NCBI GenBank assembly: GCA_009711615.1 | Contig: VENI01000009.1 | Coordinates: 310,001-374,000, forward strand | Source of the DNA: Bacillota bacterium | GTDB taxonomy: Bacteria > Bacillota > Desulfotomaculia > Desulfotomaculales > Desulfohalotomaculaceae | Length of the DNA: 64,000 bases | Direction of reading: 5' to 3' | Shown: one piece after another, positions 1 through 64,000 of the stretch | Numbering within the stretch: the stretch's first letter is position 1 | Layout: each line of letters begins with the position of its first letter | Translations under genes and position numbers: made by a program | Notes under the pieces: generated by a model | Told to the model about the DNA's origin: nothing | Database searches by the model: none | Seen by the model: the letters and a program-made list of their open reading frames with translations, nothing else

Positions 1-620
1 AGTGATATAGATATTACATTATAACCTACTTTTACAGTTATTAATTGCGAAATCATACTTATGATATAAACAAATATGAAAAATGCTAATGTGGTACTTC
101 TAACAACTTCCTTCTTAACATTCTTGGCACTAAAGTATACCGCCAGCGGAACCCCTGGCATGCCAACACTTGTAGTAAGCATTCCCGACAAAAAGCCCGC
201 CAGTAACTGAGTGCCGCTAGCATCAGTCCGATCATCTTGCTGCTTGTGAGACGAAACCTTATGATAGTTATAATACCATTTAATTAACATAAAAGAAGCT
301 ATTATTAAAACAATAATACTTATTGTTACTTTGAGTATATCTAGACTGACATAAACAAAAAACAATAACCCCAGGGGAACCCCTAAAATGCTTCCATAGA
401 TAAGTCTTTTTAACATAGCATGGTCTATCTGATGCCATATTTTCTTAATTAAAAAAACCGCCACAAAAAAAGACAGAATAATACTCAGCTGTATAACATC
501 CCGAGAGTTATAAACCAGTAGCAAAAATGGTGTTGCCACAATGGCAAAGCCAAAACCTATCGCAGACTGCAATACAGATGCTACAAATACAATTATAGCA
601 GCCAAAAGCAATTCGTACAT
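1..620 (-). CDS. TauE/SafE-family permease, C-terminus cut by window edge
   Basis: Reading the minus strand from the ATG at 620 gives an open frame to the window edge, starting MYELLLAAIIVFVASVLQSA, with a GFGFAIVATP motif and several hydrophobic segments. A second glycine/proline-rich stretch (AGFLSGMLTTSVGMPGVPLA) matches the repeated half of the TSUP (TauE/SafE) family. That family moves sulfite, sulfonates or related anions across the membrane. The gene follows the isethionate locus on the same strand but is separated from it by a terminator hairpin (681-713), so it is probably a separate unit. Sulfite export is an inference from family and neighbourhood. The 3' end lies outside the window. 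Confidence 0.8.
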   Translation of the reverse strand, partial: MYELLLAAIIVFVASVLQSAIGFGFAIVATPFLLLVYNSRDVIQLSIILSFFVAVFLIKKIWHQIDHAMLKRLIYGSILGVPLGLLFFVYVSLDILKVTISIIVLIIASFMLIKWYYNYHKVSSHKQQDDRTDASGTQLLAGFLSGMLTTSVGMPGVPLAVYFSAKNVKKEVVRSTTLAFFIFVYIISMISQLITVKVGYNVISIS

Positions 621-680
621 CACTTACCACTCCTAAAAACTATCGGTCTTATAAAAAGTATAATTTCCTAATTAAATAAG

Positions 681-713
681 AAAAAAGCCGAGATATTAGA
701 TAATTCTCGGCTT
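681..713 (-). terminator. Rho-independent terminator after the shell operon
   Basis: An inverted repeat with arms AAGCCGAGA and TCTCGGCTT is followed on the minus strand by a run of six T. It lies just beyond the stop of the DsrE-like gene and marks the likely 3' end of the microcompartment operon. Confidence 0.8.
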
Positions 714-721
714 AATAATGT

Positions 722-1063
722 TTAGGGTTTAATATAGATGTAGCCATCAGCTTGTTTATTTACAATTTCCGTAATACCACCAGATACTGGTTCAACAAAC
801 TTTGGTAATAAGTTTACATCTAATGAAAATGCCTGTAAAGCATTGCGACAGGCAGTGAATAAAACTCCACTTTCTTCAGATAAAGTTTGCATCTGATCAA
901 GCAAATCTTTATCATAGTATGATCCAACTGCACCTGCATTAGCTACCACCTGTATCTGTACTGCTCCCTCATCAACATCCTTTAGATAGTTTTTAATGTT
1001 AGCAATGGCTTTTTGCCAGACCCCGTTATCAGATACATGAAATAACACCTTTACACCGTCCAT
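722..1063 (-). CDS. DsrE/DsrF-like small sulfur-relay-type protein
   Basis: A 113-residue soluble protein with the fold pattern of the DsrE/DsrF family: an N-terminal beta strand (VKVLFHVSD), a middle VQIQVVANAGAV strand, and a single conserved-position Cys in LFTACRNAL near residue 71. Related proteins bind or relay sulfur, but many are uncharacterised. It is the last gene of the shell operon, 48 bp after pduL, which suggests a job connected with the sulfite or sulfur product of sulfonate cleavage. That role is inference. Confidence 0.65.
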   Translation of the reverse strand: MDGVKVLFHVSDNGVWQKAIANIKNYLKDVDEGAVQIQVVANAGAVGSYYDKDLLDQMQTLSEESGVLFTACRNALQAFSLDVNLLPKFVEPVSGGITEIVNKQADGYIYIKP

Positions 1064-1111
1064 ATTTAAACCCCATTTCTTCTTATTCTAAACTATACTT
1101 ACTACTATTAT

Positions 1112-1786
1112 CTATTTTTTGATTTCTACATAGTCATTATTCCTCAGACAAACAGCGTTAGCTTCGTCAATATCTATGTGCATTTCTAATTTATAATTTT
1201 TATTAACCCGTACTAAAACTTCATGAAACTCGACTCCCCTTGGACCAGAAGCCTTGACAGTAACATGGTCTTTATCCTTAACATCAAATTCCTTGGCGTC
1301 GTCAGGGTGCATGTGGATATGTCGAGCAGCAATTATGCACCCTTCATTGATAGTTGCTGACCCTGCAGGCCCGACTAGGTTAAGCATTGCTGAACCTTCT
1401 AGATCTCCAGAATCACGTATAGGAGCTTTTATTCCTAACTTAAAGCAGTCTGAAACTGAAATTTCTACCTGTGTTTTACTGCGAGTTGGTCCGAGAACCC
1501 GCACTTTTTCAATAACACCCTTAGGACCAACCAGTGTTACTATTTGTTCCGATGCAAACTGGCCTGGTTGTGACAGGTCTTTAAAATTTGTTAATTGTGC
1601 ATCAGATCCAAAGAGTTTAATTAAATCATTATCTGAAAGGTGAACGTGACGATTGGATACACCAACAGGTATTTTATTATCATTTAATTTATCAACCGGA
1701 GTTGGACATTGCTTTTTAGCTATATCGTCTTTTAACTGCTCTATTACAATTTCAGTTATAACATTTACTAATTCATTTGTTTGCAA
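1112..1786 (-). CDS. pduL: Microcompartment phosphate acyltransferase PduL
   Basis: A 224-residue PduL-type phosphotransacylase, converting acyl-CoA and phosphate to acyl-phosphate and CoA. The family's histidine motifs are visible: SNRHVHLS near residue 45 and AARHIHMHPDDA near residue 154, which in characterised PduL bind two zinc ions. The first 20 or so residues (NELVNVITEIVIEQL) form an amphipathic helix ahead of a linker, the usual layout of an encapsulation peptide. In this locus the substrate should be acetyl-CoA from the neighbouring aldehyde dehydrogenase, giving acetyl-phosphate and recycling CoA inside the shell. Confidence 0.93.
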   Translation of the reverse strand: MQTNELVNVITEIVIEQLKDDIAKKQCPTPVDKLNDNKIPVGVSNRHVHLSDNDLIKLFGSDAQLTNFKDLSQPGQFASEQIVTLVGPKGVIEKVRVLGPTRSKTQVEISVSDCFKLGIKAPIRDSGDLEGSAMLNLVGPAGSATINEGCIIAARHIHMHPDDAKEFDVKDKDHVTVKASGPRGVEFHEVLVRVNKNYKLEMHIDIDEANAVCLRNNDYVEIKK

Positions 1787-1818
1787 ATTTAATCACCTGC
1801 CTCCTCCCAATGATAAGA

Positions 1819-3273
1819 TTACTGTGCTTTTTGTAGCTGATGGAGGACCTTTTTAACAATGCTGGCTATGTCATCAGAAGAAAATGATGGGTCACAGGAT
1901 TTATTTTCTGAAACTTTTGTATCGGCTTTTTTGATGCCATAGGCCAGTCTCTTAATATTAATCAAATGCTGAGGTCCTAAATTTTCAGATATACTGCTAC
2001 CACCCCATGTACCGCAACCCAAGGTCATAGATGGTGTTAAACCGGTTGTATATCCAATACCACCCAACGCCGATGGTGTATTTACTAAGATTCTGAAGAC
2101 AGGTTTACGTATAAACTCCCTGATAACTTCTTCGTTTTGAGAGTGTATTGAAAAAGAGTGTCCGATACCGCCCAGATTTAAAAGCTCTATACTTAGATGA
2201 CAAGCTTCCTTCCAGTCTTTAACTGTATAGAAACCTAACACAGGTGAAAGCTTTTCGTGAGCCAATGGATGGTCAGTTCCGTGACCATCTAAAGGTGCAA
2301 CCAAGAGACATGTTTCTGCAGGAATAGTTATTCCTGCCTTTTCAGCTATAAATTTTGGGCTCTTTCCAACCATGGCAGGATTCAAACCACCACGAGGGGT
2401 TAAAACAGTTTTTGCAACCTTCTCAGTTTCTTCAGGGTTCAGGAAATAACAACCCTGACTTTTTAGTTCAGTGATTATTTCTTCCTTAATAGGCTCGTCA
2501 GCCAATATAGCCTGCTCAGATGCACAGATCATTCCATTATCAAATGTTTTACTGGTTACAATATCAGTAACGGCCTGCTTGATGTCTGCAGTACGCTCAA
2601 TGAAAGCCGGAACATTACCAGGTCCAACACCAAATGCAGGTTTTCCAGCACTGTAAGCTGCTTTAACCATAGCAGAACCACCAGTTGCAACTATAACAGA
2701 AATATCATCGTGATGCATTAATTCTTCAGTAGCTTTCATAGATGTTTTAGTTACACAACCCACAAGACCTTCCGGTGCTCCTGCATTTACAGCTGCATCA
2801 TGCAACAACTGAACAGCAGCATTACTGCATTTCACAGCATTTGGGTGGGGGGAAAACACAATAGTGTTTGCACCTTTTACGGAACATAGTGTGTTATGAA
2901 TTATTGTTGAAGTGGGGTTGGTTGTAGGAACAATACCCATAATCACTCCCATAGGAACAGCCACTTCAACCACTTTCTGATCCTGGTCTTCTTTTATTAC
3001 ACCAATTGTTTTTATATCCTTAGTGCTGTTGTAAATTTCTCTGGAAGCAAAAAGGTTTTTAATAACCTTGTGCTCAAAAACCCCATACTTTGTTTCATCC
3101 ACTGCCATTCTGGCCAGCCACTCAGCATTATCTTCCACTGCCTTTACCATAGCTACCAGAATTTTATCAATTTCTTCTTCTGAATAATTTTCTAAGGTCA
3201 GTTGAGCTTGCTTAGCTTTTCTAGCTAACACTCTGGCCTCTTGTATGGAACTTAGATCGTAGTCTAAATACAA
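1819..3273 (-). CDS. pduP: CoA-acylating aldehyde dehydrogenase (PduP/EutE type)
   Basis: A 484-residue CoA-acylating aldehyde dehydrogenase: aldehyde + CoA + NAD+ to acyl-CoA + NADH. The catalytic cysteine lies in DNGMICASEQAI, and the nucleotide-fold segments VMGIVPTTNPTST and VATGGSAMVKAAYSAG are clear. After the catalytic domain the C-terminus carries a linker and an amphipathic helix (DDIASIVKKVLHQLQ) resembling a cargo-targeting peptide. It sits between the shell genes and pduL. With a sulfite-lyase upstream, the substrate is expected to be acetaldehyde. Assignment to the family is firm; acetaldehyde as substrate is inferred from the lyase. Confidence 0.92.
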   Translation of the reverse strand: MYLDYDLSSIQEARVLARKAKQAQLTLENYSEEEIDKILVAMVKAVEDNAEWLARMAVDETKYGVFEHKVIKNLFASREIYNSTKDIKTIGVIKEDQDQKVVEVAVPMGVIMGIVPTTNPTSTIIHNTLCSVKGANTIVFSPHPNAVKCSNAAVQLLHDAAVNAGAPEGLVGCVTKTSMKATEELMHHDDISVIVATGGSAMVKAAYSAGKPAFGVGPGNVPAFIERTADIKQAVTDIVTSKTFDNGMICASEQAILADEPIKEEIITELKSQGCYFLNPEETEKVAKTVLTPRGGLNPAMVGKSPKFIAEKAGITIPAETCLLVAPLDGHGTDHPLAHEKLSPVLGFYTVKDWKEACHLSIELLNLGGIGHSFSIHSQNEEVIREFIRKPVFRILVNTPSALGGIGYTTGLTPSMTLGCGTWGGSSISENLGPQHLINIKRLAYGIKKADTKVSENKSCDPSFSSDDIASIVKKVLHQLQKAQ

Positions 3274-3296
3274 TTTCTATCATTCCTTTCTAGGCT

Positions 3297-3779
3297 CTAT
3301 GAAGAACGAGTTGCTTTAATTATTTCATTAATTAATTGATCTTTATTGGCTCGGGTTATTTGTCTTCCCTTAATTGCTATTTCTTCAATATTGCGGGCAA
3401 TGTCCCGCAACTTTTCAACTGTAAAAGATTTAAGCTGTTCCTCAGTAAAATCTTTTTTAACGGTATCTTCACTTATAGATGAATCTTCCTCGCCGACTGC
3501 TGTTGGCGATACAGATAACAGTATATCTAAATCATCATGAGGTCTAGGTATAATATGGGTAGAAATAAGTTCACCTACACGTTTGGCTGCCGCTTGCCCG
3601 GCATCGATGGCAGCTTTCACAGCACCCACGTCACCCCTAACAACCACTGTTATAAGATCCGCACCGACTTTTACTTTTCCCAACATATACACGTCGGCTG
3701 ATTTAACCATAGCATCGGCTGCTTCTATAGCCGCTGTGAATCCTTTAGTTTCTATCATACCCAGTGCTTGCTGACCCAT
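3297..3779 (-). CDS. BMC-H shell protein with C-terminal Rho-N/SAP-like extension
   Basis: A 160-residue protein. The first 85 residues are one BMC-domain (hexamer-forming shell protein) starting [13 protein letters not shown]. Its pore-region loop is KVKVGADL instead of the GGGL of the two paralogues. After an acidic linker, residues about 112-160 ([20 protein letters not shown], then [14 protein letters not shown]) look like a small helical Rho-N/SAP-type domain. Such domains often bind nucleic acid, but here the fold is judged by eye only. It is the third of three consecutive BMC-H genes. The tail could sit inside or outside the shell and recruit a partner. Confidence 0.9.
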
Positions 3780-3822
3780 TTCTTCATCCCCTTAGTTTGT
3801 CTATTTTTGCTAAGCGTTGGAT

Positions 3823-4095
3823 TTATTTGGGGAGAACTATTTCAACATCACCATGTGGTCTTGGGATTACATGTACAGAAACCAGTTCGCCTACACGTTT
3901 GGCTGCTGCTGCACCTGCATCAGTGGCAGCTTTTACAGCACCTACATCTCCTCTAACCATAACAGTTACCAGGCCTCCACCTGCCAATTCTTTGCCTATC
4001 AAGCGAACATTAGCTGCTTTCACCATAGCATCTGCTGCTTCTATAGCTCCAACGAAACCCTTCGTCTCGATCATTCCCAACGCATCCTGTTGCAT
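3823..4095 (-). CDS. BMC-H hexameric shell protein (PduA/J-like)
   Basis: A 90-residue single BMC-domain protein of canonical length, with [17 protein letters not shown] at the start, a pore loop [11 protein letters not shown] and a PRPHGDVE end. These proteins form hexagonal facets of microcompartments and the pore passes small metabolites. It is very close to the next gene upstream (4149-4442), so the two arose by tandem duplication. The ribosome site GGAGG is just upstream. Confidence 0.95.
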
Positions 4096-4148
4096 ATTTC
4101 CATCCTCCTATAAATTATAATTTTTATATCGTTCTGAAATATTTATTA

Positions 4149-4442
4149 CTATTTGTCAGCTTTTTTGTAATCTTGGGGTAGGATAACTTCTACATCACCA
4201 TGTGGTCTTGGAATTACATGCACAGATATCAATTCACCTACACGCTGAGCTGCTGCTGCGCCTGCATCGGTGGCAGCCTTTACAGCACCTACATCTCCTC
4301 TAACCATAATGGTTACCAGCCCGCCACCTACTTGTTCCTTACCCATCAAGTGCACATTGGCAGCTTTAACCATAGCATCTGCTGCTTCTATAGCTCCAAC
4401 AAGTCCTTTGGTCTCAATCATTCCTAATGCTTCTTTTTGCAT
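4149..4442 (-). CDS. BMC-H hexameric shell protein (PduA/J-like)
   Basis: A 97-residue BMC-domain shell protein nearly identical to its downstream neighbour but with pore loop [11 protein letters not shown] and a charged tail (QDYKKADK). It is a facet-forming hexamer subunit. The first of three adjacent BMC-H genes, probably the most highly translated given a GGAGG site directly before the ATG. Confidence 0.95.
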
Positions 4443-4470
4443 AATAATTACCCTCCTGATAATTTTTTAA

Positions 4471-5097
4471 TTAGTTATTTGGAGTAGTTACGTAGAAGAA
4501 TTTCACTTTGTCAATTGTAGAGAATGTCACTACCGTATTCTTAGGTACGTACATAACATCTCCGGCTTTCCCATGATAGGTTGTGCCGTTTATCGATATA
4601 TCCAAGGTTCCTTCAATAACATAATTAACTTCTTCATGCTTCTGATTATAGGAGAAACTTGTGCTATCTAGCTCCATAAAACCAGCAGTCATATTAACAC
4701 TTTCTTTTTTTGCCAACAATTCTTTGATACCAACGGAATCATTGGGGGTACCTGTGTCAAACTTTCCAAAAACCACAGAGTCTCCCTTAACAAGCTGAAA
4801 ACCTGATGAGTCAACTTCCCTTATGGGCTCAACGGCTTGCCCATCTTGAAAGGAAGCCATCACTTCCTTTACTATTCTGGCTATTAGTTCAGGAGTGACA
4901 TCTGTTTGAGTATTATCTTTTACTCCAATTGATTGTTGAGGTTCCCCTTTGCTTTCTTCTTTAATTTGAACACTAAATTCTTCAGCAGCATCTTTGGCAG
5001 CTGGCGTTATAATTGTTCCTGGCTGAACATATAATACGTTTTCACCAGTACCTGCTATTTTTTCAATATCCTTGGCGGTTACCAGCTGTTTTTTCAC
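4471..5097 (-). CDS. eutQ: EutQ-like cupin protein
   Basis: A 208-residue protein with a C-terminal cupin half (residues about 110-208: VNYVIEGTLDISINGTTYHGKAGDVMYVPKNT), typical of EutQ. EutQ of the ethanolamine system has been reported to have acetate kinase activity, which would complete acetyl-phosphate to acetate plus ATP here. The N-terminal 50 residues resemble the EutQ/PduL-type start (TAKDIEKIAGTG). Between them lies a helix TPELIARIVKEVMASF that looks like an internal encapsulation peptide. No separate acetate kinase is seen in the window. Kinase activity in this homologue is inference. Confidence 0.82.
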   Translation of the reverse strand: MKKQLVTAKDIEKIAGTGENVLYVQPGTIITPAAKDAAEEFSVQIKEESKGEPQQSIGVKDNTQTDVTPELIARIVKEVMASFQDGQAVEPIREVDSSGFQLVKGDSVVFGKFDTGTPNDSVGIKELLAKKESVNMTAGFMELDSTSFSYNQKHEEVNYVIEGTLDISINGTTYHGKAGDVMYVPKNTVVTFSTIDKVKFFYVTTPNN

Positions 5098-5136
5098 ATT
5101 TGTAACCCCCCTTCTAGTTGATCTAAAATTATCTTT

Positions 5137-5685
5137 TTATAATATCCACTGGGCCATTTCATCCCGGGGAGATGGGATTACCGCTTCATCCACTAGCATA
5201 CCTTTTTCTGAGGCCATTACCACACCTGCATCAACCGCAGCTCTTACAGCTGCTACATCACCGGTCAAAGTAATAAATGATTTACCACCAATACCTATCC
5301 CTAAGCGAATTTCTATTAATTCTACATCTGCTGATTTAGCTGCCGCATCAGCTGCAACCACAGCTGCAGCAATTGAAAACACTTCTATTACTCCCAAGGC
5401 GTATAACTTCTCAACATTAGTGGTGGCTGTTATGGCGGATATTACTGAGGAGTGAACGTTAGGCAGTATAAAATCATCAACTACCGCTGTTTCTCCCTGT
5501 CTAATTCCATTTTCTACAGCGTTTTCAACTGCCGATATATCTCCGCTAACCAGGGCGATATATTTTCCAGGACAGATTGACCGGGCTGTTATAAGATTTA
5601 CTTGAGCAGATTTAATCATTGCATCCGCTGCTTCGATGCCCTTGGCAATACTATTAAATTCCACTAACCCTATAGCTTGGCTCAT
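5137..5685 (-). CDS. pduT: BMC-T shell protein with Fe-S site (PduT-like)
   Basis: A 182-residue tandem-BMC protein (two BMC domains, residues 1-90 and 95-182) that forms a pseudohexameric trimer. Cys38 in RSICPGKY matches the Cys38 that coordinates a [4Fe-4S] cluster at the central pore of Salmonella PduT. The stop overlaps the PduS start region by 4 bp (5682-5685). This fits the known pairing of PduS with PduT as an electron path across the shell. Confidence 0.92.
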   Translation of the reverse strand: MSQAIGLVEFNSIAKGIEAADAMIKSAQVNLITARSICPGKYIALVSGDISAVENAVENGIRQGETAVVDDFILPNVHSSVISAITATTNVEKLYALGVIEVFSIAAAVVAADAAAKSADVELIEIRLGIGIGGKSFITLTGDVAAVRAAVDAGVVMASEKGMLVDEAVIPSPRDEMAQWIL

Positions 5686-7019
5686 GATTTATTACCCCCT
5701 TTCCCTGGTTCAATCACTATGTGATCCGAAACTTCTACCACTGTTCCACTAATACTGGCATGTATATTTGCTCCTAGAGAATTTTCCGGTATAGCTGCTA
5801 TTAAATCTCCCTTGTTTACAGCTTGGTTAGTTTTTACTTTGGCAATACCAGGCTTCCCTATATGCATTGACAGCGGTATTTTAACAAGGCTAGGGTTATA
5901 ATTTATTTCTGATAACTTCGCTGGTCGATCATACTTAGTTACCCCAAGCTGTAACTTTAAACGCTTTGTAGGAATTTTTCTGTATTCCCTTACGGGACTT
6001 ACAACTGGGGGCTCGCAAGAAGGAGAAGGTTTAACACCGTTTTGCCCCAGCTCTCTTTTAATTCTCGCGTTTACTTGACGTGGAGACAGCATGTTTGGGC
6101 ATGCATATTGCTCACATGCTCCGCACTCCGAACAGAAAAACGCCATCTTTAATACATCTGCTTCAGTTAGCGAGTAATTAAGGCTACGCATGATTTTATG
6201 CGGCTCAATCTTATGTCCTAAAAGATTGCGAGGACAAAGATCGGTACAGCGTTGACATTGAATACATGCTGATTTTAACTGTCTAACTATATAGTTGAAT
6301 GGCATCGTTCTCTTCTTAATCAGTGAATGATTCTCAGGTAGAACTAGTAATGCTTTTGTGGTTTTAGTTACCGGGTGATCAAAGTCTTCAACAAGTCTAC
6401 CCATCATGGGCCCACCATCTATAACTGCCATCCCTTGTAAATTGGTCTTCCCAGCCAAAGCTATCACTTCTGCTACCGGAGTGCCTACGGGAACTTTAGT
6501 GGTTATAGGGTTAGGCACATCACCGCCAACTGTTAAATAAGTATCGGTTACCGATGTGTTGTTAATGGCGTTTGATACATTAATTAAAGTCTCCACGTTG
6601 ATTACAACACAGCCCACCTTTAAGGGGATTGCCCCTTCCGGCACTATACGGTTTAACACCTCATAGACGGTTACCTGCTCATCACCAGCTGGATAAAAAT
6701 CATCTAAAATAAATAGCTTAATCGGCTTATTAGATATTTTGTTATTTAAGGCATCGATCGCTGCCTTATATTTACCTTTAAGTGCAATAATGCCGCCTTC
6801 AGCACCGGTAATACTTATTACAGTTTCCAGGCCTTCTATGACCTTATCTGCCATGTCAGCCATTAATTGTTGATCGACTTCAATCAGTGGTTCACATTCT
6901 GCACCATTTACAACTACATAATCAGCATTAGCATTAATCTTGACATGGGTGGGGAACCCTGCACCTCCAGCACCTATAATTCCGGCGTCTTTTATCTTTT
7001 TAATAACATCTTCATGCAT
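5682..7019 (-). CDS. pduS: PduS-type Fe-S/flavin oxidoreductase (RnfC-like)
   Basis: A 445-residue RnfC-like protein: a glycine-rich NADH/FMN region at the N-terminus (IGAGGAGFPTHVK), an SLBB-type middle, and two ferredoxin motifs (CIQCQRCTDLCP and CSECGACEQYACP). I chose the start at 7019 over an upstream in-frame start because AAAGGTGG lies 7 nt ahead and the overlap with pduN disappears. PduS is a cobalamin reductase in B12-dependent systems. No B12 enzyme is present here, so a general role passing electrons from internal NADH to PduT is more likely. Confidence 0.9.
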   Translation of the reverse strand: MHEDVIKKIKDAGIIGAGGAGFPTHVKINANADYVVVNGAECEPLIEVDQQLMADMADKVIEGLETVISITGAEGGIIALKGKYKAAIDALNNKISNKPIKLFILDDFYPAGDEQVTVYEVLNRIVPEGAIPLKVGCVVINVETLINVSNAINNTSVTDTYLTVGGDVPNPITTKVPVGTPVAEVIALAGKTNLQGMAVIDGGPMMGRLVEDFDHPVTKTTKALLVLPENHSLIKKRTMPFNYIVRQLKSACIQCQRCTDLCPRNLLGHKIEPHKIMRSLNYSLTEADVLKMAFFCSECGACEQYACPNMLSPRQVNARIKRELGQNGVKPSPSCEPPVVSPVREYRKIPTKRLKLQLGVTKYDRPAKLSEINYNPSLVKIPLSMHIGKPGIAKVKTNQAVNKGDLIAAIPENSLGANIHASISGTVVEVSDHIVIEPGKGGNKS

Positions 7020-7035
7020 GTGCAAACCACCTTTA

Positions 7036-7302
7036 TCATGATTCTTTTTCTTCATCAATTATTCCGACAATTATTGCATCTACAGGGGAGTATTCTAAAC
7101 CTCGCATGTGTCGGGAGGAACTTCCTTGGGTTATTAATACCGTTTCACCGATACCGGCTCCAATATAGTCGGCAGCAACAATGATACTACCTTTAAACTC
7201 TCGGTTGTTATCCATTAGTTGTACAATCATAAACTTTTGACCAACCAGAGCTTCATCCTTTCTGGTTGCCCAGACATTATTAATAACTTTTCCTATTTTC
7301 AT
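7036..7302 (-). CDS. pduN: BMC-P pentameric vertex protein (EutN/CcmL family)
   Basis: An 88-residue EutN/CcmL/PduN family protein: MKIGKVINNVWATRKDE start, LVGQKFMIVQ, and GAGIGETVLITQGSSSR, all characteristic. Pentamers close the vertices of the polyhedral shell. It is the only vertex protein in the locus. The last 4 bp of the upstream eutJ overlap its start (7299-7302). Confidence 0.95.
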   Translation of the reverse strand: MKIGKVINNVWATRKDEALVGQKFMIVQLMDNNREFKGSIIVAADYIGAGIGETVLITQGSSSRHMRGLEYSPVDAIIVGIIDEEKES

Positions 7303-8159
7303 TCCATCACCCCACTTTTTTCTGCTGCGCTACCTTCCACAGTAACGCTTAAAGCTATACCTAAAGGGGTTACTAAAAATGGGTTTGCTGGTAAGCACAC
7401 CTGCAAACCAACTTCTTTTTCGATCACTTTATTTATTCCTTTGAAGCAGCTGGAACCACCAACCAAATAAATGGTGTCGACATCATAGTTGGTAATATGA
7501 TTTCTTACAATGGAGCCTATTTTTTTCATTACCGGTTTAACAATGGGTAAAAGCTCTTCATGTCTAGCCGGATCTTTTTTTATTTTTTCAGCTTCTTGAA
7601 AATCAATATTGTAAGAACCTGCTATAACTAAACTCAAATGAGTACCACCAGTAGGTTCATCGTCAATGTGAATTACTTTGCCATTTTTTATGATGGCTGT
7701 TCCGGTGGTCCCACCCCCGATATCTACTACTGCTCCGTCTTTGACATTTAATACATTGTTGGCCGCTGAAGGTTCATCAATCATATTTTTAACTTCCATG
7801 CCGGCTCCTTCAATTATATAGGTCATTGTTTTTTGAATGCCCTTTTCAGTACCAGGAGGGTAAGCAGCTGCTGCCAGTTCAAGTTCACGACCAATACTTG
7901 TTTCAATTTGTGCTTTTAACTTCTTTACGATGTCTAAAGCTCCAATATAATCAACAACGAGACCGTCTTTAACCACCTGGGCAAATTGCATCGCTCCGGC
8001 AACTGGTGAACCATTTTTATCAACAACTGCAATTACAATGTAGGCAGTCCCCAAGTCTACCCCTGTATAGAGTTTTTGATTTTTATTGATAGTTAAAGGA
8101 CTGGCTATTCTGTCTTCAAATATTTTTACTAATTCATTTGCCCTTTGAAGATGCTGCAT
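7299..8159 (-). CDS. eutJ: EutJ-like actin/Hsp70-fold ATPase
   Basis: A 286-residue EutJ-family protein with the actin/Hsp70 ATPase signatures VDLGTAYIVIAVVD (phosphate 1), DIGGGTTGTAII (phosphate 2) and VGGSSCFKGI (adenosine). EutJ is thought to be a chaperone for microcompartment enzymes but its job is not proven. The locus has no B12 enzyme to reactivate, which supports an assembly or folding role. Confidence 0.88.
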   Translation of the reverse strand: MQHLQRANELVKIFEDRIASPLTINKNQKLYTGVDLGTAYIVIAVVDKNGSPVAGAMQFAQVVKDGLVVDYIGALDIVKKLKAQIETSIGRELELAAAAYPPGTEKGIQKTMTYIIEGAGMEVKNMIDEPSAANNVLNVKDGAVVDIGGGTTGTAIIKNGKVIHIDDEPTGGTHLSLVIAGSYNIDFQEAEKIKKDPARHEELLPIVKPVMKKIGSIVRNHITNYDVDTIYLVGGSSCFKGINKVIEKEVGLQVCLPANPFLVTPLGIALSVTVEGSAAEKSGVME

Positions 8160-8175
8160 TTATTAGCCTCCTTGG

Positions 8176-9141
8176 CTATTTGCTGACATTTATGCCTTTT
8201 TTAGCAAGTTCCTTAATAACATTTTCAATAATTGCTTGTTCAGTACTCTTGCCTTCCACTGAAACACTAGCTTGTGGTTGCTCAAATTTAGAAGTTTCTT
8301 CTACTTGATCTTTACCAAATAAGATTTTTGCTGCGTTTTTATACATTATTTTTTCACGAACTTCATCTGTAAAAGGTAATTTTTTATATGTCTCTAATGT
8401 ATCCTTAAAGTCTTGGAAAGGATGCGCACTGGCATACAATAGTTTGTCGCTAATTTCTGTGTTGGCTGCCTGAATATAGGCTTCAGATTGTGGGAAAAGT
8501 TCATATTCGGAGATTTCTAAATAAACATTTTCATTCCGTTGGGTAACAAATATTGATTCATTTACCCAGGGATAACCGCCATGACTAATAATAATTTTTA
8601 GTTCTGGAAAATCTCTTGCTACAAAATCAATATATCTGGGAGCAACATGATCAATTACCGCGTTGGGCACTAAAGTTGCCGGGCCAGTGGTAATAATGAG
8701 AGGGATTTCCAACTCACAGCACTTGGCATAGATGGGGTAATACTTAGCATCATTGGCATAAATCTGGGCAAGATAAGGATCAATTGCCGCACCCCTCATA
8801 CCCCATTTATTAACGGCATGTTTTAACTCTTTAATAGCGTTCATACCTTTATGGGGGTCAACACCATAAAACCCTACAAATTTATTTGGAAATTGATTAA
8901 CAAAATCCACTACACTACCGTTATTTGATTTGCCACCATAGGTTGTTTCACAATCTCTACCTGTTATAACAGCAGTTTCAACGTTATGCTTGTCCAAATC
9001 TACAACTACTTCTTCCACTGTTTGGGGTAACATTTTTGAAAAGTCAATAGAGGCACAAAGCCCCTTAAACATTTTACTATTTGCAATTCCTGACAGCGTT
9101 TCTTTAGTGTTAGGTCTAAATCTAAAGTCAATTACTTTCAA
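8176..9141 (-). CDS. Amidohydrolase-2 family protein with C-terminal targeting-like helix
   Basis: A 321-residue TIM-barrel metal-dependent hydrolase (amidohydrolase 2 family), with ATTGP-type strand segments, a conserved ISHGGYPWV motif near residue 205 and a C-terminal YKNAAKILFG typical of the family. The expected N-terminal HxH is replaced by DFRFRP, so metal binding may be altered. After the barrel comes a linker and an amphipathic helix (STEQAIIENVIKELAKKGI) like cargo peptides of microcompartments. I chose the TTG at 9141 because AAAGGAGG lies 7 nt upstream. First gene of the shell operon, directly after a sigma-54-type promoter. Its reaction is unknown. Confidence 0.85.
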   Translation of the reverse strand: MKVIDFRFRPNTKETLSGIANSKMFKGLCASIDFSKMLPQTVEEVVVDLDKHNVETAVITGRDCETTYGGKSNNGSVVDFVNQFPNKFVGFYGVDPHKGMNAIKELKHAVNKWGMRGAAIDPYLAQIYANDAKYYPIYAKCCELEIPLIITTGPATLVPNAVIDHVAPRYIDFVARDFPELKIIISHGGYPWVNESIFVTQRNENVYLEISEYELFPQSEAYIQAANTEISDKLLYASAHPFQDFKDTLETYKKLPFTDEVREKIMYKNAAKILFGKDQVEETSKFEQPQASVSVEGKSTEQAIIENVIKELAKKGINVSK

Positions 9142-9211
9142 GAAACTTCCTCCTTTATAAGATCCAGTATTCAGAAACTGTCTATAATAATTCACACTAC
9201 ATTAATATAAT

Positions 9212-9230
9212 TACGCAAAAACTATGCCAA
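9212..9230 (-). promoter_or_regulatory. Sigma-54 (-24/-12) promoter of the shell operon
   Basis: The minus strand reads TTGGCATAGTTTTTGCGT. GG and GC are separated by exactly 10 nt, as in sigma-54 promoters. The predicted start site is near 9203, about 60 bp before the amidohydrolase start. Confidence 0.8.
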
Positions 9231-9281
9231 ATTTCTGAATGTTAGTAGATTAAACAGTTAATGTGTCATCGCTATTCTTTT

Positions 9282-9361
9282 CGTTGCACCATTGCATCAT
9301 TTTCACTCTAAGAGCAATATAATTGTTGGGTATTTGCAATGGTTGTTGTCGATCTGCAACA
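9282..9361. promoter_or_regulatory. Three enhancer-like sites for the sigma-54 activator (shell operon)
   Basis: Three copies of a GTTGY-N4-TTGCA-type motif read on the plus strand: CGTTGC-ACCA-TTGCATCA at 9282-9299, TGTTGG-GTAT-TTGCAATG at 9324-9341, TGTTGT-CGAT-CTGCAACA at 9344-9361. They lie 54-133 bp upstream of the -24 element. The same motif occurs before dctP and the ADH gene. Confidence 0.65.
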
Positions 9362-9396
9362 CTTTTTATTGGGAAATTCAAAAATACTTAAAGGGT

Positions 9397-9420
9397 AGGG
9401 GCACCCTATTGGGCGCCCCT
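9397..9420 (-). terminator. Hairpin after the activase gene
   Basis: A GC-rich inverted repeat with arms AGGGGC(A/G)CCC flanks a four-base loop. On the minus strand it is followed by ACCCTTT and, further on, TATTTTT, so it is a plausible but imperfect terminator separating the lyase operon from the shell operon. Confidence 0.5.
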
Positions 9421-9475
9421 GAGGAGAATAACAATCTATCTGATTAAGGGGGAGTGATTAGCAACACAATACATT

Positions 9476-10408
9476 TTACTGTTGAAATTTATCCTGCACT
9501 ATTTTTTTTAATAATGTCATTCGCTCATCATCTACAGATGTAAAACCACTAAATGGATATTCCCTATCCAGATAAGTGTATTTGGGTTCACCCAAACGAT
9601 GGTAAGGTAATAGTTCATATTTCACATTTTGAATATCTTTTATAAATTTAATAATTGCAAGAATATCTTCTTCTGTATCATTAAAGCCTGGAACCACAGG
9701 TGTTCTAACAGTAATAGCAGTTTTAGGAAAACGTTCACGCAATTTTTTCAAGTTTTCTATTATTAATTCATTGGTTACACCGGTAAATTCTTTGTGCTTG
9801 GACGGATCCAAGCATTTTATATCATATAAGATGTTATCAAGATATTGGCCTGCTTTTTCTATGCTTTCCCAGTTTGCATATCCGCAGGTTTCAATGGTGG
9901 TATTTATTCTTCTGCGTTTAGCTTCTTTTAGGAGTCCAGTAGTAAATTCCGCTTGTACCAAGGCTTCCCCACCGCTTAATGTCATGCCACCACCAGATCT
10001 TGAATAAAACACACTATCTTTTTCAACTTTATCTACAACTTCTTTTACACTCATTAAGTTTCCAAATACGTTTAAAGCATGGGAGGGGCAGGCATCTGCA
10101 CACTTAAAACAGCTGTCACACTCTTGCCTATCTATTGTTATTTCATTGCCTGCACTCTTCTTAATAGCTCCATTAGGACATGCTTTTAAACATCTGTTGC
10201 ATTGGTCAAGTCCGATACATTTGTTGAAATTATATGCTAACTCAGGATTATTTTTTTGAGATTCAGGGTTACTACACCACTGACACTTTAAGGGGCACCC
10301 CTTAAGAAAAACCAATGTCCTTATACCAGGGCCATCGTGAACTGAGTAATGTTGAATATTAAATACGTAGCCAAATTTGCTTTTGTCAAAATTATGGTCC
10401 CCGCTCAT
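9476..10408 (-). CDS. islB: Glycyl radical enzyme activase (isethionate lyase activating enzyme)
   Basis: A 310-residue radical-SAM activase. The SAM cluster motif CPLKCQWC (CxxxCxxC) lies near residue 35, and an inserted double ferredoxin segment (CNRCLKACP and CDSCFKCADACP) follows, as in activases of choline- and glycerol-type glycyl radical enzymes. GMTLSGGEAL is the usual glycine-rich SAM-binding motif. I took the ATG at 10408 because TTAGGAGG precedes it. It would abstract hydrogen from Gly802 of the adjacent lyase. A strong hairpin lies between the two genes. Confidence 0.93.
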   Translation of the reverse strand: MSGDHNFDKSKFGYVFNIQHYSVHDGPGIRTLVFLKGCPLKCQWCSNPESQKNNPELAYNFNKCIGLDQCNRCLKACPNGAIKKSAGNEITIDRQECDSCFKCADACPSHALNVFGNLMSVKEVVDKVEKDSVFYSRSGGGMTLSGGEALVQAEFTTGLLKEAKRRRINTTIETCGYANWESIEKAGQYLDNILYDIKCLDPSKHKEFTGVTNELIIENLKKLRERFPKTAITVRTPVVPGFNDTEEDILAIIKFIKDIQNVKYELLPYHRLGEPKYTYLDREYPFSGFTSVDDERMTLLKKIVQDKFQQ

Positions 10409-10434
10409 AAAGTTCCCTCCTAACATTAGGATGG

Positions 10435-10466
10435 GTGTAAGTCCTGCTATATAGCAGGACTTACAC
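10435..10466 (-). repeat. 32-bp perfect palindrome between lyase and activase
   Basis: GTGTAAGTCCTGCTA and its exact complement are separated by two bases. There is no U-run after it, so it is more likely an intercistronic mRNA-stability or attenuation hairpin than a simple terminator. Confidence 0.8.
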
Positions 10467-10485
10467 TATAGTTAGTTAACTACAA

Positions 10486-12969
10486 TTACATAGTCTCATG
10501 TTGGGTTCTGGAGATAAGATCGTCTTGTAGATCTGATGATAGATCAACAAAAAATGCACTGTATCCAGCCACCCGTACAATTAGGTTGCGGTACTTGTCT
10601 GGATCTTCTTTGGCTGCCAGCAATGTTTCTTTGTTGATAATGTTAAATTGTAAGTGCCATAACTTTAAGTCACACCATGTTTTAATGTAAGATACCAACT
10701 TATCGGTACCTTCTTCACCAGCCACACATGATGGACTAAATTTAATGTTCAGTAACCTAGCAGCACGCTCTCTGTAATCATAGTTTTTAGAGTTAAAGTT
10801 AGACTGTAAAATAGCAGTAGGGCCATTTACGTCTGCACCTTGAGATGCAGAAGCTCCATCAGAGAGCGGTGCCCATGCTTTTCTACCATTTGGTGTAGCA
10901 CTTACCACTTTACCGAATGGTACATTAGAAGTAAATGGCACCAGTCTTAGGTCTAAATGTACTCCTAATTCCTTGGAATACTTACTGGTAAATTTAACGG
11001 ACTCGCGGTCAACAGCCTTGGCAATAGTGTCTGTATAAGGATCGTTATTACCGTATTTAGGAGCGTTGGCCAACATTTGTCTTATATCTTCTTTACCTTC
11101 AAAATTGTTCTGCAATGCTTCCAGCATTTCAGCCATAGTTAGCTTTTTATCTTCAAACACAAGCTTCTTAATAGCTGCTAAGGAGTCAACTACTGTGGCA
11201 TAGCCAATGCATTCGAAATACCCTAAGTCAATACCGCCCTCTATTTTAGGTTGATGCAAGTCAATGCAGTTTTCCATGCACAGATCATGCAGTGCAGAAC
11301 CCATTGGGGTAGCAAAATGCTTCGCCCTTAGATTAATAATAGTATGTTGCTGAATAAAGGCATGCTTCAAGTAGTTAGTTTGCTGAGCCAAGTAGGCACC
11401 CCAGAACTCCTCCCAAGTTTCAAACTCCCTTGGATCACCAGTTTCCAAGCCAATTACCTCGTCACCGGTTTTTTGTGTTTTACCGTTATACAAAGTCATT
11501 TCTACAGCAGCAGCATAGTTTATATAAGCACAACCACTGGTATAGGTGTCTCTGTTTGGCATTCTGCTTTCTGCACAACCTGACACAGCATAGTCATTAG
11601 CCTCCTCGAAGCCAGCACCTTTAGCAAGCAGTAAGGGGATAATTTCTTCGTCGTTAATCAGTTTTGGAAATCCTGAGCCTTCTTTTACAGTCTCGGCCAC
11701 TTCATACCAATATCTTTCCGGTGCCCGTGAATGCATTCTGGCTGCCAAGTCAGGATAGTTAAGCGGGAACTCCTGCTTGGACTTTAAGAATAAATAGGTT
11801 AGTTCATTGGTAGCATCACAGCCATCTGGGGTTTGTCCACCAATAGTAACGGCTTCCCAGTGGGCATAACCTTCATTAAAGGCACCACCGGTTGGTGAAA
11901 TATACAGGTCAATAAACTGAGCCATTGCTACCCACATGCATTCTAATAGTTCTGTAGCTTCTTTTTCAGTAATAATGCCTTCTTCAACGTCTTTTACATA
12001 GTAAGGGTATAAATACTGATCCATTCTGCCGTTAGAAATGATGGTACCGGTCTTTTGTTCTATTCTGGAGAACATTTGGGTAAACCATTGGGACTGAACT
12101 GCTTCACGGAAATTACGAGCAGGATTTTCAGGCACCCATGCACATATCTCTGCAATTTCATGTAATTCTTTTTTCCTTTGGGCATCGGTTTCTTTTTCAG
12201 CCAACTCAGCTGCCATTTTAGCATGACGCTTAGCCCAAGTAATAATTGCATCACAAACTGTAACTACCGCTTCCAAGAATGGACGCTTTTCAGCATTATC
12301 AACCGGGCTTAATGGATCAAGGGCTTCCAGTTTCTCTTGAGCCTCTTCTTTTATACCCTTAAAACCTCTTTTTAGAACCTTTTCGTAGTCATGAACCCAT
12401 TGAATAGAAGAACGGAATGAAGCTGTTTCATTAACAATGAATCTTGACATTAAAGGATTCTCTGGATCGTATGTCAGCTTAAAAGTTTCTTCCGGCAATG
12501 ATTCAGTTAGACTTTCGTGGAATGTTTTACCCTTCCAATAGGGGGCGATTTCGTTAATTACCACATCGGCATCTTCTTGAGTTATGTTAAATGGGGATTC
12601 CACTCGTTTTGGTAATTCTTCAATACCTACATCCAAGAAATCACCATCTAGCTCTGGGTAAAGGATTCCGTATCTGCCGGAATAACCGGATCTACCCACC
12701 AGCAGTTGATGCTCATCAATATATACTGTAATATTTTCAGCAATGTGTTTCATTGCTTTAGCCCATCTTAAAACCAGGGGTTGGCCTTCGGTCTGCTTGA
12801 AAGACTCAGTAAAGTACTTTGCTCTTTCAATGTCAATTTTAGGGCGCTCCGTATTAAAACTATTTAGGATGTTATAAACCCTTTCTCTACCCTCAAAGTT
12901 TTGTTTGCCCTGAATCTCTTCTTGAATTCTCTGCTCATGAGGTGATAATACACTGCAACATTCAGCCAT
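10486..12969 (-). CDS. islA: Isethionate sulfite-lyase (glycyl radical enzyme)
   Basis: An 827-residue glycyl radical enzyme. Catalytic Cys465 and Glu467 are in SGCAESRM, and the radical glycine is Gly802 in RVAGYSAF. Counting residues, R186, Q190, W371, R675 and F679 all fall exactly three positions before the sulfonate-pocket residues I recall for Bilophila IslA (R189, Q193, W374, R678, F682; C468, E470, G805). That coherent offset strongly favours isethionate cleavage to sulfite and acetaldehyde over choline, diol or dihydroxypropanesulfonate substrates. The residue comparison is from memory. Neighbouring activase, TRAP importer and acetaldehyde-processing enzymes agree. Start: ATG with a GGAGG site. 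Confidence 0.9.
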
Positions 12970-13047
12970 AACAAATTCCTCCTTAATTAAATATTTAGCT
13001 AAATATCTAATTTCAAATTGTATTCTAATTTAACTGTCAAAAAATTA

Positions 13048-14943
13048 CTACATCAACTTTGTTAATGCTAATGGCAGTGCTGGAATATAAGTTATCAATA
13101 GTAATACTACAATCATTGCCAATAGCATCGGGAATACCACTCTGGATAGGTTCTCAATTTTAAGCTTTGCTACACCACTGGCTACAAACAAGTTAACACC
13201 AACGGGTGGAGTAACAAAACCTAGGGCCAAGTTTACCACCATAATAATACCAAAGTGCAAGGGATCTACCCCAAACTGTATTACTATAGGTAGCAAAATA
13301 GGTGTTAAGATTACAATGGCCGCCAAAGCTTCCATAAAGGTACCAATTATCAGTAGCAAGATGTTAATTAACAACAGCACTAATATTTTACTTTCAGTTA
13401 TGCCAAGAATTAAATCGGCAATCTTACTAGGCACTTGCTCAACAGTCATAATATTACCGAATATAGTAGCCATGGCCATCAACACAATAATAATTGCTGA
13501 TGTACTGCAAGCCTCTATAAAACTTTCGGTTATATTTTTTAAATTAATGCCCTTATAAATAAAAACACCTACAAACAAGCCATAAAATGCTGATACAGCA
13601 GCTGCCTCTGTTGGGGTCATGTACCCACCATAAATTCCACCCAAGATAATTACAGGTACCATCAATGCCCATTTAGCATCCCATATGGCTTTGGAGAATG
13701 TTTTAATATTACGCTCTCGCTGTTCTCCCCGCCACCCTTGTTTTCTGGAATAAAAATAGGTAATTACCATCAAGACCAGACCTGTTAGCACACCAGGTAC
13801 AATACCACCCATAAACAATTTACCAATTGATACCTGGGCTGAAACACCGTATACAACAAAGGGGTTGCTAGGTGGTATCATTACACCTATAGCACCAGCA
13901 CAGGCCACTATTGCTGCAGCGAAGTACTTATCGTAACCTCGCTCGACCATAGCCGGAATAGTTAATGAACCAATTGCCGCTACTGTAGCTGGACCAGAAC
14001 CACTAATTGCTGCAAAAAACATTGCTGTTGCAATAGAGGCAAGGGCCACCCCACCATATAGCGAACCTAACATCTCATCCGCCACTGCTAAAAGGCGTTT
14101 TGATAACCCGCCAGCCCCCATAAATACACCAGCAGCTACAAAGAACGGGATAGCCATAATTGGGAAACTATCAATAGATGTAAAAGAAATTTGCGCAACA
14201 TAATCTATCGGTATTGACCCGGCACCAATAATTGTGGCCAGTGCTGATAAACCTAAAGCAATGGCAATTGGCACACCAATAACTAAAAATAAAACAAAGT
14301 AACCAAAAAGCCAAACCAACGCTTCTAAATCAAGACCCAATATAAGTGGGGCACCGATTATCAAGGTAACTGCTACACCTATCAATGCATCTACAGCACC
14401 CGTTATCTTAACCTGCCTTACTAAATCCTGTATCACACGAATTGCCATCAATCCAAAACCAATGGGTAGGATTAAATAAGGTATAAAAAACGGTATCTGC
14501 AATCCCGGTGTCATCTGCGGCATTTGCAGCTGCATTTTTATGTGTTCTATACCCATAAAAAATATAACGCCGCTTAATGTTAAGAAAAGCAGATCAACTA
14601 CTACCCAGCTAATTTTTTGGAACCTTTGGGGCAACTTATCATAAACAATATCAACACGGATATTGCTACGATTCTTAATAGCTATCGGTATGGCCAGATA
14701 GGATATCCAGATAAAAATATATCTTGCTGATTCTTCCGCCCAAACAGTGGAACCAGTAGTTCCCAATATATCAGTAATAACGTAGCGATAAGCAGTCTGG
14801 AAAGTAATAATTAAAATAATTGCCAGCATTCCAATAAACAATATGGGCTTTTCCAGATTTTCATCTATCCACTGCAGCCAGTTCTTTGGCTTATCACCAG
14901 AGGGCGGTGTTTGATTTATTTTTTCTGCAGTTGTTTCTGTCAT
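13048..14943 (-). CDS. dctQM: Fused TRAP transporter permease DctQM
   Basis: A 631-residue membrane protein. Residues about 30-185 are the small four-helix DctQ part (with AYRYVITDILG and VWAEESARYIFIW), and from about 205 on is the large DctM part with many helices and the GSGPATVAAIGS and VMIPPSNPF motifs. TRAP systems import organic acids and sulfonates using an ion gradient and a periplasm-like binding protein, here the adjacent dctP. Fused Q-M forms are common. Isethionate as the substrate is inferred from the downstream lyase. Confidence 0.93.
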   Translation of the reverse strand: MTETTAEKINQTPPSGDKPKNWLQWIDENLEKPILFIGMLAIILIITFQTAYRYVITDILGTTGSTVWAEESARYIFIWISYLAIPIAIKNRSNIRVDIVYDKLPQRFQKISWVVVDLLFLTLSGVIFFMGIEHIKMQLQMPQMTPGLQIPFFIPYLILPIGFGLMAIRVIQDLVRQVKITGAVDALIGVAVTLIIGAPLILGLDLEALVWLFGYFVLFLVIGVPIAIALGLSALATIIGAGSIPIDYVAQISFTSIDSFPIMAIPFFVAAGVFMGAGGLSKRLLAVADEMLGSLYGGVALASIATAMFFAAISGSGPATVAAIGSLTIPAMVERGYDKYFAAAIVACAGAIGVMIPPSNPFVVYGVSAQVSIGKLFMGGIVPGVLTGLVLMVITYFYSRKQGWRGEQRERNIKTFSKAIWDAKWALMVPVIILGGIYGGYMTPTEAAAVSAFYGLFVGVFIYKGINLKNITESFIEACSTSAIIIVLMAMATIFGNIMTVEQVPSKIADLILGITESKILVLLLINILLLIIGTFMEALAAIVILTPILLPIVIQFGVDPLHFGIIMVVNLALGFVTPPVGVNLFVASGVAKLKIENLSRVVFPMLLAMIVVLLLITYIPALPLALTKLM

Positions 14944-15008
14944 TAGTATCGCCCTTTCTATAGGTTCTACCTAACATTAATAAATTTTATATCTATAGCA
15001 GGGACAAG

Positions 15009-15027
15009 GGGAGGGACAAGCCCTCCC
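15009..15027 (-). repeat. Intercistronic hairpin between dctP and dctQM
   Basis: Inverted repeat GGGAGGG / CCCTCCC around a five-base loop lies directly after the dctP stop. There is no long U-run. Such hairpins often keep the binding-protein message more abundant than the permease message. Confidence 0.65.
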
Positions 15028-15033
15028 TTATAA

Positions 15034-16101
<1,068 letters not shown>

Positions 16102-16223
16102 TTAGTTTGACTCTTGTTAGCTTAAATGCTTAAAAATGATCAGTATTTAGTATTTATTTGTTACAACACCCCTCCTTAGTTTGTATTAGTGTTAACATTA
16201 TCAATCTGCTTTGCCTTATATAT

Positions 16224-16241
16224 AAGCAAGGATCATGCCAA
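16224..16241 (-). promoter_or_regulatory. Sigma-54 (-24/-12) promoter of dctP-dctQM-islA-islB
   Basis: The minus strand reads TTGGCATGATCCTTGCTT, close to the TGGCACG-N4-TTGCW consensus with GG and GC 10 nt apart. The predicted start is near 16214, leaving a leader of about 135 nt before dctP. Confidence 0.88.
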
Positions 16242-16301
16242 TTTAGAAACACCGCGAAAAATGTACGGGAACTATTATAATTACTTAACAAAACTTCTTC
16301 T

Positions 16302-16430
16302 TGTTGCAAATCTACAACAAGAAATTTAGTTGTTAACAAAACAATTCATTGTATACAAAGGCGTGGACTTAGTTATACATATCACAATAAAATGTTGTTA
16401 TCTTGCAACAAACGGTGCAAAATAGCAACC
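16302..16430. promoter_or_regulatory. Three enhancer-like sites for the sigma-54 activator (lyase operon)
   Basis: TGTTGT-AGAT-TTGCAACA on the minus strand at 16302-16319, centred in a longer inverted repeat (TTCTTGTTG/CAACAAGAA, 16298-16323); TGTTGT-TATC-TTGCAACA on the plus strand at 16393-16410; GGTTGC-TATT-TTGCACCG on the minus strand at 16413-16430. They sit about 60-190 bp upstream of the -24 element, the usual range for enhancer-binding proteins. Confidence 0.75.
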
Positions 16431-16604
16431 TGCGCCTGTTTAGAGTAAGAATATATTAAAAATAAAAAAGCAGTGCGACTCCATATAAAGCCATACTGTT
16501 TACAACAATTAAAAACTATAATGAAAAATTGAGATTGGTGTCGCTATTGGTGGCATTCCGCTGCTCCTATTTATACTAGCTAACTACCACACCATGAATT
16601 AAAT

Positions 16605-16633
16605 TTGTCGAAAATTGTTACATCTTATATAAT
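16605..16633 (+). promoter_or_regulatory. Sigma-A-type promoter of the regulator gene
   Basis: TTGTCG and TATAAT are separated by 17 bp, about 110 bp before the regulator start. It is a good -35/-10 pair by sequence. Confidence 0.55.
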
Positions 16634-16747
16634 TATAGCATAGAAAATATAAATATAACGAAATCCAGATAATGTCTAATTAACTAACAATGTATAGACA
16701 TGTTTTTGTAATCACTCTTCCCAATAATGTTAAAAGAGGTGTGAAAG

Positions 16748-18160
16748 ATGTCTCTTGCACAATCATATGTAACTGATAATATCGAAAAGTTTTTTGATGA
16801 TATTTTAGATGTGTTTCACGATGGAATATATATTACCGATGCAAGCGGAAAAACGTTAAAAGTAAATAACACTTATGAAAAGTTAACCGGGCTAAAAAGA
16901 GAAGAACTAATAGGGCGTAATGTATTAGATCTTGAGAAGGAAGGGGTTTACAGTATCGCTTTAAACCCTAAGGTAGTTAAAACAAGTACATCCCAAACAT
17001 CAATTCAAACCACCAAAGCTAATAGAAAAGTAGTTCTTAACAGCCATCCTGTATTTGATCAGGGAGGTAATGTTGCGTATGTGGTTACATATGTTCGTGA
17101 CATTACTGTGTTGTCAAAGCTAAAAGACCAAGTTTTTTCTCAAGGTAAGCTAATTGAAAAGTATCACCACGAAGCACAATACTTACGCAATAAAAATCTA
17201 CAGAATAAAAACACAATCATACAAAGCCCAAAAATGTCACGGTTAATGGAGTTATTAAAGAGAATTGCACAAACTGATACCACCGCACTAATTATGGGAG
17301 AAACAGGCGTTGGTAAAGATGTTTTCGCTAAAGAAATTCATGAACACAGTGATAGAAATGAAAAGCCTTTTCTGAAAATTAACTGTGCCACCATCCCAGA
17401 AACTCTTATTGAATCAGAACTATTTGGTTATGCCCCAGGAGCATTTTCCGGAGCAAACACCAAGGGTAAACCGGGTTATTTCGAAATGGCAGATAATGGC
17501 ACGCTGTTCCTTGACGAGATTGGAGAACTACCTCTTCAAATGCAGGCTAAATTACTACGGGTTTTACAAGATCAAGAGGTAATGAGGGTTGGATCAACAA
17601 AGGTAAAAAAGATAGATGTTCGTTTTATTGCTGCTACAAACAGAAATTTAGATCAAGCAATTAAACAAGGTACTTTCAGAAGTGATCTATATTATCGCTT
17701 ACATGTAGCAGTATTAAACCTACCACCATTAAGAGAACGCCGTGAGGAAATAGAACCACTCGTTAACCACTTTCTAAACAAATTTAATACAAAATATAAA
17801 AAGAATATGTCTTTTTCTCAAAAGGCACTAGACTTAATGCATAACTACTCCTGGCCAGGCAATGTACGTGAAGTAGAAAATCTAATACAGGGAATAGTAG
17901 TGACAAGAGATAAAGAGTTTTTAGATGTGGAAGATTTACCAATCTATATAACTAATAATGATAACAACAATGATAGTGATTTTATATCTTCACTAAGCAA
18001 TATCGGCAACCGAACCTTGAAGGATATTATGGATGAAGCAGAAAAAAACATCCTTGCAAAAGCTTTGGACAAACATGGCAGTATACCCAAAGTTGCCAAA
18101 GCATTTAATGTTGACCGCTCAACTATCTTTAGAAAATTAAAAAAGTACTCCTTGATATAA
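16748..18160 (+). CDS. Sigma-54-dependent activator, PAS-AAA+-Fis
   Basis: A 470-residue enhancer-binding protein. An N-terminal PAS domain (residues about 15-120, DGIYITDASGKTLKVNNTYEKLTG) is the likely sensor. The AAA+ domain follows, with Walker A GETGVGKD, the sigma-54 contact loop GAFSGA (a T-to-S variant of GAFTGA), and Walker B LFLDEIGE. A Fis-type helix-turn-helix closes it (PKVAKAFNVDRSTIFRKLKKY). It is divergent from the lyase operon. Three sigma-54 promoters in the locus make it the clear candidate activator. What the PAS domain senses is unknown. Start ATG with AGAGGTG upstream. Confidence 0.93.
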   Translation: MSLAQSYVTDNIEKFFDDILDVFHDGIYITDASGKTLKVNNTYEKLTGLKREELIGRNVLDLEKEGVYSIALNPKVVKTSTSQTSIQTTKANRKVVLNSHPVFDQGGNVAYVVTYVRDITVLSKLKDQVFSQGKLIEKYHHEAQYLRNKNLQNKNTIIQSPKMSRLMELLKRIAQTDTTALIMGETGVGKDVFAKEIHEHSDRNEKPFLKINCATIPETLIESELFGYAPGAFSGANTKGKPGYFEMADNGTLFLDEIGELPLQMQAKLLRVLQDQEVMRVGSTKVKKIDVRFIAATNRNLDQAIKQGTFRSDLYYRLHVAVLNLPPLRERREEIEPLVNHFLNKFNTKYKKNMSFSQKALDLMHNYSWPGNVREVENLIQGIVVTRDKEFLDVEDLPIYITNNDNNNDSDFISSLSNIGNRTLKDIMDEAEKNILAKALDKHGSIPKVAKAFNVDRSTIFRKLKKYSLI

Positions 18161-18164
18161 AAAA

Positions 18165-18204
18165 GAGTGCAAAACAGCAACTACACCGTTGTTGTTTTGC
18201 ACTC
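18165..18204. promoter_or_regulatory. Inverted repeat after the regulator: terminator and/or activator sites
   Basis: The arms are two opposed copies of the regulon motif: AGTTGC-TGTT-TTGCACTC on the minus strand (18165-18182) and CGTTGT-TGTT-TTGCACTC on the plus strand (18187-18204). The hairpin ends in TTTATGGTTTT, so it can also terminate the regulator transcript. As an enhancer it would be unusually close (20-58 bp) to the -24 element of the ADH promoter. Confidence 0.65.
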
Positions 18205-18222
18205 TTTATGGTTTTACGGAAA

Positions 18223-18238
18223 TGGCATATTAATTGCA
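18223..18238 (+). promoter_or_regulatory. Sigma-54 (-24/-12) promoter of the ADH-family gene
   Basis: TGGCATATTAATTGCA, with GG and GC 10 nt apart. The predicted start is near 18249 and the gene starts at 18284. Confidence 0.82.
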
Positions 18239-18283
18239 TTAATCATTATACATCTATATTAAATAATTGAGGGAGGTGAACAA

Positions 18284-19447
18284 ATGCGTCAGATTAACCA
18301 CTTTTCAATGCCTACAAAAATTATCAGCGGTGTGGATTGCAGAAATAATTTAGGAAAAGAAATCAAATCCTTGGGCGGAACCATCATTTTCGTTTGCACT
18401 GATAAAGGAATTTCAGATGCAGGTTTATTGGTTGATATTTTAAATTCTTTTAACAAGAAAAATTTAGCCTATGTAATTTTTGATGAAGTTGAATTAAACC
18501 CAACCACAGATAATGTTGAACATGGGCTAAACGTTTACTGTAATGAACAATGCGATATCCTAGTGAGTATTGGCGGTGGTAGTGCCATAGATACTGCAAA
18601 GGCCATATGTTCATTAATTAACAGTAACAGTGATAACTATGAAAGGGCCACTGTTGTAGCTGTTCCTACTGTCGCCGGAACTGGTTCAGAAGTGCTGGGC
18701 AAAGCTATTGTAACTGACATTAATAATGGTGGTAAAGAGTTAAAAAAGTTATCCGTACCACCACCATCAGTAGCCGTATTAGATCCTGTTCTACTGCAAA
18801 CCTTACCGCCACATATTGCTGCAGTTTCCGGTTTAGAAACCTTAACTCATGCCGTGGAAGGTTATGTATCCCTGGGAAGTTCTGAACTAACTGATTTATT
18901 AAATTTAAAGGCCATTGAATTAGTTGCTAAATACTTACGTCCGTATGTGGCTAATAGAACCAATATCGAGGCAGCCATTGGGATGCAAAATGCCTGTTTA
19001 TATGCCGCTATCGGTTCATCTAATGCCGGTTATGGTAATGCCTATGCCATGGCTAATTATATACATACTAACTTTAACATTCATTATGGCTTGGCATGTG
19101 CTTTAATTTTACCAAATGTAATGGAGTTTAACACTTTAGCTTGTCCAGATAAATTCATTAAAATTGCTCAATTATTTGGAGAACACACAAATAATCTACC
19201 TAACCACAAAGCAGCTTTAAAAGCCGCTGAAGCAGTTAGAAACCTTACAAAAGATATCGGAATACCGCAAGAATTAAGTATTGAAGGCCTAACCGAAGAG
19301 GGAATAAAATATTTATCCAAATATGTTTTTGACAGTGTTAGCCAACGATCTAATCCCCGAAAAAACAACCTACAGGATATAATAGATTTATATTTAAAAT
19401 CATTTGCCGTTAATAGAACTAAAAAAATGCACCTGTTGGATAAATGA
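18284..19447 (+). CDS. Iron-containing alcohol dehydrogenase family protein, altered metal site
   Basis: A 387-residue member of the Fe-ADH family, with the NAD-binding glycine motif SIGGGSAIDTAKAI and TVAGTGSEVLGKAIV. By eye alignment with FucO-type enzymes the metal ligands differ: the Asp of GxDALTH is Glu in GLETLTHAVE, the next His is Tyr (NAYAMAN), and the last His is shifted or replaced (NIHYGLA). It may act as sulfoacetaldehyde reductase (SarD is of this family) making isethionate, or reduce acetaldehyde to ethanol to recycle NAD+. No targeting peptide is visible. Its own sigma-54 promoter ties it to the lyase locus. Confidence 0.85.
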   Translation: MRQINHFSMPTKIISGVDCRNNLGKEIKSLGGTIIFVCTDKGISDAGLLVDILNSFNKKNLAYVIFDEVELNPTTDNVEHGLNVYCNEQCDILVSIGGGSAIDTAKAICSLINSNSDNYERATVVAVPTVAGTGSEVLGKAIVTDINNGGKELKKLSVPPPSVAVLDPVLLQTLPPHIAAVSGLETLTHAVEGYVSLGSSELTDLLNLKAIELVAKYLRPYVANRTNIEAAIGMQNACLYAAIGSSNAGYGNAYAMANYIHTNFNIHYGLACALILPNVMEFNTLACPDKFIKIAQLFGEHTNNLPNHKAALKAAEAVRNLTKDIGIPQELSIEGLTEEGIKYLSKYVFDSVSQRSNPRKNNLQDIIDLYLKSFAVNRTKKMHLLDK

Positions 19448-19453
19448 TATGCT

Positions 19454-19512
19454 CCCCTTAAGGTAGACAGGTTAAATTATAAAACCTCTTACTGAAAGGG
19501 GAACATTTTTTT
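19454..19512 (+). terminator. Long imperfect hairpin terminator after the ADH gene
   Basis: CCCCTT...GGTT pairs with AACC...AAGGGG over an imperfect long stem, followed by ACATTTTTTT. It would stop plus-strand transcription before the convergent NDH-2 gene. Confidence 0.65.
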
Positions 19513-20761
19513 ATTCAATATCTGCATTTTTGGGTTTCAGCTTTAAAACCTTCTTCTTATCATTATGTGTCAGCATTTTTACACCACCTAATGACAGACT
19601 GTATTTCAAAGGTATTAATCTTTTAATCCAAGCTGCCAAAGTACCCTTTAGCTTTAGTCGTTTCATTTTATTTACAGGCTCCCCCACCGCTCGACGACAG
19701 CCAATGTGTATAAGTAGTAATATCAAAGCTGATTGATAGACTTTTTTCTTTATCCCTTTAATATCTGCATAAACATTGTATGCTGCACATTTACCTTGCT
19801 GCATAGCAGCCTGGGCAGTGGCAACTACCGGTTGACCAGACTTGACATCTATAGCCAGTGCACTATCTCCAACTGCATATACTTTAGGGTTATCTACACT
19901 CTGCAGGTATTGGTTTACAATGACTCGGTTCCTATCATCTGTCTTTAGTCCAAATTTAGACGCCACACTATTTCCCTTAATTCCCCCGGTCCATATAAGT
20001 GTTGTGTGCTTAATTTCACGACCTGAGGCTAAAAAAATAGTTTGGTTTGTTACTTCCTTAATTAAATCTCCAGTAATAACCTCTACTCCCGAATCCTCCA
20101 ATGCTTTTTGAGCATATAGATATACCTTCGAAGACATCCCCGGAAGCAAGTTTTGGGTTCCTTCCACTAGAACAATTTTATAATCATCTGTATTTATATT
20201 ATAATTGTCTTGTGTTTTCCGCAATTGTTCTGCCAGTTCCCCAGCAAACTCCACACCGGTTAAGCCACCTCCACCTATTACAAAGGTAGCTTGACGCTGT
20301 TTTAATTGCTGCTTGGACAATTGTTCAAGTATGTTATTTACCTTGCATCTAATTTTCCTGGCATCTATCAAATTTTTTAAGCAAACACTGTTTTCTGCTA
20401 GTCCTTTTATATTAAAGTATTCTGGTTCACTGCCAAGGGCGTTAATCAGATACTTAAAAGATATTTTTTTATCATCATTTACGATAACACAGTTATTTTC
20501 TATATCAATGTTACTAACTTGCCCTTTTACTACTTGAACATCGGTCTGAGCAAATATTTTATTAATAGGCACCATTGTTTCCGATAGGTTTTTAGTGCCC
20601 GCTGCCGTTTGATATAGCTGCGTCACCAGTGTATGGTAACCATTTTTGTCAACTAATATTATTTTATAATCACTGTGTTTATCTATAAGCTTATTAAGGG
20701 TTTGTGCTGTTTTAATGCCTCCATAGCCTGCTCCCAATATAACAATATTTTCTTCTGCCAC
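19511..20761 (-). CDS. Type II NADH dehydrogenase (NDH-2-like)
   Basis: A 416-residue FAD/NAD(P)H oxidoreductase with two Rossmann motifs, IVILGAGYGGIKTA at the N-terminus and TFVIGGGGLTGVEFAGEL in the middle, and VYAVGDSA before the C-terminus, as in single-subunit NADH:quinone dehydrogenases. The C-terminal LILLLIHIG helix would attach it to the membrane. Start is GTG with GAGAGGTG upstream. It could oxidise NADH without ion pumping. A sigma-54-like sequence lies about 50 bp upstream (20810-20827). Confidence 0.85.
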   Translation of the reverse strand: MAEENIVILGAGYGGIKTAQTLNKLIDKHSDYKIILVDKNGYHTLVTQLYQTAAGTKNLSETMVPINKIFAQTDVQVVKGQVSNIDIENNCVIVNDDKKISFKYLINALGSEPEYFNIKGLAENSVCLKNLIDARKIRCKVNNILEQLSKQQLKQRQATFVIGGGGLTGVEFAGELAEQLRKTQDNYNINTDDYKIVLVEGTQNLLPGMSSKVYLYAQKALEDSGVEVITGDLIKEVTNQTIFLASGREIKHTTLIWTGGIKGNSVASKFGLKTDDRNRVIVNQYLQSVDNPKVYAVGDSALAIDVKSGQPVVATAQAAMQQGKCAAYNVYADIKGIKKKVYQSALILLLIHIGCRRAVGEPVNKMKRLKLKGTLAAWIKRLIPLKYSLSLGGVKMLTHNDKKKVLKLKPKNADIE

Positions 20762-20809
20762 TGTGACTCACCTCTCTATTTTGCTAGTTTATTATGTAAT
20801 AACTATACA

Positions 20810-20827
20810 TTGCAAAAACTATACCAA
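20810..20827 (-). promoter_or_regulatory. Possible sigma-54-like promoter of the NDH-2 gene
   Basis: The minus strand reads TTGGTATAGTTTTTGCAA. The GG-N10-GC spacing is right and it resembles the shell-operon promoter, but the C after GG is T and no clear activator site was found upstream. Confidence 0.35.
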
Positions 20828-20883
20828 GTATATTACATACTTAGTATTGTAATTTACAGCTGCAAAATGAGAGTATATTTTAA

Positions 20884-22035
20884 TTACCCACCAAACTTAA
20901 TATTTATATCAACTATTTCCGGGGTGTTACCAACCCTAATAGGTGGCCCCCACGTGCCAAACCCCAATGAAACTATCACCTGCAAATCCCCTTTTGACAA
21001 ATAACCCCAGTCAACTTCAAAAATTCTTTCGGTTATGAAGTTATTGGGAAACATCTGTCCACGATGTGTATGGCCAGATAACTGAAGATCTACCCCCAAT
21101 TTTTCTGCTTCATCCAGGTTATTTGGCTGATGATCCAGCAGTATTATTGGCATACGTTTATCTACATTCTTCATTAACTCCGGAAGTTTCTTACGACTAC
21201 CTTCTAAAAAACGATTCCTTGACATATCATCGCGACCAATAATGTAAAAACTATTAGCTATTTCTATTGCATCATCCCTTAATACCTGCACTTTAGATTG
21301 TTCTAAATTGGTTATAGTTTTATTAACATGCCCATTAATATACTCATGGTTTCCCAGAACGGTATACACCCCGTATTTAGGATTTAGCATCAAAAAGATA
21401 TCTGTAATTTTTCGTTCAGTAAAAAATGATGCATCACTGTCAATAACGTCACCGGCAAACAACACCAAATCAGGGTTAAGTTCGTTTATCATCTCTACCA
21501 TTTTTTCAAGCCGTTTCTCATCCATTATTTCACCAAGGTGGATATCTGAAGCCATAACTAGATGCAGTTCTTCCACAGTAGCTTTTTTGGGTATAGTCAA
21601 ATCATACCTTACTATTCCGGGATTTCTAGCATTCCAAGTACCATAAATAATAATAGCAATAACTATTATAACAGTAGCAATCGCCACCGGGTGTGGTTTG
21701 TGAGAATAATTCATTAGCCATTCTGGCAGAAAATGCAGTTTTTTATCGATAACTTTTACCAATATGATAGGTACCAAGAATAAAATAATATAAAAGAAAG
21801 CAGCTATCCAATAACTCCCCACCCAACTGACAACATTCTCTAACCCAAAGGGTAGAAATCTCTTGCCCAACCTGTCCAACAGATATGACCAAGCAATAAA
21901 CCAAAACACCAACCAATACAAACCTTTGCTAACATAAGGTATATATTTAAAAATATAATTCCATCCGGCCCATCCAATATAAAAATTTATTAAACCATAG
22001 GTGAAAAGAATTAGTATAAAAACTACTGCTACCAT
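20884..22035 (-). CDS. Membrane-anchored metallophosphoesterase
   Basis: A 383-residue protein. Four or so hydrophobic segments occupy residues 1-140, and the calcineurin-like phosphoesterase domain follows, with MASDIHLGEIM, LVLFAGDVIDSD, VLGNHEYING and LSGHTHRGQMFP giving the Asp/His/Asn metal ligands. The active site should face outside the cytoplasm or the membrane surface. Related YkuE/YaeI-type proteins act on lipid phosphates such as UDP-diacylglucosamine. The substrate here is unknown. Confidence 0.88.
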   Translation of the reverse strand: MVAVVFILILFTYGLINFYIGWAGWNYIFKYIPYVSKGLYWLVFWFIAWSYLLDRLGKRFLPFGLENVVSWVGSYWIAAFFYIILFLVPIILVKVIDKKLHFLPEWLMNYSHKPHPVAIATVIIVIAIIIYGTWNARNPGIVRYDLTIPKKATVEELHLVMASDIHLGEIMDEKRLEKMVEMINELNPDLVLFAGDVIDSDASFFTERKITDIFLMLNPKYGVYTVLGNHEYINGHVNKTITNLEQSKVQVLRDDAIEIANSFYIIGRDDMSRNRFLEGSRKKLPELMKNVDKRMPIILLDHQPNNLDEAEKLGVDLQLSGHTHRGQMFPNNFITERIFEVDWGYLSKGDLQVIVSLGFGTWGPPIRVGNTPEIVDINIKFGG

Positions 22036-22271
22036 ATCAGTTATTTTACTCCTTTAATTTTATGTTTGTTACATCTGCCCACAAATTGCTCTCCCTTTAA
22101 TATTGCGCTATACTCTAAATTATATTATAACAGTACTGTTTAAGAAAATAAGATGTGTAGTAAACTATAAAAATGGCTTCAAACTGCGATTTTATCATTA
22201 TTTTTTAGAAGGTGTTTTTCAGTTTTCTTAAAATTCATCTTATGTCTGATTCTTTAAGGAGGCTAATAAAT

Positions 22272-23126
22272 ATGTCTAAAGGTACACTTCTATTACTTGG
22301 AATCTTAATAATCATAATTTCAGTAATTATTTCCTCGCAAATAGCAAATTACCAGTTCAATAGAAACGTTAAACAAGAAGTTGCAAAATTATTTAGTAAC
22401 TTGGAAAACAAAAGTGATGTTATTAAAAAAGAGGATTTGAATACATTACCACAAAGTGTTAAAAAATGGTTAGAGTACTCCCAAGTGGTTGGAAAAGAGG
22501 GAATTAGAACCGTTCGGTTAAAACAACAAGCAACAATGAGACTTAAACCAGAAGACAAACGATGGATGCCCACCGAAGCAGAGCAATATTTCACGGTAGA
22601 CAAACCGGGATTCATCTGGAAGGCTAAAATTAAAGCAGCCCCATTTATACCCATAGTGGGAAGAGATAAGTATCATCAAGGCAAGGGACACATGCTTATT
22701 AAAATTCTTTCCTTGATAACTGTTGCAGATTCGAAAGGAAAAGAAATGGACCAGGGTACACTGTTACGATATCTCGCTGAAACGGTTTGGTTTCCCACCG
22801 CCGCTTTAAATAACTACATCACTTGGGAAGAAATAGATGAACATTCAGCAAAGGCTACCATGAGCTATGGAGGGGTAACTGCATCAGGGGTATTCACGTT
22901 TAACGATAAAGGTGAGGTTGTTAACTTTACTGCTGATAGGTATCGTGAAATAAATGGGAAATATGAAATGACAACATGGTCAGTTAATGTAAATGAATAC
23001 AAGAAACTTGATGGTATCCTGATTCCCACTAAAGGGGAAGCCATCTGGAAATTAGAAACTGGAGATTTTAAATGGTTTGAATTTCACGTCACAGAGATTG
23101 AGTATGACAAACCTAACTATTATTGA
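22272..23126 (+). CDS. Conserved hypothetical protein of the DUF6544/DUF6920 type
   Basis: A 284-residue protein with one N-terminal membrane helix (GTLLLLGILIIIISVIISS) and a large outside domain containing KWLEYSQVVGKE, RWMPTEAEQYF and WFPTAALNNYITWEEID motifs. These match a widespread uncharacterised family as I recall it, so the family name is tentative. I chose the ATG at 22272 because AAGGAGG lies 8 nt upstream; an earlier in-frame start has no ribosome site. Confidence 0.7.
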   Translation: MSKGTLLLLGILIIIISVIISSQIANYQFNRNVKQEVAKLFSNLENKSDVIKKEDLNTLPQSVKKWLEYSQVVGKEGIRTVRLKQQATMRLKPEDKRWMPTEAEQYFTVDKPGFIWKAKIKAAPFIPIVGRDKYHQGKGHMLIKILSLITVADSKGKEMDQGTLLRYLAETVWFPTAALNNYITWEEIDEHSAKATMSYGGVTASGVFTFNDKGEVVNFTADRYREINGKYEMTTWSVNVNEYKKLDGILIPTKGEAIWKLETGDFKWFEFHVTEIEYDKPNYY

Positions 23127-23129
23127 GTT

Positions 23130-23175
23130 ACAAAGTAAGCCTTAGATTAAAAACCTAGGGCTTACTTTGTTTTAC
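23130..23175. terminator. Bidirectional terminator
   Basis: ACAAAGTAAGCC...GGCTTACTTTGT forms a long stem between convergent genes, followed by TTTT on the plus strand. Confidence 0.85.
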
Positions 23176-23185
23176 ACTTTAACGA

Positions 23186-24028
23186 TTAGTGAACGTAACG
23201 ACCATGCTTCGGTATGGCTATCTCATCAAAGTTATTAACAAGGTTTTCCAACTGATTCTTTAATTCTTCCCCCTGCATGGGTAAACCATGGCTGGGAATG
23301 GCCATTGATGGATTCAAATCCTTCAGTACCTTCACCGAATTCCCTGCCGCCTTCCAATCAATAGTAAAATATTTTGGAGGGCCGTAGATTTCTTTTTCTT
23401 TGGCCAGTATTGCTTGTGCCGATTCTTGTTTCACTGTAGTAAATGCATCTCCCACAATCAACATACGATCACTGTCCCGGAAAAGAGAAACATGTCCTGG
23501 GCTATGACCCGGTGTATGTATCCAACGCCATCCTAGCATTCCCGGTACTCCTGAATCTTGCGGTAACGGCTGAATACGACTGCCTAGATTAATACCTTTA
23601 TAGGGAAAAGTGGAAGATATTTTAGCAATTAAACCCTCATCTACAGATGGGTCGGCTGGTGGATAGTCTTGCTGACCGGTAAGATATGGCATTTCTAACT
23701 TATGGGCATATACTGGGCTATTCCAGGTGCTTACTAACTCAGATATAGCTCCAACATGATCAAAGTGGCCATGAGTAAGAATTATTGCCTTTGGTTGAGT
23801 GCCTTTCCCGAAACGTCCTTCAGCAGCTAGAATAATATCTTTAGCAGTATGTGCCATTCCGGCACCCACAAGCACCCACTCACCATCATTAGCGTTAGGG
23901 TTGCCAACTATACAGGCATTAACCAGAGGAAACTGCAACAGTAATATATCTTCCGTAACTTGCATGGTTGACATGGGTTTTTCTGTAAGTTGTTGAAGTA
24001 TGTTAGTCTCTATATTTATATTCTCCAT
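23186..24028 (-). CDS. Metallo-beta-lactamase-fold hydrolase
   Basis: A 280-residue MBL-fold protein with the ligand motif THGHFDHVG (HxHxDH), a further His in HTPGHSPGH, Asp in IVGDAFTT and a last His in IPSHGLPM. These are the zinc ligands of glyoxalase II-like hydrolases. The reaction cannot be told from sequence. Ribosome site GGAGG 8 nt before the ATG. Confidence 0.88.
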   Translation of the reverse strand: MENINIETNILQQLTEKPMSTMQVTEDILLLQFPLVNACIVGNPNANDGEWVLVGAGMAHTAKDIILAAEGRFGKGTQPKAIILTHGHFDHVGAISELVSTWNSPVYAHKLEMPYLTGQQDYPPADPSVDEGLIAKISSTFPYKGINLGSRIQPLPQDSGVPGMLGWRWIHTPGHSPGHVSLFRDSDRMLIVGDAFTTVKQESAQAILAKEKEIYGPPKYFTIDWKAAGNSVKVLKDLNPSMAIPSHGLPMQGEELKNQLENLVNNFDEIAIPKHGRYVH

Positions 24029-24121
24029 TATTATGCCTCCAATTTCTTAAAGGGGTTGTAAAACTTGATGTTATTATGTATAAATATAGCCCCACCTATA
24101 CCGCCCCTATCGATTAAAAAC

Positions 24122-24158
24122 AAGAACACCAGCTGTTTTGGCCAACACTGGTGTTCTT
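24122..24158 (-). terminator. Terminator of the amidase gene
   Basis: AAGAACACCAG and CTGGTGTTCTT pair around a 15-base loop and are followed on the minus strand by GTTTTTAA. Confidence 0.85.
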
Positions 24159-24169
24159 ATCTATCAGAA

Positions 24170-25642
24170 TTATTTATTTTTTATACTTCCTTTGTATTTT
24201 TCTATTCCCGCTACGATCCCCTCTACTATCTTTTTTTGATTCTCCCCTTGCCAGAGCCATCTTTCCTCGTCAATATTACTCAGGAAACCGGTTTCAACTA
24301 ATATTGCCGGCATTTTTGTATACTTAATTACCACAAAACCGGCTTCTTTCACTTTTCTGTCCACCTGGCCAGTTCTTGGCAAGATAGAATATTGTACATA
24401 ATTAGCTAATGTATGATCTGTATTATACATGGTGAAAACTTCCAATCCCTTGGCACTGGGCCTGCCGCTGTAATTTGCATGAATACTAATAAAAGCAAAG
24501 GCATTGGTATTATTAGCCATTATTACTCTGTCTTTTAGAGAGATAGTGGTATCACCCTCCCTTGTCATCAGCACCTCATATCCTTCGTCTTCCAGACGAT
24601 CTTTCAACTGCAATGCTATACTTAAATTTATTATTCTTTCGTAATTACCCAAAATACTGGTGGCACCATTTTCTTCACCACCATGGCCAGGGTCAATGAT
24701 AATTAAATTGCTCTCAATATTTAATTCCCGTTCACTTGGTACAATTAGTATTGGTTCTGATTCCAGGGGTAATTTCCACTCTGAGGAGTATTCCTCTTTA
24801 TCTTCCTCGTCTTCTTTCGTATCCGATTCACTTTCACTCTCGCTGTCTTTACTTTCGTCACTTATTGTTTTTTTGGATAATGTAACCAGTAATTTATTTT
24901 CATATTGATCTATCTTAGTATCTGTCTCTGGGGAAATATCAAAAACCACCCGAGTGGTAGAGTCATCATGCTCACTGGTTCGTATAGACGATACCAATTC
25001 ATGCTTGAAAGTATACTTATCATCCAACTGATTAATAGTATCTTCAAGATCTATTACCAATCGTTTAGGATTATTTAATTCAAAGGCCTGTACAGACCCC
25101 TTCACCACCTCTAGCAACGTCAAAAAACTATTGCTCCCTGGGTTAACTTTAACTTCTTTTAGCTTTCGCAAATCATCATCTAATCGCTTTTCAGATATTG
25201 GTTTTAACGGAGTTATATGAATCGCCAATCCATATTGTCTTTTTTGGGCAAATACATTACAACCTAATGATTCGGCAATAAATCGAAGTGGAACCATCGT
25301 CCTTCCATCTACAACTTTTGCAGCCACATCCAGTTCTATAACTGCATTATTCTTATATGCTTTCCTTTGGTTAAGGGGAAGCTTAATAGAAACATCTTCA
25401 TTTATCCCCATTACCGTTTTGGTATTGCCATCATATGAAACTGTACTGCCAAGGCTTTCAAATATTTTACGAAAAGGTACTAGGGTACGATTAGACTCTT
25501 TATCAATAAAGGGGGCGGTATCTTCAAAATTAATTTTCTCCTGGTTTATATACACGGATACTTCTGCTAGAGCGTGTTGTGGCATTACAAAAACTATTGA
25601 CATAATTATGAAGCTAAATAATATTCGCACTGCTGTTTTCAA
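24170..25642 (-). CDS. N-acetylmuramoyl-L-alanine amidase with copper-amine-oxidase-like and AMIN domains
   Basis: A 490-residue exported cell-wall hydrolase. After a signal peptide ending near ALAEV, residues 30-150 hold two stalk-type copper amine oxidase N-domain repeats (RTLVPFRKIFESLG, RTMVPLRFIAESLG). An AMIN-type domain covers about 165-270, then an acidic Ser/Glu/Asp linker, then amidase_3 (LIIIDPGHGGEENGA, ISIHANYS, ILVETGFLSN) with the zinc His and Glu residues. It cleaves the amide between MurNAc and the stem peptide. Start is TTG with GGGAGG upstream. Confidence 0.93.
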   Translation of the reverse strand: MKTAVRILFSFIIMSIVFVMPQHALAEVSVYINQEKINFEDTAPFIDKESNRTLVPFRKIFESLGSTVSYDGNTKTVMGINEDVSIKLPLNQRKAYKNNAVIELDVAAKVVDGRTMVPLRFIAESLGCNVFAQKRQYGLAIHITPLKPISEKRLDDDLRKLKEVKVNPGSNSFLTLLEVVKGSVQAFELNNPKRLVIDLEDTINQLDDKYTFKHELVSSIRTSEHDDSTTRVVFDISPETDTKIDQYENKLLVTLSKKTISDESKDSESESESDTKEDEEDKEEYSSEWKLPLESEPILIVPSERELNIESNLIIIDPGHGGEENGATSILGNYERIINLSIALQLKDRLEDEGYEVLMTREGDTTISLKDRVIMANNTNAFAFISIHANYSGRPSAKGLEVFTMYNTDHTLANYVQYSILPRTGQVDRKVKEAGFVVIKYTKMPAILVETGFLSNIDEERWLWQGENQKKIVEGIVAGIEKYKGSIKNK

Positions 25643-25782
25643 AAGACAGTACCTCCCATAGCTGTTATTTTCTGTGATGTATATCTATATATTTCGACGT
25701 CTTACATCAGATACCTGTTACAGAATTATTTATATTTTTTATACGGATTCCAGTTGTTCTTTTAGGCTGTCAATAACAAAAA

Positions 25783-25812
25783 GAACACCGCCTACTTTTA
25801 GCGGTGTTCATA
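25783..25812. terminator. Bidirectional terminator after rex
   Basis: GAACACCGC and GCGGTGTTC with a nine-base loop; minus-strand continuation is TTTTTG, and the plus side reads ATAAAAAAA. Confidence 0.85.
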
Positions 25813-25830
25813 AAAAAATGCAATATTTTG

Positions 25831-26475
25831 TTAGATAAACTTAAAGTTTAACATTTCCCTATTGGTATGTTTAAAAGTTATTGACTCTAGAAGTGCCGTA
25901 AAATCAGCATTTTGAACATAAATGCTCTTGGGAACCTTTAGGAATGTTGGGGCAAAATTTAATATTCCTTCAATATTATTTTCAATAAATAAATTTGCTA
26001 TACCTTGGGCGTGTGTTAATGGCACCGCCATGATGCCAATTTTAACATCGTACTTACTAACTATTCCTGGAATCTCTTCCAGAGGCATAATAGTCATATC
26101 CCCTATGGTTTTACCTATTTTGGTAGTGTCACTGTCAAAAACAGCAACTATGTTGAAACCTCTTTTTTTGAATATGTCATAAGTCACTAGCGCTGCACCT
26201 ACTTTGCCCGCACCAACTAATACAACGTTCCACTTTTTATTTACCCCTAATATCTTAGAAATACTGCTAATTAAACTCTTAGTGTTATATCCCACACCCC
26301 TTGTCCCAAATTCCCCAAAAAAAGCTAAGTCTTTTCGAACATTGTGTGCTGGAATTCCAACACCTTCAGCAATATCTTTAGAAGATAGTAATTCTATTCC
26401 CTTTTCTTCTAACTGCCTAAGGTATTTCAAATAGGTTGTTAATCTGATTACAGTAGTTTCTGATATTTTTATCAT
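25831..26475 (-). CDS. rex: Redox-sensing repressor Rex
   Basis: A 214-residue Rex protein. The N-terminal winged helix contains TTYLKYLRQLEEKG and GIPAHNVRKDLAFFGEFGTRGVGY, a hallmark Rex sequence, and the C-terminal Rossmann domain has VVLVGAGKVGAAL. Rex senses the NADH/NAD+ ratio and represses fermentation and respiratory genes in Gram-positive bacteria. I chose ATG 26475 with AGGTG upstream. It is monocistronic here. Confidence 0.95.
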   Translation of the reverse strand: MIKISETTVIRLTTYLKYLRQLEEKGIELLSSKDIAEGVGIPAHNVRKDLAFFGEFGTRGVGYNTKSLISSISKILGVNKKWNVVLVGAGKVGAALVTYDIFKKRGFNIVAVFDSDTTKIGKTIGDMTIMPLEEIPGIVSKYDVKIGIMAVPLTHAQGIANLFIENNIEGILNFAPTFLKVPKSIYVQNADFTALLESITFKHTNREMLNFKFI

Positions 26476-26686
26476 CACATATCACCTTTATATTTTATTA
26501 TAGGATTCACTTATATATTTTATAATAATTTATAACTATTTACTATCATGTAACTGACAGAAAAGAGCAAATATTATTTCTGTATATAGACTTATTATAT
26601 TCATTTCATCGGTATTTAAAAAATGTTATGATAGAAAATGTATTCACATATTTCTAATTTTAGTAAACTTTAAGGATGTATCACAA

Positions 26687-27658
26687 ATGATTAATCTTAT
26701 TTACCAATGGAACCAGTTTCTGGGGAGACGTATGTTTTATGTAGTGTTAATACCTTTGTTGGTCGGGTTTGTTGCTCCAGTTGAAACCACATTGTTCTGG
26801 AATATTGTTGCTACATTATCCTTCACTTATATGACTTTCGCTGCATCCCTGGATACAAGTTTAGCAGATTTTTTAAATAGGCTTTCCAGACCTTGGCTTT
26901 CCATATGGATGTTAATTTTTATACATGGGGTTATGCCCTTAATCGCCTACATTATTGGATTGGTGTTTTACCCCGGTCCGGAAAATGAGTTCATTCGATT
27001 AGGATTCCTATTAGGGGCAACCATTCCGGTGGGTGTAACTTCAATCCTGTGGTCACAAATGGTAGGTGGTGACATACCTCTTACAATGGTAACTGTTACC
27101 CTTGACACATTGATTAGTCCTTTATTACTACCATTCTTTATAGTTTTAGTAGTCGGTAGGGCCATCCATATTGACACCATTAATCTGTTGTTGGGACTAT
27201 TTTGGATGGTTACTGTCCCTGGTATTCTTGGAATGGTGATTCATGACTATACCAAAGGCGCATACGAAAAATATACCAGATCAATTGGTGGTTTTACTTC
27301 TAAAATAGCAATTACATTGGTTATTTATATAAATGCAAGTGCCATTGCCCCAGAGATAGAGTGGAACTACTCAATTATTAAATTACTTCTGGTGATATTG
27401 ATTATTTCGATTAGTGGTTATTTAATGGGATTCCTTAGTTCATATGTTCTTAAGGGCCACCAGCGGCAACGAATGGTGTCAATGATATATGGAATAGGAA
27501 TGAGAAATAACAGTTTAGGCCTAGTGCTGGCCTTAACCTACTTCCCCCCTGCTGTAGCTTTACCAGTAACATTATCCATGTTATATCAACAACCTTTAGC
27601 TGCAATAACTTCAAAATTGCTTGAAAAATTCAGCGCGGAAGAACCTGAATCAAATTAA
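26687..27658 (+). CDS. Bile acid:sodium symporter-type (BASS/SBF) membrane protein
   Basis: A 323-residue protein of nine to ten membrane helices. GATIPVGVTSILWSQMVGGD, TLDTLISPLLLP and GMRNNSLGLVLALTYFPP are typical of the SBF-like family, whose members couple uptake of organic anions or precursors to sodium. The gene is alone between rex and a bidirectional terminator, so the substrate is not suggested by context. Confidence 0.82.
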   Translation: MINLIYQWNQFLGRRMFYVVLIPLLVGFVAPVETTLFWNIVATLSFTYMTFAASLDTSLADFLNRLSRPWLSIWMLIFIHGVMPLIAYIIGLVFYPGPENEFIRLGFLLGATIPVGVTSILWSQMVGGDIPLTMVTVTLDTLISPLLLPFFIVLVVGRAIHIDTINLLLGLFWMVTVPGILGMVIHDYTKGAYEKYTRSIGGFTSKIAITLVIYINASAIAPEIEWNYSIIKLLLVILIISISGYLMGFLSSYVLKGHQRQRMVSMIYGIGMRNNSLGLVLALTYFPPAVALPVTLSMLYQQPLAAITSKLLEKFSAEEPESN

Positions 27659-27694
27659 ATCATTTACCATATTTAAATCTCTATAACATAAGGA

Positions 27695-27736
27695 AAACCC
27701 AAGTAATGAAGACTTTTGCCACCATTACTTGGGTTT
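27695..27736. terminator. Bidirectional terminator
   Basis: AAACCCAAGTAATG and CATTACTTGGGTTT form a perfect 14-bp stem between the convergent transporter and SLH genes. Confidence 0.9.
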
Positions 27737-27775
27737 ATATAGTTCATGGACAGGGTAACTTTGATTCTCCTGATA

Positions 27776-29851
27776 TTATTTAAGGGTATCCAGCATCATA
27801 TTAAACCTTCCCAGTACAACTGTGGCTTCCGCCCTACTGGTTAATTCCTTAGGTGCAAAATTAATACCTTTATTTGAGGGAACACCTTTTATTAGTTCGA
27901 CTGAAACCACTCTTTTCACACTGCTTTGGGACCATCTAGATATTTTCTCATTATCCAAAAACATTTCCAGAACACCTTGCTGTTCCATCCCCGGCAGTGA
28001 GACATAATTCATTGAGTTATCAATCATTGCAGCCATTTGTTCCCTGGTAATATATTCATTGGGTTTAAACTTTTCATCGTTATAACCTTGTACTATACCA
28101 GCTTTATAAGCCTGTCCGATAGCTTTAAAATACCAGTTCTCAGAATCAATATCCTCAAAACTGATACCTTCAAACTCAACTTTATCTAAACCTAATACGC
28201 TTGCTAACATAGCTGTAAATTCAGCTCTTGTTATATTCACATTAGGCTGAAACGCCCCGTCTTTGTAGCCACTTACAAATCCCCTTGAGCCCATGTTAAT
28301 AATATCTTCTTCTGCCCAGTGTCCCTGGATATCATTAAAGTTAACAGCAGGCTTTTCTAATACAGCATACTTACTAAAGTGATCTGTATTAAAAATTAGT
28401 GATTGTACATCAGCCTTATGATTTGCGTTTAGCGGTTCCCATTCCTCAGTAGCATCATTAAAGTAAAATACCTCTAACCTATTGTGGTTATTATCCGCCC
28501 AATATGTTTCGGGAACCGGTATAGTTATACTTAATGCTTTACTGAAGCGGTCCAGTTTATTGGCAACACCGTTTCCTGCTAGTTTTTCCATGTTAAAATC
28601 ATAAACGTTGTCTACTAAGTTATACTCTGTACCTTCAATAAGTTTGGTTGCTTCGTTCTTCTCAACTTCATTCACTGATAGTTTTAAAGTAGTATCTGAA
28701 TCAAACTCGAACTGGCCAGGATCAAAACTAATTTTAACACCATTAATATTTATTGTTGCCTCTTTTTCTGCCGATATTAGACTGCTCAGTTGTGAACCAG
28801 TAATTTGTATATCTTCCCTGCTAGTGGGAGCTGCCAATTCAACATTATCATTGTCAGAATTAGTTATAGCTTCATCAATTTCACTATCTGGGAAGGTTGT
28901 AGAGTTGTCTTGATCAGAAGAAGAACCGCTCCCACCACTGGAGGTACCTCCATCATTTGATGAGTCATCTCCATCGTTTGATGAGTCATCTCCATCGTTT
29001 GATGAGTCATCTCCATCGTTTGATGAGTCATCACCTCCGTTTGATGAGTCATCCCCTCCGTTTGATGAGTCATCCCCTCCGTTTGATGAGTCATCTCCAT
29101 CATTACTTTCTGGAACCATTTCTATAGTTCCTAAGTCCATACTTGCATCTACTTGCATATCAGAAACATGCTCCTGATAATTTTCCGATATTATTTTCAT
29201 TTTGTAATTACCGGGTCCAGTTTTAAAAGTAAACGGGGTTCCGTCACCATTAGATGTTATTTGTAAAGATGAGTTCATACCCTCAAAACCATTTTCCGCT
29301 TCCCAGAATATCTCTATGGTCTGACCTTGTGCTACACCATTTATTTTACCTGTAATTTCTATTGCATTTATGTTATGACTTACGTCTCCGTTCGAACCAT
29401 TAATATTTTCCATTCCAGCCAATACACCATTAATCAAAGTACATAAAATATATTCACCTGAATCAACGTCTCTAAAAACAGCCACTTTTTGTCCTTCTAT
29501 GTTGGATTCAATTAGCCCTTCAAATAATATATTACCTTGATTGTCTATCAGCATTGACTCTAATATATCGTTATCATTTAAACCATAAACGAATTCTGTG
29601 ACAGTAAAGCTACTGTCAACAGACTCTTCCAATTGGTCTCCATACACATCATCAATCACAGACTCATCAATAGATGCCTGAACATTATATACCTCATCTA
29701 CCACAGAGTATACTTCATCAACCACAGACTCAGTGGGCTCTTCGGCTAAAGCAACATTTGTATTACCTATTAAAATTAAGTTTAACATCAATATTACTGC
29801 CATCAATGATGCAGGTAGCTTACGCCAATAATAATTGCTATTAATTTTCAT
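27776..29851 (-). CDS. S-layer homology (SLH) domain surface protein
   Basis: A 691-residue exported protein. A signal peptide (to about residue 36) is followed by an acidic stretch with repeated VVDEVY/VIDDVY, a beta-rich region, a low-complexity linker of seven D-D-S-S-N-x-G units, a ZU5-like segment (residues about 360-510, ending STFNTDHFSKYAVLE-like), and SLH repeats at the C-terminus (FNDIQGHWAEEDIINM, GFVSGYKDGAFQPNVNITRAEF, GIVQGYNDEKFKPNEYITREQM, and a third weaker copy). SLH domains attach proteins to cell-wall polymers. Function of the rest is unknown. Confidence 0.88.
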   Translation of the reverse strand: MKINSNYYWRKLPASLMAVILMLNLILIGNTNVALAEEPTESVVDEVYSVVDEVYNVQASIDESVIDDVYGDQLEESVDSSFTVTEFVYGLNDNDILESMLIDNQGNILFEGLIESNIEGQKVAVFRDVDSGEYILCTLINGVLAGMENINGSNGDVSHNINAIEITGKINGVAQGQTIEIFWEAENGFEGMNSSLQITSNGDGTPFTFKTGPGNYKMKIISENYQEHVSDMQVDASMDLGTIEMVPESNDGDDSSNGGDDSSNGGDDSSNGGDDSSNDGDDSSNDGDDSSNDGDDSSNDGGTSSGGSGSSSDQDNSTTFPDSEIDEAITNSDNDNVELAAPTSREDIQITGSQLSSLISAEKEATININGVKISFDPGQFEFDSDTTLKLSVNEVEKNEATKLIEGTEYNLVDNVYDFNMEKLAGNGVANKLDRFSKALSITIPVPETYWADNNHNRLEVFYFNDATEEWEPLNANHKADVQSLIFNTDHFSKYAVLEKPAVNFNDIQGHWAEEDIINMGSRGFVSGYKDGAFQPNVNITRAEFTAMLASVLGLDKVEFEGISFEDIDSENWYFKAIGQAYKAGIVQGYNDEKFKPNEYITREQMAAMIDNSMNYVSLPGMEQQGVLEMFLDNEKISRWSQSSVKRVVSVELIKGVPSNKGINFAPKELTSRAEATVVLGRFNMMLDTLK
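28950..29096 (-). repeat. Seven tandem 21-bp repeats inside the SLH gene
   Basis: Seven units of TTTGATGAGTCATCnCCnnc type, 21 bp each, with no length drift, encoding Asp/Ser/Asn/Gly linker units. Three variants are clustered (CCATCG, CCTCCG, CCATCA), as expected from recent slippage duplication. Confidence 0.9.
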
Positions 29852-30001
29852 TATCTTCCCCGCCTTATTTTGGTTTCAAAGGTCCTATAACCTCCCAATC
29901 ATATGGTCTACAGGCAATCACCACCTTTTACAATATTGGTTGTCATTCCTCTTGTCTAACTTCATTCAGATAATAACAAATGAATTTTACATTACAATCG
30001 C

Positions 30002-30045
30002 AAAAAGTTGACATTTTTGACATATGCCAAAAATGTCAACTTTTT
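30002..30045. terminator. Perfect 18-bp-stem hairpin
   Basis: AAAAAGTTGACATTTTTG pairs exactly with its complement around eight bases. It ends in TTTTT on both strands and lies between pspA and the SLH gene, so it can terminate minus-strand pspA transcripts. Confidence 0.8.
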
Positions 30046-30052
30046 ATTTGAA

Positions 30053-30091
30053 AGACCATTTCTTAGGCAACTCACTCTGAAGAAATGGTCT
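30053..30091 (-). terminator. Second hairpin directly after pspA
   Basis: AGACCATTTCTT and AAGAAATGGTCT form a 12-bp stem immediately after the pspA stop, without its own U-run; it stacks ahead of the 30002-30045 terminator. Confidence 0.6.
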
Positions 30092-30103
30092 GATGATCCT
30101 AGA

Positions 30104-30796
30104 CTATTTTTTCATTTCTTCTTTAAGCTTGCTCAGCTCTTCCTCAACCTGCTGTGTATTTGAAGCATTATCTAGTTCCCGTTGAATGTGATCTTTATTA
30201 TCCATTATGTCTTCTAAAACACCTTCATTTGAAATCTCATCTAACGCTGCTGCCCTAGCTCTCATACCATCAGTTTTGTCCCTAGCGCGTTCTAGCGCCG
30301 CTCCAACATCTGCAATCTCATCTGAAATACCTGTGGAAGCCTCACTTATTTTAACTTGAGCTTCTGCGGCAGAATACTGGGCTTTAACAACTTCCTTATG
30401 TGTTTTAAACCTCTCCAAGTCACTGGATAATTTTATTTCTTTAGCAATCAGTTTTTCTTGTTCTTGCTCTAACTCTGCAATCTCTACACCAATGTCTTCT
30501 ATCTGTTGCTGAAGCACTAGCTTTCTTTCTAGAACAGACTTAGCTAAGTCATCCCTGTCAATAGATATAGCTTGTTTAGCTTGTTCATCTAATTTATTTA
30601 ATTGATTAACCAACTTACTCTGATGCAATTGAATTCTCTTTTTTGAGGAAACAACTTCAGCAATTCCCCGTTTTACGTTTCTTAATAGCTCTTGTTGTTT
30701 CTGATGAGAATATTCCAATGTTTGTCTTGGGTCTTCTACCCTATCTAATAATGTATTCATCTTTGTTTTTATCACCGTAGTTAATCTTGAAAACAT
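30104..30796 (-). CDS. pspA: PspA/IM30 family membrane-stress protein
   Basis: A 230-residue, almost wholly helical, coiled-coil protein with the PspA signature start (FSRLTTVIKTKMNTLLDRVEDPRQTLEYSHQKQQELL). PspA/Vipp1/LiaH proteins bind stressed inner membrane and form ESCRT-III-like assemblies. The ATG at 30796 follows GGAGAGGATG. The promoter carries the 11-bp phased repeats described at 30900-30953. A divergent paralogue lies at 41322-41963. Confidence 0.92.
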   Translation of the reverse strand: MFSRLTTVIKTKMNTLLDRVEDPRQTLEYSHQKQQELLRNVKRGIAEVVSSKKRIQLHQSKLVNQLNKLDEQAKQAISIDRDDLAKSVLERKLVLQQQIEDIGVEIAELEQEQEKLIAKEIKLSSDLERFKTHKEVVKAQYSAAEAQVKISEASTGISDEIADVGAALERARDKTDGMRARAAALDEISNEGVLEDIMDNKDHIQRELDNASNTQQVEEELSKLKEEMKK

Positions 30797-31164
30797 CAAG
30801 CATCCTCTCCTTTACGATTATAATTGTACTGGTTCACTAGCTATCAAAAATTAGTACTGTAACCCTATTCACCTCCTGCAACAACTCTTGTTACATACAA
30901 TACTAAAATAAATTTTTGACAAACATATGGCTTAACTCCAACTTTTTTGTCAAATTATATCTGGGTTGTTTTATAACTATTTGTTACAGAATTGTCGGAA
31001 CAAAGTCATTAAGTTGTCAAATGTTTTGTTTACTATTAATAAAAGAATGACATGAAATCAAAGTTAAAAAATTTATAAAACTAATAAACTATTATAGGTG
31101 GTGTTTAAAAATTTTTAATAACAGATTCACTCTACTAAAAAATAGCAAAAAGCCAGTGAGCAGA
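30797..31164. other. pspA upstream region
   Basis: About 370 bp without a sure gene. It holds the pspA promoter near 30900. A second AT-rich stretch with TATAAT-like sequence lies near 30955, and a weak start region for the small plus-strand reading frame at 31165. Confidence 0.5.
30900..30953 (-). promoter_or_regulatory. 11-bp phased-repeat promoter, pspA
   Basis: Blocks TTGAC, GTTGG, GCCAT, GTCAA at exact 11-bp steps, then 10 bp, then -10 TAGTAT. It shares the spacing of the other island promoters. Confidence 0.65.
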
Positions 31165-31320
31165 ATGTTAAAGGCTGTTTTGCTAGTACTGTTACTGTAT
31201 TTTTCATTAAAATTTATACTTATTGTTAGTTTCTTTGCGATCAAAATATTATTCTTCATAGCATCTTTAGTTGCCATATATTATTTATTTGTAATGATCA
31301 AAAATATTTTCTTTCGTTAA
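31165..31320 (+). CDS. Possible small membrane protein
   Basis: A plus-strand frame of 51 residues starting MLKAVLLVLLLYFSL, almost entirely hydrophobic with two likely helices and a basic end (MIKNIFFR). It stops directly before a good terminator. The frame stays open further upstream without an ATG/GTG/TTG start and the ATG lacks a strong ribosome site, so this is uncertain. It resembles no family I recognise. Confidence 0.35.
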   Translation: MLKAVLLVLLLYFSLKFILIVSFFAIKILFFIASLVAIYYLFVMIKNIFFR

Positions 31321-31325
31321 AAAAA

Positions 31326-31346
31326 CCCTCCGCTTTTTGCGGAGGG
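31326..31346. terminator. Bidirectional terminator
   Basis: CCCTCCGC-TTTTT-GCGGAGGG, flanked by A-run and T-rich sequence, between the small plus-strand frame and the SHOCT gene. Confidence 0.85.
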
Positions 31347-31381
31347 TTCCTTGTTATTCTTAATCTTGTTATTCTTAATAT

Positions 31382-31627
31382 TTATTTGTTATTATAACCT
31401 TCTAAGTCAACCATACGTTTAATGTACTCATCTTGATCAATTTCTCCTCTAGCATAACGCTTCTTTATTATAGCCATTGGGTCATCTTCATAACTGTTAA
31501 ACGATCTTCCTCCGTTACCTTTTGATAACCTAGAAATCAGAGATATTAATCCAAATATAATAAGTAATGGTAACAACATTGAAAATATACCGGACAACAA
31601 GCCAATTCCACCAAAACCATGCATCAT
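31382..31627 (-). CDS. Small membrane protein with SHOCT domain
   Basis: 81 residues: a Gly/Met-rich start, one membrane helix (IFSMLLPLLIIFGLISLIS) and a C-terminal SHOCT motif (DPMAIIKKRYARGEIDQDEYIKRMVDL). SHOCT is a short oligomerisation motif found at protein ends. It is closely similar to the protein at 45612-45866. It follows the gene at 31658 in an operon. Confidence 0.85.
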   Translation of the reverse strand: MMHGFGGIGLLSGIFSMLLPLLIIFGLISLISRLSKGNGGRSFNSYEDDPMAIIKKRYARGEIDQDEYIKRMVDLEGYNNK

Positions 31628-31657
31628 AAGTATTCCCCCTATACATTTTTGTAACTG

Positions 31658-31987
31658 TTAATCAACTAAAATCAAGAAAATATTTAGTAATGAAAAAATA
31701 ACAGTAAAAGTGACTAACATTATTGCCAAATGAGAAATTATAGCCTTTTTTGTACTTATGTTATGTTTCTTTATACTCCAGAAAAAGGTTCCCATCATGA
31801 ATATCATACCTGCACCTAAAAAATACAACCGATACTCTTCCATGAGTTCTCCAAAAAAAGTTGCCCCCGCACTAAAACCAATAGCAATCGCCACCGCATG
31901 AAGAACACAACATATACCTGCCAGTAAACCTCCGCTGCCTCCTTGGAACCAACTATTCTTTGTGATGTTCTCTTTTATAAACCCCAT
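31658..31987 (-). CDS. Small four-helix membrane protein, MerC/MerT-like
   Basis: 109 residues with about three to four hydrophobic helices. The first carries GICCVLHAVAIAIGFSAG, a vicinal Cys pair in a helix as in mercury/metal transport proteins MerT and MerC. Such Cys pairs bind soft metals; the presence of a CopA ATPase in the island fits, but the match is loose. Ribosome site AAGGAGAGG. Confidence 0.55.
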   Translation of the reverse strand: MGFIKENITKNSWFQGGSGGLLAGICCVLHAVAIAIGFSAGATFFGELMEEYRLYFLGAGMIFMMGTFFWSIKKHNISTKKAIISHLAIMLVTFTVIFSLLNIFLILVD

Positions 31988-32130
31988 TTAGTGCCTCTCC
32001 TTTTGTTTTTTATTAAAGCTAAAATACTTTAAATAAATATTAACAAACAAATATAACGATTCCCGTACAAAGTTATGTAATTTTTGCAATATTTTAAGGT
32101 ATTTTACCCTATGGTTTATATTTACAGAAT

Positions 32131-32184
32131 GTAACAAAAGCTTCACAACTTTGCCTTATTTTCGCAAAATATTATTGATAAAAT
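32131..32184 (+). promoter_or_regulatory. 11-bp phased-repeat promoter, small His-rich peptide gene
   Basis: GTAAC, TTCAC, GCCTT, GCAAA at 11-bp steps, then 10 bp, then -10 TAAAAT; the gene's ribosome site begins about 9 bp further on. Confidence 0.55.
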
Positions 32185-32207
32185 GTTTGAAAAAGGAGGA
32201 GGCAACT

Positions 32208-32366
32208 TTGAAAAAACTTATTATATTTTTAACGATAATGATTACTCTTGCTGTTGTTTTATATTATAGTTTCCTTTCAAATAACCAAAATAACAGCGTT
32301 AGTAAACAGAATAACAACGACTTTGACCCGTCATTTATATTTGATCATGATGCACATCATGATTAA
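32208..32366 (+). CDS. Small membrane-anchored His/Asp-tailed peptide
   Basis: 52 residues from the TTG at 32208, which follows AAAGGAGGAGG. One membrane helix (KLIIFLTIMITLAVVLYYSFL) is followed by an Asn/Ser/Gln-rich spacer and an ending FDHDAHHD, which could bind metal. No family recognised. Confidence 0.6.
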   Translation: MKKLIIFLTIMITLAVVLYYSFLSNNQNNSVSKQNNNDFDPSFIFDHDAHHD

Positions 32367-32420
32367 CTACAATTCTAACTGCTTTAAAAGTTTTTCTGAT
32401 AGAGGAGAAAGGAGACGAAC

Positions 32421-33203
32421 CTATATAGATTCGTCCCCTTTCCCCTCTTTATTTATTTCATTTCGACGCTTGGTATATATATACATGCCAGTTAAAAGTG
32501 TCCCCCATCCAGCAATAACATAAGGGGTATACTTAAGAAAATCATAACTATATTCCGGTAATGGTTTAAATGGAACATCAGTACGGAACCCTAACTGTTC
32601 AAAGGGTATATCAGAGATATACAGCCATCTTGTACCTCCAGCTTCCTTTTCACCGAAAATATGATTAACATATTTATCATCGTTTTCAACCCTGTACTTG
32701 GCTTGCCGCAACATTTCATCATAGTCACCATATGCCAGTGCACCAGTAGGGCAAGCACCAACACATGCAGGTGAATCTCCAGCCTCTACCCTGGTGTTAC
32801 ACATCTGACACTTACTGATTAATGGGAAAGCTTTATCCCATTCATATTTGGGAATATCAAAGGGACAAGCTAACATGCAGTAACGGCAACCAACACAAAG
32901 ATTTTTATAGTAAATAACTGGCCCATCTGGTCTTTTTTGTAACGCCCGAGCAAAGCATGCTGATACACAAGCTGGTTCTTTACAGTGAAAACACTGATTC
33001 TTTACAAAACGCCATACTTTGTCACTACTTTTGTTTACCTCATATAACTTTACTACAGTCCAGTTCACATCTTTTAATATTGCATTTGCTCCGGTAAGAG
33101 GGTTATTTTCTTCAAATTCTAAATCATTCCACAGCTTACATGCTACATTACAACTTCCACAACCAACACATTTGGTTATGTCAACCAAAACTCCCTTGCT
33201 CAA
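32421..33203 (-). CDS. 4Fe-4S ferredoxin-type electron-transfer subunit with C-terminal helix
   Basis: A 260-residue protein with four [4Fe-4S] cysteine motifs (CVGCGSCNVAC, CFHCKEPACVSAC, CVGCRYCMLACP, CQMCN...CVGACP), like the beta subunits of formate dehydrogenase, DMSO reductase and the Hmc complex. A single helix near residue 235 (YVIAGWGTLLTGMYIY) anchors it. No catalytic molybdenum subunit or cytochrome lies beside it, so it is an orphan. Start is TTG with GGAGGTGAG. Confidence 0.88.
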   Translation of the reverse strand: MSKGVLVDITKCVGCGSCNVACKLWNDLEFEENNPLTGANAILKDVNWTVVKLYEVNKSSDKVWRFVKNQCFHCKEPACVSACFARALQKRPDGPVIYYKNLCVGCRYCMLACPFDIPKYEWDKAFPLISKCQMCNTRVEAGDSPACVGACPTGALAYGDYDEMLRQAKYRVENDDKYVNHIFGEKEAGGTRWLYISDIPFEQLGFRTDVPFKPLPEYSYDFLKYTPYVIAGWGTLLTGMYIYTKRRNEINKEGKGDESI

Positions 33204-33245
33204 TCATCTCACCTCCACGATTTATGGATTTCATACCCTAAAAAA

Positions 33246-33299
33246 ATTATAACTGATATAAGTGACAGCACTGTGAACAAATTCTGACATTTTTGTAAC
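33246..33299 (-). promoter_or_regulatory. 11-bp phased-repeat promoter, ferredoxin gene
   Basis: GTTAC, GTCAG, TTCAC, GTCAC at 11-bp steps, then 10 bp, then TATAAT. Confidence 0.65.
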
Positions 33300-33356
33300 T
33301 AATATAAAAGACAGTTTTCTAGTCATACATACTAAGTTTCTCTTAAGAAATAAAAA

Positions 33357-33389
33357 AGTTAAGGACCGTTTAAACACTGGCCCTTAACT
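33357..33389 (-). terminator. Terminator of the Met/Gln-rich protein gene
   Basis: AGTTAAGG and CCTTAACT stem, followed on the minus strand by TTTTTTATTT. Confidence 0.8.
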
Positions 33390-33402
33390 CTAAATAAAAT
33401 AT

Positions 33403-33969
33403 TTATCTTCCCATCATACTACTGCCATTCATTTGATTACCATTCATTGCACCGTTATTATGCATTTGCTGATAAGGCATATTTGGATTATTCATATTGG
33501 TGTTTATTTGTTGTTTTGTTATGTTCTTGTGTACTTCATTCATAGTTTCAACCATCTGCTCCTGGTTCGTTTGATGAATTTCATTCATTTGCTCTTGATA
33601 GTTTGTAGCATTACCATTTGTCATGTACTGGGGATCCATAGTGTATTGCTGCTGACCAGTATTTTGGGTGTTGTCTTTATCTTGAGTATTTTCTTCATCA
33701 TTTGAACTATCATTAGATTTATCAGCATCACTGTCATCTGTTTGATCTGAGGAAGCTTCATTAATTGTTACTGCACCGTCACCCATTACTTCATTCATGT
33801 TTTCATTCATAGCATCAACATTCTCTTCCGTCATTTGAGTTTGCTGTTGAGCCTGATCTTGAGATATGCTATTCATTGCTGAGCTAATAGTGTCTGCATT
33901 TGCAATGCTTACTAAGGAAACACCTAATGCAATTGTAGTTATTGTGAGAGCGATACGATTCTTTGTCAT
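33403..33969 (-). CDS. Secreted Met/Gln/Asn-rich low-complexity protein
   Basis: 188 residues: a signal peptide (to about ANADT), an acidic Ser/Asp/Asn middle, and a C-terminal third rich in Met, Asn, Gln and His (NNPNMPYQQMHNNGAMNG, then SSMMGR). No domain recognised. Methionine-rich exported proteins often bind Cu(I), and a copper ATPase lies close, but this is inference. Confidence 0.7.
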   Translation of the reverse strand: MTKNRIALTITTIALGVSLVSIANADTISSAMNSISQDQAQQQTQMTEENVDAMNENMNEVMGDGAVTINEASSDQTDDSDADKSNDSSNDEENTQDKDNTQNTGQQQYTMDPQYMTNGNATNYQEQMNEIHQTNQEQMVETMNEVHKNITKQQINTNMNNPNMPYQQMHNNGAMNGNQMNGSSMMGR

Positions 33970-34150
33970 AAATTAATTCCTCCTTAAAATTATGTTTTAC
34001 TAAATTATTAACTTAAAAAAGCACTTAATTATAATTAACTGTTTGTCCCCCCTTTTTTGCTGTTCACTAATTCCTTCGAAGTATTAAACAATATTTAAGG
34101 GGATAAATAGATTATTTCTAAAAGAAATTATTATTACACCATATAAAATA

Positions 34151-34181
34151 TCTAATCCTCCGGTATAACCGGAGGATTAGA
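34151..34181 (-). terminator. Terminator of the copA-methyltransferase unit
   Basis: TCTAATCCTCCGGT and its exact complement around three bases, then TATTTTATAT on the minus strand. Confidence 0.85.
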
Positions 34182-34189
34182 TTAATGTT

Positions 34190-34822
34190 TTAGTGACATT
34201 TCTGTTCTTTGAAACCTTCTGGTTCAGCAATAATTAGTTTTAAAATCTTTGTCTTTCCAACATCAGCTACCTCTTTTAGACTAATTCCTGCTTTGTTTAC
34301 ATTTCCTACTGTTTCACGGTTTATATTTGATCCTACCATTTTAAGTGTTATGGGATTTAAAAAATCCATTACCTTCCCTATGGCGGGATTGGCGCTTCGC
34401 ACATGTTCCAGCAGAATTATCTGTCCGTTTGGTTTACATACTCGTTTTACTTCTTCCAACCCTTTAACTGGGTCCGGCACAGAACAAAATACACAAGTGG
34501 AAACAACTGTATCAAAAGTATTGTCATCAAAGTCCATTTTTTGAGCATCCATCTCTAATAATTCTACGCTAAGGTTAAGTTTTTTTGCCTTATCCCTGGC
34601 ACGTTTTAGCATTTCTTTGCTAAAGTCTATCCCTGTAATTTTACAACGAGAAGGATACAACGACAAGTTTTTACCCGTTCCTACTCCCACTTCCAATACC
34701 TTTCCCTTTGCCATACTCAAAGCATCTTTTCTTACTGAATCACTAATCATAAAGTCCATCCAGTCATAAAACATGGCAGTACGATTATACCTGCGTTTTA
34801 TCACCTCGGTAATATTATCCAT
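34190..34822 (-). CDS. Class I SAM-dependent methyltransferase (UbiE/PhoMT-like)
   Basis: A 210-residue methyltransferase: motif I VLEVGVGTGKNL, motif post-I ITGIDFSKEM, motif II FDTVVSTCVFCSVPDP and LLEHVRSANP. The LLEHVRS motif occurs in UbiE-like and phospholipid methyltransferases. It starts 15 bp after the copA stop, so it is co-transcribed with the copper pump. Why is unknown. Confidence 0.87.
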   Translation of the reverse strand: MDNITEVIKRRYNRTAMFYDWMDFMISDSVRKDALSMAKGKVLEVGVGTGKNLSLYPSRCKITGIDFSKEMLKRARDKAKKLNLSVELLEMDAQKMDFDDNTFDTVVSTCVFCSVPDPVKGLEEVKRVCKPNGQIILLEHVRSANPAIGKVMDFLNPITLKMVGSNINRETVGNVNKAGISLKEVADVGKTKILKLIIAEPEGFKEQKCH

Positions 34823-34837
34823 ATCATCACTCCATAT

Positions 34838-37306
34838 TTATTCTGGACGACGGGCAGGTTCAGGTTTCATGCGCATTGAGTTTTTTTCTTCGCCCTTAAA
34901 GTAACGGTACGGGTCAAATCTCTTTAACCTTAGTGCATTTGTTACTACCGATACCGAACTAAAGGCCATAGCAGCTCCTGCCAAGATAGGTGATAAGAAA
35001 CCTAGAGCTGCCACCGGAATACCTAATGAATTGTATATGAAAGCCCAAAACAAGTTCTGTTTAATATTTTTCATGGTATCCCGACTCAATGTAATGCTTG
35101 CCGGTACCCCTCGTAGATCACCCTTCATTAATGTTATATCCCCTGCTTCCATAGCAACATCAGTACCCGTACCTATGGCGAATCCCACATCGGCACTGGC
35201 CAGTGCTGGGGCGTCATTAATACCGTCACCCACCATGCCAACTACTTTACCCTCTTCTTTTAACTTATTAACTTCCCGGGCCTTGTCCTGAGGTAGCACC
35301 TCTGCCAATACATTCTCCGGAGGTATTCCCACCTGACGGGCAATTGCTTCGGCGGTTCGCTGGTTATCACCGGTGATCATGATTGTATCAATATCCATAT
35401 CTTGCAGCGCTTTTATTGCCTGGGCTGATGTATGTTTCACCGTATCAGCCACAGCAACCACACCTGCAGGCTTATTATCTACAACCACCATCATGGCTGT
35501 TTTGCCTTCATTCTCCAGCTTATGAACTTGTTTTTCTAAGTCACTAATATCTATATTATTATTAGACAACAACCTGCGGTTGCCAATTAACAAATTCCTA
35601 TTATTAACCTTTGCCTTTATTCCGTGACCAGGGATTGCTTCAAACTCTCGGGGATCAACAAGCTTAATACCTTTCTCCTTAGCACCATCGACAATAGCCT
35701 CCCCAAGGGGGTGCTCTGAACCTTTTTCAGCTGAGGCCACCATTTGTAACAATTCGTCTTCATTGATATCATCACCAAGCAATATTACATCGGTTAGAGA
35801 AGGCTCCCCTCGAGTAATGGTTCCTGTTTTATCCATAATCATGGCATTTATCTTATGGGTCTTTTCCAGGTGCTCTCCACCCTTAATTAATATCCCGTTT
35901 TCCGCTCCTTTGCCAGTACCCACCATAATTGAAGTAGGGGTGGCTAACCCAAGTGCACAAGGACAGGCAATAACCAATACAGCGGTAAAGTTAATTAACG
36001 CCCGTGCTAAATCTCCCGGGTCAGCAAAGAAGTACCAACCTAAAAAGGTTATAGTAGCAATTCCCACCACGGCAGGCACAAAATAAGCAGCAATAACATC
36101 GGCCATTCGTTGTATCGGTGCCTTAGAACCTTGAGCTTCTTCTACAATTTTTATTATCTGTGCTAACGCAGTATCGGAACCTACCTTAGTAGCTTCAAAT
36201 TTAAAGCTACCATGTTTATTAATGGTTCCCCCTATCACTTCGTCCCCTTCACCCTTATCTACAGGCACACTTTCCCCGGTAAGCATTGACTCATCTAAAG
36301 TAGAATGACCATCTTTAATTTGGCCGTCAACCGGTACCTTTTCACCAGGGCGAACCAGTACTAAGTCACCTTGCTGTACTTCTTCCACCGGAATGTCGAC
36401 TTCCTGACCATCTCGGATAACCCTTGCCTTCTTTGCCTGCAAATCCATTAATTTTTTAATTGCTTCGGAAGTACGTCCTTTAGCCACTGATTCTAACATC
36501 CGTCCAAGAATTATCAGGGTGATAATAATTGTAGCAGTTTCATAATAAACATGTCCTTGATAAAAGAATGTTGCCCCAACACTGTAAAAATATGCAGCAG
36601 ATGTACCCAGAGCAATAAGCACATCCATATTTGCACTACCATTTTTTAGTGACTTAAAAGCTCCCCTATAAAACTGGTAACCGGCAATAAACTGTACCGG
36701 AGTGGCCATAGCAAACTGAAATAGCTTATTATCCATTATTGAAGGGAGGGGAATGTTAAATAACTCAGCAAACATGATAGTTAGTAGGGGTAGAGAAAGT
36801 ACCCCGGAGAGTATTAATAGGTTTACTTGCCGTTTAGTCTCTCGCTGGCGTTCTAATTTTTCCTTATCCTCATCAAATTTCTTCTCTGCATCTTCTGCTT
36901 GGTAACCTGCATCAGATACTGTCTTTTTAAGATCAGCAATGCTGATTAGAGATGGCTCAAATTCCACTGTAGCTTTTTCCATGGCGAAGTTTACATTCGA
37001 CCTAAATACCCCGTCTAAATGACCGAGTTTCTTCTCTATCTTTGCAGCACAAGATGCACAACTCATGCCACTTATTTTCAAGTCCACACGTTCAGTAGGT
37101 ACACGGTAACCCAAATCTGTTATGGTTTCCACCAATTTGTCTACACCAGTACTTTGAGGATTAAATTCTATTGTTGTTTTTTCCGCTGCAAAGTTCACCG
37201 CAGCATTATTTACTCCATCCACTTTATTTAGCTTTCGTTCAATTCTTGCAGCACAGGCAGCACAATCCATACCTGCTACTTTTAATGTAACTTTTTGCTT
37301 ATTCAA
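34838..37306 (-). CDS. copA: Cu(I)-exporting P1B-type ATPase CopA
   Basis: An 822-residue P-type ATPase. Two N-terminal heavy-metal domains ([12 protein letters not shown] and [12 protein letters not shown]), transmembrane CPC motif ([13 protein letters not shown]), phosphorylation motif [11 protein letters not shown] motif SEHPLGEA and hinge [11 protein letters not shown]. It exports Cu(I) at the cost of ATP. Start is TTG with GGAGGTG. It has an unusually long leader (about 320 nt) from an 11-bp phased-repeat promoter. Confidence 0.96.
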
Positions 37307-37706
37307 AAAAACACCTCCTGTATAGCTCTGATTTATTATTTCCCTTAAACAGGCTTAATTAATTATTTAAAGATAGATTATTGGTATAACAAAATGGCCT
37401 CCAACATTATTAGAGGCCACTGGCAGAAAGCAGAATTTTTAAATTTTGCCTGGCTATTTAATTTTAAGTACTAATTATAGGTGAAGTAGTATCACCTTCC
37501 TTCTTAGATATTTACTATCAAAGGATAAATTACTTTAATACATCACCAGTGGATTACTTTCAAAATATTGCTATGGAGTTATTTTTGTTCTATAATCCTC
37601 CCTCCTAAAATTTTTGTAGTTCCATTTACTTAATATTATTATAAAATACAGGTTTTACAATTTTAGGGCATCACAGGTACATTTTTGTCACATTTCTCCT
37701 TTGCTA
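37307..37706 (-). other. Long copA leader region
   Basis: About 400 bp with no gene of note. Transcription from the promoter at 37638-37692 would read a stranded GGAGGGAGG ribosome-like site with no start codon at a useful distance, a small AGGTGA/TCACCT hairpin near 37480, and a hairpin GGCCTC/GAGGCC (about 37395-37417) followed by ATTTTGTT, which could terminate or attenuate. No known riboswitch was recognised. Confidence 0.5.
37638..37692 (-). promoter_or_regulatory. 11-bp phased-repeat promoter, copA
   Basis: GTGAC, GTACC, GCCCT, GTAAA at 11-bp steps, then 10 bp, then TATAAT. It lies right after the lgt stop. Confidence 0.7.
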
Positions 37707-38534
37707 TTAACCTTGAACACCGTAGAATATTATTAAGGAAAACAATATCAAAATAATAACAAAAAGAAGAGTTCCCCATATATTAGTACGTTTTCTTCCA
37801 ATATCAGTTTTTAAGGGTTTGTTCCTTTTTAAATAGATAGCAATAATTGTGCCTGCTGCAACCATCACTATACTTAAAACATGGGATACAGTAAACACTC
37901 CCCACACCGAAGGATTAATCCTGCTGAATTCCACAACTCCCCGGATTAAAGCAAATATCATCAAGTAATGCACAAAGATTTGCCCATCATACTTAAGGTC
38001 TTTACGTTTTTGCCACAAATAAGAGAATAACAGGTAATCTAAAATAAACTCATAAGCTTGGGCAGGGTGTACTAAATTACCATTATAAGTTATTCCCCAC
38101 GGTAAAGGGGATGACATTACTTTACCAAATACATCACAACCAACACGACCAATTCCCTGCGCTAATATCAAACCGGGGGCAACGGTGTCTGCCACCTTCC
38201 ATATAGGTAGTTTGTTTTTCTTAATATAAATAATTGCCGCTAGGGCGCCTCCAACTATCCCTCCGTGAATGGAAAGACCTCCATTTGATATCATGATTAT
38301 ATCCGCTGGGTTTTGCAGATAGTGAGCAGGGTCATATACTAGAATATACATTAACCGTGCGCCAACTACCCCACCCACCAGTGCATACAAACACACTTCT
38401 AAAATTCTTTCTTGATCAAGACCTTTTCTCTTGGCCTCCATTAAGGCCACACCTATTCCTACCATACTGGCTATTGCCACCATCAAACCAAAAAAATGTA
38501 TATTAAATGGGCCTAGACTAAATATAAGCTTCAT
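37707..38534 (-). CDS. lgt: Prolipoprotein diacylglyceryl transferase Lgt
   Basis: A 275-residue membrane enzyme with the Lgt signatures FGLMVAIASMVGIG, GGLSIHGGIVGG and GRVGCDVFGKVMSSPLPWGI. It transfers diacylglycerol to the lipobox Cys of prelipoproteins. An essential lipoprotein pathway gene sitting in this island is notable, though it may be a second copy. Confidence 0.95.
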   Translation of the reverse strand: MKLIFSLGPFNIHFFGLMVAIASMVGIGVALMEAKRKGLDQERILEVCLYALVGGVVGARLMYILVYDPAHYLQNPADIIMISNGGLSIHGGIVGGALAAIIYIKKNKLPIWKVADTVAPGLILAQGIGRVGCDVFGKVMSSPLPWGITYNGNLVHPAQAYEFILDYLLFSYLWQKRKDLKYDGQIFVHYLMIFALIRGVVEFSRINPSVWGVFTVSHVLSIVMVAAGTIIAIYLKRNKPLKTDIGRKRTNIWGTLLFVIILILFSLIIFYGVQG

Positions 38535-38568
38535 TTCATCTCACTCCTAACCTTGAAAAATCAAATTT

Positions 38569-38602
38569 TAAAAGGTGCCTATTCCTCATAGACACCTTTT
38601 AT
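38569..38602 (-). terminator. Hairpin between the Cys/His peptide gene and lgt
   Basis: AAAGGTGTCTAT and ATAGGCACCTTT stem with TTTT after on the minus strand, just past the 38604 stop. Confidence 0.7.
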
Positions 38603-38603
38603 A

Positions 38604-38783
38604 TTAATGGCAGCAGTCTTTATCACCTGTCTTTTCCTTACTATTTTCCCTTTCATCTACCTTAACTGCGTGGGGCTTATTATGTTTACCATGACTGCCA
38701 CCGCAGCAGCCTCCCCTGCGCATCATAAACATCATCATGCCGAAAAATAATATCAGTGGTAAAGCATTTAAAATATTATCCAC
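38604..38783 (-). CDS. Small Cys/His-rich membrane peptide
   Basis: A 59-residue gene from a GTG start with AGGAGG 7 nt upstream. One hydrophobic, Met-rich helix (LPLILFFGMMMFMM) is followed by RRGGCCGGSHGKHNKPH and a final DCCH. The two vicinal Cys pairs and the His residues suggest binding of a soft metal such as Cu or Zn. Upstream of lgt, separated by a hairpin. No family recognised. Confidence 0.75.
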   Translation of the reverse strand: MDNILNALPLILFFGMMMFMMRRGGCCGGSHGKHNKPHAVKVDERENSKEKTGDKDCCH

Positions 38784-38822
38784 TTATAGTCCTCCCTATA
38801 AAATAATTATTTAGTATATATA

Positions 38823-38875
38823 TAATAACTAGATATTTTGATAAAACTATGTCCTTTCTATGAACATTTTGTCAA
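38823..38875 (-). promoter_or_regulatory. Weaker 11-bp phased-repeat promoter, Cys/His peptide gene
   Basis: TTGAC, TTCAT, GACAT, ATCAA near 11-bp steps, then -10 TTATTA. Blocks fit less well than at the other sites. Confidence 0.4.
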
Positions 38876-41110
38876 TATACTTTTTTCGCCTGGAGTAAAT
38901 AATACCAATGTTAGAATATATGCTGTGGCCCCCAACAGAAGCGACCAATTAAAGCCTAGTACCATAGCTATTAACATTGCTAATATAGAGCCCACAACAG
39001 ACATCCATCCGTTAACACCCCACATTAGAGGTACGTAATCTCCATGGGAATCTCGGGCTAATAGGCTTAAGCCCGCAGGAAATGGAATGCCCATTACCAA
39101 CCCTAAAGGACCCAACGTTGTAATTGTAACTATTACTTTTACTAGCAAGGTACTGTCCTGCCATGTAGAAAATATCGTTGGTAAGAATAATGTAATTAAA
39201 AATGTATACACCGCAATAAAAATGACTGTATATTTAATTTGTATTTTCAAGGGAAGTGATTTTCCTAATAAACTTCCAATACCTCCAAACAATAGCAGTA
39301 CTGCAATTACCACTGCAAATGCAATGGTTGGGTGTCCAAATAAAAGCATGAATTTTTGGACTAAAGGCACTTCTATTAGCATAAAACCGGCTCCAAGGAG
39401 CATAAAGAACTGACTATAATTTGAAACTGATGAGTTTTTATTTGTAATAACAGAGAAATAGCGCCGCCCCTTCATATACACCACCATTAGAACTCCTAGA
39501 AGCAAAACTGCTATTCCACTGCCATGATTATAAAAGAACGGGCTGTCATCAGTGGCAGGTTTTACTGATAGGTGTAGGGTGTCATTACTGCTCAAACCCA
39601 AGATGTTTTTCTCTACTAACCCCGGAATAAATAGTGGTTCTTGATCTAAGAAACCTGTCATCTCTAATAGACTTTTACTTTCCTTTAAAGTAAACGGGCC
39701 GTTCTTAACAACTAGCACCGGATACATAATCCCATCTGAGTCATTATCACCTTTAACAATAACTGCCAAACTGTTAATTGCATCATTTGTGCTTACGCCT
39801 TTTTGATTTAGAGCTTTAACAGCAGTGGCTATTGCTTTCTTGATGTCGTTTTCCCCATGTAAAACTAACGCTAACTTTCCATTTGGTTTAAGCCTATCTA
39901 AATAGGTATTAAATGCCTCCAGGGTATAAATGTAGTTCTCTGATAGGGCATATCCCATTGCTTCTGATGCTTGGGTCATTACTTTTGATAAATAAATTAC
40001 ATTATACTTTTTGTCTGTAAGTTCAGCAAAGGTTCTTCCATCTTTAATATATGTGTTCACACCGGGCAAGTGGTAAGGGTTCCCGCTGTATTCTGCAAAA
40101 TACTCCGTTGCCATAACAGAACCGGCATTAATTTCTACCGCATCAACATTTTTAATTCCCGCTAATTTTGCTAACCATATATCCAGGCCTCCCCCTGGGC
40201 CAATTATAAGGGCATCATCTTTGTCCTCATCCATCAAGAAAGGTATATAGCCTGGTTCCTCGGTAAGATATTTCATATCATCCAAACTGCCTTTGTAGCG
40301 TACCATTGAAGATGTAGCACTTCCATCAATCATTACATACACCTTATCTGTTTCACCTACATCCACAACATCGGTTCTAGAAAAAGAATTCCAGTTAGTA
40401 AATAAAATATCGGTTTTATCATACATACCAAGAACTTTTGCATCCCCATCATATGCTTTAAAATCAGTTGACCATTTATCAATATTGGACCCACCAATTA
40501 GTATTGCTGATGATAAAACTAACCAGATGCTAATTAGTATAGCGTTCGTAACTTTTTCTTTCTTCCTTTCAGTGATAGCTATTATTAAGAAGGCCAAAAA
40601 GGGGGCCAAAGCGAGCATAAATGAAACTCTTAATATACTGTAATGATTAAGCAGATTAATTACAGCTACACTTCCGATAGCCGAACCCACTAAGTCCCCA
40701 AAGTATAGAAAATGGCTCCATCCAGAAAAGTTTTTAAATGCAGATGAAATAAATATACCTGCAGCAATGAACGGCACTGCAACCAGGGCAAGATAAGGAA
40801 GAAACAATAGTAAGTTAAATGGTATTTTATATATCGCCAGCGTATTAAGAGGAATGCTTACAGCCATAACTAGGCTTGACTGTTTCATTAGTTTTAAATA
40901 TAGTGTACTCTTATCTTTTAATAGGGATTCTTTTGCCTGCTTGTAAACATAAATCCCACCGAGACCAATGCAAAATATGGCCAGTGAAATTGCTATAAAA
41001 ACAAAATGATACCACACTATGGCAGAAAACAATCTGGTTACGAGGATTTCAAATGTAAAAAGTGTATATGTTATTAATGCAAGGGCAAATAATATTACCG
41101 CCTTAGGCAT
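38858..41110 (-). CDS. Membrane protein with spermidine-synthase-like domain
   Basis: A 750-residue protein with N-terminal membrane helices (residues 1-210), a central SpeE-like Rossmann domain (DDALIIGPGGGLDIWLAKLAG, VDAVEINAGS) and C-terminal helices (from about 540). Such membrane-fused aminopropyltransferase-like proteins are common in bacteria, with unknown substrates. The DGSATSSM segment and VDVGETDKVYVMIDG strand belong to the domain's start. Confidence 0.82.
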   Translation of the reverse strand: MPKAVILFALALITYTLFTFEILVTRLFSAIVWYHFVFIAISLAIFCIGLGGIYVYKQAKESLLKDKSTLYLKLMKQSSLVMAVSIPLNTLAIYKIPFNLLLFLPYLALVAVPFIAAGIFISSAFKNFSGWSHFLYFGDLVGSAIGSVAVINLLNHYSILRVSFMLALAPFLAFLIIAITERKKEKVTNAILISIWLVLSSAILIGGSNIDKWSTDFKAYDGDAKVLGMYDKTDILFTNWNSFSRTDVVDVGETDKVYVMIDGSATSSMVRYKGSLDDMKYLTEEPGYIPFLMDEDKDDALIIGPGGGLDIWLAKLAGIKNVDAVEINAGSVMATEYFAEYSGNPYHLPGVNTYIKDGRTFAELTDKKYNVIYLSKVMTQASEAMGYALSENYIYTLEAFNTYLDRLKPNGKLALVLHGENDIKKAIATAVKALNQKGVSTNDAINSLAVIVKGDNDSDGIMYPVLVVKNGPFTLKESKSLLEMTGFLDQEPLFIPGLVEKNILGLSSNDTLHLSVKPATDDSPFFYNHGSGIAVLLLGVLMVVYMKGRRYFSVITNKNSSVSNYSQFFMLLGAGFMLIEVPLVQKFMLLFGHPTIAFAVVIAVLLLFGGIGSLLGKSLPLKIQIKYTVIFIAVYTFLITLFLPTIFSTWQDSTLLVKVIVTITTLGPLGLVMGIPFPAGLSLLARDSHGDYVPLMWGVNGWMSVVGSILAMLIAMVLGFNWSLLLGATAYILTLVLFTPGEKSILTKCS

Positions 41111-41158
41111 TTAGTTACCTACCTTTCAAAAGTATTTTTAAGAGATGATTCTAATAGC

Positions 41159-41212
41159 ATTCTATCAATAACTTTTTGCAATAATAGGTCAAAAGTGTGT
41201 AAATTTTGTTTC
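41159..41212 (-). promoter_or_regulatory. Weaker 11-bp phased-repeat promoter, SpeE-like membrane gene
   Basis: AAACA, TACAC, GACCT, GCAAA at 11-bp steps, then TAGAAT at the usual distance. Confidence 0.4.
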
Positions 41213-41248
41213 TAATTTGGCAAATACTTACATCCCTATAAAAAGAAA

Positions 41249-41271
41249 AACATGGACTTTTAATCCATGTT
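41249..41271 (-). terminator. Terminator of the PspA-like gene
   Basis: AACATGGA / TCCATGTT stem followed on the minus strand by TTTCTTTTT. Confidence 0.75.
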
Positions 41272-41321
41272 AAAAAGATAATGTATATTTATAGTGGAGG
41301 TGATTGAAGGCGTATTGTAAA

Positions 41322-41963
41322 TTAATTGTTAGGTTTCTTTTCTCTTGGTACTAATTGCCAAAACTGTTCTAATTCTTCTGTTATTTCATATAAACGCTTC
41401 AGTAGACCATGCTGCTGAGTATTCATATTATTTTTTATTGCCTTTTCATTATGCACATAACCACTTAGCTCAAAGGAAGATTTACCTATCTCTTCACTCA
41501 ACTGGTTAATATCTTCTAAAAGATGCATTTTTACTTTGTTAACCTCATAATCACTTTTTACCAAGTCCATGTTTAACTTTAGAATCAATATCCTTATATT
41601 CAGTATTTTACTGCTTCTATTTAATTGTTGTTCAGCTTGTAATAGCTCATTAAACTGCTTTTTTATAGTATCATCATGTATATCAATGAGTTGCTTAAAC
41701 TCTACAATTGACTTAGCCAATCTTTGATCATTCAGTTCAGTTGCCTTTACAAGTTGTTCATTATATTCTTCTTTGTAATTATTATCTGTAATATAATTCT
41801 GCTTTAACATTTTTTTGGCTGCTTTTATTCTTTTAAGATATTGTTCCACTTCGTTTTTTAATTGTTGGTGATGATAGTAAGACCATCTAATATTTTGCTC
41901 AGGATCACCCAACTTTTCAAAAATACTGTCTATTCTATCCTGCAAACCTTTAAGTATAACCAA
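41322..41963 (-). CDS. Divergent PspA/IM30-like coiled-coil protein
   Basis: 213 residues, helical coiled-coil, starting LVILKGLQDRIDSIFEKLGDPEQNIRW, which parallels the PspA N-terminus (TLLDRVEDPRQTLEY in the 30104 copy). The rest is low in identity to it. I chose the TTG at 41963 because GGGGGAG lies five bases ahead. It is downstream of the Gly/Tyr/Met-rich secreted protein gene and separated by a hairpin. Confidence 0.7.
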   Translation of the reverse strand: MVILKGLQDRIDSIFEKLGDPEQNIRWSYYHHQQLKNEVEQYLKRIKAAKKMLKQNYITDNNYKEEYNEQLVKATELNDQRLAKSIVEFKQLIDIHDDTIKKQFNELLQAEQQLNRSSKILNIRILILKLNMDLVKSDYEVNKVKMHLLEDINQLSEEIGKSSFELSGYVHNEKAIKNNMNTQQHGLLKRLYEITEELEQFWQLVPREKKPNN

Positions 41964-41990
41964 GAACACTCCCCCCATTATCGGAGTATT

Positions 41991-42014
41991 AAGTGACCCC
42001 TTAAGGGGTCACTT
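41991..42014 (-). terminator. Perfect palindrome AAGTGACCCCTT/AAGGGGTCACTT
   Basis: A 24-bp palindrome immediately after the Gly/Tyr/Met-rich protein gene. No strong U-run follows, so it may be partial termination or message processing ahead of the PspA-like gene. Confidence 0.6.
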
Positions 42015-42029
42015 GCGGGAGCTTAATCA

Positions 42030-42527
42030 TTATCGCTGTGGGTATCCACCCATGCCATATCCCATTCCGTAACCCATTCCGTAACCGCCGCCCATCATAC
42101 CATATCCATAGTTAGAATTAGTATTTCCACTTTCATTACCATATTGGCCATATCCATATGGACCATATCCACCCATCATCATGCCCATCATTCCAAAGCC
42201 AGCTTGGTTATGAAAGTCTCTCATATAATCAAAGTGACCTCTCCAAGCATCAGCCGCTTGAGGGTTAATTTGGTTGTAATCTTCTGCTTGGTCAACCCAT
42301 GAATCATGCCAATTAAACATTTGGTCAAACCATTGATTCTGTTGTTCTAACAACTCTTGTGAATAGGGATAGTTCGGATAGTTTGGGTAATTTCTGTATA
42401 CTTCATCGGTTACAGATTCCTCAATAGTTGCCGAGCCTGTGTCAGTATCTGCTGCAAAAGCACTGGGTACAACTATTGCCACCAGTAATATACTTGCTAA
42501 ACCTAAAATTGTAAGTTTCTTTTTCAT
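42030..42527 (-). CDS. Secreted Gly/Tyr/Met-rich protein
   Basis: 165 residues: signal peptide ending near FAADT, an EESVTDEVYRNYPNYP segment, an aromatic middle, and a tail of GYGM-type repeats (GMGYGMGYGMGGYPQR). The EES-V-x-DEVY motif also occurs near the mature start of the SLH protein at 27776-29851. No domain recognised. Two tandem phased-repeat promoters precede it. Confidence 0.72.
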   Translation of the reverse strand: MKKKLTILGLASILLVAIVVPSAFAADTDTGSATIEESVTDEVYRNYPNYPNYPYSQELLEQQNQWFDQMFNWHDSWVDQAEDYNQINPQAADAWRGHFDYMRDFHNQAGFGMMGMMMGGYGPYGYGQYGNESGNTNSNYGYGMMGGGYGMGYGMGYGMGGYPQR

Positions 42528-42564
42528 AAGTATTAGCCTCCTAACTCATTTTCTTTTAATAGTA

Positions 42565-42619
42565 ATTATACAAAGTAAGTTTTACAAACATAGGGCATTT
42601 TTAACACGTTTTTGTCACA
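42565..42619 (-). promoter_or_regulatory. 11-bp phased-repeat promoter, proximal copy
   Basis: GTGAC, GTGTT, GCCCT, GTAAA at 11-bp steps, 10 bp, then TATAAT. Confidence 0.72.
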
Positions 42620-42684
42620 AGTACTTATAAAGGTTTTTCATTGGCATCACCCTCCTGAAACGTTTTCTTATCTTAATCAATTTC

Positions 42685-42739
42685 ATTATAGAGGGGAACT
42701 TTTACAAACATAGGGCATATTTGGTACTATTTTGTCATA
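42685..42739 (-). promoter_or_regulatory. 11-bp phased-repeat promoter, distal copy
   Basis: ATGAC, GTACC, GCCCT, GTAAA at 11-bp steps, 10 bp, then TATAAT. The stretch TATGCCCTATGTTTGTAAAA nearly repeats the proximal copy. Confidence 0.7.
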
Positions 42740-42789
42740 ATTATTATTGACGATTAGGATAGCAGTTAAATGACCAGTTTTGATACAAC

Positions 42790-42811
42790 GGCTCGGTGGG
42801 GGCACCGAGCC
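42790..42811 (-). terminator. GC-rich hairpin after the 42903 gene
   Basis: GGCTCGGTG / CACCGAGCC around four G. U-run is weak on the minus strand. Confidence 0.5.
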
Positions 42812-42902
42812 CTACACAAATTGTAGGTTCTATTTAACTCCTTACTACTGACTTCTGAATTCTGCATTAATATTGGCATTCATAAAAAAATCCCCCCCTG
42901 AT

Positions 42903-43160
42903 TCACTCAAGAGGGTATGATTGAACATAACTACGTTTTATACGTCTGTATTCTTTTATGGATATTTCTCCGTATGCAAGTTTCATATTTAAATTTTGTT
43001 TTTGGTCAGTGATGTTGTTCAAGGCTTCGTTTTTTTCTTTATATTTATCAAATAGATAAAAAGTCATCCATACTAATATAATCAACGGAAGGGCCATCAA
43101 AATAATCATCATTAGGCTCATTAAAAAGCCATTAATTCCGTATCCATGATGAAAAAACAT
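42903..43160 (-). CDS. Small membrane protein with SHOCT-like tail
   Basis: 85 residues from the ATG at 43160: HHGYG start, one long helix (SLMMIILMALPLIILVWMTFYLF), charged linker, and an end with SHOCT-like pattern (NMKLAYGEISIKEYRRIKRSY). Directly downstream of the histidine kinase gene, with its own phased-repeat promoter overlapping the kinase stop. Confidence 0.72.
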   Translation of the reverse strand: MFFHHGYGINGFLMSLMMIILMALPLIILVWMTFYLFDKYKEKNEALNNITDQKQNLNMKLAYGEISIKEYRRIKRSYVQSYPLE

Positions 43161-43198
43161 TGTTATAACACACCTCACTTCTGATAGGAATATTAATT

Positions 43199-43252
43199 AT
43201 TATATAAAGATACTTTGACGACCCCGTTACTAAATTACGAACTTTTTGTCAT
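43199..43252 (-). promoter_or_regulatory. 11-bp phased-repeat promoter, 42903 gene
   Basis: ATGAC, TTCGT, GTAAC, GTCAA at 11-bp steps, 10 bp, then TATAAT. Confidence 0.65.
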
Positions 43253-44707
43253 ATTCTGTTCAGTTATGGGAAGTACAATAGTGAATGTAGTCCCCTTATT
43301 CACCTCACTGACAACGTCAATACAGCCTCCATGGGCTTCAACTATCTTTTTAACAATGGCCAGACCCAGGCCAGTACCACTTTTATCCCTGTTTCTTGAT
43401 TTATCTGCCTTATAAAATCTCTCCCAAATCATTGGCAGGTCTTCCTTAGGAATACCTTTACCACTATCTTTTACTTCTATCCTTACATTACTGGCTGTTG
43501 AGGTTACAGTTATTGAAACTTCTCCTCCCTTTGGAGTATGACGAACTGCATTATCAATTAAGTTAATGAATACCTGTTCAATTCTATCCCTATTGCAATA
43601 AACATTGGGTATTCTTCTATCCAGTTTAAATAGTAGCCGAACACCAGATTCTTCTTGTAATGCATTAAATTTTTCCTGTATTTTATTAATTAATGACTTT
43701 AAATTAATAAAGTCTTTTTCAAAATCATCGCGACCTTCTTCCATTTTCTTTAGATTTAGAACATCATTCACTAAACGTTTAAGTCGCTGAACCTCATCCT
43801 CGATGTTATTCAAGTACTCTTTACGTTCTTTATCTGTAGTTACAAAATCATCTTGTAATACCTCAGTAAATGCCTGAATAATGGTCAAAGGTGTTTTAAT
43901 TTCATGGGATACGTTAGACACAAATTCCCGGCGAGTTTCATCAATTCGTTTCAACTGGGTTAATTTTTCCTGTAAACGGGTAGACAATGTGTTTAATGAA
44001 TTAGCTAATAAGCCAACTTCATCCTTTGTACTCACCTCTATACGTCGGGTAAAATCGCCACTGGCCATGGCCAGTGAAACCTTGCTCATATCTAATAGTG
44101 GCCGTGAAACCATTCTAGAAAAAAACAAACTGAGCAGGGTAGCTAAAAATATACCGCCCACAGCAGTATATATAGTAATTAACTTAAAAACAGCTAATTG
44201 TCCAGCCAGAGGTTTTAGTGGTGAGTGAATAATTACCGCCCCGGCAGAACTATTAGCATCATTAATTGGTATGCCTATAGATAGGACATCTGTTTTAAAA
44301 AAGTCATTTCTACCACGATGTGTGATAATCTCTCCGTTAAACAATTTATCAAGATCAAATTCTGTCAACGGGCCATGATGTGGATTATTTATATCCATTA
44401 CCTGCTCCTCAGTACTGACTCCTAATCCACGGCAGGCTTGTACAGTTCTGTTCTTATCAAGAATCATTACATTACCATCAATCATGCTAGCACTTACTGA
44501 TACTTTTGTGTCTAACATATCCTCATTACTATCACTATTTGCGAAACTAGCAACTTTTTTCCCTACATCTACTAGATGATTTACCTGTTGCTTGTAATAT
44601 ATATTCTCTAACAAACTAGTTTGAGCTGCACCTGCTACTCCGATAACAAGCAACATGATAACAGTAATTGCAGCCCATAGTTTTGTTACAATACTATTCC
44701 ACTTCAT
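43235..44707 (-). CDS. Membrane sensor histidine kinase
   Basis: A 490-residue kinase with two membrane helices (about 10-30 and 165-190) around an extracellular cache/PAS-like sensor, a HAMP domain (MVSRPLLDMSKVSLAMASGDFTRRIEV), the phosphoacceptor His in SNVSHEIKTPLT, and ATPase boxes NLIDNAVRHTP, DSGKGIPKED and GTGLGLAIVKKI. It resembles PhoR/WalK-type kinases. Start overlaps the regulator stop (TAATG), so the pair is translationally coupled. Confidence 0.94.
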   Translation of the reverse strand: MKWNSIVTKLWAAITVIMLLVIGVAGAAQTSLLENIYYKQQVNHLVDVGKKVASFANSDSNEDMLDTKVSVSASMIDGNVMILDKNRTVQACRGLGVSTEEQVMDINNPHHGPLTEFDLDKLFNGEIITHRGRNDFFKTDVLSIGIPINDANSSAGAVIIHSPLKPLAGQLAVFKLITIYTAVGGIFLATLLSLFFSRMVSRPLLDMSKVSLAMASGDFTRRIEVSTKDEVGLLANSLNTLSTRLQEKLTQLKRIDETRREFVSNVSHEIKTPLTIIQAFTEVLQDDFVTTDKERKEYLNNIEDEVQRLKRLVNDVLNLKKMEEGRDDFEKDFINLKSLINKIQEKFNALQEESGVRLLFKLDRRIPNVYCNRDRIEQVFINLIDNAVRHTPKGGEVSITVTSTASNVRIEVKDSGKGIPKEDLPMIWERFYKADKSRNRDKSGTGLGLAIVKKIVEAHGGCIDVVSEVNKGTTFTIVLPITEQNMTKSS

Positions 44708-45390
44708 TATTTCACCTCAAATTTATAACCAACTCCCCAAACGGTATTAATGTATGAAGGTGCATTTGGGATTTTTAATTTTTCCCTTAATCTCTTAATA
44801 TGAGTATCTACAGTTCTTAGGTCACCATAATAGTCAATACCCCATACATTCTCCAATAGTTGTTCCCGGGTGAATGCTCGTCCAGGTTGTTTGGCCATTA
44901 ATACCAATAGTTCGAACTCTTTAGGTGTAAGATATATTTCTTGTTCAAGAATACTTACTTCTCTTGTTACCATATTAATAGTTATTCCAGGATAGTTGAT
45001 AGTAGTTTGTTCTGCTTTATCAGCCTGTCCAGAACGCCGCAAAACAGCCTTTACCCTGGCAGTAAATTCCCTGGGACTAAAAGGTTTGCCAATATAATCA
45101 TCTGCTCCCATTTCAAGACCCAATACTCTATCTATTTCATCATTACGAGCAGTTAGCATAATTATAGGTACTTGAGATTTCTTTCTTATTTCCTGGCATA
45201 CTTGTATACCGTCCATTTCTGGCATCATAACATCAAGTATAACCATATCCATTTTTTCTCGATTGTATAATTCAATTGCTTCTTTGCCATCTGCCGCTGC
45301 AACAACATCATACCCTTCTTTTTTAAGGTACATTAATACTACCTGACGAATTTTTTGCTCATCATCTGCAAAAAGAATTTTTTCTGCCAT
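44707..45390 (-). CDS. OmpR-family response regulator (PhoB/WalR-like)
   Basis: A 227-residue regulator: receiver domain with FADDEQKIRQVV, phosphoacceptor Asp in LVILDVMMPEMDG and Lys in YIGKPFSPRE, then a winged-helix DNA-binding domain (PKEFELLVLMAKQPGRAF, VDTHIKRLREKL). I took the ATG at 45390 over an upstream start. OmpR-type regulators bind direct repeats at 11-bp steps, exactly what many promoters around it show. Confidence 0.95.
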   Translation of the reverse strand: MAEKILFADDEQKIRQVVLMYLKKEGYDVVAAADGKEAIELYNREKMDMVILDVMMPEMDGIQVCQEIRKKSQVPIIMLTARNDEIDRVLGLEMGADDYIGKPFSPREFTARVKAVLRRSGQADKAEQTTINYPGITINMVTREVSILEQEIYLTPKEFELLVLMAKQPGRAFTREQLLENVWGIDYYGDLRTVDTHIKRLREKLKIPNAPSYINTVWGVGYKFEVK

Positions 45391-45433
45391 ATATATCACA
45401 CTCCAATACATTTTATTTCTTATTCTACTAAAG

Positions 45434-45480
45434 ATAATATCATATAAACGTGACAAAAGTTTAACAATTTCAAAAGCATT
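45434..45480 (-). promoter_or_regulatory. Partial 11-bp phased-repeat promoter, response regulator
   Basis: GTTAA and GTCAC blocks at an 11-bp step, then 10 bp, then TATTAT; the outer two blocks are not convincing. Suggests autoregulation. Confidence 0.45.
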
Positions 45481-45525
45481 ATTTGTAATTTATGCACAAA
45501 TACATTAAATTCAACAACCCTTTTT

Positions 45526-45579
45526 GTTACAAAATAGTTAAAAATTCGTCATGTTTTTGTCAATTTCATTGGCTATAAT
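45526..45579 (+). promoter_or_regulatory. 11-bp phased-repeat promoter, SHOCT gene
   Basis: GTTAC, GTTAA, GTCAT, GTCAA at exact 11-bp steps, 10 bp, then TATAAT: the best example in the window. The regulator promoter diverges from the same intergenic region. Confidence 0.8.
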
Positions 45580-45611
45580 AAATTTGAATTAAAAAGGAGG
45601 TTTATAACCTA

Positions 45612-45866
45612 ATGATGGGATATGGTTTTGGAGGTTTCGGAGGAATTTTCTCTATGTTCCTTTCCATGCTAATTCCAGTTCTAATACTGGTTGGTGCAAT
45701 ATATTTAGCATTAAAACTATGGGAGGGCGGCAGTAAAAAAGGGTTAAAAAAGCAAAATGCCCAATTCAACCCCGACCCAATTGATATTCTTAAACAGCGT
45801 TATGCACGAGGCGAGATTACCAAGGACGAGTACCATGAGTTAAAAGCAGAGCTCAATAACGATTAA
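45612..45866 (+). CDS. Small membrane protein with SHOCT domain
   Basis: 84 residues: MMGYGFGGFGG start, one helix (MFLSMLIPVLILVGAIYLAL), then DPIDILKQRYARGEITKDEYHELKAEL, a clear SHOCT motif. It is close in layout to the proteins at 31382 and 42903. Ribosome site AAAAGGAGG. Confidence 0.87.
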   Translation: MMGYGFGGFGGIFSMFLSMLIPVLILVGAIYLALKLWEGGSKKGLKKQNAQFNPDPIDILKQRYARGEITKDEYHELKAELNND

Positions 45867-45901
45867 GCTATAATCAAACCTTGAGATTGGGGGTGAAGTA
45901 T

Positions 45902-45976
45902 ATGTTACGGAAGCACTATATGCTAAGGCCAGTTGCCCATTGTAAGGATGGTTGCAGTATTAGGTCCTGGGTATGA
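45902..45976 (+). CDS. Possible 24-residue peptide
   Basis: ATG after GGGGGTGAAGTAT encodes MLRKHYMLRPVAHCKDGCSI and four more residues. Good ribosome site, but too short to support by composition. Followed by a terminator (46012-46045). Confidence 0.25.
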   Translation: MLRKHYMLRPVAHCKDGCSIRSWV

Positions 45977-46011
45977 CATAAAACTACCCCCTTTAATCCC
46001 CAAACAATGTA

Positions 46012-46045
46012 GCAACCCCAGAAATTTTCTTGGGGTTGCACTTTT
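46012..46045 (+). terminator. Terminator after the SHOCT gene
   Basis: GCAACCCCA / TGGGGTTGC stem then ACTTTTTATG. Confidence 0.85.
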
Positions 46046-46083
46046 TATGACCTATTAGAACCAGGGAGGCTAACAATGGAAAG

Positions 46084-47406
46084 ATGAAAGAATTTATTCT
46101 AAAACATAAAATTAAATTATCTATCCTTGCATTCGTTGCAATATTTTTATCTACCAGCATGGTATTAAGTAAGTCCCAATCATATTATGCAGTTTATGCT
46201 GACGGTAAGGAAGTTGGGGTCGTCCAACACCCTCGTATAGCCCAACAAGCACTACAATCACTAATAAAATCTAAGGAAGAAGATTTTAAACAAAAAGTTA
46301 TCATCAATACAACCTTAGATTTTAAAAAAGTATCTAATACAAATAATACTCTTAACGTTAATGAAATGGCGGAAAAACTATCCTCAAAAGTTAACTATAG
46401 TATTAAAGCAATTGCCATTAATATTGACAACGATAAAAAGATAATTCTTAAGGATAGATCCAGTGCTAATCAATTAATTAAAAAAGTAAAAAACCACTAT
46501 CAATCAAAGGACAATGCCAGTGTTAAAGTAGTTGAGGATGTTGAATTAAAAGAGATTACCATTGCACCTAATGAAATTCTACCGGTAGACAAAGCATTTA
46601 ACCTAGCAGTAAAAGGTATAAACTTTAAAAAATATACAGTAAAAGAAGGAGATACCTTATGGGATTTGGCCATTGAAAATAATATATCAGTAGATTATAT
46701 TACACAGGCCAACCCCGAAATATATGAAAATCTGCAAATTGGTACAGAAATTAATATTCCTGGCCAGCCACTCCTCAACGTTTTAACCACTTACACAGAA
46801 GAAGTTATCGAAGGAATACCCTATAAGGTTATAGTAAAGAAGAATTCAAGTTTAGCATCTGGGAAAAGTAAAATTATTAAGCGTGGGCAAAGCGGAAAGA
46901 AAAAAGTTAAATACAAAATAGTACATAAAAACGGTATAGAAATTTCTCGCATTGCAAAAACAGAGAAGATAGAAGCAACGGCTGTGAACCAGGTCGTAGA
47001 AAAAGGTACAAGAACCGCACTGGTGGCCAGTCGTGGTGGTAATAGCATCTTCTTGAAACCTACAGACGGTTATGTTTCATCAAAATATGGACAGCGCTGG
47101 GGAACAACGCATGAAGGAATTGACATTGCAAACACTTATGGTGCACCAGTTGTAGCAGCAGATAGTGGTAAGGTAATTAGAGTTGGTTGGATTAATGGTT
47201 ATGGTAATACCATAGATATTCAACACGATAATGGACTGGTAACAAGATATGCTCACTTATCTAAATATTTGGTAAGTACCAACACAAACGTTAAAAGAGG
47301 ACAAGAAATCGGTAAGGTTGGAACATCAGGAAGAACCACCGGTCCTAACTTACATTTTGAAGTAATAAAATCAGGGACTTCACTAAACCCTCTTAATTAC
47401 TTGTAG
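46084..47406 (+). CDS. M23 peptidoglycan endopeptidase with LysM and G5 domains
   Basis: A 440-residue exported wall hydrolase. Signal/anchor helix (residues 10-30), an N-terminal helical region, LysM (KKYTVKEGDTLWDLAIENN, near residue 180), G5-like domain (TYTEEVIEGIPYKVIVKKNSS), and M23 peptidase (HEGIDIANTYGAPVVAADSG, YAHLSKYL, GPNLHFEV) with the zinc ligands. It cuts peptide cross-links of peptidoglycan. No strong GGAGG site directly at the ATG; GGGAGG lies about 20 bp upstream. Confidence 0.93.
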   Translation: MKEFILKHKIKLSILAFVAIFLSTSMVLSKSQSYYAVYADGKEVGVVQHPRIAQQALQSLIKSKEEDFKQKVIINTTLDFKKVSNTNNTLNVNEMAEKLSSKVNYSIKAIAINIDNDKKIILKDRSSANQLIKKVKNHYQSKDNASVKVVEDVELKEITIAPNEILPVDKAFNLAVKGINFKKYTVKEGDTLWDLAIENNISVDYITQANPEIYENLQIGTEINIPGQPLLNVLTTYTEEVIEGIPYKVIVKKNSSLASGKSKIIKRGQSGKKKVKYKIVHKNGIEISRIAKTEKIEATAVNQVVEKGTRTALVASRGGNSIFLKPTDGYVSSKYGQRWGTTHEGIDIANTYGAPVVAADSGKVIRVGWINGYGNTIDIQHDNGLVTRYAHLSKYLVSTNTNVKRGQEIGKVGTSGRTTGPNLHFEVIKSGTSLNPLNYL

Positions 47407-47420
47407 AAAATACCAAGCAA

Positions 47421-47474
47421 GTGACAAAATCGTCAAGGTTAAGTCATTAATATGTCAATATTTTTTTTTACAAT
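47421..47474 (+). promoter_or_regulatory. 11-bp phased-repeat promoter upstream of sigI
   Basis: GTGAC, GTCAA, GTCAT, GTCAA at exact 11-bp steps, 10 bp, then TACAAT. A terminator hairpin lies about 45 bp downstream, before sigI. Confidence 0.75.
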
Positions 47475-47517
47475 TAACTATAGGCAATCTGATTCATATC
47501 ATCACACACTTCAGCGC

Positions 47518-47548
47518 CCCTAGATACAAAATCTAGGGTTATTTTTTT
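47518..47548 (+). terminator. Terminator or attenuator ahead of sigI
   Basis: CCCTAGAT / ATCTAGGG stem followed by TTATTTTTTT. It lies between the phased-repeat promoter and sigI, giving a short RNA of about 70 nt or an attenuator. Confidence 0.8.
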
Positions 47549-47552
47549 GACT

Positions 47553-47582
47553 ACCCCTTATTTGATATCAAAATGATACGAA
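47553..47582 (+). promoter_or_regulatory. Possible SigI-type promoter of sigI
   Basis: ACCCCT (-35-like) and ACGAA (-10-like) resemble the ACCCCC / CGAA elements known for SigI promoters, about 20 bp apart, and lie just before the sigI gene. Autoregulation by SigI is usual in this family. Confidence 0.5.
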
Positions 47583-47666
47583 GTAATTAATCAAAGGGGG
47601 AAAAAATTCATGTTACCTACCAAAATTGATCACCTTAATCCGAATTAATTGGTGGAGTTGATAAAC

Positions 47667-48377
47667 TTGTGGATATCAAATATAAAACAGCTCATATTGA
47701 ATGCTCAAAATGGTGATGAATTTTCTAGGGAAAAGTTAATTAAGAAACACCGAAATTTCATAGCCAAAGTAAGTTCTGTAACCTGCGGTAGATACTTAAC
47801 CTGGGAAAACGATGAAGAATTAAGTATCGCTCTAATTGCTTTTAATGAATCTATTGATGCTTTTGATACTGAAGAAAGTATTAAATTTACTAGCTTTGCA
47901 CAAACAGTAATTAAACGTCGATTAATTGATTACTTTAGAAGTCAAGGTAAATATAGAAATGAAATACTTTCTTCCTCGTCCAAAGAAACCGATGAGCTAG
48001 AATCTGGTATTAATGCTCAATCAATTTCTAATTACGATGACAGTATCACTCAAGAAAACTTGGCTTTACTGATCGATGAATATAAAACGCAATTAGCAGA
48101 ATACAGTATCGATATTCATGACTTACCAAAAGTTTCACCTAAACATCGTGATACCAGGGAATCGTTAATGAAAACCGCACAGACACTGGTTAAAAACCAA
48201 GAAATGGTTAATTATTTACGAAAATATGGGCAACTACCAGTCAAACAACTGTGCCAGGAAACCGGCCTAAGTAGAAAAGTACTGGAAAGAGGTAGAAAAT
48301 ATATCATTTCCCTAGTCGTTATATTAATTGAACCCTCTCTTTCACCATTAAAGAAATTTTCTAATTTCCCCCGCTGA
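47667..48377 (+). CDS. sigI: RNA polymerase sigma factor SigI
   Basis: A 236-residue sigma-70-family factor of the SigI group: FIAKVSSVTCGRYLTWENDEELSIALIAFNESIDAFD (region 2), FAQTVIKRRLIDYFR, and a C-terminal helix-turn-helix segment KQLCQETGLSRKVLERGRKYIISL. I chose the TTG at 47667 because GGTGGAG is nine bases upstream. SigI controls wall, heat or polysaccharide-linked genes in Bacillus and clostridia and is held by RsgI, encoded next. Confidence 0.93.
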   Translation: MWISNIKQLILNAQNGDEFSREKLIKKHRNFIAKVSSVTCGRYLTWENDEELSIALIAFNESIDAFDTEESIKFTSFAQTVIKRRLIDYFRSQGKYRNEILSSSSKETDELESGINAQSISNYDDSITQENLALLIDEYKTQLAEYSIDIHDLPKVSPKHRDTRESLMKTAQTLVKNQEMVNYLRKYGQLPVKQLCQETGLSRKVLERGRKYIISLVVILIEPSLSPLKKFSNFPR

Positions 48378-48398
48378 TGATTATGAGGAGTGATTGTG

Positions 48399-49496
48399 AT
48401 GAAAAATAAAAAGATTGTCATTATGTCTATAAATGAGCGCGAAACAGTGGGCTATACCGACGATGGAGAATTTATTAGTTTACCAAAAAGGGAAAATCAT
48501 CAGGTAGGTCAAATATTAAATCTAAGTGCCCAGAAATCTAACAAACGCAACTTTTTTACCGGTTGGCAGGTAGCAGCAGTTGCTACTATAATGCTGGTGG
48601 CCTTTATGGGTGTTCTATATCCTCAGTTCACTCAGGAAGCAGAGGCATATCTCAGCCTAGGTCTTAACTCTGGCGGTGTTGAAATGTGGGTTGACAAAAA
48701 TGACAAAGTTATTGATATTAAATACCATGACGCAGCCACAACCTGGGGAGAACAAGATTTAAAAGGGGAAAATGTGTATAAAGCAGTTACCCTCTTAGCA
48801 TCTAAAGCTCAGCATTCAGGTCTTTTAGATGAACAGCAGGATAAGATGTTTATGTTAAATCATGCTAATTTAAATGAAAATGTGCCCCATCACCTTGATG
48901 AATCAAAATTAAAACAGTCCGCTTCTAAGGGTTTAAGCACAGATTATAACGGCCTTATGATTATGGGTAGACATGATATGAACTTTATAAATAAAGCAAA
49001 AGAGATGGGTGTAACAGCCAGCCAATATTATGTTATGGAGCAAAGTACTAACGCTGGCCATAATATAACGGCAGACCAAGTTAAGGGCCATCATATTAGT
49101 GATGTTTTGACTGAGAATGGTACAACACCAGAAGAAGTATTTCAAATGGAACCACATATGAATCAAAATAATTCTACTATGCCGCGTACTCATAATGATG
49201 ATAACAAGATTGAGGATAAAAGTGATGAACACTCAAACCCAAGCAACAATGGACATAATACCATGCCCAATAACCAAAATAATATGAATGATATGCAAGG
49301 GACTGAGAAACAACCAACAGATAAAACTGAGCAGACACATGACGGTCAATATATGGATAGTAATGATACACCGCACCAGGATTATAAAGGAAACATGGAT
49401 GTAGATAAAACTGATCAGACTCACAACAGCCAATATATGGGTAGTAATGATACAATGCACCAAGAATATAAAGACACAATGGGTAACTACAGATAG
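48399..49496 (+). CDS. rsgI: RsgI-like anti-sigma factor with Met/His-rich outer tail
   Basis: A 365-residue membrane anti-sigma factor. N-terminal RsgI domain inside (KIVIMSINERETVGYTDDGEFISLP), one helix (VAAVATIMLVAFMGVLYP, about 55-75), then an outside RsgI-type alpha/beta segment (EAYLSLGLNSGGVEMWVDKNDKVI). From about residue 240 the tail is rich in Asn, Met, His and Asp and contains two copies of a 28-residue unit. No carbohydrate-binding module as in Clostridium thermocellum RsgI is seen. ATG chosen for GAGGAG upstream. Confidence 0.88.
   Translation: MKNKKIVIMSINERETVGYTDDGEFISLPKRENHQVGQILNLSAQKSNKRNFFTGWQVAAVATIMLVAFMGVLYPQFTQEAEAYLSLGLNSGGVEMWVDKNDKVIDIKYHDAATTWGEQDLKGENVYKAVTLLASKAQHSGLLDEQQDKMFMLNHANLNENVPHHLDESKLKQSASKGLSTDYNGLMIMGRHDMNFINKAKEMGVTASQYYVMEQSTNAGHNITADQVKGHHISDVLTENGTTPEEVFQMEPHMNQNNSTMPRTHNDDNKIEDKSDEHSNPSNNGHNTMPNNQNNMNDMQGTEKQPTDKTEQTHDGQYMDSNDTPHQDYKGNMDVDKTDQTHNSQYMGSNDTMHQEYKDTMGNYR
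49320..49487 (+). repeat. Two tandem 84-bp repeats at the end of rsgI
   Basis: Units 49320-49403 and 49404-49487 encode DKTxQTHxxQYMxSNDTxHQ-type 28-residue repeats. Differences are scattered, so the duplication is not very recent. Confidence 0.85.
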
Positions 49497-49519
49497 TTAT
49501 AAAACTGATATGCTCTAGA

Positions 49520-49551
49520 AGCCCTGTATCTTTCCAGATACAGGGCTTTTA
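49520..49551 (+). terminator. Terminator of sigI-rsgI
   Basis: GCCCTGTATC / GATACAGGGC stem followed by TTTTA. Confidence 0.9.
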
Positions 49552-49577
49552 TGGCGGCAATGATAATGCGTGCCTAG

Positions 49578-49790
49578 CGGTATGGTAAATCACAGCCGCA
49601 AGCCAAGCCTTTAAAATATAAAGATAAACAAGCTGTAGCCGGCTATGCCCAAGAAGCTATTAGCCAAACCCATACCTTAGGGATAATATCAGGTTACCCC
49701 GATGGCACCTTTAAACCTAAGGAAACTGCAACCCGAGCTCAAAGCCTGGTAATGATTAATAGAATGCTAAATCTGGCAGAACCTCAATAA
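49578..49790 (+). pseudogene. Remnant of an SLH-domain gene
   Basis: The plus-strand frame after an in-frame TAG reads KSQPQAKPLKYKDKQAVAGY, then an SLH end (GIISGYPDGTFKPKETATRAQ and IN.MLNLAEPQ) to the TAA at 49788-49790. There is no start codon with a ribosome site and no upstream coding. This is the last domain of a surface protein left after deletion. Confidence 0.75.
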
Positions 49791-49794
49791 AAAA

Positions 49795-49829
49795 GGCCCG
49801 CAGGCAAGTTGCTAATATGCCTGTGGGCC
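49795..49829. terminator. Bidirectional terminator at the end of the peptide operon
   Basis: GGCCCGCAGGCA and TGCCTGTGGGCC stem, between the SLH remnant and the last Nif11 gene; T-rich continuation on the minus strand. Confidence 0.8.
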
Positions 49830-49850
49830 TTACTATTGTAGGGTAGATAT

Positions 49851-50069
49851 TTAAAAAGGTGTAAAAGCACCACCGGAAACATTGTCTAAGTCATCTTCCG
49901 CTAACTCTTTACTGTTTTTTAACTCTTTAAGTTCTGCTATTGTTATTTCTATGCCTTCCGCTTTACATAACTCTACAGCTTCTTCAATGCTTTTAGCGTT
50001 AGACATCTTTTTTGCAAAGCCTTTATCCTTTTTTAATTTGTTAAGTAACAGTTCTATATGCTGTTCCAT
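49851..50069 (-). CDS. Nif11-type precursor peptide, tail AFTPF
   Basis: 72 residues from ATG 50069 (GAGGTGAG upstream). The leader (EQHIELLLNKLKKDKG... to EDDLDNVSGG) is of the Nif11/NHLP type and ends with a double-glycine cleavage site. The core after GG is only AFTPF, which is very short. Near-identical leader to the next gene at 50080. Exported and cut by the C39 ABC transporter in the same operon. No modifying enzyme recognised. Confidence 0.88.
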   Translation of the reverse strand: MEQHIELLLNKLKKDKGFAKKMSNAKSIEEAVELCKAEGIEITIAELKELKNSKELAEDDLDNVSGGAFTPF

Positions 50070-50079
50070 CTTACTCACC

Positions 50080-50331
50080 TCAATATGGGGCTGGTCTGCT
50101 ATAACCACTTACTTTTATGTTAGTAGTTGTACCACCAGAAATATTATCTAAATCATCTTCGGTTAACTCTTTACTGTTTTTAAACTCTTTCAGTTCTGCT
50201 GTAGTTATTTCTATGCCTTCCGCTTTGCATAACTCTACAGCTTCTTCAATGCTTTTAGCGTTAGACATCTTTTCCGCAAAGTCTTTATCTTTCTTTAATT
50301 TGCTGAGTAGGATTTCTATATGCTGTTCCAT
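50080..50331 (-). CDS. Nif11-type precursor peptide, 16-residue core
   Basis: 83 residues. Leader as in the neighbouring gene, ending LDNISGG. Core TTTNIKVSGYSRPAPY has no Cys and few residues usable for lanthionine. Ribosome site AGGTGAG. Confidence 0.9.
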   Translation of the reverse strand: MEQHIEILLSKLKKDKDFAEKMSNAKSIEEAVELCKAEGIEITTAELKEFKNSKELTEDDLDNISGGTTTNIKVSGYSRPAPY

Positions 50332-50345
50332 TGATACTCACCTCA

Positions 50346-50591
50346 CTAGGAAATGTCTATTAAATTAAAAGTAGGTGTATGGTTTAAAGAACCACCAGAG
50401 ACATTATCTAAGTCATCTTCGGTTAACTTTTTACTATTTTTTAACTCTTTAAGTTCTGCTATTGTTATTTCTATGCCTGCATCTTTAGCCAGCACTTGAA
50501 CTTCTTCCATGCTTTTGGCCTCTGCTACTTTTTGGGCCAGCTGTTCATTTTCTCTTAATTTATTTAGAAATAGTTCAATATTTTTTGTCAT
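50346..50591 (-). CDS. Nif11-type precursor peptide, 14-residue core
   Basis: 81 residues from ATG 50591. Leader MTKNIELFLNKLRENEQLAQ... with IAELKELKNSKKLTEDDLDNVSGG, core SLNHTPTFNLIDIS. The leader half nearest the cleavage site is nearly identical to the others and the first half diverges, so recombination or separate selection is likely. Confidence 0.88.
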   Translation of the reverse strand: MTKNIELFLNKLRENEQLAQKVAEAKSMEEVQVLAKDAGIEITIAELKELKNSKKLTEDDLDNVSGGSLNHTPTFNLIDIS

Positions 50592-50619
50592 CCGTAACAC
50601 ACCCCTATTTATCAACTAA

Positions 50620-50979
50620 TTAACAAATTGCATTTCCGTTGTTCATCAGCCATTTTTGGTTCTTTATTTGTTCCTTTGTATATCCACCGGACATAACCTT
50701 ACCTGCTGGCCCTGATCCGATCGCTACTGTTGTAAAGCCACCAGCAACGCCATCTAAATCATCATCACTTAATTCATCCTGATCTTGTTTTTCACAATAT
50801 TGCACCACTTGCTTCATTAGTTCCTGAACTTCCTGCATGTCTTCACTTGATAATTCAATGCCCTCATTTTTACTTAACTGCTGCACATCCTCTGCACTTT
50901 CTGCACTAAATACCTTGTCACCAAATGCCTTGTCCTCAGAAATTTTCTTGATAAAAACATCTACCTTTTCTTTAGCCAT
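50620..50979 (-). CDS. Larger Nif11-type precursor peptide with 38-residue core
   Basis: 119 residues. Leader ends DDDLDGVAGG; the core FTTVAIGSGPAGKVMSGGYT...NAIC is longer than the other three and ends in the only Cys. It is the gene nearest the transporter, so it may be the founder or a special product. Ribosome site AAGGAGG. Confidence 0.88.
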   Translation of the reverse strand: MAKEKVDVFIKKISEDKAFGDKVFSAESAEDVQQLSKNEGIELSSEDMQEVQELMKQVVQYCEKQDQDELSDDDLDGVAGGFTTVAIGSGPAGKVMSGGYTKEQIKNQKWLMNNGNAIC

Positions 50980-51007
50980 TTTGTTTCCTCCTTGTTGAAG
51001 TTATTTA

Positions 51008-53713
51008 TTAAGCAAGTTGGCGTTTTGCCAGTTCTGCAAAAATGCCATCTTTCTGCATCAGTTCATCGTAGGTTCCTGTTTCCACTATCTTTCCTTTATC
51101 CATTACAATAATCCGGTCACAATTAATGATAGTACTTAACCGGTGGGCTATCACCACTCTTGTTGCTTTTAGCTTATCAAGGCTCTCACTGACAATGGTT
51201 TGGGTTGTATTATCCAGTGCGCTGGTGGCTTCATCAAAGTAAAGTATCTTAGGCTTGTTGACAATGGCTCTAGCTATTAAAAGCCGTTGGCGCTGGCCAC
51301 CGGAGAAAGTACCCCCACCTTCACTAATCACTGTGTGCATACCCATGGGCATTTGTTCAATATCTTTGTCCAACCCAGCCATCGTGGCCGCTTCCTCAGC
51401 ATCTTTCATGGTTAGGTGTGGGTTCGATCCAACTATGTTGGTAAAAATATCACCGGACATCAGTTGACCATTTTGCAAGACTACGCCCAATTGTTTTCTT
51501 ACCGAACGAATATCTATTTTATCAAGGTCTTTGCCATCATAGTAAACCTTTCCGGTTTCCGGGGTTTCAAAACCCAGCAGAATGCGGAACAGCGTAGATT
51601 TCCCGCTGCCGGATGTGCCCACCAAACCAACGTATTCACCTTTTTTAATCTGCAGCGATACATCATCGAGTACCAACGGGCTGTCTTTTTTATAGCGGAA
51701 AGAAAGGTGACTTACCTCTATATCCCCGGTTAATGTTCCGGGGTTGCTTTTAGCATCATCGTATTCCGGCAATTCGTCCAAAACAGTTTTAACCCGTTCA
51801 TATATCGGTATAATGGCATTAACTGATAGAATAGTATCTGACAGTGCCACCATACCCATGACAAAAACAGTGAAAGCTGCATTAAAGGCTATAAACTGAC
51901 CCGGTCCAAGATTAACATCGCTGTTTGCAACTAAGGAATAAAAAATAATCATGGATGTGATGATGGGAAATATGCTATTAAAAGTTACTAGTAAATTAGA
52001 AACGGTATAGGCTTTATAATCTAACTTTGCCTGCTGGCTAAATTCTTTAGACCATAAATAAAAGGCTCTTTTTTCGGCACCGGCAACTTTGAACTTGCTC
52101 ACACCTTGGATTAGCTGTAAAACCAAACCGGCAATTTTATTTTCCGCATCTAAAACCTGACGATCATAACGAATTTTTATGTAACCCAGGGTAGCTGTTA
52201 CAATTACTGCTGACAGCACCAAAAGAACTGCCAACACTGCCAACTGAACGTCGTAATAAAACAGCAGTGCCAGATTAAATACAGAAAATGTACTGGTGAT
52301 AATGGTGTTTACGGCAACCCCTGAAAGCATGGCCCGTATTTCACTGATCCCCATAGCCCTCATGGCCAGTTCACCTGAAGAATACTGCTTAAAGAATGAT
52401 GTCGGTAAGCTTAATAACCGATCCCACAACGCAGCTAAAATGCCTCCCTCAATTTTCCCTTCCAAGCGCAGCATGGCAAAGGATCTGGTTAATTCAAAAA
52501 GCATGGTGGCCAGTGCACTTGCTCCCAAAAAGAAAGCAATCTGCAGTAACTGTAACCTTTGTCCCTGGGGAATGATGCTATCGAAAACAATGCCCGTTGC
52601 CACCGGGGTAACCATCCCCAACAAGCCACCAAGAAGACCCATTAGTAATACCGAAACAAAGTCCCGTTTCCAGCAACTCTCTATACCAAAGGTTAATAAA
52701 TCTTTGATGGTGATAATCTTGTTAGGAAATGGTCGGTAAAAGGTGTAAGCCAGGGGTTTTATATTTTCAGCAATCTTCACGTCATCTATTATTTCACCTT
52801 TATTATCATAGTCATAAAGCATGTACTTGTTTGGCGAATGGGGAATTAATGCCACCGGGCGATTATCCTCTTCCATAAAGGCCAATAACGGCCCGTTATC
52901 ATTTCTCCACCATTCCCCTTTTAATGCCACCTGTCGATATCTAACCTGGGAGGCCCGGGCAATATCCCCCAAGGGATCTTTAGATTTAATACCTTCCCTT
53001 TGTCCGGGATAAGGTAATATATTTATTTTTATTGCTTGACCGACTAACATGCAAGCATTTAATAACGGATCATCACTTTCTGCATCAATAACTTTATGCT
53101 CCTGTTCACTTCCCGTAACTGTGGCTAATTTACTGACAGCCTTACTCATAAACTTGTTATCAACATTTGCTTTTAATTGAAACCTTTTTTTCTCTGCCTG
53201 CTCCTCGCTAGCAATATGTTTGATGGCCGCTTGTAAAAAAGCATTATTGTACTGCCCCAGCATGGAAAAGGAAGTGTTGGCATCATCTGTTTCTGCTGCC
53301 ACTGCCAATTCAGCGGCAGTGGCATCCATTGGCACAGAATCTGCCAGAGAATTAACCCAGTTATTAAATAGCTGAAGATAAGTACTTTGATCAGATAAGT
53401 CTTTAATTATTTCTGTAAAACGCTGCTTTTGTATTTGTCTTAGTTTTGTACCAGGAAGCCCTGATGCCAGTAATGCAAATTTTCTTTCCCGACCTTGGGG
53501 CGAAATGCCAAATATCAAATTTCCTTCGGTAACTTCAAATAAATAGTTTCTTTTTCCGGTTCGCTCCTCAGCTTTTACTTCCACAGCAAAAACAATCACT
53601 TTTCCCTGTTCAACCAACCAGATACTATCGGGATTGGTAAGCAGTAGCGGGTTGTTTCCGGCCACAGAAATTAATGTGCCTTCATTTTGTAAATCTTTCA
53701 GCATGCTCTGCAT
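51008..53713 (-). CDS. NHLP-type peptide export ABC transporter, permease/ATPase
   Basis: A 901-residue ABC exporter lacking a C39 domain. Residues 1-330 are a large N-terminal region typical of the second NHLM/NHLP ABC protein, then six helices, and an ATPase with Walker A GTSGSGKST, signature SGGQRQRLLIARAIV and Walker B ILYFDEATSALD. It works with the next gene's product to export peptides with Nif11/nitrile-hydratase-type leaders. Confidence 0.93.
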   Translation of the reverse strand: MQSMLKDLQNEGTLISVAGNNPLLLTNPDSIWLVEQGKVIVFAVEVKAEERTGKRNYLFEVTEGNLIFGISPQGRERKFALLASGLPGTKLRQIQKQRFTEIIKDLSDQSTYLQLFNNWVNSLADSVPMDATAAELAVAAETDDANTSFSMLGQYNNAFLQAAIKHIASEEQAEKKRFQLKANVDNKFMSKAVSKLATVTGSEQEHKVIDAESDDPLLNACMLVGQAIKINILPYPGQREGIKSKDPLGDIARASQVRYRQVALKGEWWRNDNGPLLAFMEEDNRPVALIPHSPNKYMLYDYDNKGEIIDDVKIAENIKPLAYTFYRPFPNKIITIKDLLTFGIESCWKRDFVSVLLMGLLGGLLGMVTPVATGIVFDSIIPQGQRLQLLQIAFFLGASALATMLFELTRSFAMLRLEGKIEGGILAALWDRLLSLPTSFFKQYSSGELAMRAMGISEIRAMLSGVAVNTIITSTFSVFNLALLFYYDVQLAVLAVLLVLSAVIVTATLGYIKIRYDRQVLDAENKIAGLVLQLIQGVSKFKVAGAEKRAFYLWSKEFSQQAKLDYKAYTVSNLLVTFNSIFPIITSMIIFYSLVANSDVNLGPGQFIAFNAAFTVFVMGMVALSDTILSVNAIIPIYERVKTVLDELPEYDDAKSNPGTLTGDIEVSHLSFRYKKDSPLVLDDVSLQIKKGEYVGLVGTSGSGKSTLFRILLGFETPETGKVYYDGKDLDKIDIRSVRKQLGVVLQNGQLMSGDIFTNIVGSNPHLTMKDAEEAATMAGLDKDIEQMPMGMHTVISEGGGTFSGGQRQRLLIARAIVNKPKILYFDEATSALDNTTQTIVSESLDKLKATRVVIAHRLSTIINCDRIIVMDKGKIVETGTYDELMQKDGIFAELAKRQLA

Positions 53714-53721
53714 TACACCCC

Positions 53722-55869
53722 CTAGCTGGCCTCAATTAAGTTTGCATAATGGCCATCAATATTCTTTAACTGCTCGTGAGTGCCCCGTTGAACAATTTTA
53801 CCTTTATCTAAAACAATTATTTCGTCACAATCTCGAATGGTACTTAAACGATGGGCCACAATAATACAGGTGCAGCCACGGCGACGAATATTTTCATCAA
53901 CTTTTTTCTCAGTCATTGGGTCCAGTGCACTGGTTGCTTCATCCAACACCAGTATTGATGGGTTATTCACCAAAGCCCTGGCAATCTCCAGCCTTTGCCG
54001 CTGGCCACCGCTAAAGTTACTGCCCCCCTCATCAAGCAGATGTTCATAACCACCAACTCGTGAGGTAATGTCATCATGAATACTGGCGTCTTTCGCTGCC
54101 CTAACAATATCGGTTTCAGGGATAGTGTCATCCCAAAGGGTAATATTCTCTTTTATGGTGCCTTCAAACATGTTGATATCTTGATCAACCATAGATAGGG
54201 ATTGATTTATAACTGGTCTCGGAGCATGCTGAGATTTAAATCCATCAAATAGAATCTCCCCTGACCAGGGCTTATAAATACCTGCCACCAGTTTGGCTAC
54301 AGTGGATTTCCCACTGCCGGAACCGCCAACCAGTGCCACCCTGGAACCGGGCTGTAACTTAAGGTTAAAGTCCTCAATTAAAGGAGGTTCCAACGGACTG
54401 TAGCCGAAGGATAAATTCTCTATCTCAATTAGCCCTGACAATTTTTCGTAAGATTGTTCAGTGTCAACCTCTTCACTGGTACACTCATCTATGGGGTATC
54501 TTAAAACGTCATCCAAACGGTTCATATCGCCTTCCATTTCCTGGAGTCTACTGCCCAGGTTAACCAACTCAATGACCGGTTGCATGAAGCTTAACATTAA
54601 ACTTTGAAAAGCAACCACCATACCGATAGTCATCTGTCCATTTAACACATAGTAGCCGCCCAATGCCAAGATAGCAGTGTTGGTTAGGGTTGTCAGTAAT
54701 GTTGGCACACCCAACAGTGGTATGGTTGTAGAATCTAACTGTTGTTTGGCGTTAAGCACTTTGGCTTGGTAACCTGACCATTTTGAAAAAAAGTCTGACT
54801 CTGATCCAGTGGCCTTCAGGGTCTCAATTATCTGCAGGCCAGACATGGAGGTTCCCATCAGTTTACCGTAATCTTGTAGATATTTACGGTTTAAATCCAC
54901 TCGCTTTTGATAAATAAATTTTAAATATAGTATATTCAATGCCGCTGCAGCGACACCCACCAGCGATAATACCACGTTATATTGCAGCATTAATGCCAGG
55001 TAAAAAACAATCATGATTAAGTTAAGTGCAGTGGTGGCAAGTTCCCCGGATAATAACTCCGCTACCTTTTGGTTACTTTGCATGCGGGAACTGATATCAC
55101 CAATGGATCGTTGGTTAAAAAATTCCACTGGCAGTCTCAAGACATGCCACAGGAATTGTCCAGAAGTACTTAACGCAATTCTGAATTTAAGTCTGAGCAG
55201 GTAGTATTCCTGAATCCAGGTTAACAGCCCTCGCAGAACTGCGGTGATCCCCATTCCCAATATTAAGGGTATTAGCCAGTTCTGCTTATTAGCAAGCAAC
55301 ACATCATCCACAAATATTTTGGAAAACAGTGGGATTACTAAACCCGGCATTACCAGTGCCAGCCCAATTAGAATTATGTAAATCAAAGCAATTTTTGAGC
55401 CCTGAATACGATTTTTTAAAGCCTTGGCCATGCTGGGCTTACTGCCGCTCTTTTCAAAATCCGGCCCTGGATTAAAAGTTAATACAATACCGGTAAAGGA
55501 TTGATCAAATTCTTCTTCATCAACTACCCTGGGGCCGCTTCCCGGATCGTTTAAATACACTTTACCGTTTTTAAAGCCCTCTAAAACCAAGAAATGATTA
55601 AAGTTCCAGTGAATAATCATCGGTCCATCCATCTCTTTTAATGATTCAGGCTCTTTGCGATATCCCTTGGCTTCTAAACCATACCTTCTTGCTGCTTTTA
55701 AAACATTGCTGGCTTTACTGCCATCCCTGGAAACGCCACAAGCAATACGCAGCTCTTCCAGAGGTATATATTTACCGTAAAAGCCCAAAACCATGGCCAG
55801 TGACGCTGCACCACATTCCAAGGCTTCCATTTGTAATATAGTAGGGACCTTAACTCGTTTTTCTGGCAT
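53722..55869 (-). CDS. NHLP-type peptide export ABC transporter with C39 peptidase
   Basis: A 715-residue exporter with an N-terminal C39 cysteine peptidase (catalytic Cys in LECGAASLAMVLGFYG, His in HWNFNHFLVLEGF, Asp in YLNDPGSG), six helices, and an ATPase with GGSGSGKST, SGGQRQRLEIARALV and LVLDEATSALD. It cuts leaders after Gly-Gly and exports the core, matching the GG sites of the four Nif11 peptides. Confidence 0.95.
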   Translation of the reverse strand: MPEKRVKVPTILQMEALECGAASLAMVLGFYGKYIPLEELRIACGVSRDGSKASNVLKAARRYGLEAKGYRKEPESLKEMDGPMIIHWNFNHFLVLEGFKNGKVYLNDPGSGPRVVDEEEFDQSFTGIVLTFNPGPDFEKSGSKPSMAKALKNRIQGSKIALIYIILIGLALVMPGLVIPLFSKIFVDDVLLANKQNWLIPLILGMGITAVLRGLLTWIQEYYLLRLKFRIALSTSGQFLWHVLRLPVEFFNQRSIGDISSRMQSNQKVAELLSGELATTALNLIMIVFYLALMLQYNVVLSLVGVAAAALNILYLKFIYQKRVDLNRKYLQDYGKLMGTSMSGLQIIETLKATGSESDFFSKWSGYQAKVLNAKQQLDSTTIPLLGVPTLLTTLTNTAILALGGYYVLNGQMTIGMVVAFQSLMLSFMQPVIELVNLGSRLQEMEGDMNRLDDVLRYPIDECTSEEVDTEQSYEKLSGLIEIENLSFGYSPLEPPLIEDFNLKLQPGSRVALVGGSGSGKSTVAKLVAGIYKPWSGEILFDGFKSQHAPRPVINQSLSMVDQDINMFEGTIKENITLWDDTIPETDIVRAAKDASIHDDITSRVGGYEHLLDEGGSNFSGGQRQRLEIARALVNNPSILVLDEATSALDPMTEKKVDENIRRRGCTCIIVAHRLSTIRDCDEIIVLDKGKIVQRGTHEQLKNIDGHYANLIEAS

Positions 55870-55883
55870 TATCCCACACTCCG

Positions 55884-57134
55884 TTAACTAAATATAGGAA
55901 AAACCAAGCTAATTGGTTTCTGTTCGTTAATGGTTACCGACCCGGAACAAAGCGTACCGCTTGTAATTTTAATTGGCGGCCCCTGTGGTGTGGACCATTT
56001 GTATCCACTAACCGTATCTTCATCAACAACCAGATCAATACGCACTTCCAATGCAGTACTTTGCCCAGCCAGTTTATTAACTAACTCCTCATTGCCCAGT
56101 ATCCGCATCATGCCCTGAAAAGTGGCGGGATAATCGCTTACAGATACCACCCTTCCCAAAAGATAGCCATACTCTTCTTTCTTAACAATGGTGGGGGAAA
56201 CTTGCGCTTCCATACCAGGCAGTATCTTTTTTCCCTCTTCTGCCGGGATATACATTACTAACTCTAAACCCTTAACCTCGTCTCCCGTTTCCTCCAAACT
56301 GATAATTGAGCTTCCTGGTTGAATAATGTCTCCTTCGTTGATCTTAACCTCAAGAACTTGTCCTTCCTCATCTGACACTATGTTAGATTTATATTCCAAT
56401 TCATGCTGTAAATCATTTATCTTTTCTTCTAAAGTGGCAATTTTAGCTGTTATTGTGGAAAGTAATCTGTCCACCGTAGCTTCAGATGCTTTCACTTCCA
56501 GTTCAAGTAATTCATAATTATTTTTTGCCTTTGATAAATCTTCTCCGCTGTTAACATGTTTATTTAAATAATCCTGTTGGCTGGCAGCATTTATTTTATC
56601 TTGTAACAGTTTAATTTTTGCACTGATAAGTTCATATTTAATATTGTTATATTCTTCAGCCAATGTTGAGTTAGTCTGTGAGCTTTCTATTCTTGAGTAG
56701 AACTGATTTAGTTGGATTAATTCTGATTGAATACCCTCTCCACCGCCGCCAGTTGTTATTTCTTGAGTTGCCTTTAACTGCTGAAGCTGGTTTTTAAAAT
56801 CATTGATCTGCTCCACCAGTTGATGCTGTTCTACCCTGGCTACTATGTCACCCTTTTGTACATAGTCACCGGCCTTAACCCTAATATCTGTAATCTGGCC
56901 ACCACTAACATGAGCCAGATTATATATACCTCCACTTTTAAGTAAAATTCCCTGGCCGTAAACTTTAGTGGGTATACTGCCAAAGAAACCCCAGGTTAAT
57001 GCTGTAACTAAGAGTGCCCCGATGGCTAAAAATGCCAGCCATGCTTTGGGGGTAGTTACCGTCACCATCTGATCAAGCTGCTCCGGTGATGAAAGCCTTT
57101 CTAAGGATACTTTACGAAACAACCCCTGTTTCAT
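55884..57134 (-). CDS. NHLP-type secretion protein (HlyD/adaptor family)
   Basis: A 416-residue membrane-fusion-type protein: an N-terminal helix (about 35-55), a biotinyl-lipoyl-like half (IRVKAGDYVQKGDIVARVEQHQL), a long coiled-coil hairpin, and the second half (VLEVKINEGDIIQPGSSII). It links the two ABC exporters to the outside. Ribosome site GGGAGG. Confidence 0.92.
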   Translation of the reverse strand: MKQGLFRKVSLERLSSPEQLDQMVTVTTPKAWLAFLAIGALLVTALTWGFFGSIPTKVYGQGILLKSGGIYNLAHVSGGQITDIRVKAGDYVQKGDIVARVEQHQLVEQINDFKNQLQQLKATQEITTGGGGEGIQSELIQLNQFYSRIESSQTNSTLAEEYNNIKYELISAKIKLLQDKINAASQQDYLNKHVNSGEDLSKAKNNYELLELEVKASEATVDRLLSTITAKIATLEEKINDLQHELEYKSNIVSDEEGQVLEVKINEGDIIQPGSSIISLEETGDEVKGLELVMYIPAEEGKKILPGMEAQVSPTIVKKEEYGYLLGRVVSVSDYPATFQGMMRILGNEELVNKLAGQSTALEVRIDLVVDEDTVSGYKWSTPQGPPIKITSGTLCSGSVTINEQKPISLVFPIFS

Positions 57135-57150
57135 TACAAGATTCCTCCCA

Positions 57151-58311
57151 CTATTTTTCTAGGTAAACAAATTCACCGTTCCTAACCATTTTTTTATAAA
57201 CAGTTTTGCCTTCAACTGCGCCATTTTCATTAAAACTAATATCATCTATGATTCCCGGCCAGTCTTTTAATGCCCGCAGTTGCTGGGCAATATTTTCAGG
57301 GGTTGGTGTTTCTGTATTATTCATGGCATCAGCCAGCAGTTTAATGGAATCATAGCCTTGAATCGCCCATACATCAGGCTTCTGACCATATTCCTCCATA
57401 AACTTTTGTTTGAACTGCTCTAGTTCCGGCCTCTCACTATCGGGGTTATAGCTAGTAGCTAATACCGCCCCTTCAGCTGCAGCACCCAGAGTTTCTATAA
57501 AGTCAAAGTCTAAACCGTCTCCACCCATTATCGGGATATCTGGATTTATTTTTTTAAGTTTGGTAATAAAATCTGTTGCGGCAGGTAAAGAGTCAGCAAC
57601 AAATACCGCCTCATAATCTAAGGCCTTCCATTTTTCTATAGTTCTCATAAAATCATTATCGTCTTTAAATTCACTTGCCCTGCCTACTATGGAAATGTTG
57701 TTACGTCTGGCTACATCTTCAAAGGAATTTGCCAATCCTCTACCATAGGAAGTATCGGCATAATAGATAGCAATATGCCTGTACCCCTGTTGTTTTGCAA
57801 AAAGAGCCATCTGTTTACCTATTTCATCATCGGTGGGGATATTTTGAAATACAAATTGATAACCCCTTTGGGTTAGATTGGTATTAGAGACAACAGGCGA
57901 TAGCATAACCAAACCAGATTTTTCATAGATGGTAGAAGCAGGGATGGTAATATGTGAATGCCAGTGTCCAACCACTGCCACAACTTTTGGGTTATTAACA
58001 AAAGATTGTGCTATAGTAGTACCAGTCATAAATGAACCTTCGTCATCTTTTACGATAACACCCAGTTCTCTACCACCTATACCACCTTGGGCATTAACCT
58101 CTTTCACAGCCAAGTTAACACCATCAATAAATCCGGTACCATTTTTCATTAGGTCACCGGGTCCGGGTATACCAATTAATATTTGGTTACTTTTATCCGA
58201 CACCCAAGCTTGTCTTTGGGCAGATACGTCCCCCTCACCAACACAAGCAGTTAAAGGAAACAATATAAAAATAATTGTTACTAGTAATTTGAATACTTTA
58301 TTGCCTTTCAT
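57151..58311 (-). CDS. Extracellular ligand-binding lipoprotein (branched-chain-amino-acid type)
   Basis: A 386-residue Leu/Ile/Val-binding-protein-family lipoprotein (lipobox LTAC after a short signal). IGIPGPGDLMKNGTGFIDGVNLAVKEVNAQGGIGGRELGVIVKDDEG is typical, as are AVVGHWHSHITIPASTIYEKSGLVMLSPVVSN and the fold's second half. No ABC permease is encoded nearby, so it may act as a receptor rather than a transporter part. Ligand unknown. Confidence 0.9.
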   Translation of the reverse strand: MKGNKVFKLLVTIIFILFPLTACVGEGDVSAQRQAWVSDKSNQILIGIPGPGDLMKNGTGFIDGVNLAVKEVNAQGGIGGRELGVIVKDDEGSFMTGTTIAQSFVNNPKVVAVVGHWHSHITIPASTIYEKSGLVMLSPVVSNTNLTQRGYQFVFQNIPTDDEIGKQMALFAKQQGYRHIAIYYADTSYGRGLANSFEDVARRNNISIVGRASEFKDDNDFMRTIEKWKALDYEAVFVADSLPAATDFITKLKKINPDIPIMGGDGLDFDFIETLGAAAEGAVLATSYNPDSERPELEQFKQKFMEEYGQKPDVWAIQGYDSIKLLADAMNNTETPTPENIAQQLRALKDWPGIIDDISFNENGAVEGKTVYKKMVRNGEFVYLEK

Positions 58312-58326
58312 TTGCTCCCCCACCTT

Positions 58327-59034
58327 CTACCGTTTCTTGCCATAGTGGATATAAAATCCTTCTTCACTTTTTGCTACTTTTAAGCCTAAATAACCTTGCT
58401 TTAGTAACTCTAACTGCTTGTCCAAGTCAGTGTTTAATACCGGGACAGTATCGCTATCATCCACTGAAATGAGGTTTTGATTATCCTGAAAAAATATATA
58501 TCTCCAATAATTGTTGTATTTAAATTTGAGGTCAACAATCACGGTGTTTGCACCAAGGGCTGCCTTAACACTGGGGTAATTATATGGGGAAACTGTTGCC
58601 AACAGATATCGCCATTCTATATCATGTTTAGCACTAGCTAGAAGATGGTTTATCATTCGTTCTTCCAAGTGATTCCCCCTAAAGTCGGGATGAATAAATG
58701 CCGATTCCATGTGGGCAACCTTCATCAATTGACCTTTTGATAAGCCAATATCCAGGCCTAAATTATCCTCCCGTGCACCTGGGTATAACACCGAAAAAAA
58801 CGCCACCAATTTTTCCGCAACCAAAACGCCAACTGCCAAGCCACTGGTTTCTAATATTTCCACCAACTCTTCATCGGTTAAGTAAACGCATAACGTTTTG
58901 TCTTTCAATCCTTCTATTACAGTACTCTGTAATTCCTTGATTTGATCTAGATGGTTCTTATTCAGTAAAATCATCTCAAAAGGATGGTTTGTTAAATCTG
59001 TTTGATTAGTAATTACTCCTTTTTCAATTAACAT
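58327..59034 (-). CDS. GNAT-like N-acetyltransferase
   Basis: A 235-residue protein with a GNAT core: AVGVLVAEKLVAFFSVLYPG, then MESAFIHPDFRGNHLEERMINHLL (acetyl-CoA binding loop, with R/G-x-x-x replaced by RGNHLEER), and YLLATVSPYNYPSVKAALGANT. Start overlaps the MFS stop (TAATG). In the peptide operon it could acylate a small product or peptide, or a cell-wall amine. No substrate evidence. Confidence 0.72.
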   Translation of the reverse strand: MLIEKGVITNQTDLTNHPFEMILLNKNHLDQIKELQSTVIEGLKDKTLCVYLTDEELVEILETSGLAVGVLVAEKLVAFFSVLYPGAREDNLGLDIGLSKGQLMKVAHMESAFIHPDFRGNHLEERMINHLLASAKHDIEWRYLLATVSPYNYPSVKAALGANTVIVDLKFKYNNYWRYIFFQDNQNLISVDDSDTVPVLNTDLDKQLELLKQGYLGLKVAKSEEGFYIHYGKKR

Positions 59035-61460
59035 TATACCCCCACACCTCTTTGTTGTTGACGATTAGCTTCGTTATTAGTTCGGTTAACAAACCAGAAT
59101 ATCAACAGGGCGACTAAAGAAATAACTCCAATCATTCCAATCCCCTTAATACCTAGCACCATCACCGAACCAAACAAAACCGGCCCCAGCATCTGACCCA
59201 GTTTACGTACATTATCGTAGTACCCCAAGGATTTACCAACACCAAAAGCTCCTGTGGCTTGAAGTTTTATAAAGTAGTTGTTTTGGGCCATTAATCCAAA
59301 GCTTTCAGAAACACCTAACATAATTACCACTAGGAATGCAGTTAACATCGATCCATATAACGCAAACAACAAAAAGCTCGCTACAATAATTAGTCCTGAC
59401 ACAATTACTGCCGTCTCCGATTTGAAATATTTACCTGCATATTTACTAAGCAGTGGGCCTAAATAAACAATACACAAACCGTTAAACATAAAGGCCCGGC
59501 CGACATTGGAAACAGATGCTCCCATGTCTGAGGCGAATATTGGAAAATAGTAATCTAGAAACATACTACTGATTGTCAATGGTATCACAATGGTCAGGAA
59601 AAAAACTAATACCTTACCATCAAATAAAAACTCTAGAACACTTATTTTAGGTAACGCTGACAATTCACCTTGTTTGTTCTCTTTTGAAACTGCACCTTTA
59701 ATAAATACTAAGTTGAAAATTGCCGCTAATATTATAAATGCCAGTATTACATAAAAGACTTGTGAAAAACCAATGCGATCTGCCAGCATGGCCCCCACAA
59801 CAACACCAGCTATAACTCCGGCATATAAACCAGAGAACATTGCAGTAAACCCTTTAGTTTGTTCCTCTTCCGAAGGAAAAGAGTTTACATAGGAACGAAT
59901 GGATATTAATGCAAAACCATAACCGGCACCGGTAATACCTCTGGCAATAATAAAGGCAATTGCATCCGATGCTAGTCCAGATAAAAGCGTACCCAATGCT
60001 GCCACCGCTAGCCCGACAAAGAAGACCATCCTCCAACCTCTTCTGTCAATCACATATCCGGCCAGCACTGCAGCAATGGCGCCCATAAACATTTCCATAG
60101 AAATGGGGAGCCCAAGAATAACATTTTCAGACAGTCCCAGTATCGGTCGGTAGAGTTCCTGCATTAACAGCGGTATAAAAGAACCAGACATAAAAAAACC
60201 AAAAAAGAGGGTGAAAGTCAGCGGTCTGATCATTTCGGCTTCAGATGTGGTTGATTTATTGTTAACTTCCTCTTTCTCGTGATCAAGCTGTCTTCTAAGA
60301 AATATCAAACTAAAATACGTGGATTCCACCATAATAATTAAAGACATCACCATTACTGTTAGAACATCATAAACAATCACTTTTAACTTACTATCAAGAT
60401 AGCTATTTGACAAGTTAACAGTTAGCTTACTTTTTACTCCCTGAGCATCCTGAATTAAGGATGTACTGTAACTTAGATTACTTTCACTTATTTCGTTTTC
60501 TCCAATATCATCACCAGCAGAAGTAAATACCTTACCATCCTTATTGGTCAATGATATGGTTTCAACTTCAGGTACCTCAGTAATTACTTCCTTTAAGTAA
60601 TCATCAAGATTTAATTTCCCATAGGGAACGCCCTCACTAACCACATAGTTAATATCTTTTTCAATCATTTTTGATGTAATGGCCACGTTCTCTTTTGCAA
60701 TATCTATATATGCCTCTTTAAACATATTGTAGTTAATATAACCGTAAATTGCTTGCACAGTACCCAGTATGATAATAAAGCCACCCATAAGAAGCTTTGT
60801 GTTAATTTCCTTGTTATTTTTCACAATTGAGAACTTAGAAATAAAGATAGTTAGTAGGAATAGTGCAATAAGGGCTAAAACTACTAAGTAGTACCCTAGC
60901 TGCGTCATATACTTGTTAGTTTGTTTGTTTATAACCTCTTTATCAAATACTAAATCAACACTGCCGATCCAGCCCGCCCTATTATTTTGTGTATCCATTA
61001 TTGGAATAAATAGATGGTATTCACCTTGATGCAGTACTGAAGCATACCCAGTTTCACCGTTTGGCAAAGACAGTTGATTTCTCATTTCCTGAGAAATTTT
61101 CTTGCGGATTTCCGAAGAAATTTGTTTATCCTCTACTGACCCACTGTGATCATAAATTATTTTTCCATTGGGTAGAACCACTTGTACCTCTCCAAGGTCA
61201 GAAGATTCATTAAACTTTTCTGCAAGTAAATCTTCCATGCCGTAGAAAACATCTAAAGGTTTTCCATACTTGACAGCATATTCAATTTTCCGCACCGTTT
61301 CCTTACCGGAGACTGCGTAACTGGATATTAGAGAATTTGAGTAGTTTTTGTGAAATGAAGCAATATTGATACCACCGGTAAAACCTAACACAATAACAAT
61401 TAGTAATATTGCTGAAAGCAGAAAAAGTATATTTACTCTCTTTGATTTCACATTAATCAT
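59034..61460 (-). CDS. MFS transporter fused to two extracellular sensor-type segments
   Basis: An 808-residue protein. Helix at about 10-30, an extracellular segment (about 31-190), two helices (about 190-245), a second extracellular segment (about 246-365) of Cache-like type (SMIEKDINYVVSEG..., VETISLTNKDGKVFTSAGDD), a helix, and then a 12-helix MFS half (about 415-805, with motif-A-like GYVIDRRGWR near residue 470). The first 400 residues look like a chemoreceptor input without its signalling half. A sensor-coupled export or import switch is a reasonable guess. No family name recognised. Confidence 0.82.
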   Translation of the reverse strand: MINVKSKRVNILFLLSAILLIVIVLGFTGGINIASFHKNYSNSLISSYAVSGKETVRKIEYAVKYGKPLDVFYGMEDLLAEKFNESSDLGEVQVVLPNGKIIYDHSGSVEDKQISSEIRKKISQEMRNQLSLPNGETGYASVLHQGEYHLFIPIMDTQNNRAGWIGSVDLVFDKEVINKQTNKYMTQLGYYLVVLALIALFLLTIFISKFSIVKNNKEINTKLLMGGFIIILGTVQAIYGYINYNMFKEAYIDIAKENVAITSKMIEKDINYVVSEGVPYGKLNLDDYLKEVITEVPEVETISLTNKDGKVFTSAGDDIGENEISESNLSYSTSLIQDAQGVKSKLTVNLSNSYLDSKLKVIVYDVLTVMVMSLIIMVESTYFSLIFLRRQLDHEKEEVNNKSTTSEAEMIRPLTFTLFFGFFMSGSFIPLLMQELYRPILGLSENVILGLPISMEMFMGAIAAVLAGYVIDRRGWRMVFFVGLAVAALGTLLSGLASDAIAFIIARGITGAGYGFALISIRSYVNSFPSEEEQTKGFTAMFSGLYAGVIAGVVVGAMLADRIGFSQVFYVILAFIILAAIFNLVFIKGAVSKENKQGELSALPKISVLEFLFDGKVLVFFLTIVIPLTISSMFLDYYFPIFASDMGASVSNVGRAFMFNGLCIVYLGPLLSKYAGKYFKSETAVIVSGLIIVASFLLFALYGSMLTAFLVVIMLGVSESFGLMAQNNYFIKLQATGAFGVGKSLGYYDNVRKLGQMLGPVLFGSVMVLGIKGIGMIGVISLVALLIFWFVNRTNNEANRQQQRGVGV

Positions 61461-62632
61461 TGTGCATCACCTATACTCTCCCCAGCGATGTTCTGAAAAA
61501 TTTCATCTGCCACCAGCAATACTTCAAATGGTATCTGGAAATTTATTTTATCGGCGGTTTCTAAATTGAATGATATATATGGTGTACTTTTAAATACTTG
61601 TGGAAGTTCCGCTGGAGAACTTCCCTGTAATATCTTCATCATATTTGTAGCACCAAAACGACCTATATTAGTAAAATCATTTAAGGAAGTATTCATTAAT
61701 GCACCATACTTCACTTCGTCCCCACCCATTTGTGAGAGAGTAGGTACATTATTTTCATAAAAAGGAGCAAATAACTGCGGTAGTCTTTCCGGTTCCAGGG
61801 AGGCTACTGTAACATACATGGCATCCACTTCTTCAGCTAGTTTCTGATACGCCTCTGCCACTTCAGCATAATACCTCCCCTTGTCTGCCTCATTTTTAGG
61901 TTCTTTAACATTATAACTAACAATCTCAAACTCTTTTTCCAACGCAACAGCCTTTACATCGTCCACTGCAGAGTAGCTATAAGCAGCAGGGGAGTTTTCA
62001 TAAACCATACCCAGCTTTTTATATTTAAACATATCGTAGAACACTTCAATCTGTCTTTTAAAGCGTTCCGGATCCATGTGGGCCCAGATGTGGTTAATAC
62101 CAGAAGTTTGTTCTGACTTTACTATACCAGAATCCACAGCATTACTGGCGGAAAAAACCATGGAGGGGACGTCATGGTCTGCTTTTGATACCACTGTTCC
62201 AGCATATGTACCCATTATAATCAACAAATCCATATCTCGTTTTTGTTTAAGTCGGTTAATTAATTGCTCCTTTGTTTTCACCCCAGAGCTCAAATCATAA
62301 TGGGCATCCTCAACAAACTCGATGTAAGGTCCCATGTCGTGAGTGGCCAGCCAACTCCACATTGCAGTGGTATCCTCTTGTCCCTTTTGGTAAGGTATAT
62401 CTGAAATGCCATTAATCCATCCCTGCTCTTCCAACCCCAAAAGCAAGTGATAAAAGGTAGATGCATAGTTTACAAAGGGTTCTCCTTCAACGTATGCTAT
62501 CCGCCATTTTTGTCCGTTGTTGATATAATTATCTACAGATTCACTGGCATTAGACTGTACAGGTGTAACAATAACCATCATAAAGCAAATTGATAGGATT
62601 AAGCTGAGTATGCTTTTAGCTTTACCTTTCAT
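61457..62632 (-). CDS. ABC-type substrate-binding protein of the ABC_sub_bind family
   Basis: A 391-residue exported protein (signal peptide to about residue 30) with the fold of the ABC_sub_bind (PF04392-type) family: MDLLIIMGTYAGTVVSK, VPSMVFSASNAVDSGIV, LGMVYENSPAAYSY and DAMYVTVAS. Members bind tryptophan or small aromatic compounds in some cases. No permease is nearby. Last 4 bp overlap the MFS start. Confidence 0.8.
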   Translation of the reverse strand: MKGKAKSILSLILSICFMMVIVTPVQSNASESVDNYINNGQKWRIAYVEGEPFVNYASTFYHLLLGLEEQGWINGISDIPYQKGQEDTTAMWSWLATHDMGPYIEFVEDAHYDLSSGVKTKEQLINRLKQKRDMDLLIIMGTYAGTVVSKADHDVPSMVFSASNAVDSGIVKSEQTSGINHIWAHMDPERFKRQIEVFYDMFKYKKLGMVYENSPAAYSYSAVDDVKAVALEKEFEIVSYNVKEPKNEADKGRYYAEVAEAYQKLAEEVDAMYVTVASLEPERLPQLFAPFYENNVPTLSQMGGDEVKYGALMNTSLNDFTNIGRFGATNMMKILQGSSPAELPQVFKSTPYISFNLETADKINFQIPFEVLLVADEIFQNIAGESIGDAQ

Positions 62633-63775
62633 TTAGCCTATCCCCTCCTGCAAGATACTCTCAGGCAACGAATCCCTTAAGAAACAAACACTTTCACAAT
62701 TTGTTACTGATATCCCAGCACGTTTTGCCACCTCTGACACCGTTATTTTTTCCTCCCCTTGCTCTCCAAAGATAACTACCTCATCGCCAATACTTGCATC
62801 GGGTATATTGGTAATATCCACTAATATGTGCCCCATAAAAGGGCTGCAAATGAGTGGTGTCCTTTGGTTACGAATCAACACTTCACCGCTTTTCATATGC
62901 ACTAAAAACAATGCGTTTGAATAACCAATAGATACGGTGGCAATGCGACCGGATTTTGACACTAAAACCTCGTTGCCATAACCAAGATGCTGGCCATTAC
63001 TTAATTCTTTTATATCAGTTATCCGCGCCTTTAACTGCATTATGGATTTTAAACCTATTTCAGGTTGGTTTTTAAATGAGGGTAACCCATACAGGCATGT
63101 ACCAATTCGCACTGTATTGAAATGTGCTTGGGGATATTTTAATGTTGCCGGACTGCTGGCAGCATGAATCATCGGGATATGAATACCTGAATTATTTAGG
63201 TTACTGATGAGGGAGTTGAACTTTTCAAGGTCCTTGTTAACAAGTTCTTCGTCATCTCCGTAGGTTGATGCTAAATGGGTAAACAAGCCTTCTATTTTAA
63301 GCCATTGATATTGATCAGTTATCAATTTTATAGTCCGATAAGCATGCTGATAAGCAACACCAACGGTTCCTAAGCCGATGTCCACCCGGATATGAAACTT
63401 AATATTTCTTTGTTTTTCTTTACCAATGGCATTAAAACGCTCCGCCAAAGCCTGTGTAGCAATCATTGGCGTCAGGTTATAACCTACCACTTGTTCCGCT
63501 TCTTCCAAAGGTATAGAGCCAAGGATGATTATTGGTGACTTAACTCCACCTAATCTTAATTTAATTCCTTCCTCAGCCGTGGCCACTGCTAACTTGGCAG
63601 CGCCATAACGAGCCATATAATTTGCAATGGTCACAGCTCCGTGGCCATAGGCATCTGCTTTTACCACGGCAATTATTTCTTTGCATGAACCAATGATGTC
63701 TTTTACAATCCGAATATTATTTTTTAGATATGGCAAATTAATTTCAACCCATGGTTTATGAACACTGTTTGTCAT
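62633..63775 (-). CDS. Alanine-racemase-fold PLP enzyme with altered active site
   Basis: A 380-residue protein of the alanine racemase family (PLP Lys in VVKADAYGHG, Tyr in VSIGYSNAL, RIGTCLYG motif). I chose the ATG at 63775 (CGGGAG upstream); an in-frame earlier start adds 34 unsupported residues. Several residues normally invariant in Alr differ: Arg of GMGRxG is Thr (GLGTVG), Asn of HxxNSA is Ser (HAASSP), GYADG is GYSNA, C-M-D-Q is PFMGH and NYE is NCE. It may racemise another amino acid or have another reaction. First clear gene of the peptide operon. Confidence 0.85.
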   Translation of the reverse strand: MTNSVHKPWVEINLPYLKNNIRIVKDIIGSCKEIIAVVKADAYGHGAVTIANYMARYGAAKLAVATAEEGIKLRLGGVKSPIIILGSIPLEEAEQVVGYNLTPMIATQALAERFNAIGKEKQRNIKFHIRVDIGLGTVGVAYQHAYRTIKLITDQYQWLKIEGLFTHLASTYGDDEELVNKDLEKFNSLISNLNNSGIHIPMIHAASSPATLKYPQAHFNTVRIGTCLYGLPSFKNQPEIGLKSIMQLKARITDIKELSNGQHLGYGNEVLVSKSGRIATVSIGYSNALFLVHMKSGEVLIRNQRTPLICSPFMGHILVDITNIPDASIGDEVVIFGEQGEEKITVSEVAKRAGISVTNCESVCFLRDSLPESILQEGIG

Positions 63776-63884
63776 TTTTATGCTCCCGAAATTATGAATT
63801 TTATATATAATTTCTTTATTTATACTTTGAGTTCCTTTAAATTTGTAAAATATTATGTTTATTTGTAGAATTTTCATATAATAG

Positions 63885-64000
63885 TTAATTTGTCAAGGGA
63901 TATAAAATCATTTCTTGACCCGGCATAATCAATCTAGGATTTTCAAGGTTGTTTATCTGCCAAAGTTGCTGCCATGTAGTTAATGATACTGCTGGCTTTT
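63885..64000 (-). CDS. C-terminal LysM domain of a protein cut by the window edge
   Basis: The minus-strand frame ending at 63885-63887 reads TTWQQLWQINNLENPRLIMP and GQEMILYPLTN, a LysM domain end. The 5' part is outside the window. It is upstream of the racemase on the same strand and may belong to the same operon or be a separate cell-wall protein. Confidence 0.7.
   Translation of the reverse strand, partial: KPAVSLTTWQQLWQINNLENPRLIMPGQEMILYPLTN

Follow-up and report, generated by a model that had tools for sequence, protein, structure and literature searches.

The window, a 64,000-nucleotide stretch from the genome of a Bacillota bacterium of the order Desulfotomaculales, encodes a two-component pair on its minus strand at 43235–45390. 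The response regulator (44707..45390), which we propose as an activator, belongs to the OmpR/PhoB family; its receiver and winged-helix domains both score above cut-off (PF00072, 115 bits; Trans_reg_C PF00486, 102.6 bits) and its recognition helix reads RTVDTHIKRLR. The partner histidine kinase (43235..44707) has two membrane helices, an extracytoplasmic domain, HAMP, HisKA and HATPase. Between 30.9 and 47.5 kb lie 12 promoters in which four GTnAC-type boxes follow one another at exact 11-bp steps with no −35 element, and across all 12 the end of the last box stands 10 bp from the −10 element. The genes behind them encode largely small envelope or metal-type proteins, and CopA and MerT-like genes are present in the cluster.

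Twelve four-block promoters had been listed in the original prediction, and all of these were inspected in their own orientation. The prediction had numbered minus-strand sites by their low end, which is the −10. Both window strands were also scanned, without bias, for four blocks at 0/11/22/33 with TAnnnT at +48; the best-scoring positions were mostly promoters of the four-box set, and 13 of the top 14 fell within 30.9–47.5 kb. An exact GTCA triple-repeat pattern was too strict as a search, giving one match. We then scored 13 sites by a leave-one-out position weight matrix, with a further 194 kb of this genome (386,176 positions) as control. For 12 of the 13, just 0–7 control positions scored equal or higher, and we take these few to be genuine sites that lie in the control stretches, outside the window. 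Leave-one-out support was thus obtained for 11 of the 12 predicted sites and for one that had been overlooked (30983, plus strand). The remaining site, proposed as the promoter of the regulator (45434..45487, minus strand), fits at boxes 3–4 only; its leave-one-out score is 7.7, its blocks alone score 0.7, and 636 control positions match or exceed it. It should be dropped or regarded as a two-box site at most, and the array is missing from the regulator's own promoter.

Matches to a −35 were rarer than in shuffles: 66 of 78 sites, in part picked for having a −10, had two or fewer of the six bases, when about 37 would be expected. Counting sigma-70 consensus promoters was uninformative, with 83 in the sequence and 74.5 expected from shuffles. 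For 28 homologous genes selected on the protein alone, distances between pairs of GT.A[ACT] peaked at 11 (19), 22 (14) and 33 (8), with about 2 elsewhere. Frequent GTnAC and −10 sequences in AT-rich upstream regions might mimic such regularity by chance, and the genome is indeed AT-rich and some sites, 45434 for example, have poor blocks. The leave-one-out scores and the spacing peaks nevertheless rule out chance alignment, and taking also the conservation across families of the order, we regard this explanation as having next to no probability. The four-box promoters are confirmed as real.

Individually, the minus-strand site at 30900..30953 (TTGAC/GTTGG/GCCAT/GTCAA, −10 TAGTAT; leave-one-out score 41.8) faces a PspA-family gene (30104–30796). 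Divergent from it lies the strong overlooked site (30983..31036, plus strand; score 33.9), facing a putative hydrophobic ORF of 54 aa at 31156, the start of which is uncertain. Supported by both scan and leave-one-out scoring are the site at 32131..32184 (plus), preceding a small ORF that starts near 32208; that at 33246..33299 (minus), 42 bp upstream of a gene for an HmcB/DmsB-like Fe–S protein (32421–33203); that at 37638..37691 (minus), with copA (34838–37306) about 330 nt downstream; and that at 38822..38875 (minus), upstream of the gene for a 59-aa Met/Cys/His-rich membrane peptide (38604–38783), after which lgt (37707–38534) comes next. The same support holds for 42685..42738 (minus), a second, tandem promoter of the gene at 42030–42527, apparently a duplication carrying an 8-codon ORF, and for 43199..43252 (minus), which precedes the gene for an 85–91-aa membrane peptide (42903–43178). 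The proximal promoter of 42030–42527 is at 42565..42618 (minus; GTGAC/GTGTT/GCCCT/GTAAA, TATAAT). The weakest accepted site, at 41159..41212 (minus; 27.6), lies before the gene for a membrane protein of 750 aa that contains a spermidine-synthase-like domain (38858–41110). On the plus strand, 45526..45579 (GTTAC/GTTAA/GTCAT/GTCAA, TATAAT) is 32 bp upstream of a SHOCT peptide gene, and 47421..47474 (GTGAC/GTCAA/GTCAT/GTCAA, TACAAT) is upstream of sigI–rsgI.

The family found most consistently behind an array is that of the secreted Met/Gly-rich helical-hairpin protein of 165 aa (42030..42527, minus strand), whose weaker homologues fall in DUF2680. Its assignment to Spy/CpxP was rejected, with no Pfam match and no structural match in PDB at E ≤ 0.001. 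The product of the ORF near 32208 has an N-terminal membrane helix and ends in DHDAHHD; a peptide resembling it (..VDHAAHHQ) also lies behind an array in Desulforamulus, where homologues of the 42903–43178 peptide adjoin arrays as well. On the plus strand, the SHOCT-domain membrane peptide (45612..45866) is followed by a conserved micropeptide ORF, MLRKHYMLRPVAHCKDGCSIRSWV (45902..45976), and by an M23 peptidase with LysM and G5 domains (46084..47406), which is without an array of its own and may be co-transcribed. Beyond these are sigI and an rsgI-type anti-sigma gene (47649..49496, plus strand). Of the predicted targets, copA and sigI are the weakest. The assignment of copA to the 37638 promoter is uncertain because of the roughly 330-nt gap, which contains a terminator-like hairpin; a further such hairpin, at 47518–47538, separates sigI from the 47421 promoter, though sigI is preceded by an array in other genomes.

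A profile trained on the window sites alone was searched through the 3.17-Mb genome, with E-values that are rough, being based on a short calibration. The even match density that the original prediction had named as its refutation was not found: 13 of about 20 matches at E ≤ 1e-4 lie in the window, 12 of them at E ≤ 5e-8, although these are the training sites, for which leave-one-out scoring provides the unbiased test. Strong matches outside the window form a second cluster at C3:177–200 kb, where four paralogous genes for small secreted proteins have one array each and a bidirectional array is also present, together with a match at C4:257853. Promoter and gene were probably duplicated together here, and these matches are therefore not fully independent. 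The genome contains ten full-length OmpR-type regulators, two of them close paralogues of the window regulator that may share sites with it, and weaker matches adjoin the two paralogous kinase/regulator pairs (C5:38.7 kb, E=0.003; C2:83.8 kb, E=0.8). Besides the second cluster and the surroundings of these paralogues, two isolated places account for the other sites.

We also searched relatives. In 40 of them, 33 of 85 matches lay within 10 kb of a kinase of the window kinase's family, when 0.6 would be expected; seen from the kinases, a match lay within this distance of 16 of 37 members of the family as against 1 of 84 other kinases. Order-wide, 24 of 113 genomes had matches at E ≤ 0.001, with clusters in G072 and G073; some kinase-bearing genomes, such as G001, G009 and G018, are without an array match. 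In different families of the order, homologous target genes again have arrays in front of them. When 28 homologues of the secreted target were selected on the protein alone, about 19 had an array 23–56 bp upstream; in further genes it lies farther upstream, behind the micropeptide. The array-linked regulators have in common the recognition helix RTVDTH[IV][NK]RLR, which seven other regulators of OmpR type in this genome lack, and the clade into which the 16 linked regulators all fall is moderately supported (94/91; tree drawn open). A plasmid search with the regulator gave distant OmpR-type proteins only. The original prediction had read the arrays as OmpR/PhoB-type sites that replace a −35 and had tied them to the regulator in the cluster, and the linkage in relatives, the recurrence at homologous targets and the common recognition helix bear it out.

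WalR boxes are likewise 11-bp direct repeats, and OmpR-type recognition helices are alike across the family. The boxes might be bound by another, global OmpR-type regulator (WalR-, ResD- or PhoB-like), with the local pair being a neighbour or one target. Four of the ten regulators outscore the window regulator against the YycF model, and lytE of B. subtilis is under both WalR and SigI (PMC7299342). We consider this improbable. All regulators of the genome fall short of the YycF cut-off, those remaining have a different recognition helix, and the genome-wide search gave no strong profile match near regulators outside the window regulator's clade, whereas each of the two paralogues within it has an adjoining array; in relatives, too, matches adjoin the window kinase's family and not the 84 other kinases.

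From these comparisons, the likely role of the local OmpR/PhoB-type pair is to activate a regulon of envelope/metal type by way of four boxes set head to tail. The kinase would sense an extracytoplasmic signal and phosphorylate the regulator, protomers of which, as two dimers, would occupy the four 5-bp boxes of GTnAC type, lined up head to tail along a single face of the DNA. Bound regulator would then recruit RNA polymerase to promoters that lack a −35, switching on gene by gene the small secreted or membrane peptides (DUF2680/SHOCT type), the PspA-family protein and the Fe–S protein, and probably also SigI–RsgI.

The signal may be one of metal or envelope stress. A kinase that senses copper or another soft metal, with the regulon as a copper response, is a possible but rather doubtful reading, and copper itself is only a guess. 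Close orthologues of the kinase carry Cys, Met and His in a loop of the extracytoplasmic domain (..CQGMGMSTKNMPMDMNNPHHG..), yet the Cys and Met are not invariant, being replaced by Ser in L004 and, in the window, by Leu/Val where others have Met. Targets are Met/His-rich, the cluster has its CopA and MerT-like genes, and the DUF326 Cys-rich protein behind an array in G033 is of the copper-storage type; copA, however, is the least certain target, and PspA, SigI and the SHOCT peptides point to stress of the envelope.

Literature on SHOCT/PspA/SigI regulons, on Desulfotomaculum copper two-component systems and on DUF2680 yielded no description of such a system, in agreement with the original prediction. 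We lean slightly towards regarding it as a two-component stress regulon not described before, common among Desulfotomaculales and extending to other Bacillota. A kinase/regulator clade of its own would drive arrays of genes that each have a promoter (DUF2680-like secreted hairpins, SHOCT peptides, SigI–RsgI) via four GTnAC boxes, some genomes adding a new family of ~24-aa peptides with the motif AHCKxGC. Desulfotomaculales are metal- and sulfate-cycling spore-formers whose regulation is little known. A precise operator is here joined to a named regulator clade and to targets that recur order-wide, which would place families of which little is known (DUF2680-like, SHOCT peptides) under a regulator and permit regulon prediction from sequence alone in many genomes. 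For the study of how four protomers of a regulator can take the place of a −35, the arrays also form an extended natural series.

In outline the proposed system works like CpxAR and BaeSR, envelope-stress pairs that turn on a small secreted helical protein; identity with either was rejected (CpxR, 179 against a cut-off of 341 bits; BaeR, 223 against 380), as was identity with the copper/heavy-metal systems CopRS/CzcRS/SilRS (TIGR01387, 183 against 279; TIGR01386, 196 against 292.6). In B. subtilis PhoP and E. coli PhoB, tandem 11-bp boxes replace the −35, as in the present arrays, and PhoP-activated promoters have about four TTAACA-like repeats. The PHO regulon pair PhoB/PhoR was rejected (PhoB TIGR02154, 244.2 against 296.2 bits), and no pst/pho genes were recognised among the genes examined behind arrays. 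In ResDE/SrrAB, ResD resembles the present regulator in its recognition helix and has a site, TTGTGAA, that contains GTGAA; ResE is longer, with a PAS domain, and the present targets are not respiration genes. WalRK (YycFG) is the best curated model for both proteins, yet they score below its cut-offs (WalK, 309.7 against 725 bits; YycF, 257.5 against 340), and the system differs in that the present kinase is without PAS and the present sites have four boxes and other targets. Cell-wall genes of Bacillus are under the joint action of SigI/RsgI and an OmpR-type regulator (PMC7299342).

In box sequence and geometry the arrays match those of GlnR, an OmpR/PhoB-family regulator of actinomycetes. 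Its sites at S. venezuelae amtB and glnA read GTnAC-n6-GTnAC-n6-GTnAC-n6-GTnAC (PMC3087709), and the consensus of the present sites likewise has GTnAC-n6 boxes in two tandem pairs; in the GlnR activation complex with RNA polymerase four DNA-binding domains lie head to tail (PMC10704036). Streptomyces GlnR already has this layout, so the mechanism cannot be called new. GlnR, however, governs nitrogen genes in Actinomycetota as an orphan regulator, whereas the regulator described here has an adjacent kinase and non-nitrogen targets in Bacillota, and the constant 10-bp step to the −10 belongs to the present arrays.

The whole window was scanned on both strands with a rule-based search, whose best positions fell mostly at promoters of this set; 13 of the top 14 are at 30.9–47.5 kb, in agreement with the clustering originally predicted. 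Twelve promoters had been proposed to share one plan. Leave-one-out PWM scoring, with 194 kb of the same genome as control, supports 12 sites: 11 of those named and 30983 (+), a four-box site that had been overlooked. The exception is 45434 (array 45487, −), the regulator gene's own promoter, which this scoring rejected.

When the twelve named places were read in orientation and aligned, the transcribed-strand plan was box1-6-box2-6-box3-6-box4-10-TATAAT, as in arrays 42618 (−; GTGAC aaaaac GTGTT aaaaat GCCCT atgttt GTAAA acttactttg TATAAT) and 45526 (+; GTTAC aaaata GTTAA aaattc GTCAT gttttt GTCAA tttcattggc TATAAT). The consensus from 65 sites outside the window, tRTnACAAAAtGTnA-acttttGtnACagtttTGTaAAactt----TATAAT, is informative at G, T and A in every box and at the A4 run after box 1. 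Because TTGACA matches at 16–18 bp are fewer than in shuffles, the boxes stand in for the −35 element, as had been proposed.

The genome-wide matrix scan suggested with the original prediction was carried out with R1, a sequence-only profile from 13 window sites, against the whole 3.17 Mb genome (order Desulfotomaculales). Twelve training sites were recovered at E ≤ 5e-8, and matches outside the window lay on contigs C3, C4, C5, C2 and C16. Of the six on C3 (177.5–199.8 kb), four each precede, by ∼30 bp, a gene paralogous to that of the 165-aa secreted Met/Gly-rich protein (window 42030–42527, −); the other two are one bidirectional array with three boxes in common, GTnAC being its own reverse complement. 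The four paralogues (C3:177–197 kb; stretch coordinates L036 about 9200–9500, L036:14514–14834, L037:625–939 and L037:8780–9091) are scattered across 20 kb and have one array apiece. The array at C4:257853 lies ahead of a decayed Fe–S gene, a copy of 32421–33203 (L038:8850–9250; C4:257.85 kb) that has kept its four-box promoter, so this promoter probably travelled together with the gene copy. At C5:38.7 kb (E = 0.003) and at C2:83.8 kb (E = 0.8) the match adjoins a paralogue of the window kinase/regulator pair; the C2 locus also has a sigI–rsgI of its own downstream. One match at C16:27.5 kb precedes a further secreted-protein homologue.

In 40 relatives, R1 at E ≤ 0.1 gave 85 matches, 33 of them no more than 10 kb from a full-length window-kinase homologue (expected, 0.6); matches lay near 16 of 37 family kinases versus 1 of 84 other kinases. 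Downstream of the array at orthologous loci lie genes for SHOCT peptides, secreted Met/Gly-rich proteins, SigI, His/Met-rich peptides and relatives of the membrane peptide at 43 kb, as well as a ZIP-like transporter region. Order-wide, 24 of 113 genomes have matches at E ≤ 0.001, and in G072 and G073 these form multi-site clusters. The match rate is lower outside the order, and at three of the six strongest extra-order places examined the array precedes a small secreted protein of the 165-aa type by 33–44 bp.

Secreted-protein homologues were also gathered by protein profile alone, without use of the motif (n = 28). About 19 have an array 23–56 bp upstream, and GT.A[ACT] pairs show spacing maxima at 11 bp (19), 22 bp (14) and 33 bp (8), compared with ∼2 at other distances. 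In several homologues failing this test, the array is ∼100–200 bp farther up, ahead of a conserved micropeptide ORF (∼18–26 aa; window 45902–45976, +; L201–L230) reading M[LF]xK[RHQ][WY]ML[RP]xVAHCKxGC(xxxSRA). This ORF shows synonymous changes and a stop shortly after the motif. The AHCKxGC pattern occurs in 51 of the 113 genomes of the order, the reversed control giving no matches, and NCBIfam has no match for the micropeptide. It lies inside the regulon in the window and in stretches L210, L215, L221, L225 and L226, and elsewhere in other genomes.

The window regulator (44707–45390, −) comprises receiver and Trans_reg_C domains. Array-linked regulators form one group (support 94/91, open fork) and have in common RTVDTH[IV][NK]RLR in the recognition helix, where seven other OmpR-type regulators of the genome have VDVHIR, VDIHIT and similar instead. 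In the kinase (43235–44707, −), two membrane helices flank an extracytoplasmic domain, which in close orthologues contains a loop bearing Cys, Met and His, a suggestive hint at metal. Kinase and regulator score below the curated cut-offs for WalRK, PhoBR, CpxAR, BaeSR and heavy-metal systems.

Some targets are less certain. CopA, a predicted target, does have an array upstream, but its start is ∼330 nt away with a hairpin between, and the assignment needs caution. For sigI, also predicted, the array recurs in Desulforamulus aeronauticus, an uncultured Desulfotomaculum, Desulfosporosinus and G033, but in the window a strong hairpin and T run (47518–47538, +) separate sigI from the 47421 array and may attenuate or terminate its transcription. 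A terminator-like hairpin lies within ∼30–45 nt of the −10 after two arrays, here and at L037 about 12130–12185 (−); these might yield a short RNA or be attenuated. The secreted protein has no Spy/CpxP identity by sequence or fold, and its weaker homologues match DUF2680. Its promoter and start region are tandemly duplicated (42565–42738, −), the upstream copy being predicted to drive nothing beyond an ORF of 8 codons, whose end lies in box 1 of the following array. Between the PspA and Fe–S genes, a gene without its own array (31658–31987, −) encodes a MerT-like membrane protein scoring below the family cut-off.

The conserved, clustered two-component regulon is real, with binding and activation predicted. 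We found no description of it in the open-access literature, within which the original view that it is not a described regulon holds; neither the regulon nor the clade of its regulator appears to have been described. The layout itself has a counterpart: in Streptomyces venezuelae, GlnR sites of the form GTnAC-n6 ×4 are known at amtB and glnA (PMC3087709), and in the GlnR–RNA polymerase complex four DNA-binding domains are reported to be arranged head to tail (PMC10704036). Because GlnR sites have this layout in common with the window arrays, and GlnR forms such a four-domain polymerase complex, the predicted binding mode is, by analogy, of a known kind.

Follow-up and report, generated by a model that had tools for sequence, protein, structure and literature searches.

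What becomes of Nif11 precursors whose operon encodes an exporter and no recognisable modifying enzyme? Nif11 leaders are regarded as handles on which modifying enzymes dock, and N11P precursors (TIGR03798) with a three-part exporter (TIGR03794/03796/03797) were described by Haft, Basu and Mitchell in 2010 (PMC2887384). The question arises from a 64,000-nucleotide stretch of the genome of a syntrophic bacterium (G000:C2:310001-374000; hereafter the window). A sequence-only reading had recognised four such precursors there and no linked maturase, and had proposed that the products are plain linear peptides or are modified by an unlinked or a new enzyme, such as the racemase-fold or GNAT protein of the operon.

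Four Nif11 precursors with shared leaders and unrelated cores

The four precursor genes lie consecutively on the minus strand and encode proteins of 72, 83, 81 and 119 residues (precursors a to d, Table 1). All four scored well above the curated cut-off of TIGR03798 (44.5-52.4 bits versus 32.3) and likewise passed that of PF07862, confirming their assignment as N11P precursors. Starts at ATG 50069 (precursor a) and ATG 50591 (precursor c) were preferred over the longest open reading frames, and for each of the two last genes a GAGGTGAG-type ribosome site overlaps the stop of the preceding gene.

Each leader ends in SGG or AGG and is followed by a variable core; the cores AFTPF, TTTNIKVSGYSRPAPY, SLNHTPTFNLIDIS and the 38-residue Cys-ended peptide were recovered exactly as first read. 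Leaders a and b are 90% identical at the DNA level, with dN 0.05 and dS 0.44 (dN/dS about 0.12); dN and dS were 0.21 and 0.82 for leaders a and c, and 0.24 and 0.96 for b and c. Since dN lies well under dS in these pairwise comparisons, leaders a to c are selected coding sequence, under purifying selection after duplication. Leader d is more distant, being about 32% identical to the other three. DNA homology among the precursors stops at the GGT GGT codons, in agreement with the earlier description of conserved leaders and unrelated tails. Shared leaders together with a homology break at Gly-Gly are far beyond chance and typical of duplicated leaders with diversified cores.

The cores themselves end in F, Y, S and C, with no terminal Trp, and together contain one Cys and one Arg. 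Lys is present in cores b and d only, leaving cores a and c with neither Lys nor Arg. The five-residue core AFTPF may be a relic.

Table 1. Features of the precursor operon, in window positions.
Feature	Position	Strand	Basis and remarks
Intrinsic terminator closing the operon	49793..49832	-	65-nt stretch, -25 kcal/mol, z -4.45, then TTTTTT
Nif11 precursor a, 72 aa	49851..50069	-	TIGR03798 E 6.7e-12; leader 67 aa ending SGG, core AFTPF
Nif11 precursor b, 83 aa	50080..50331	-	TIGR03798 E 8.8e-14; core TTTNIKVSGYSRPAPY
Nif11 precursor c, 81 aa	50346..50591	-	TIGR03798 E 4.5e-14; core SLNHTPTFNLIDIS
Nif11 precursor d, 119 aa	50620..50979	-	TIGR03798 E 1.4e-11; leader 81 aa (longer), core 38 aa, Cys last
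NHLM exporter ABC2, no peptidase	51008..53713	-	TIGR03797 992 bits, cut-off 709
NHLM exporter ABC1 with C39 peptidase (predicted leader cleavage, export)	53722..55869	-	TIGR03796 1152 bits versus 853
NHLM HlyD-type secretion protein	55884..57134	-	TIGR03794 411 bits versus 156
SBP2, LivJ-like extracellular binding lipoprotein	57151..58323	-	PF13458 E 8e-51; nearest solved chain 4mlc, E 8.6e-79
Divergent single-domain GNAT	58327..59034	-	predicted model, VIA-align Z about 12 to GNATs
MFS transporter, 400-residue N-terminal extension	59034..61460	-	PF07690 at residues 415-745
SBP1, ABC_sub_bind/TrpX-like extracellular binding protein	61457..62632	-	PF04392 E 1.1e-16
Second, divergent alanine racemase, first operon gene	62633..63877	-	TIGR00492 285 bits versus 168

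The precursors close a tight operon with its own exporter

The precursor genes end a 12-gene unit that begins with the racemase (63877) and finishes with precursor a (49851), in the order alanine racemase, SBP1, MFS, GNAT, SBP2, NHLM HlyD, C39-ABC, ABC2 and precursors d, c, b and a. All 12 genes are open and the intergenic gaps range from -4 to 28 bp; we infer that they are co-transcribed as one transcript. The terminator was found by folding, its loop exceeding the length allowed in the terminator scan. Close to it, at 49575-49790 (+), inspection by eye revealed a gene remnant, an S-layer homology domain fragment with no start codon (..YAQEAISQTHTLGIISGYPDGTFKPKETATRAQSLVMINRMLN). Convergent with the precursors lies a SigI/RsgI-like sigma/anti-sigma pair (47649-49496, +; by eye), the second protein of which has a Met/Asn/His-rich C-terminus with repeats.

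HlyD, C39-ABC and ABC2 are adjacent and each lies far above its equivalog cut-off, as expected of an NHLM peptide exporter. The window ABC1 aligns full-length to PCAT1 (4ry2) and retains Cys, His and Asp at the C39 active site, and the exporter is intact. LahT150, a C39 domain from a Nif11 cluster, can process many leaders and tolerates variation in both leader and core (PMC6363468), and is reported to take modified as well as unmodified cores (PMC10885120). On this basis, it is mechanistically plausible for Nif11 cores to be exported unmodified.

A Gly-Gly leader combined with a dedicated C39 exporter is also the arrangement of unmodified class II bacteriocins and double-glycine pheromones, for which short linear products are expected. 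The window system differs from these in its long Nif11 leader and in that the operon encodes neither a recognised immunity protein nor a histidine kinase receptor. No small membrane protein that might be a cognate immunity candidate was seen adjoining the precursors; the binding lipoprotein could be a putative immunity protein.

Taken together, the family matches, leader dN/dS values, Gly-Gly break, tight gaps, terminator and exporter slightly favour a reading in which the C39 domain would cut the four co-transcribed precursors after Gly-Gly and the operon's own NHLM exporter would release the cores as short linear peptides, unmodified or nearly so, with no dedicated maturase involved. Cleavage, export and the unmodified state are here predictions from gene content. 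The released peptides might serve as signals or competition peptides, a weaker suggestion, and the LivJ-like lipoprotein accompanying the exporter is a possible receptor or scavenger.

No maturase is linked to the precursors

Family scans between 49.8 and 64 kb revealed no LanM, YcaO or radical SAM maturase, as the sequence-only reading had maintained. That reading would have been overturned by a maturase just outside the window in the same operon; none was found over 18 kb upstream, where only an HD/GGDEF protein, methionine-synthesis genes, transporters and regulators were identified by eye. The only radical SAM match of the window, at about 9.7 kb, is of the glycyl-radical-activase type.

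The search was extended to the whole genome (92% complete, 19 contigs), as the earlier reading had suggested, and returned no LanM, one distant YcaO and RiPP-type radical SAM proteins only elsewhere. With PF05147, a model that detects LanM in relatives, neither a LanC-like cyclase nor LanM was found in the cluster or the genome, so that the hallmarks of class I and II lanthipeptides are missing. The single YcaO lies on another contig inside an NHLP cluster and thus provides no linked YcaO of the kind required for thiazole or oxazole formation. No radical SAM/SPASM or B12 radical SAM maturase lies in or beside the operon, and the six SPASM proteins of the genome are each placed away from it. 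Among the best 30 of 41 genomic radical SAM matches, which were read individually, three have RiPP context: a paralogous Nif11 cluster, the NHLP/YcaO cluster (C1:328-338 kb) and SCIFF. Three candidates were rejected. A radical SAM pair on C12 sits among tetrapyrrole synthesis genes and was assigned by eye to haem synthesis; a C7 SPASM protein is a tungsten-cofactor oxidoreductase maturase; and the SPASM protein at C1:631 kb is the SCIFF maturase, adjoining its own SCIFF peptide.

RiPP enzymes encoded elsewhere in the genome

The paralogous Nif11 cluster lies on the same contig (C2:38-54 kb; L008:4352-19602 = G000:C2:38.3-53.6 kb). It has SBP1 (46% identical to that of the window), GNAT (34%), SBP2 (42%), HlyD (43%), ABC1 (60%), ABC2 (51%), MFS (34%) and a Nif11 precursor in common with the window operon, but differs in possessing a radical SAM/SPASM protein, a peptide arginase, a DUF7005 protein (HEATH motif), an ECF sigma factor and a 419-aa protein, and in having no racemase. 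Radical SAM and peptide arginase genes are located at C2:39.5-42.4 kb, the arginase being a relative that scores 281 bits against NF052474, under the cut-off of 350. The single precursor has the core GINININFDTSRW, with Trp last. Paralog-type clusters occur also in other Syntrophomonas-type genomes and in further genomes of the phylum, and Trp is the last residue of 10 of the 11 paralog-type cores, that of L143 instead ending VVGKR. The radical SAM/arginase cluster appears to represent an ornithine-containing RiPP family that has not been described.

Several features of the paralogous cluster were recorded in passing. Tandem, nearly identical genes for a 515-aa membrane transporter lie beside it (L008:69-1616 and 2175-3722). 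A small protein encoded after the ECF sigma gene (L008:11340-11630) combines the motif DDELDxVAGG, which resembles a GG leader, with a conserved tail like VNLN..DEKGKK; homologues were found at L028:17037, L030:14866, L033:1173, L034:16752, L036:10188, L019:2026, L060:7605 and L142:961. It may be a former anti-sigma factor that has become a substrate for export. In radical SAM clusters, the protein of 419-458 aa (L008:8421-9680; L019:8514-9890) carries near its C-terminus an NHLP-leader-like stretch (29% over 52 aa, E 2e-7) and may thus be an enzyme fused to a leader-like domain.

The NHLP/YcaO cluster (L042:8456-18112) encodes a YcaO fusion, a ThcOx-like oxidase, a GNAT, a class III aminotransferase, a radical SAM protein and three NHLP precursors. 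The leaders of these three are nearly identical and their cores bear Cys, from which the window cores differ with their one Cys in total.

These clusters make it conceivable that the window precursors are modified in trans, above all by the paralogous radical SAM/SPASM protein and arginase, or else by the YcaO cluster. Both clusters look intact, the paralogous one has seven more genes in common with the window operon, and a stand-alone LanM serving distant Nif11 precursors has been described in cyanobacteria (PMC3140520). Against this, the window leaders are 28-42% identical to paralog-type leaders, which are 54-66% identical to one another across genera. Furthermore, no window core has the C-terminal Trp, a rule that the L143 precursor shows not to be absolute, and Arg and Cys each occur once in all four cores. 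Given the leader divergence and the lack of a Trp end, the paralogous enzymes probably do not act on the window precursors; the same is probable of the YcaO cluster. As to the earlier proposal of an unlinked enzyme, the genome does hold RiPP maturases outside the window (radical SAM/arginase, YcaO cluster and SCIFF), but the comparison of leaders and cores speaks against their action here, and we regard modification in trans as rather unlikely.

The absence of a linked maturase is unusual

We surveyed the surroundings of Nif11 precursors across the class and of GNAT relatives across the phylum. In 15 of 15 other loci combining an NHLM exporter part with a Nif11/NHLP-type precursor, a recognisable maturase was found nearby (the paralog, L019, G021, G023, G111, G112, G050, G367, G411, G101, G097, G034, G017, G033 and G085), a sample that is not random, nine loci having been reached via the GNAT and six via the Nif11 leader, and in which several radical SAM calls consist of a CxxxCxxC motif and the right protein size only. 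Two loci considered maturase-free (G021 and G023) were rejected as such, with two YcaO proteins, a B12 radical SAM relative and a LanM lying 1-10 kb away. The exporters closest to that of the window (ABC1 70-73% identical) belong to this maturase-bearing set, and the ABC1 tree agrees. The window operon, having no linked maturase, is therefore unusual.

Two further loci (G019 and G020) have a Nif11 precursor and, over the surrounding 10 kb, no recognised maturase or exporter. Nif11 precursors with conserved Pro-rich cores (IIHNAAPRYIALSPPESPYPVR and TIHNNAPRYIALSPPEPPYPVR) were observed at L133:10187-10459 and L134:10118-10354; within 10 kb of these precursors, from two genomes, exporter and maturase were both unrecognised.

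The survey counts against linear products, as does the fact that a Nif11 leader of such length is usually an enzyme-docking device. Because all 15 surveyed loci have a maturase nearby and some of them hold the exporters closest to that of the window, an enzyme that was lost or that acts from elsewhere is a fair alternative. Loss in particular would mean a decaying cluster, in which the ancestral maturases have gone from the window copy, leaving precursors that yield no proper product. The constant company of maturases around related exporters, the position of the window exporter among them in the ABC1 tree and the five-residue core a are all consistent with decay. However, the 12 genes are open and tightly spaced, the leaders have been under purifying selection since duplication and the interval between exporter and precursors contains no maturase remnants, making decay very unlikely.

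The arrangement itself is not of a new kind, since an exporter and Nif11 precursors with no linked modifier have already been described in cyanobacteria. The N11P/NHLM systems of the original description (PMC2887384) resemble the window in precursor family, three-part exporter, several paralogous precursors and hypervariable cores, and differ in that the drawn examples have a cyclodehydratase or LanM, which the window operon does not. The cyanobacterial group V bacteriocin clusters combine C39-ABC, peptidase-less ABC, HlyD and N11P/NHLP precursors with no LanM inside the group, some being apparently served by a stand-alone LanM (PMC3140520). Unlike these, the window operon is from a Firmicute and adds two binding proteins, an MFS transporter, a GNAT and a racemase.

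GNAT and racemase belong to a separable module

In 12 clusters, the gene immediately upstream of HlyD is that for SBP2 (window, paralog, G021, G023, G111, G112, G050, G139, G367, G097, G034 and G033), a count that leaves out G017 and G085, which could not be judged. This adjacency is absent in G101, and G411 is arranged differently. The remaining genes have a different distribution: SBP1-GNAT-MFS-racemase occurs in G201 and SBP1-GNAT-MFS in G405, both single-contig genomes with no TIGR03798 match and no NHLM ABC1 above cut-off. In trees of SBP1 and MFS, the window clusters with the racemase-bearing modules of G201 and G411 (100/100, to be read with caution given the long branches). An early pattern scan of contigs with the GNAT had returned only two Syntrophomonas-type relatives, the patterns being poor.

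The GNAT has no Pfam match above cut-off, and its profile gave weak matches to PDB sequences (best E 0.004); the fold is therefore a predicted one, from a model (pLDDT 76, three sequences) that matches GNAT folds over residues 13-188 with Z about 12. In its CoA loop, another residue takes the place of the central Gly (RGN[H/N/D]L or RGHKL). The racemase, termed racemase-fold in the earlier reading, is indeed of racemase type but goes beyond a mere fold: it is a full alanine-racemase-type enzyme that retains the PLP-lysine and catalytic-tyrosine regions. Another alanine racemase copy is encoded at C3:264505. Members of the alanine racemase family have free amino acids as their substrates.

GNATs acylating the side chains of Lys or Orn are known beside Nif11/NHLP precursors and exporters, in some cases with no lanthionine synthetase (PMC13060382, PMC9505594), and the linked GNAT might accordingly be a maturase that acylates Lys side chains, as in the selidamides. 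The predicted GNAT fold, relatives in 12 other RiPP-type loci and the combination of GNAT gene, Nif11/NHLP-type precursors and exporter seen in the phaeornamide, kamptornamide and nostolysamide pathways all fit such a role. However, cores a and c offer no Lys or Arg, so that two of four lack an acceptor side chain, and no LanM, arginase or hydroxylase is linked. Acylation at the N-terminus would have to follow removal of the leader, a step that normally takes place during export. In addition, the window GNAT has a single domain where NpuN is reported as a tandem GNAT (compared by description), its CoA loop is altered and the family is found also in genomes without Nif11 precursors. We consider a GNAT maturase unlikely.

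A dedicated maturase role for the GNAT and racemase is unlikely, given that their module is also present where the genome has no Nif11 precursor and that Lys and Arg are missing from two of the four cores. The proposal that either is a new maturase is thereby weakened, and both are better read as part of a separate, perhaps amino-acid-related, module. The binding-protein/MFS/GNAT/racemase part of the operon may handle an amino-acid-type ligand.

Discussion

Release of plain linear cores, one of the options originally proposed, emerges as the best supported, the state of the products being predicted from the genes. The locus comparison splits the operon into two modules, a binding lipoprotein with the exporter and a binding protein with GNAT, MFS and racemase, which the reading of a single locus would merge; GNAT and racemase are no longer the top candidates for new maturases.

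A bolder and distinctly unlikely version holds the whole operon to be a self-contained signalling unit, in which the NHLM exporter would release four unmodified peptides and the LivJ-like lipoprotein beside HlyD, conserved in 12 clusters, would receive or retrieve them in partnership with the MFS transporter and its N-terminal extension. Were it true, Nif11 leaders would serve export alone. An enzyme-free operon with an intact exporter offers a clean test of whether the leader by itself can serve the export of plain peptides.

Follow-up and report, generated by a model that had tools for sequence, protein, structure and literature searches.

A Nif11/NHLP peptide-export operon joined to a separable sensor-MFS module in a Bacillota genome

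Gene organisation of the locus

The window, by which we mean the whole stretch of 64,000 nucleotides analysed here (contig VENI01000009.1, from a Bacillota bacterium), carries a closely packed set of genes, all on the minus strand, in which two units are joined: a Nif11/NHLP export operon and, at its front, an independent accessory module. Read in the direction of the genes, the module consists of an alanine-racemase-fold PLP protein (Alr; 62633-63877, TIGR00492 284.5 bits, PF01168/PF00842), whose probable start is the ATG at 63775; a secreted ABC_sub_bind-type binding protein without a permease (ASB; 61457-62632, PF04392 61 bits); a sensor-MFS protein, in which duplicated TM/extracellular sensor units are predicted to precede a 12-TM MFS exporter (59034-61460, MFS_1 101.9 bits); and a GNAT-fold protein with a short C-terminal extension (58327-59034), recognised by a fold match together with a sub-threshold Pfam score. 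The export operon follows with a LIV-type amino-acid receptor (57151-58323, PF13458 174 bits), an NHLP HlyD-type membrane fusion protein (55884-57134, TIGR03794 411 bits against a cut-off of 156), and two NHLP exporters, ABC1 with C39 peptidase, permease and ATPase (53722-55869, TIGR03796 1152 bits against a cut-off of 853, Peptidase_C39 E 8e-37) and ABC2 with permease and ATPase (51008-53713, TIGR03797 992 bits, over the cut-off). It ends with four Nif11-type precursors, the first with a GG motif and a 38-residue tail (50620-50979, TIGR03798 44.5 bits), the second with the tail SLNHTPTFNLIDIS (50346-50615, PF07862 35.9 bits), the third with the tail TTTNIKVSGYSRPAPY (50080-50331, PF07862 29 bits), and the fourth, probably starting at an ATG near 50075, with the tail AFTPF (49851-50108, TIGR03798 44.9 bits).

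Alr directly abuts ASB, ASB and sensor-MFS overlap by 4 bases, and base 59034 is common to sensor-MFS and the GNAT-like gene. The gaps that follow are 3 nt (GNAT-LIV), 16 nt (LIV-HlyD), 14 nt (HlyD-ABC1), 8 nt (ABC1-ABC2) and 28 nt (ABC2-first precursor). An earlier note on this DNA had described a single strand with overlaps or gaps below 35 bp, and the coordinates agree, the largest gap being 28 nt. The gene set that it claimed (receptors, sensor-MFS, racemase-fold and GNAT proteins, exporters, precursors) is likewise all present in the window and is borne out by families and folds, with the four precursors (49851-50979) lying just beyond the span of 51008-63775 that it gave. Promoter and terminator scans returned nothing above shuffled sequence.

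The export unit and its receptor

The two exporters and HlyD all score well above the curated NHLP cut-offs (TIGR03796, TIGR03797 and TIGR03794), and all four precursors match Nif11, with a leader that in each case ends in GG. A scan of the operon and its nearest neighbours found no dedicated modification enzyme, so that the locus is not classed as a lanthipeptide, TOMM or proteusin cluster. The same genome has a second NHLP operon, again with sensor-MFS, LIV, GNAT and ASB genes. The second cluster in this genome carries rSAM, arginase-like and DUF7005 genes, whose products might act in trans.

The LIV gene is a near-constant part of the NHLP unit, to which it is assigned because it lies upstream of HlyD at 34 of 37 assessable NHLP loci, or 35 if one slightly more distant case is included. 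Its product has an LTAC lipobox and is a predicted lipoprotein. Four residues that we take to be the alpha-amino-acid-binding residues of LIVBP are conserved across the 37 sequences, Ser123 in 36, Ser/Thr146 in 35, Tyr193 in all, and Asp272 in 36. Adjacent importer permease and ATPase genes are absent, HlyD being directly next in nearly all loci; with ASB likewise lacking a permease, the claim of two receptors without permeases stands. The nearest solved structure to the LIV protein is 4mlc (61% identity to the NHLP-adjacent receptor L126), and the open-access literature, to which our searches were confined (subscription papers fell outside their scope), yielded nothing on NHLP with a receptor or on PDB 4MLC. 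A receptor that is near-constant in NHLP operons, and apparently unremarked there, makes amino acids a first candidate ligand class for these systems.

Distribution of the module

Sensor-MFS genes were found at 24 loci, 15 of them adjacent to NHLP genes (two in the genome of the window), four at eCIS-type (contractile injection) loci with Tail_P2_I, Baseplate_J and Pvc16_N neighbours, and five beside neither. ASB is present at all 18 assessable sensor-MFS loci and GNAT at 17 of 19, while Alr occurs at four, and in two cases the module is found in genomes without an NHLP exporter above the family cut-off. Natronincola peptidivorans carries the module on its own. The idea of a single operon therefore holds in part: the co-occurrence is real, but Alr, ASB, sensor-MFS and GNAT are separated from the NHLP operon because they also stand at eCIS-type loci and alone, and GNAT is counted with the module instead of the precursors because it tracks sensor-MFS and ASB where NHLP is absent.

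In a survey of the class, a check of the kind that the earlier note had proposed, 7 of the 29 genomes positive for NHLP have sensor-MFS, as against none of 84 others (Fisher p = 4e-5, an indicative value, as the genomes are related), and every full-length sensor-MFS locus of the class physically adjoins NHLP. Co-occurrence by genome in a phylum sample gave p = 8e-9. The opposite pattern, with the upstream five genes mostly apart from NHLP, was not seen in the sensor-MFS and LIV counts given above. The ASB, GNAT and sensor-MFS trees concur in setting the window and Natronincola against the rest; the window groups with other sensor-MFS loci in the LIV tree (100/100) and in a concatenated exporter tree (93/92). 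The sensor-MFS tree suggests two independent joinings of module and NHLP, but the LIV and exporter groupings point the other way and a single origin withstands the AU test (p 0.19), so that there may have been one joining or two.

Proteins of the module

In all four module Alrs the PLP Lys (VKADAYGHG motif) and the catalytic Tyr (IGY motif) are retained, equivalent to K39 and Y265 in the window protein. Position 129 is Arg in all four and Arg136 is lost from all four (K129 to R and R136 to T in the window); in the housekeeping Alrs displayed, the first of these positions is Lys, apart from one Glu, and the second is Arg. Asp313 is absent from three of the four, that of the window included. Lys129 (carbamylated) and Arg136 are the substrate-carboxylate pair of alanine racemase, and because this pair is missing, alanine is a doubtful substrate as judged from the residues. 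The window gene is not the housekeeping copy, as the other Alr of the genome (C3:263788) scores 432 bits against 285. A class search, in which matches were housekeeping-like and reached 37% at best, had made it look like a hitch-hiker confined to the window, a reading that falls with three further module loci, in three genomes and with no NHLP beside them, that carry Alr (L160, 39%; L161, 42%; L162, 34%).

The sensor-MFS protein has sensor units at about residues 1-210 and 216-400 and a 12-TM MFS at about 412-800. Its sensor half is internally duplicated (hhalign 96%, E 1e-9), each repeat being a membrane and an extracellular unit, so the MFS with outside sensor parts claimed earlier now appears, in the model, as duplicated extracellular units fused to a 12-TM MFS. 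The MFS half of the AlphaFold model matches drug and amine exporters (NorA/VMAT) in Foldseek, the drug exporters NorA and MdfA being closest in fold. In 14 members the extracellular units gave no match to a Pfam Cache or PAS family, nor did profile comparison against a Cache-like set turn up a convincing one; the predicted order of helix-strands-helix-strands between TM helices is compatible with Cache. It is unusual for a transporter to carry an extracellular sensor of its own; no description of sensor-MFS fusions was found in open-access papers.

By sequence the GNAT-like protein falls below the Pfam cut-off (17.2 against 20.7 bits), and its fold is clear, with a model pLDDT of 91 and a VIA-align Z of 16.3 to Naa10/Ard1 acetyltransferases (4kvm_E, rmsd 1.9 over 148 residues; Foldseek E 1e-8). 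The window protein has RGNHLE in place of the canonical acetyl-CoA loop Q/R-x-x-G-x-G/A, and because both glycines are lost it may lack acetyltransferase activity. Its relatives also deviate from this loop, L015 retaining the first Gly only (RGNGLQ).

Possible functions of the module

In the reading that we prefer, the Alr-like enzyme and GNAT would act in the cytoplasm to produce or alter a small molecule derived from an amino acid, and the drug/amine-exporter-like MFS would carry it out of the cell. The two MFS-fused extracellular units and ASB, joined by LIV at NHLP loci, would detect this molecule, or that of a competitor, outside, and outside conditions would then set its export and hence the release of the neighbouring weapon, be it NHLP peptides or an eCIS. 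Gene order and families, recurrence, the second operon in the genome, agreement of the trees, the MFS and GNAT folds, the duplicated sensor and the LIV residues are consistent with this mechanism, which as a whole is plausible but somewhat short of probable, and the coupling of sensing to peptide release that the earlier note put forward is here too something that we infer. Against it count the absence of a cytoplasmic output domain from sensor-MFS, the lack of Cache or PAS family matches, the degenerate GNAT loop, and Alr, which is not essential to the module because it is present at only 4 of the 24 loci.

The main rival is self-protection, in which the MFS would expel, and GNAT inactivate, a re-entering product or a rival's toxin, with the binding proteins and the sensor adjusting efflux. 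This would resemble microcin C, in which an export MFS (MccC) and a GNAT immunity protein (MccE2) form a known immunity pairing (PMC9239234), and it gains from that precedent, from the likeness of the MFS fold to NorA and MdfA, and from genomes that have the module but no NHLP exporter, whose copies could be orphan immunity. It leaves the two extracellular sensor units, ASB and Alr unexplained, however, and the module is found at eCIS-type loci as well, where small-molecule immunity is not expected; with the GNAT loop of the window degenerate as well, we regard self-protection as unlikely. Less likely still is peptide tailoring, by which GNAT would acylate the Nif11 cores in the manner of selidamides and Alr would supply or insert an unusual residue, the MFS, ASB and sensor handling the building block. 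GNATs that lipidate Lys or Orn side chains do occur with NHLP/Nif11 leaders (PMC13060382), and no other modification enzyme is visible among the genes scanned in the window cluster. Yet GNAT also accompanies sensor-MFS and ASB at loci and in genomes that lack NHLP exporters or precursors, which makes it a less likely peptide maturase, and its model is a single GNAT domain with a short extension, not the tandem fold of the selidamide-type maturase NpuN. Moreover, to our knowledge all characterised relatives of Alr have free amino acids as substrates, which also speaks against tailoring. That an unrelated transporter/enzyme operon lies next to the NHLP operon by chance finds support in the 9 of 24 sensor-MFS loci with no NHLP operon beside them, but this reading is largely refuted, and highly improbable, given recurrence beside NHLP in several families, the linkage of all full-length loci of the class, the co-occurrence statistics in class and phylum, and the tight packing of genes in one direction.

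The preferred reading, of a make, export and sense mechanism, might in its broadest form describe an undescribed amino-acid-derived signal module that is attached to NHLP exporters and eCIS-type machines and times their release, a proposal that we hold only tentatively. The same binding protein, GNAT and sensor-MFS do occur on two unrelated secretion systems, which offers an entry to release timing in anaerobic Bacillota.

Comparison with known systems

Alanine/serine racemases (TIGR00492; the VanT catalytic domain) have the fold, PLP Lys and catalytic Tyr in common with Alr, and differ from the module Alrs, which are without the Lys129/Arg136 pair. The LIV receptors (Peripla_BP_6) of amino-acid ABC importers share the fold, the lipoprotein signal and the alpha-amino-acid-binding residues with the window receptor, but they precede permease and ATPase genes, whereas the window receptor precedes HlyD and exporters. 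NHL-type sensor-MFS proteins (L069, L070, L169) resemble that of the window in a homologous MFS half, an N-terminal sensor and a GNAT-fold neighbour, and are found beside GNAT-fold genes, cyclases or NHLP operons. They differ in having NHL repeats and a different extracellular domain, and no ASB or Alr was seen beside these three.

The microcin C operon, like the window, places an MFS exporter (MccC) and a GNAT (MccE2) beside a peptide antibiotic system. Unlike microcin C, the window operon has no MccB-type nucleotidyltransferase, its MFS bears extracellular sensor units, ASB and Alr are added, and the module is found at eCIS-type loci too. Our search of open-access papers turned up no description of a system with the whole gene set, in keeping with the earlier note. 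Among the closest systems is that of NHLP/Nif11 (TIGR03793-03798; Haft et al. 2010, PMC2887384), with the same C39-ABC1, ABC2, HlyD and Nif11 double-glycine precursors; the text of that paper nowhere mentions a receptor, a substrate-binding protein or a racemase. What the window locus has beyond this known system is the LIV receptor together with the Alr/ASB/sensor-MFS/GNAT module.

Organization of the operon

Twelve genes on the minus strand of the window, which comes from a draft genome of 3.17 Mb, follow one another closely, head to tail, from 63877 to 49851 in the order Alr (a racemase-like PLP protein), ASB (an ABC_sub_bind-type binding protein), a sensor-MFS fusion, a GNAT-like protein, a LIV receptor, HlyD, ABC1, ABC2, and four Nif11 precursors. 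Neighboring genes either overlap or lie 0-28 bases apart, and ribosome-binding sites are visible at most junctions. The earlier note described these genes accurately and rightly counted the precursors as part of the operon, but gave it limits (51008-63775) that leave them just outside. Alr is probably the first gene, because only a decayed remnant lies directly upstream (L002:1886-2177, minus strand, at and just past the window end). Read by eye, the N-terminus of this remnant is 5'-nucleotidase-like and is fused, in a different frame, to a C-terminus of LysM-like sequence; the remnant may mark the site at which the operon arrived. Convergent on the precursor end are genes for a SigI-like sigma-70 region 2 protein and an RsgI-type anti-sigma protein with a low-complexity tail rich in His, Asn, and Met (47649-49496, plus strand).

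A module separable from the export operon

The operon is two units, not the single set proposed in the earlier note, since the module of Alr, ASB, sensor-MFS, and GNAT also occurs without the NHLP export operon that runs from LIV receptor to precursors. ASB, sensor-MFS, and GNAT lie together in Natronincola peptidivorans (L015) and Acetivibrio alkalicellulosi (L023) with no adjoining NHLP operon, and no NHLP ABC1 scores above cut-off anywhere in these genomes. Searching the phylum and Clostridia with a profile added L156, L159, L160, L161, L162, L164, and L166, likewise with no NHLP operon adjoining. Among 113 genomes of the class, full-length sensor-MFS genes are found at 8 loci in 7 genomes, and all 8 adjoin an NHLP operon, although the contig of one (G058) ends within ABC1 and its GNAT-radical SAM-ASB end is on a separate contig. 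The window genome has a second NHLP operon (C2:38-58 kb), in which one end holds sensor-MFS, LIV, HlyD, ABC1, and ABC2, and the opposite end carries GNAT, a radical SAM gene, and ASB; additional NHLP-linked copies come from Syntrophomonadaceae and from further families in this phylum. Co-occurrence of sensor-MFS with NHLP exporters, which the earlier note proposed as a check, is seen at 15 of 24 loci, with 4 linked to contractile injection systems (eCIS) and 5 to neither, in a set drawn from two genome collections that may include a few close relatives. For the racemase-fold protein, Alr-like genes (34-42% identity) are present in three further module loci (L160, L161, and L162), but none of these adjoins an NHLP operon.

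The eCIS link is based on individual eCIS-type genes, rather than whole gene sets, at four partially annotated loci. In L160, Baseplate_J, Tail_P2_I, and one further gene run straight into ASB, sensor-MFS, GNAT, and Alr on the same strand; in L162, Alr, ASB, and sensor-MFS are followed by a Pvc16_N gene and an AAA ATPase; L159 has ASB-sensor-MFS near a Tail_P2_I gene; and in L166 the genes leading into ASB, sensor-MFS, and GNAT are two Pfam-negative ones that look, by eye, like the L160 tail genes. A more distant sensor-MFS, of the NHL type (L070), has an eCIS_core protein ~5 kb away.

Trees of sensor-MFS, ASB, and GNAT are concordant, placing the window with Natronincola and the other NHLP-linked copies with Acetivibrio; judged from these trees, the three genes travel together. 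The window groups with other sensor-MFS loci in the LIV tree (100/100) and the concatenated exporter tree (93/92), not in the tree of ABC1 alone, and an AU test did not reject a single clade. Module and NHLP operon may have been joined once or twice.

ASB copies with no adjoining sensor-MFS were also seen. One (L182, G001:C10:18471-19490) follows a 7TMR-DISM-type sensor-like gene and precedes unknown-family, arginase-like, and small double-glycine genes; another (L183, G027:C40) has a Nif11 precursor and a broken DUF7005 gene as neighbors.

Proteins of the module

The sensor-MFS comprises two units followed by a 12-helix MFS domain, as judged by hydropathy and an AlphaFold model (pLDDT 76.5, pTM 0.71), each unit having ~110-160 residues outside the cell between two membrane helices. 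The two units duplicate one another within the protein (hhalign, 96% probability, E 1e-9, single comparison). Because a Pfam scan of 14 members gave zero sensor-family matches, the label Cache-like describes predicted topology alone. The best fold matches of the MFS half are NorA, VMAT, and MdfA (TM-score to target 0.7-0.86), which suggests that transport is in the direction of export. A wider family carries NHL repeats or other sensors (L069:10018-13047, L070:10613-13618, L167, L168, and L169) beside GNAT-fold genes, LPG_synthase_C genes, SpoIIE-like phosphatases, or HAMP-cyclases; the NHLP-type operon next to L169 has a LIV-like receptor of its own.

The housekeeping Alr of the window genome is encoded elsewhere (432 bits vs 285 bits for the cluster Alr), and within the class the cluster protein matches only Alrs, at ≤37% identity. 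All four module Alrs keep the PLP lysine and catalytic tyrosine, have Arg at the equivalent of Bacillus Lys129, and have lost Arg136; the housekeeping Alrs compared carry Lys (in L112, Glu) and Arg at these positions. In the Alr family these two residues hold in place the carboxylate of the substrate and the active-site tyrosine, and their change makes a different substrate likely. TIGR00492 still names the cluster protein alr, a name that is no guide to its function.

The confident model of the GNAT-like protein (pLDDT 91) matches N-terminal acetyltransferases (Z 16.3). The acetyl-CoA loop of the window protein reads RGNHLE, lacking the canonical glycines, but RGNGLQ in the Natronincola relative; the window protein could be active or only weakly so, or could serve as a binding fold.

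The LIV receptor and other NHLP loci

A LIV receptor lies upstream of NHLP HlyD at 34 of 37 assessable loci (35 counting one slightly further away), most copies with clear starts having a lipobox. The receptor retains the alpha-amino-acid-binding residues of its type (Ser, Ser/Thr, Tyr, and Asp). Among solved structures the nearest is 4mlc, at 268 bits against 115 for the runner-up; it is 58-61% identical to NHLP-adjacent receptors of two other genomes, and is thus probably itself an NHLP receptor. The texts of two genome-mining papers do not mention the receptor as a constant part of NHLP operons (PMC2887384, PMC4289311).

A recurrent arrangement is seen at L001:5341-6175 (minus strand; L001 is the second NHLP cluster of the window genome) and at roughly a dozen more NHLP loci: after an ECF sigma factor gene, often at a short distance, comes a small protein that has an anti-sigma-like stretch, ELLxLAxxLAxADY/F, and a C39-type ending, DDELDxVAGG. 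The protein could be an anti-sigma factor removed by the peptide exporter in a FlgM-like feedback. Three further proteins of kinds that recur in other NHLP loci are encoded at L001:1426-5178: one with DUF7005, a peptide arginase like FlmR/OhkR (its 281 bits to NF052474 fall short of the 350 cut-off), and a member of an unknown 419-residue family.

Possible function and comparison with known systems

Gene content, recurrence, and fold are the observed steps of the proposed mechanism. The likeliest reading of the parts is that a small molecule is made, exported, and sensed beside a weapon exporter. Two enzymes of families acting on small amine- or amino-acid-like molecules would produce it, the exporter with its own outside sensor would export and sense it, and one or two outside binding proteins may take part in sensing, the whole set being attached to the weapon exporter. 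We infer the substrate, the transport direction, and the coupling to peptide release. The strongest rival reading is self-protection, by analogy with the microcin C system, in which export is by an MFS protein and inactivation by a GNAT (PMC9239234), although the eCIS-linked and solitary module copies fit this less well. Tailoring of the peptide by the GNAT is possible, as GNATs acylate peptides with NHLP/Nif11-type leaders (PMC13060382), but here the GNAT tracks sensor-MFS and not the precursors.

As the earlier note had supposed, no described system with this gene set was found in the open-access literature, nor were the module, the duplicated sensor-MFS, or the double linkage to NHLP and eCIS-type genes. 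There is a minority chance that the module is a new signalling system; the export half, NHLP/Nif11, is of a kind already known.
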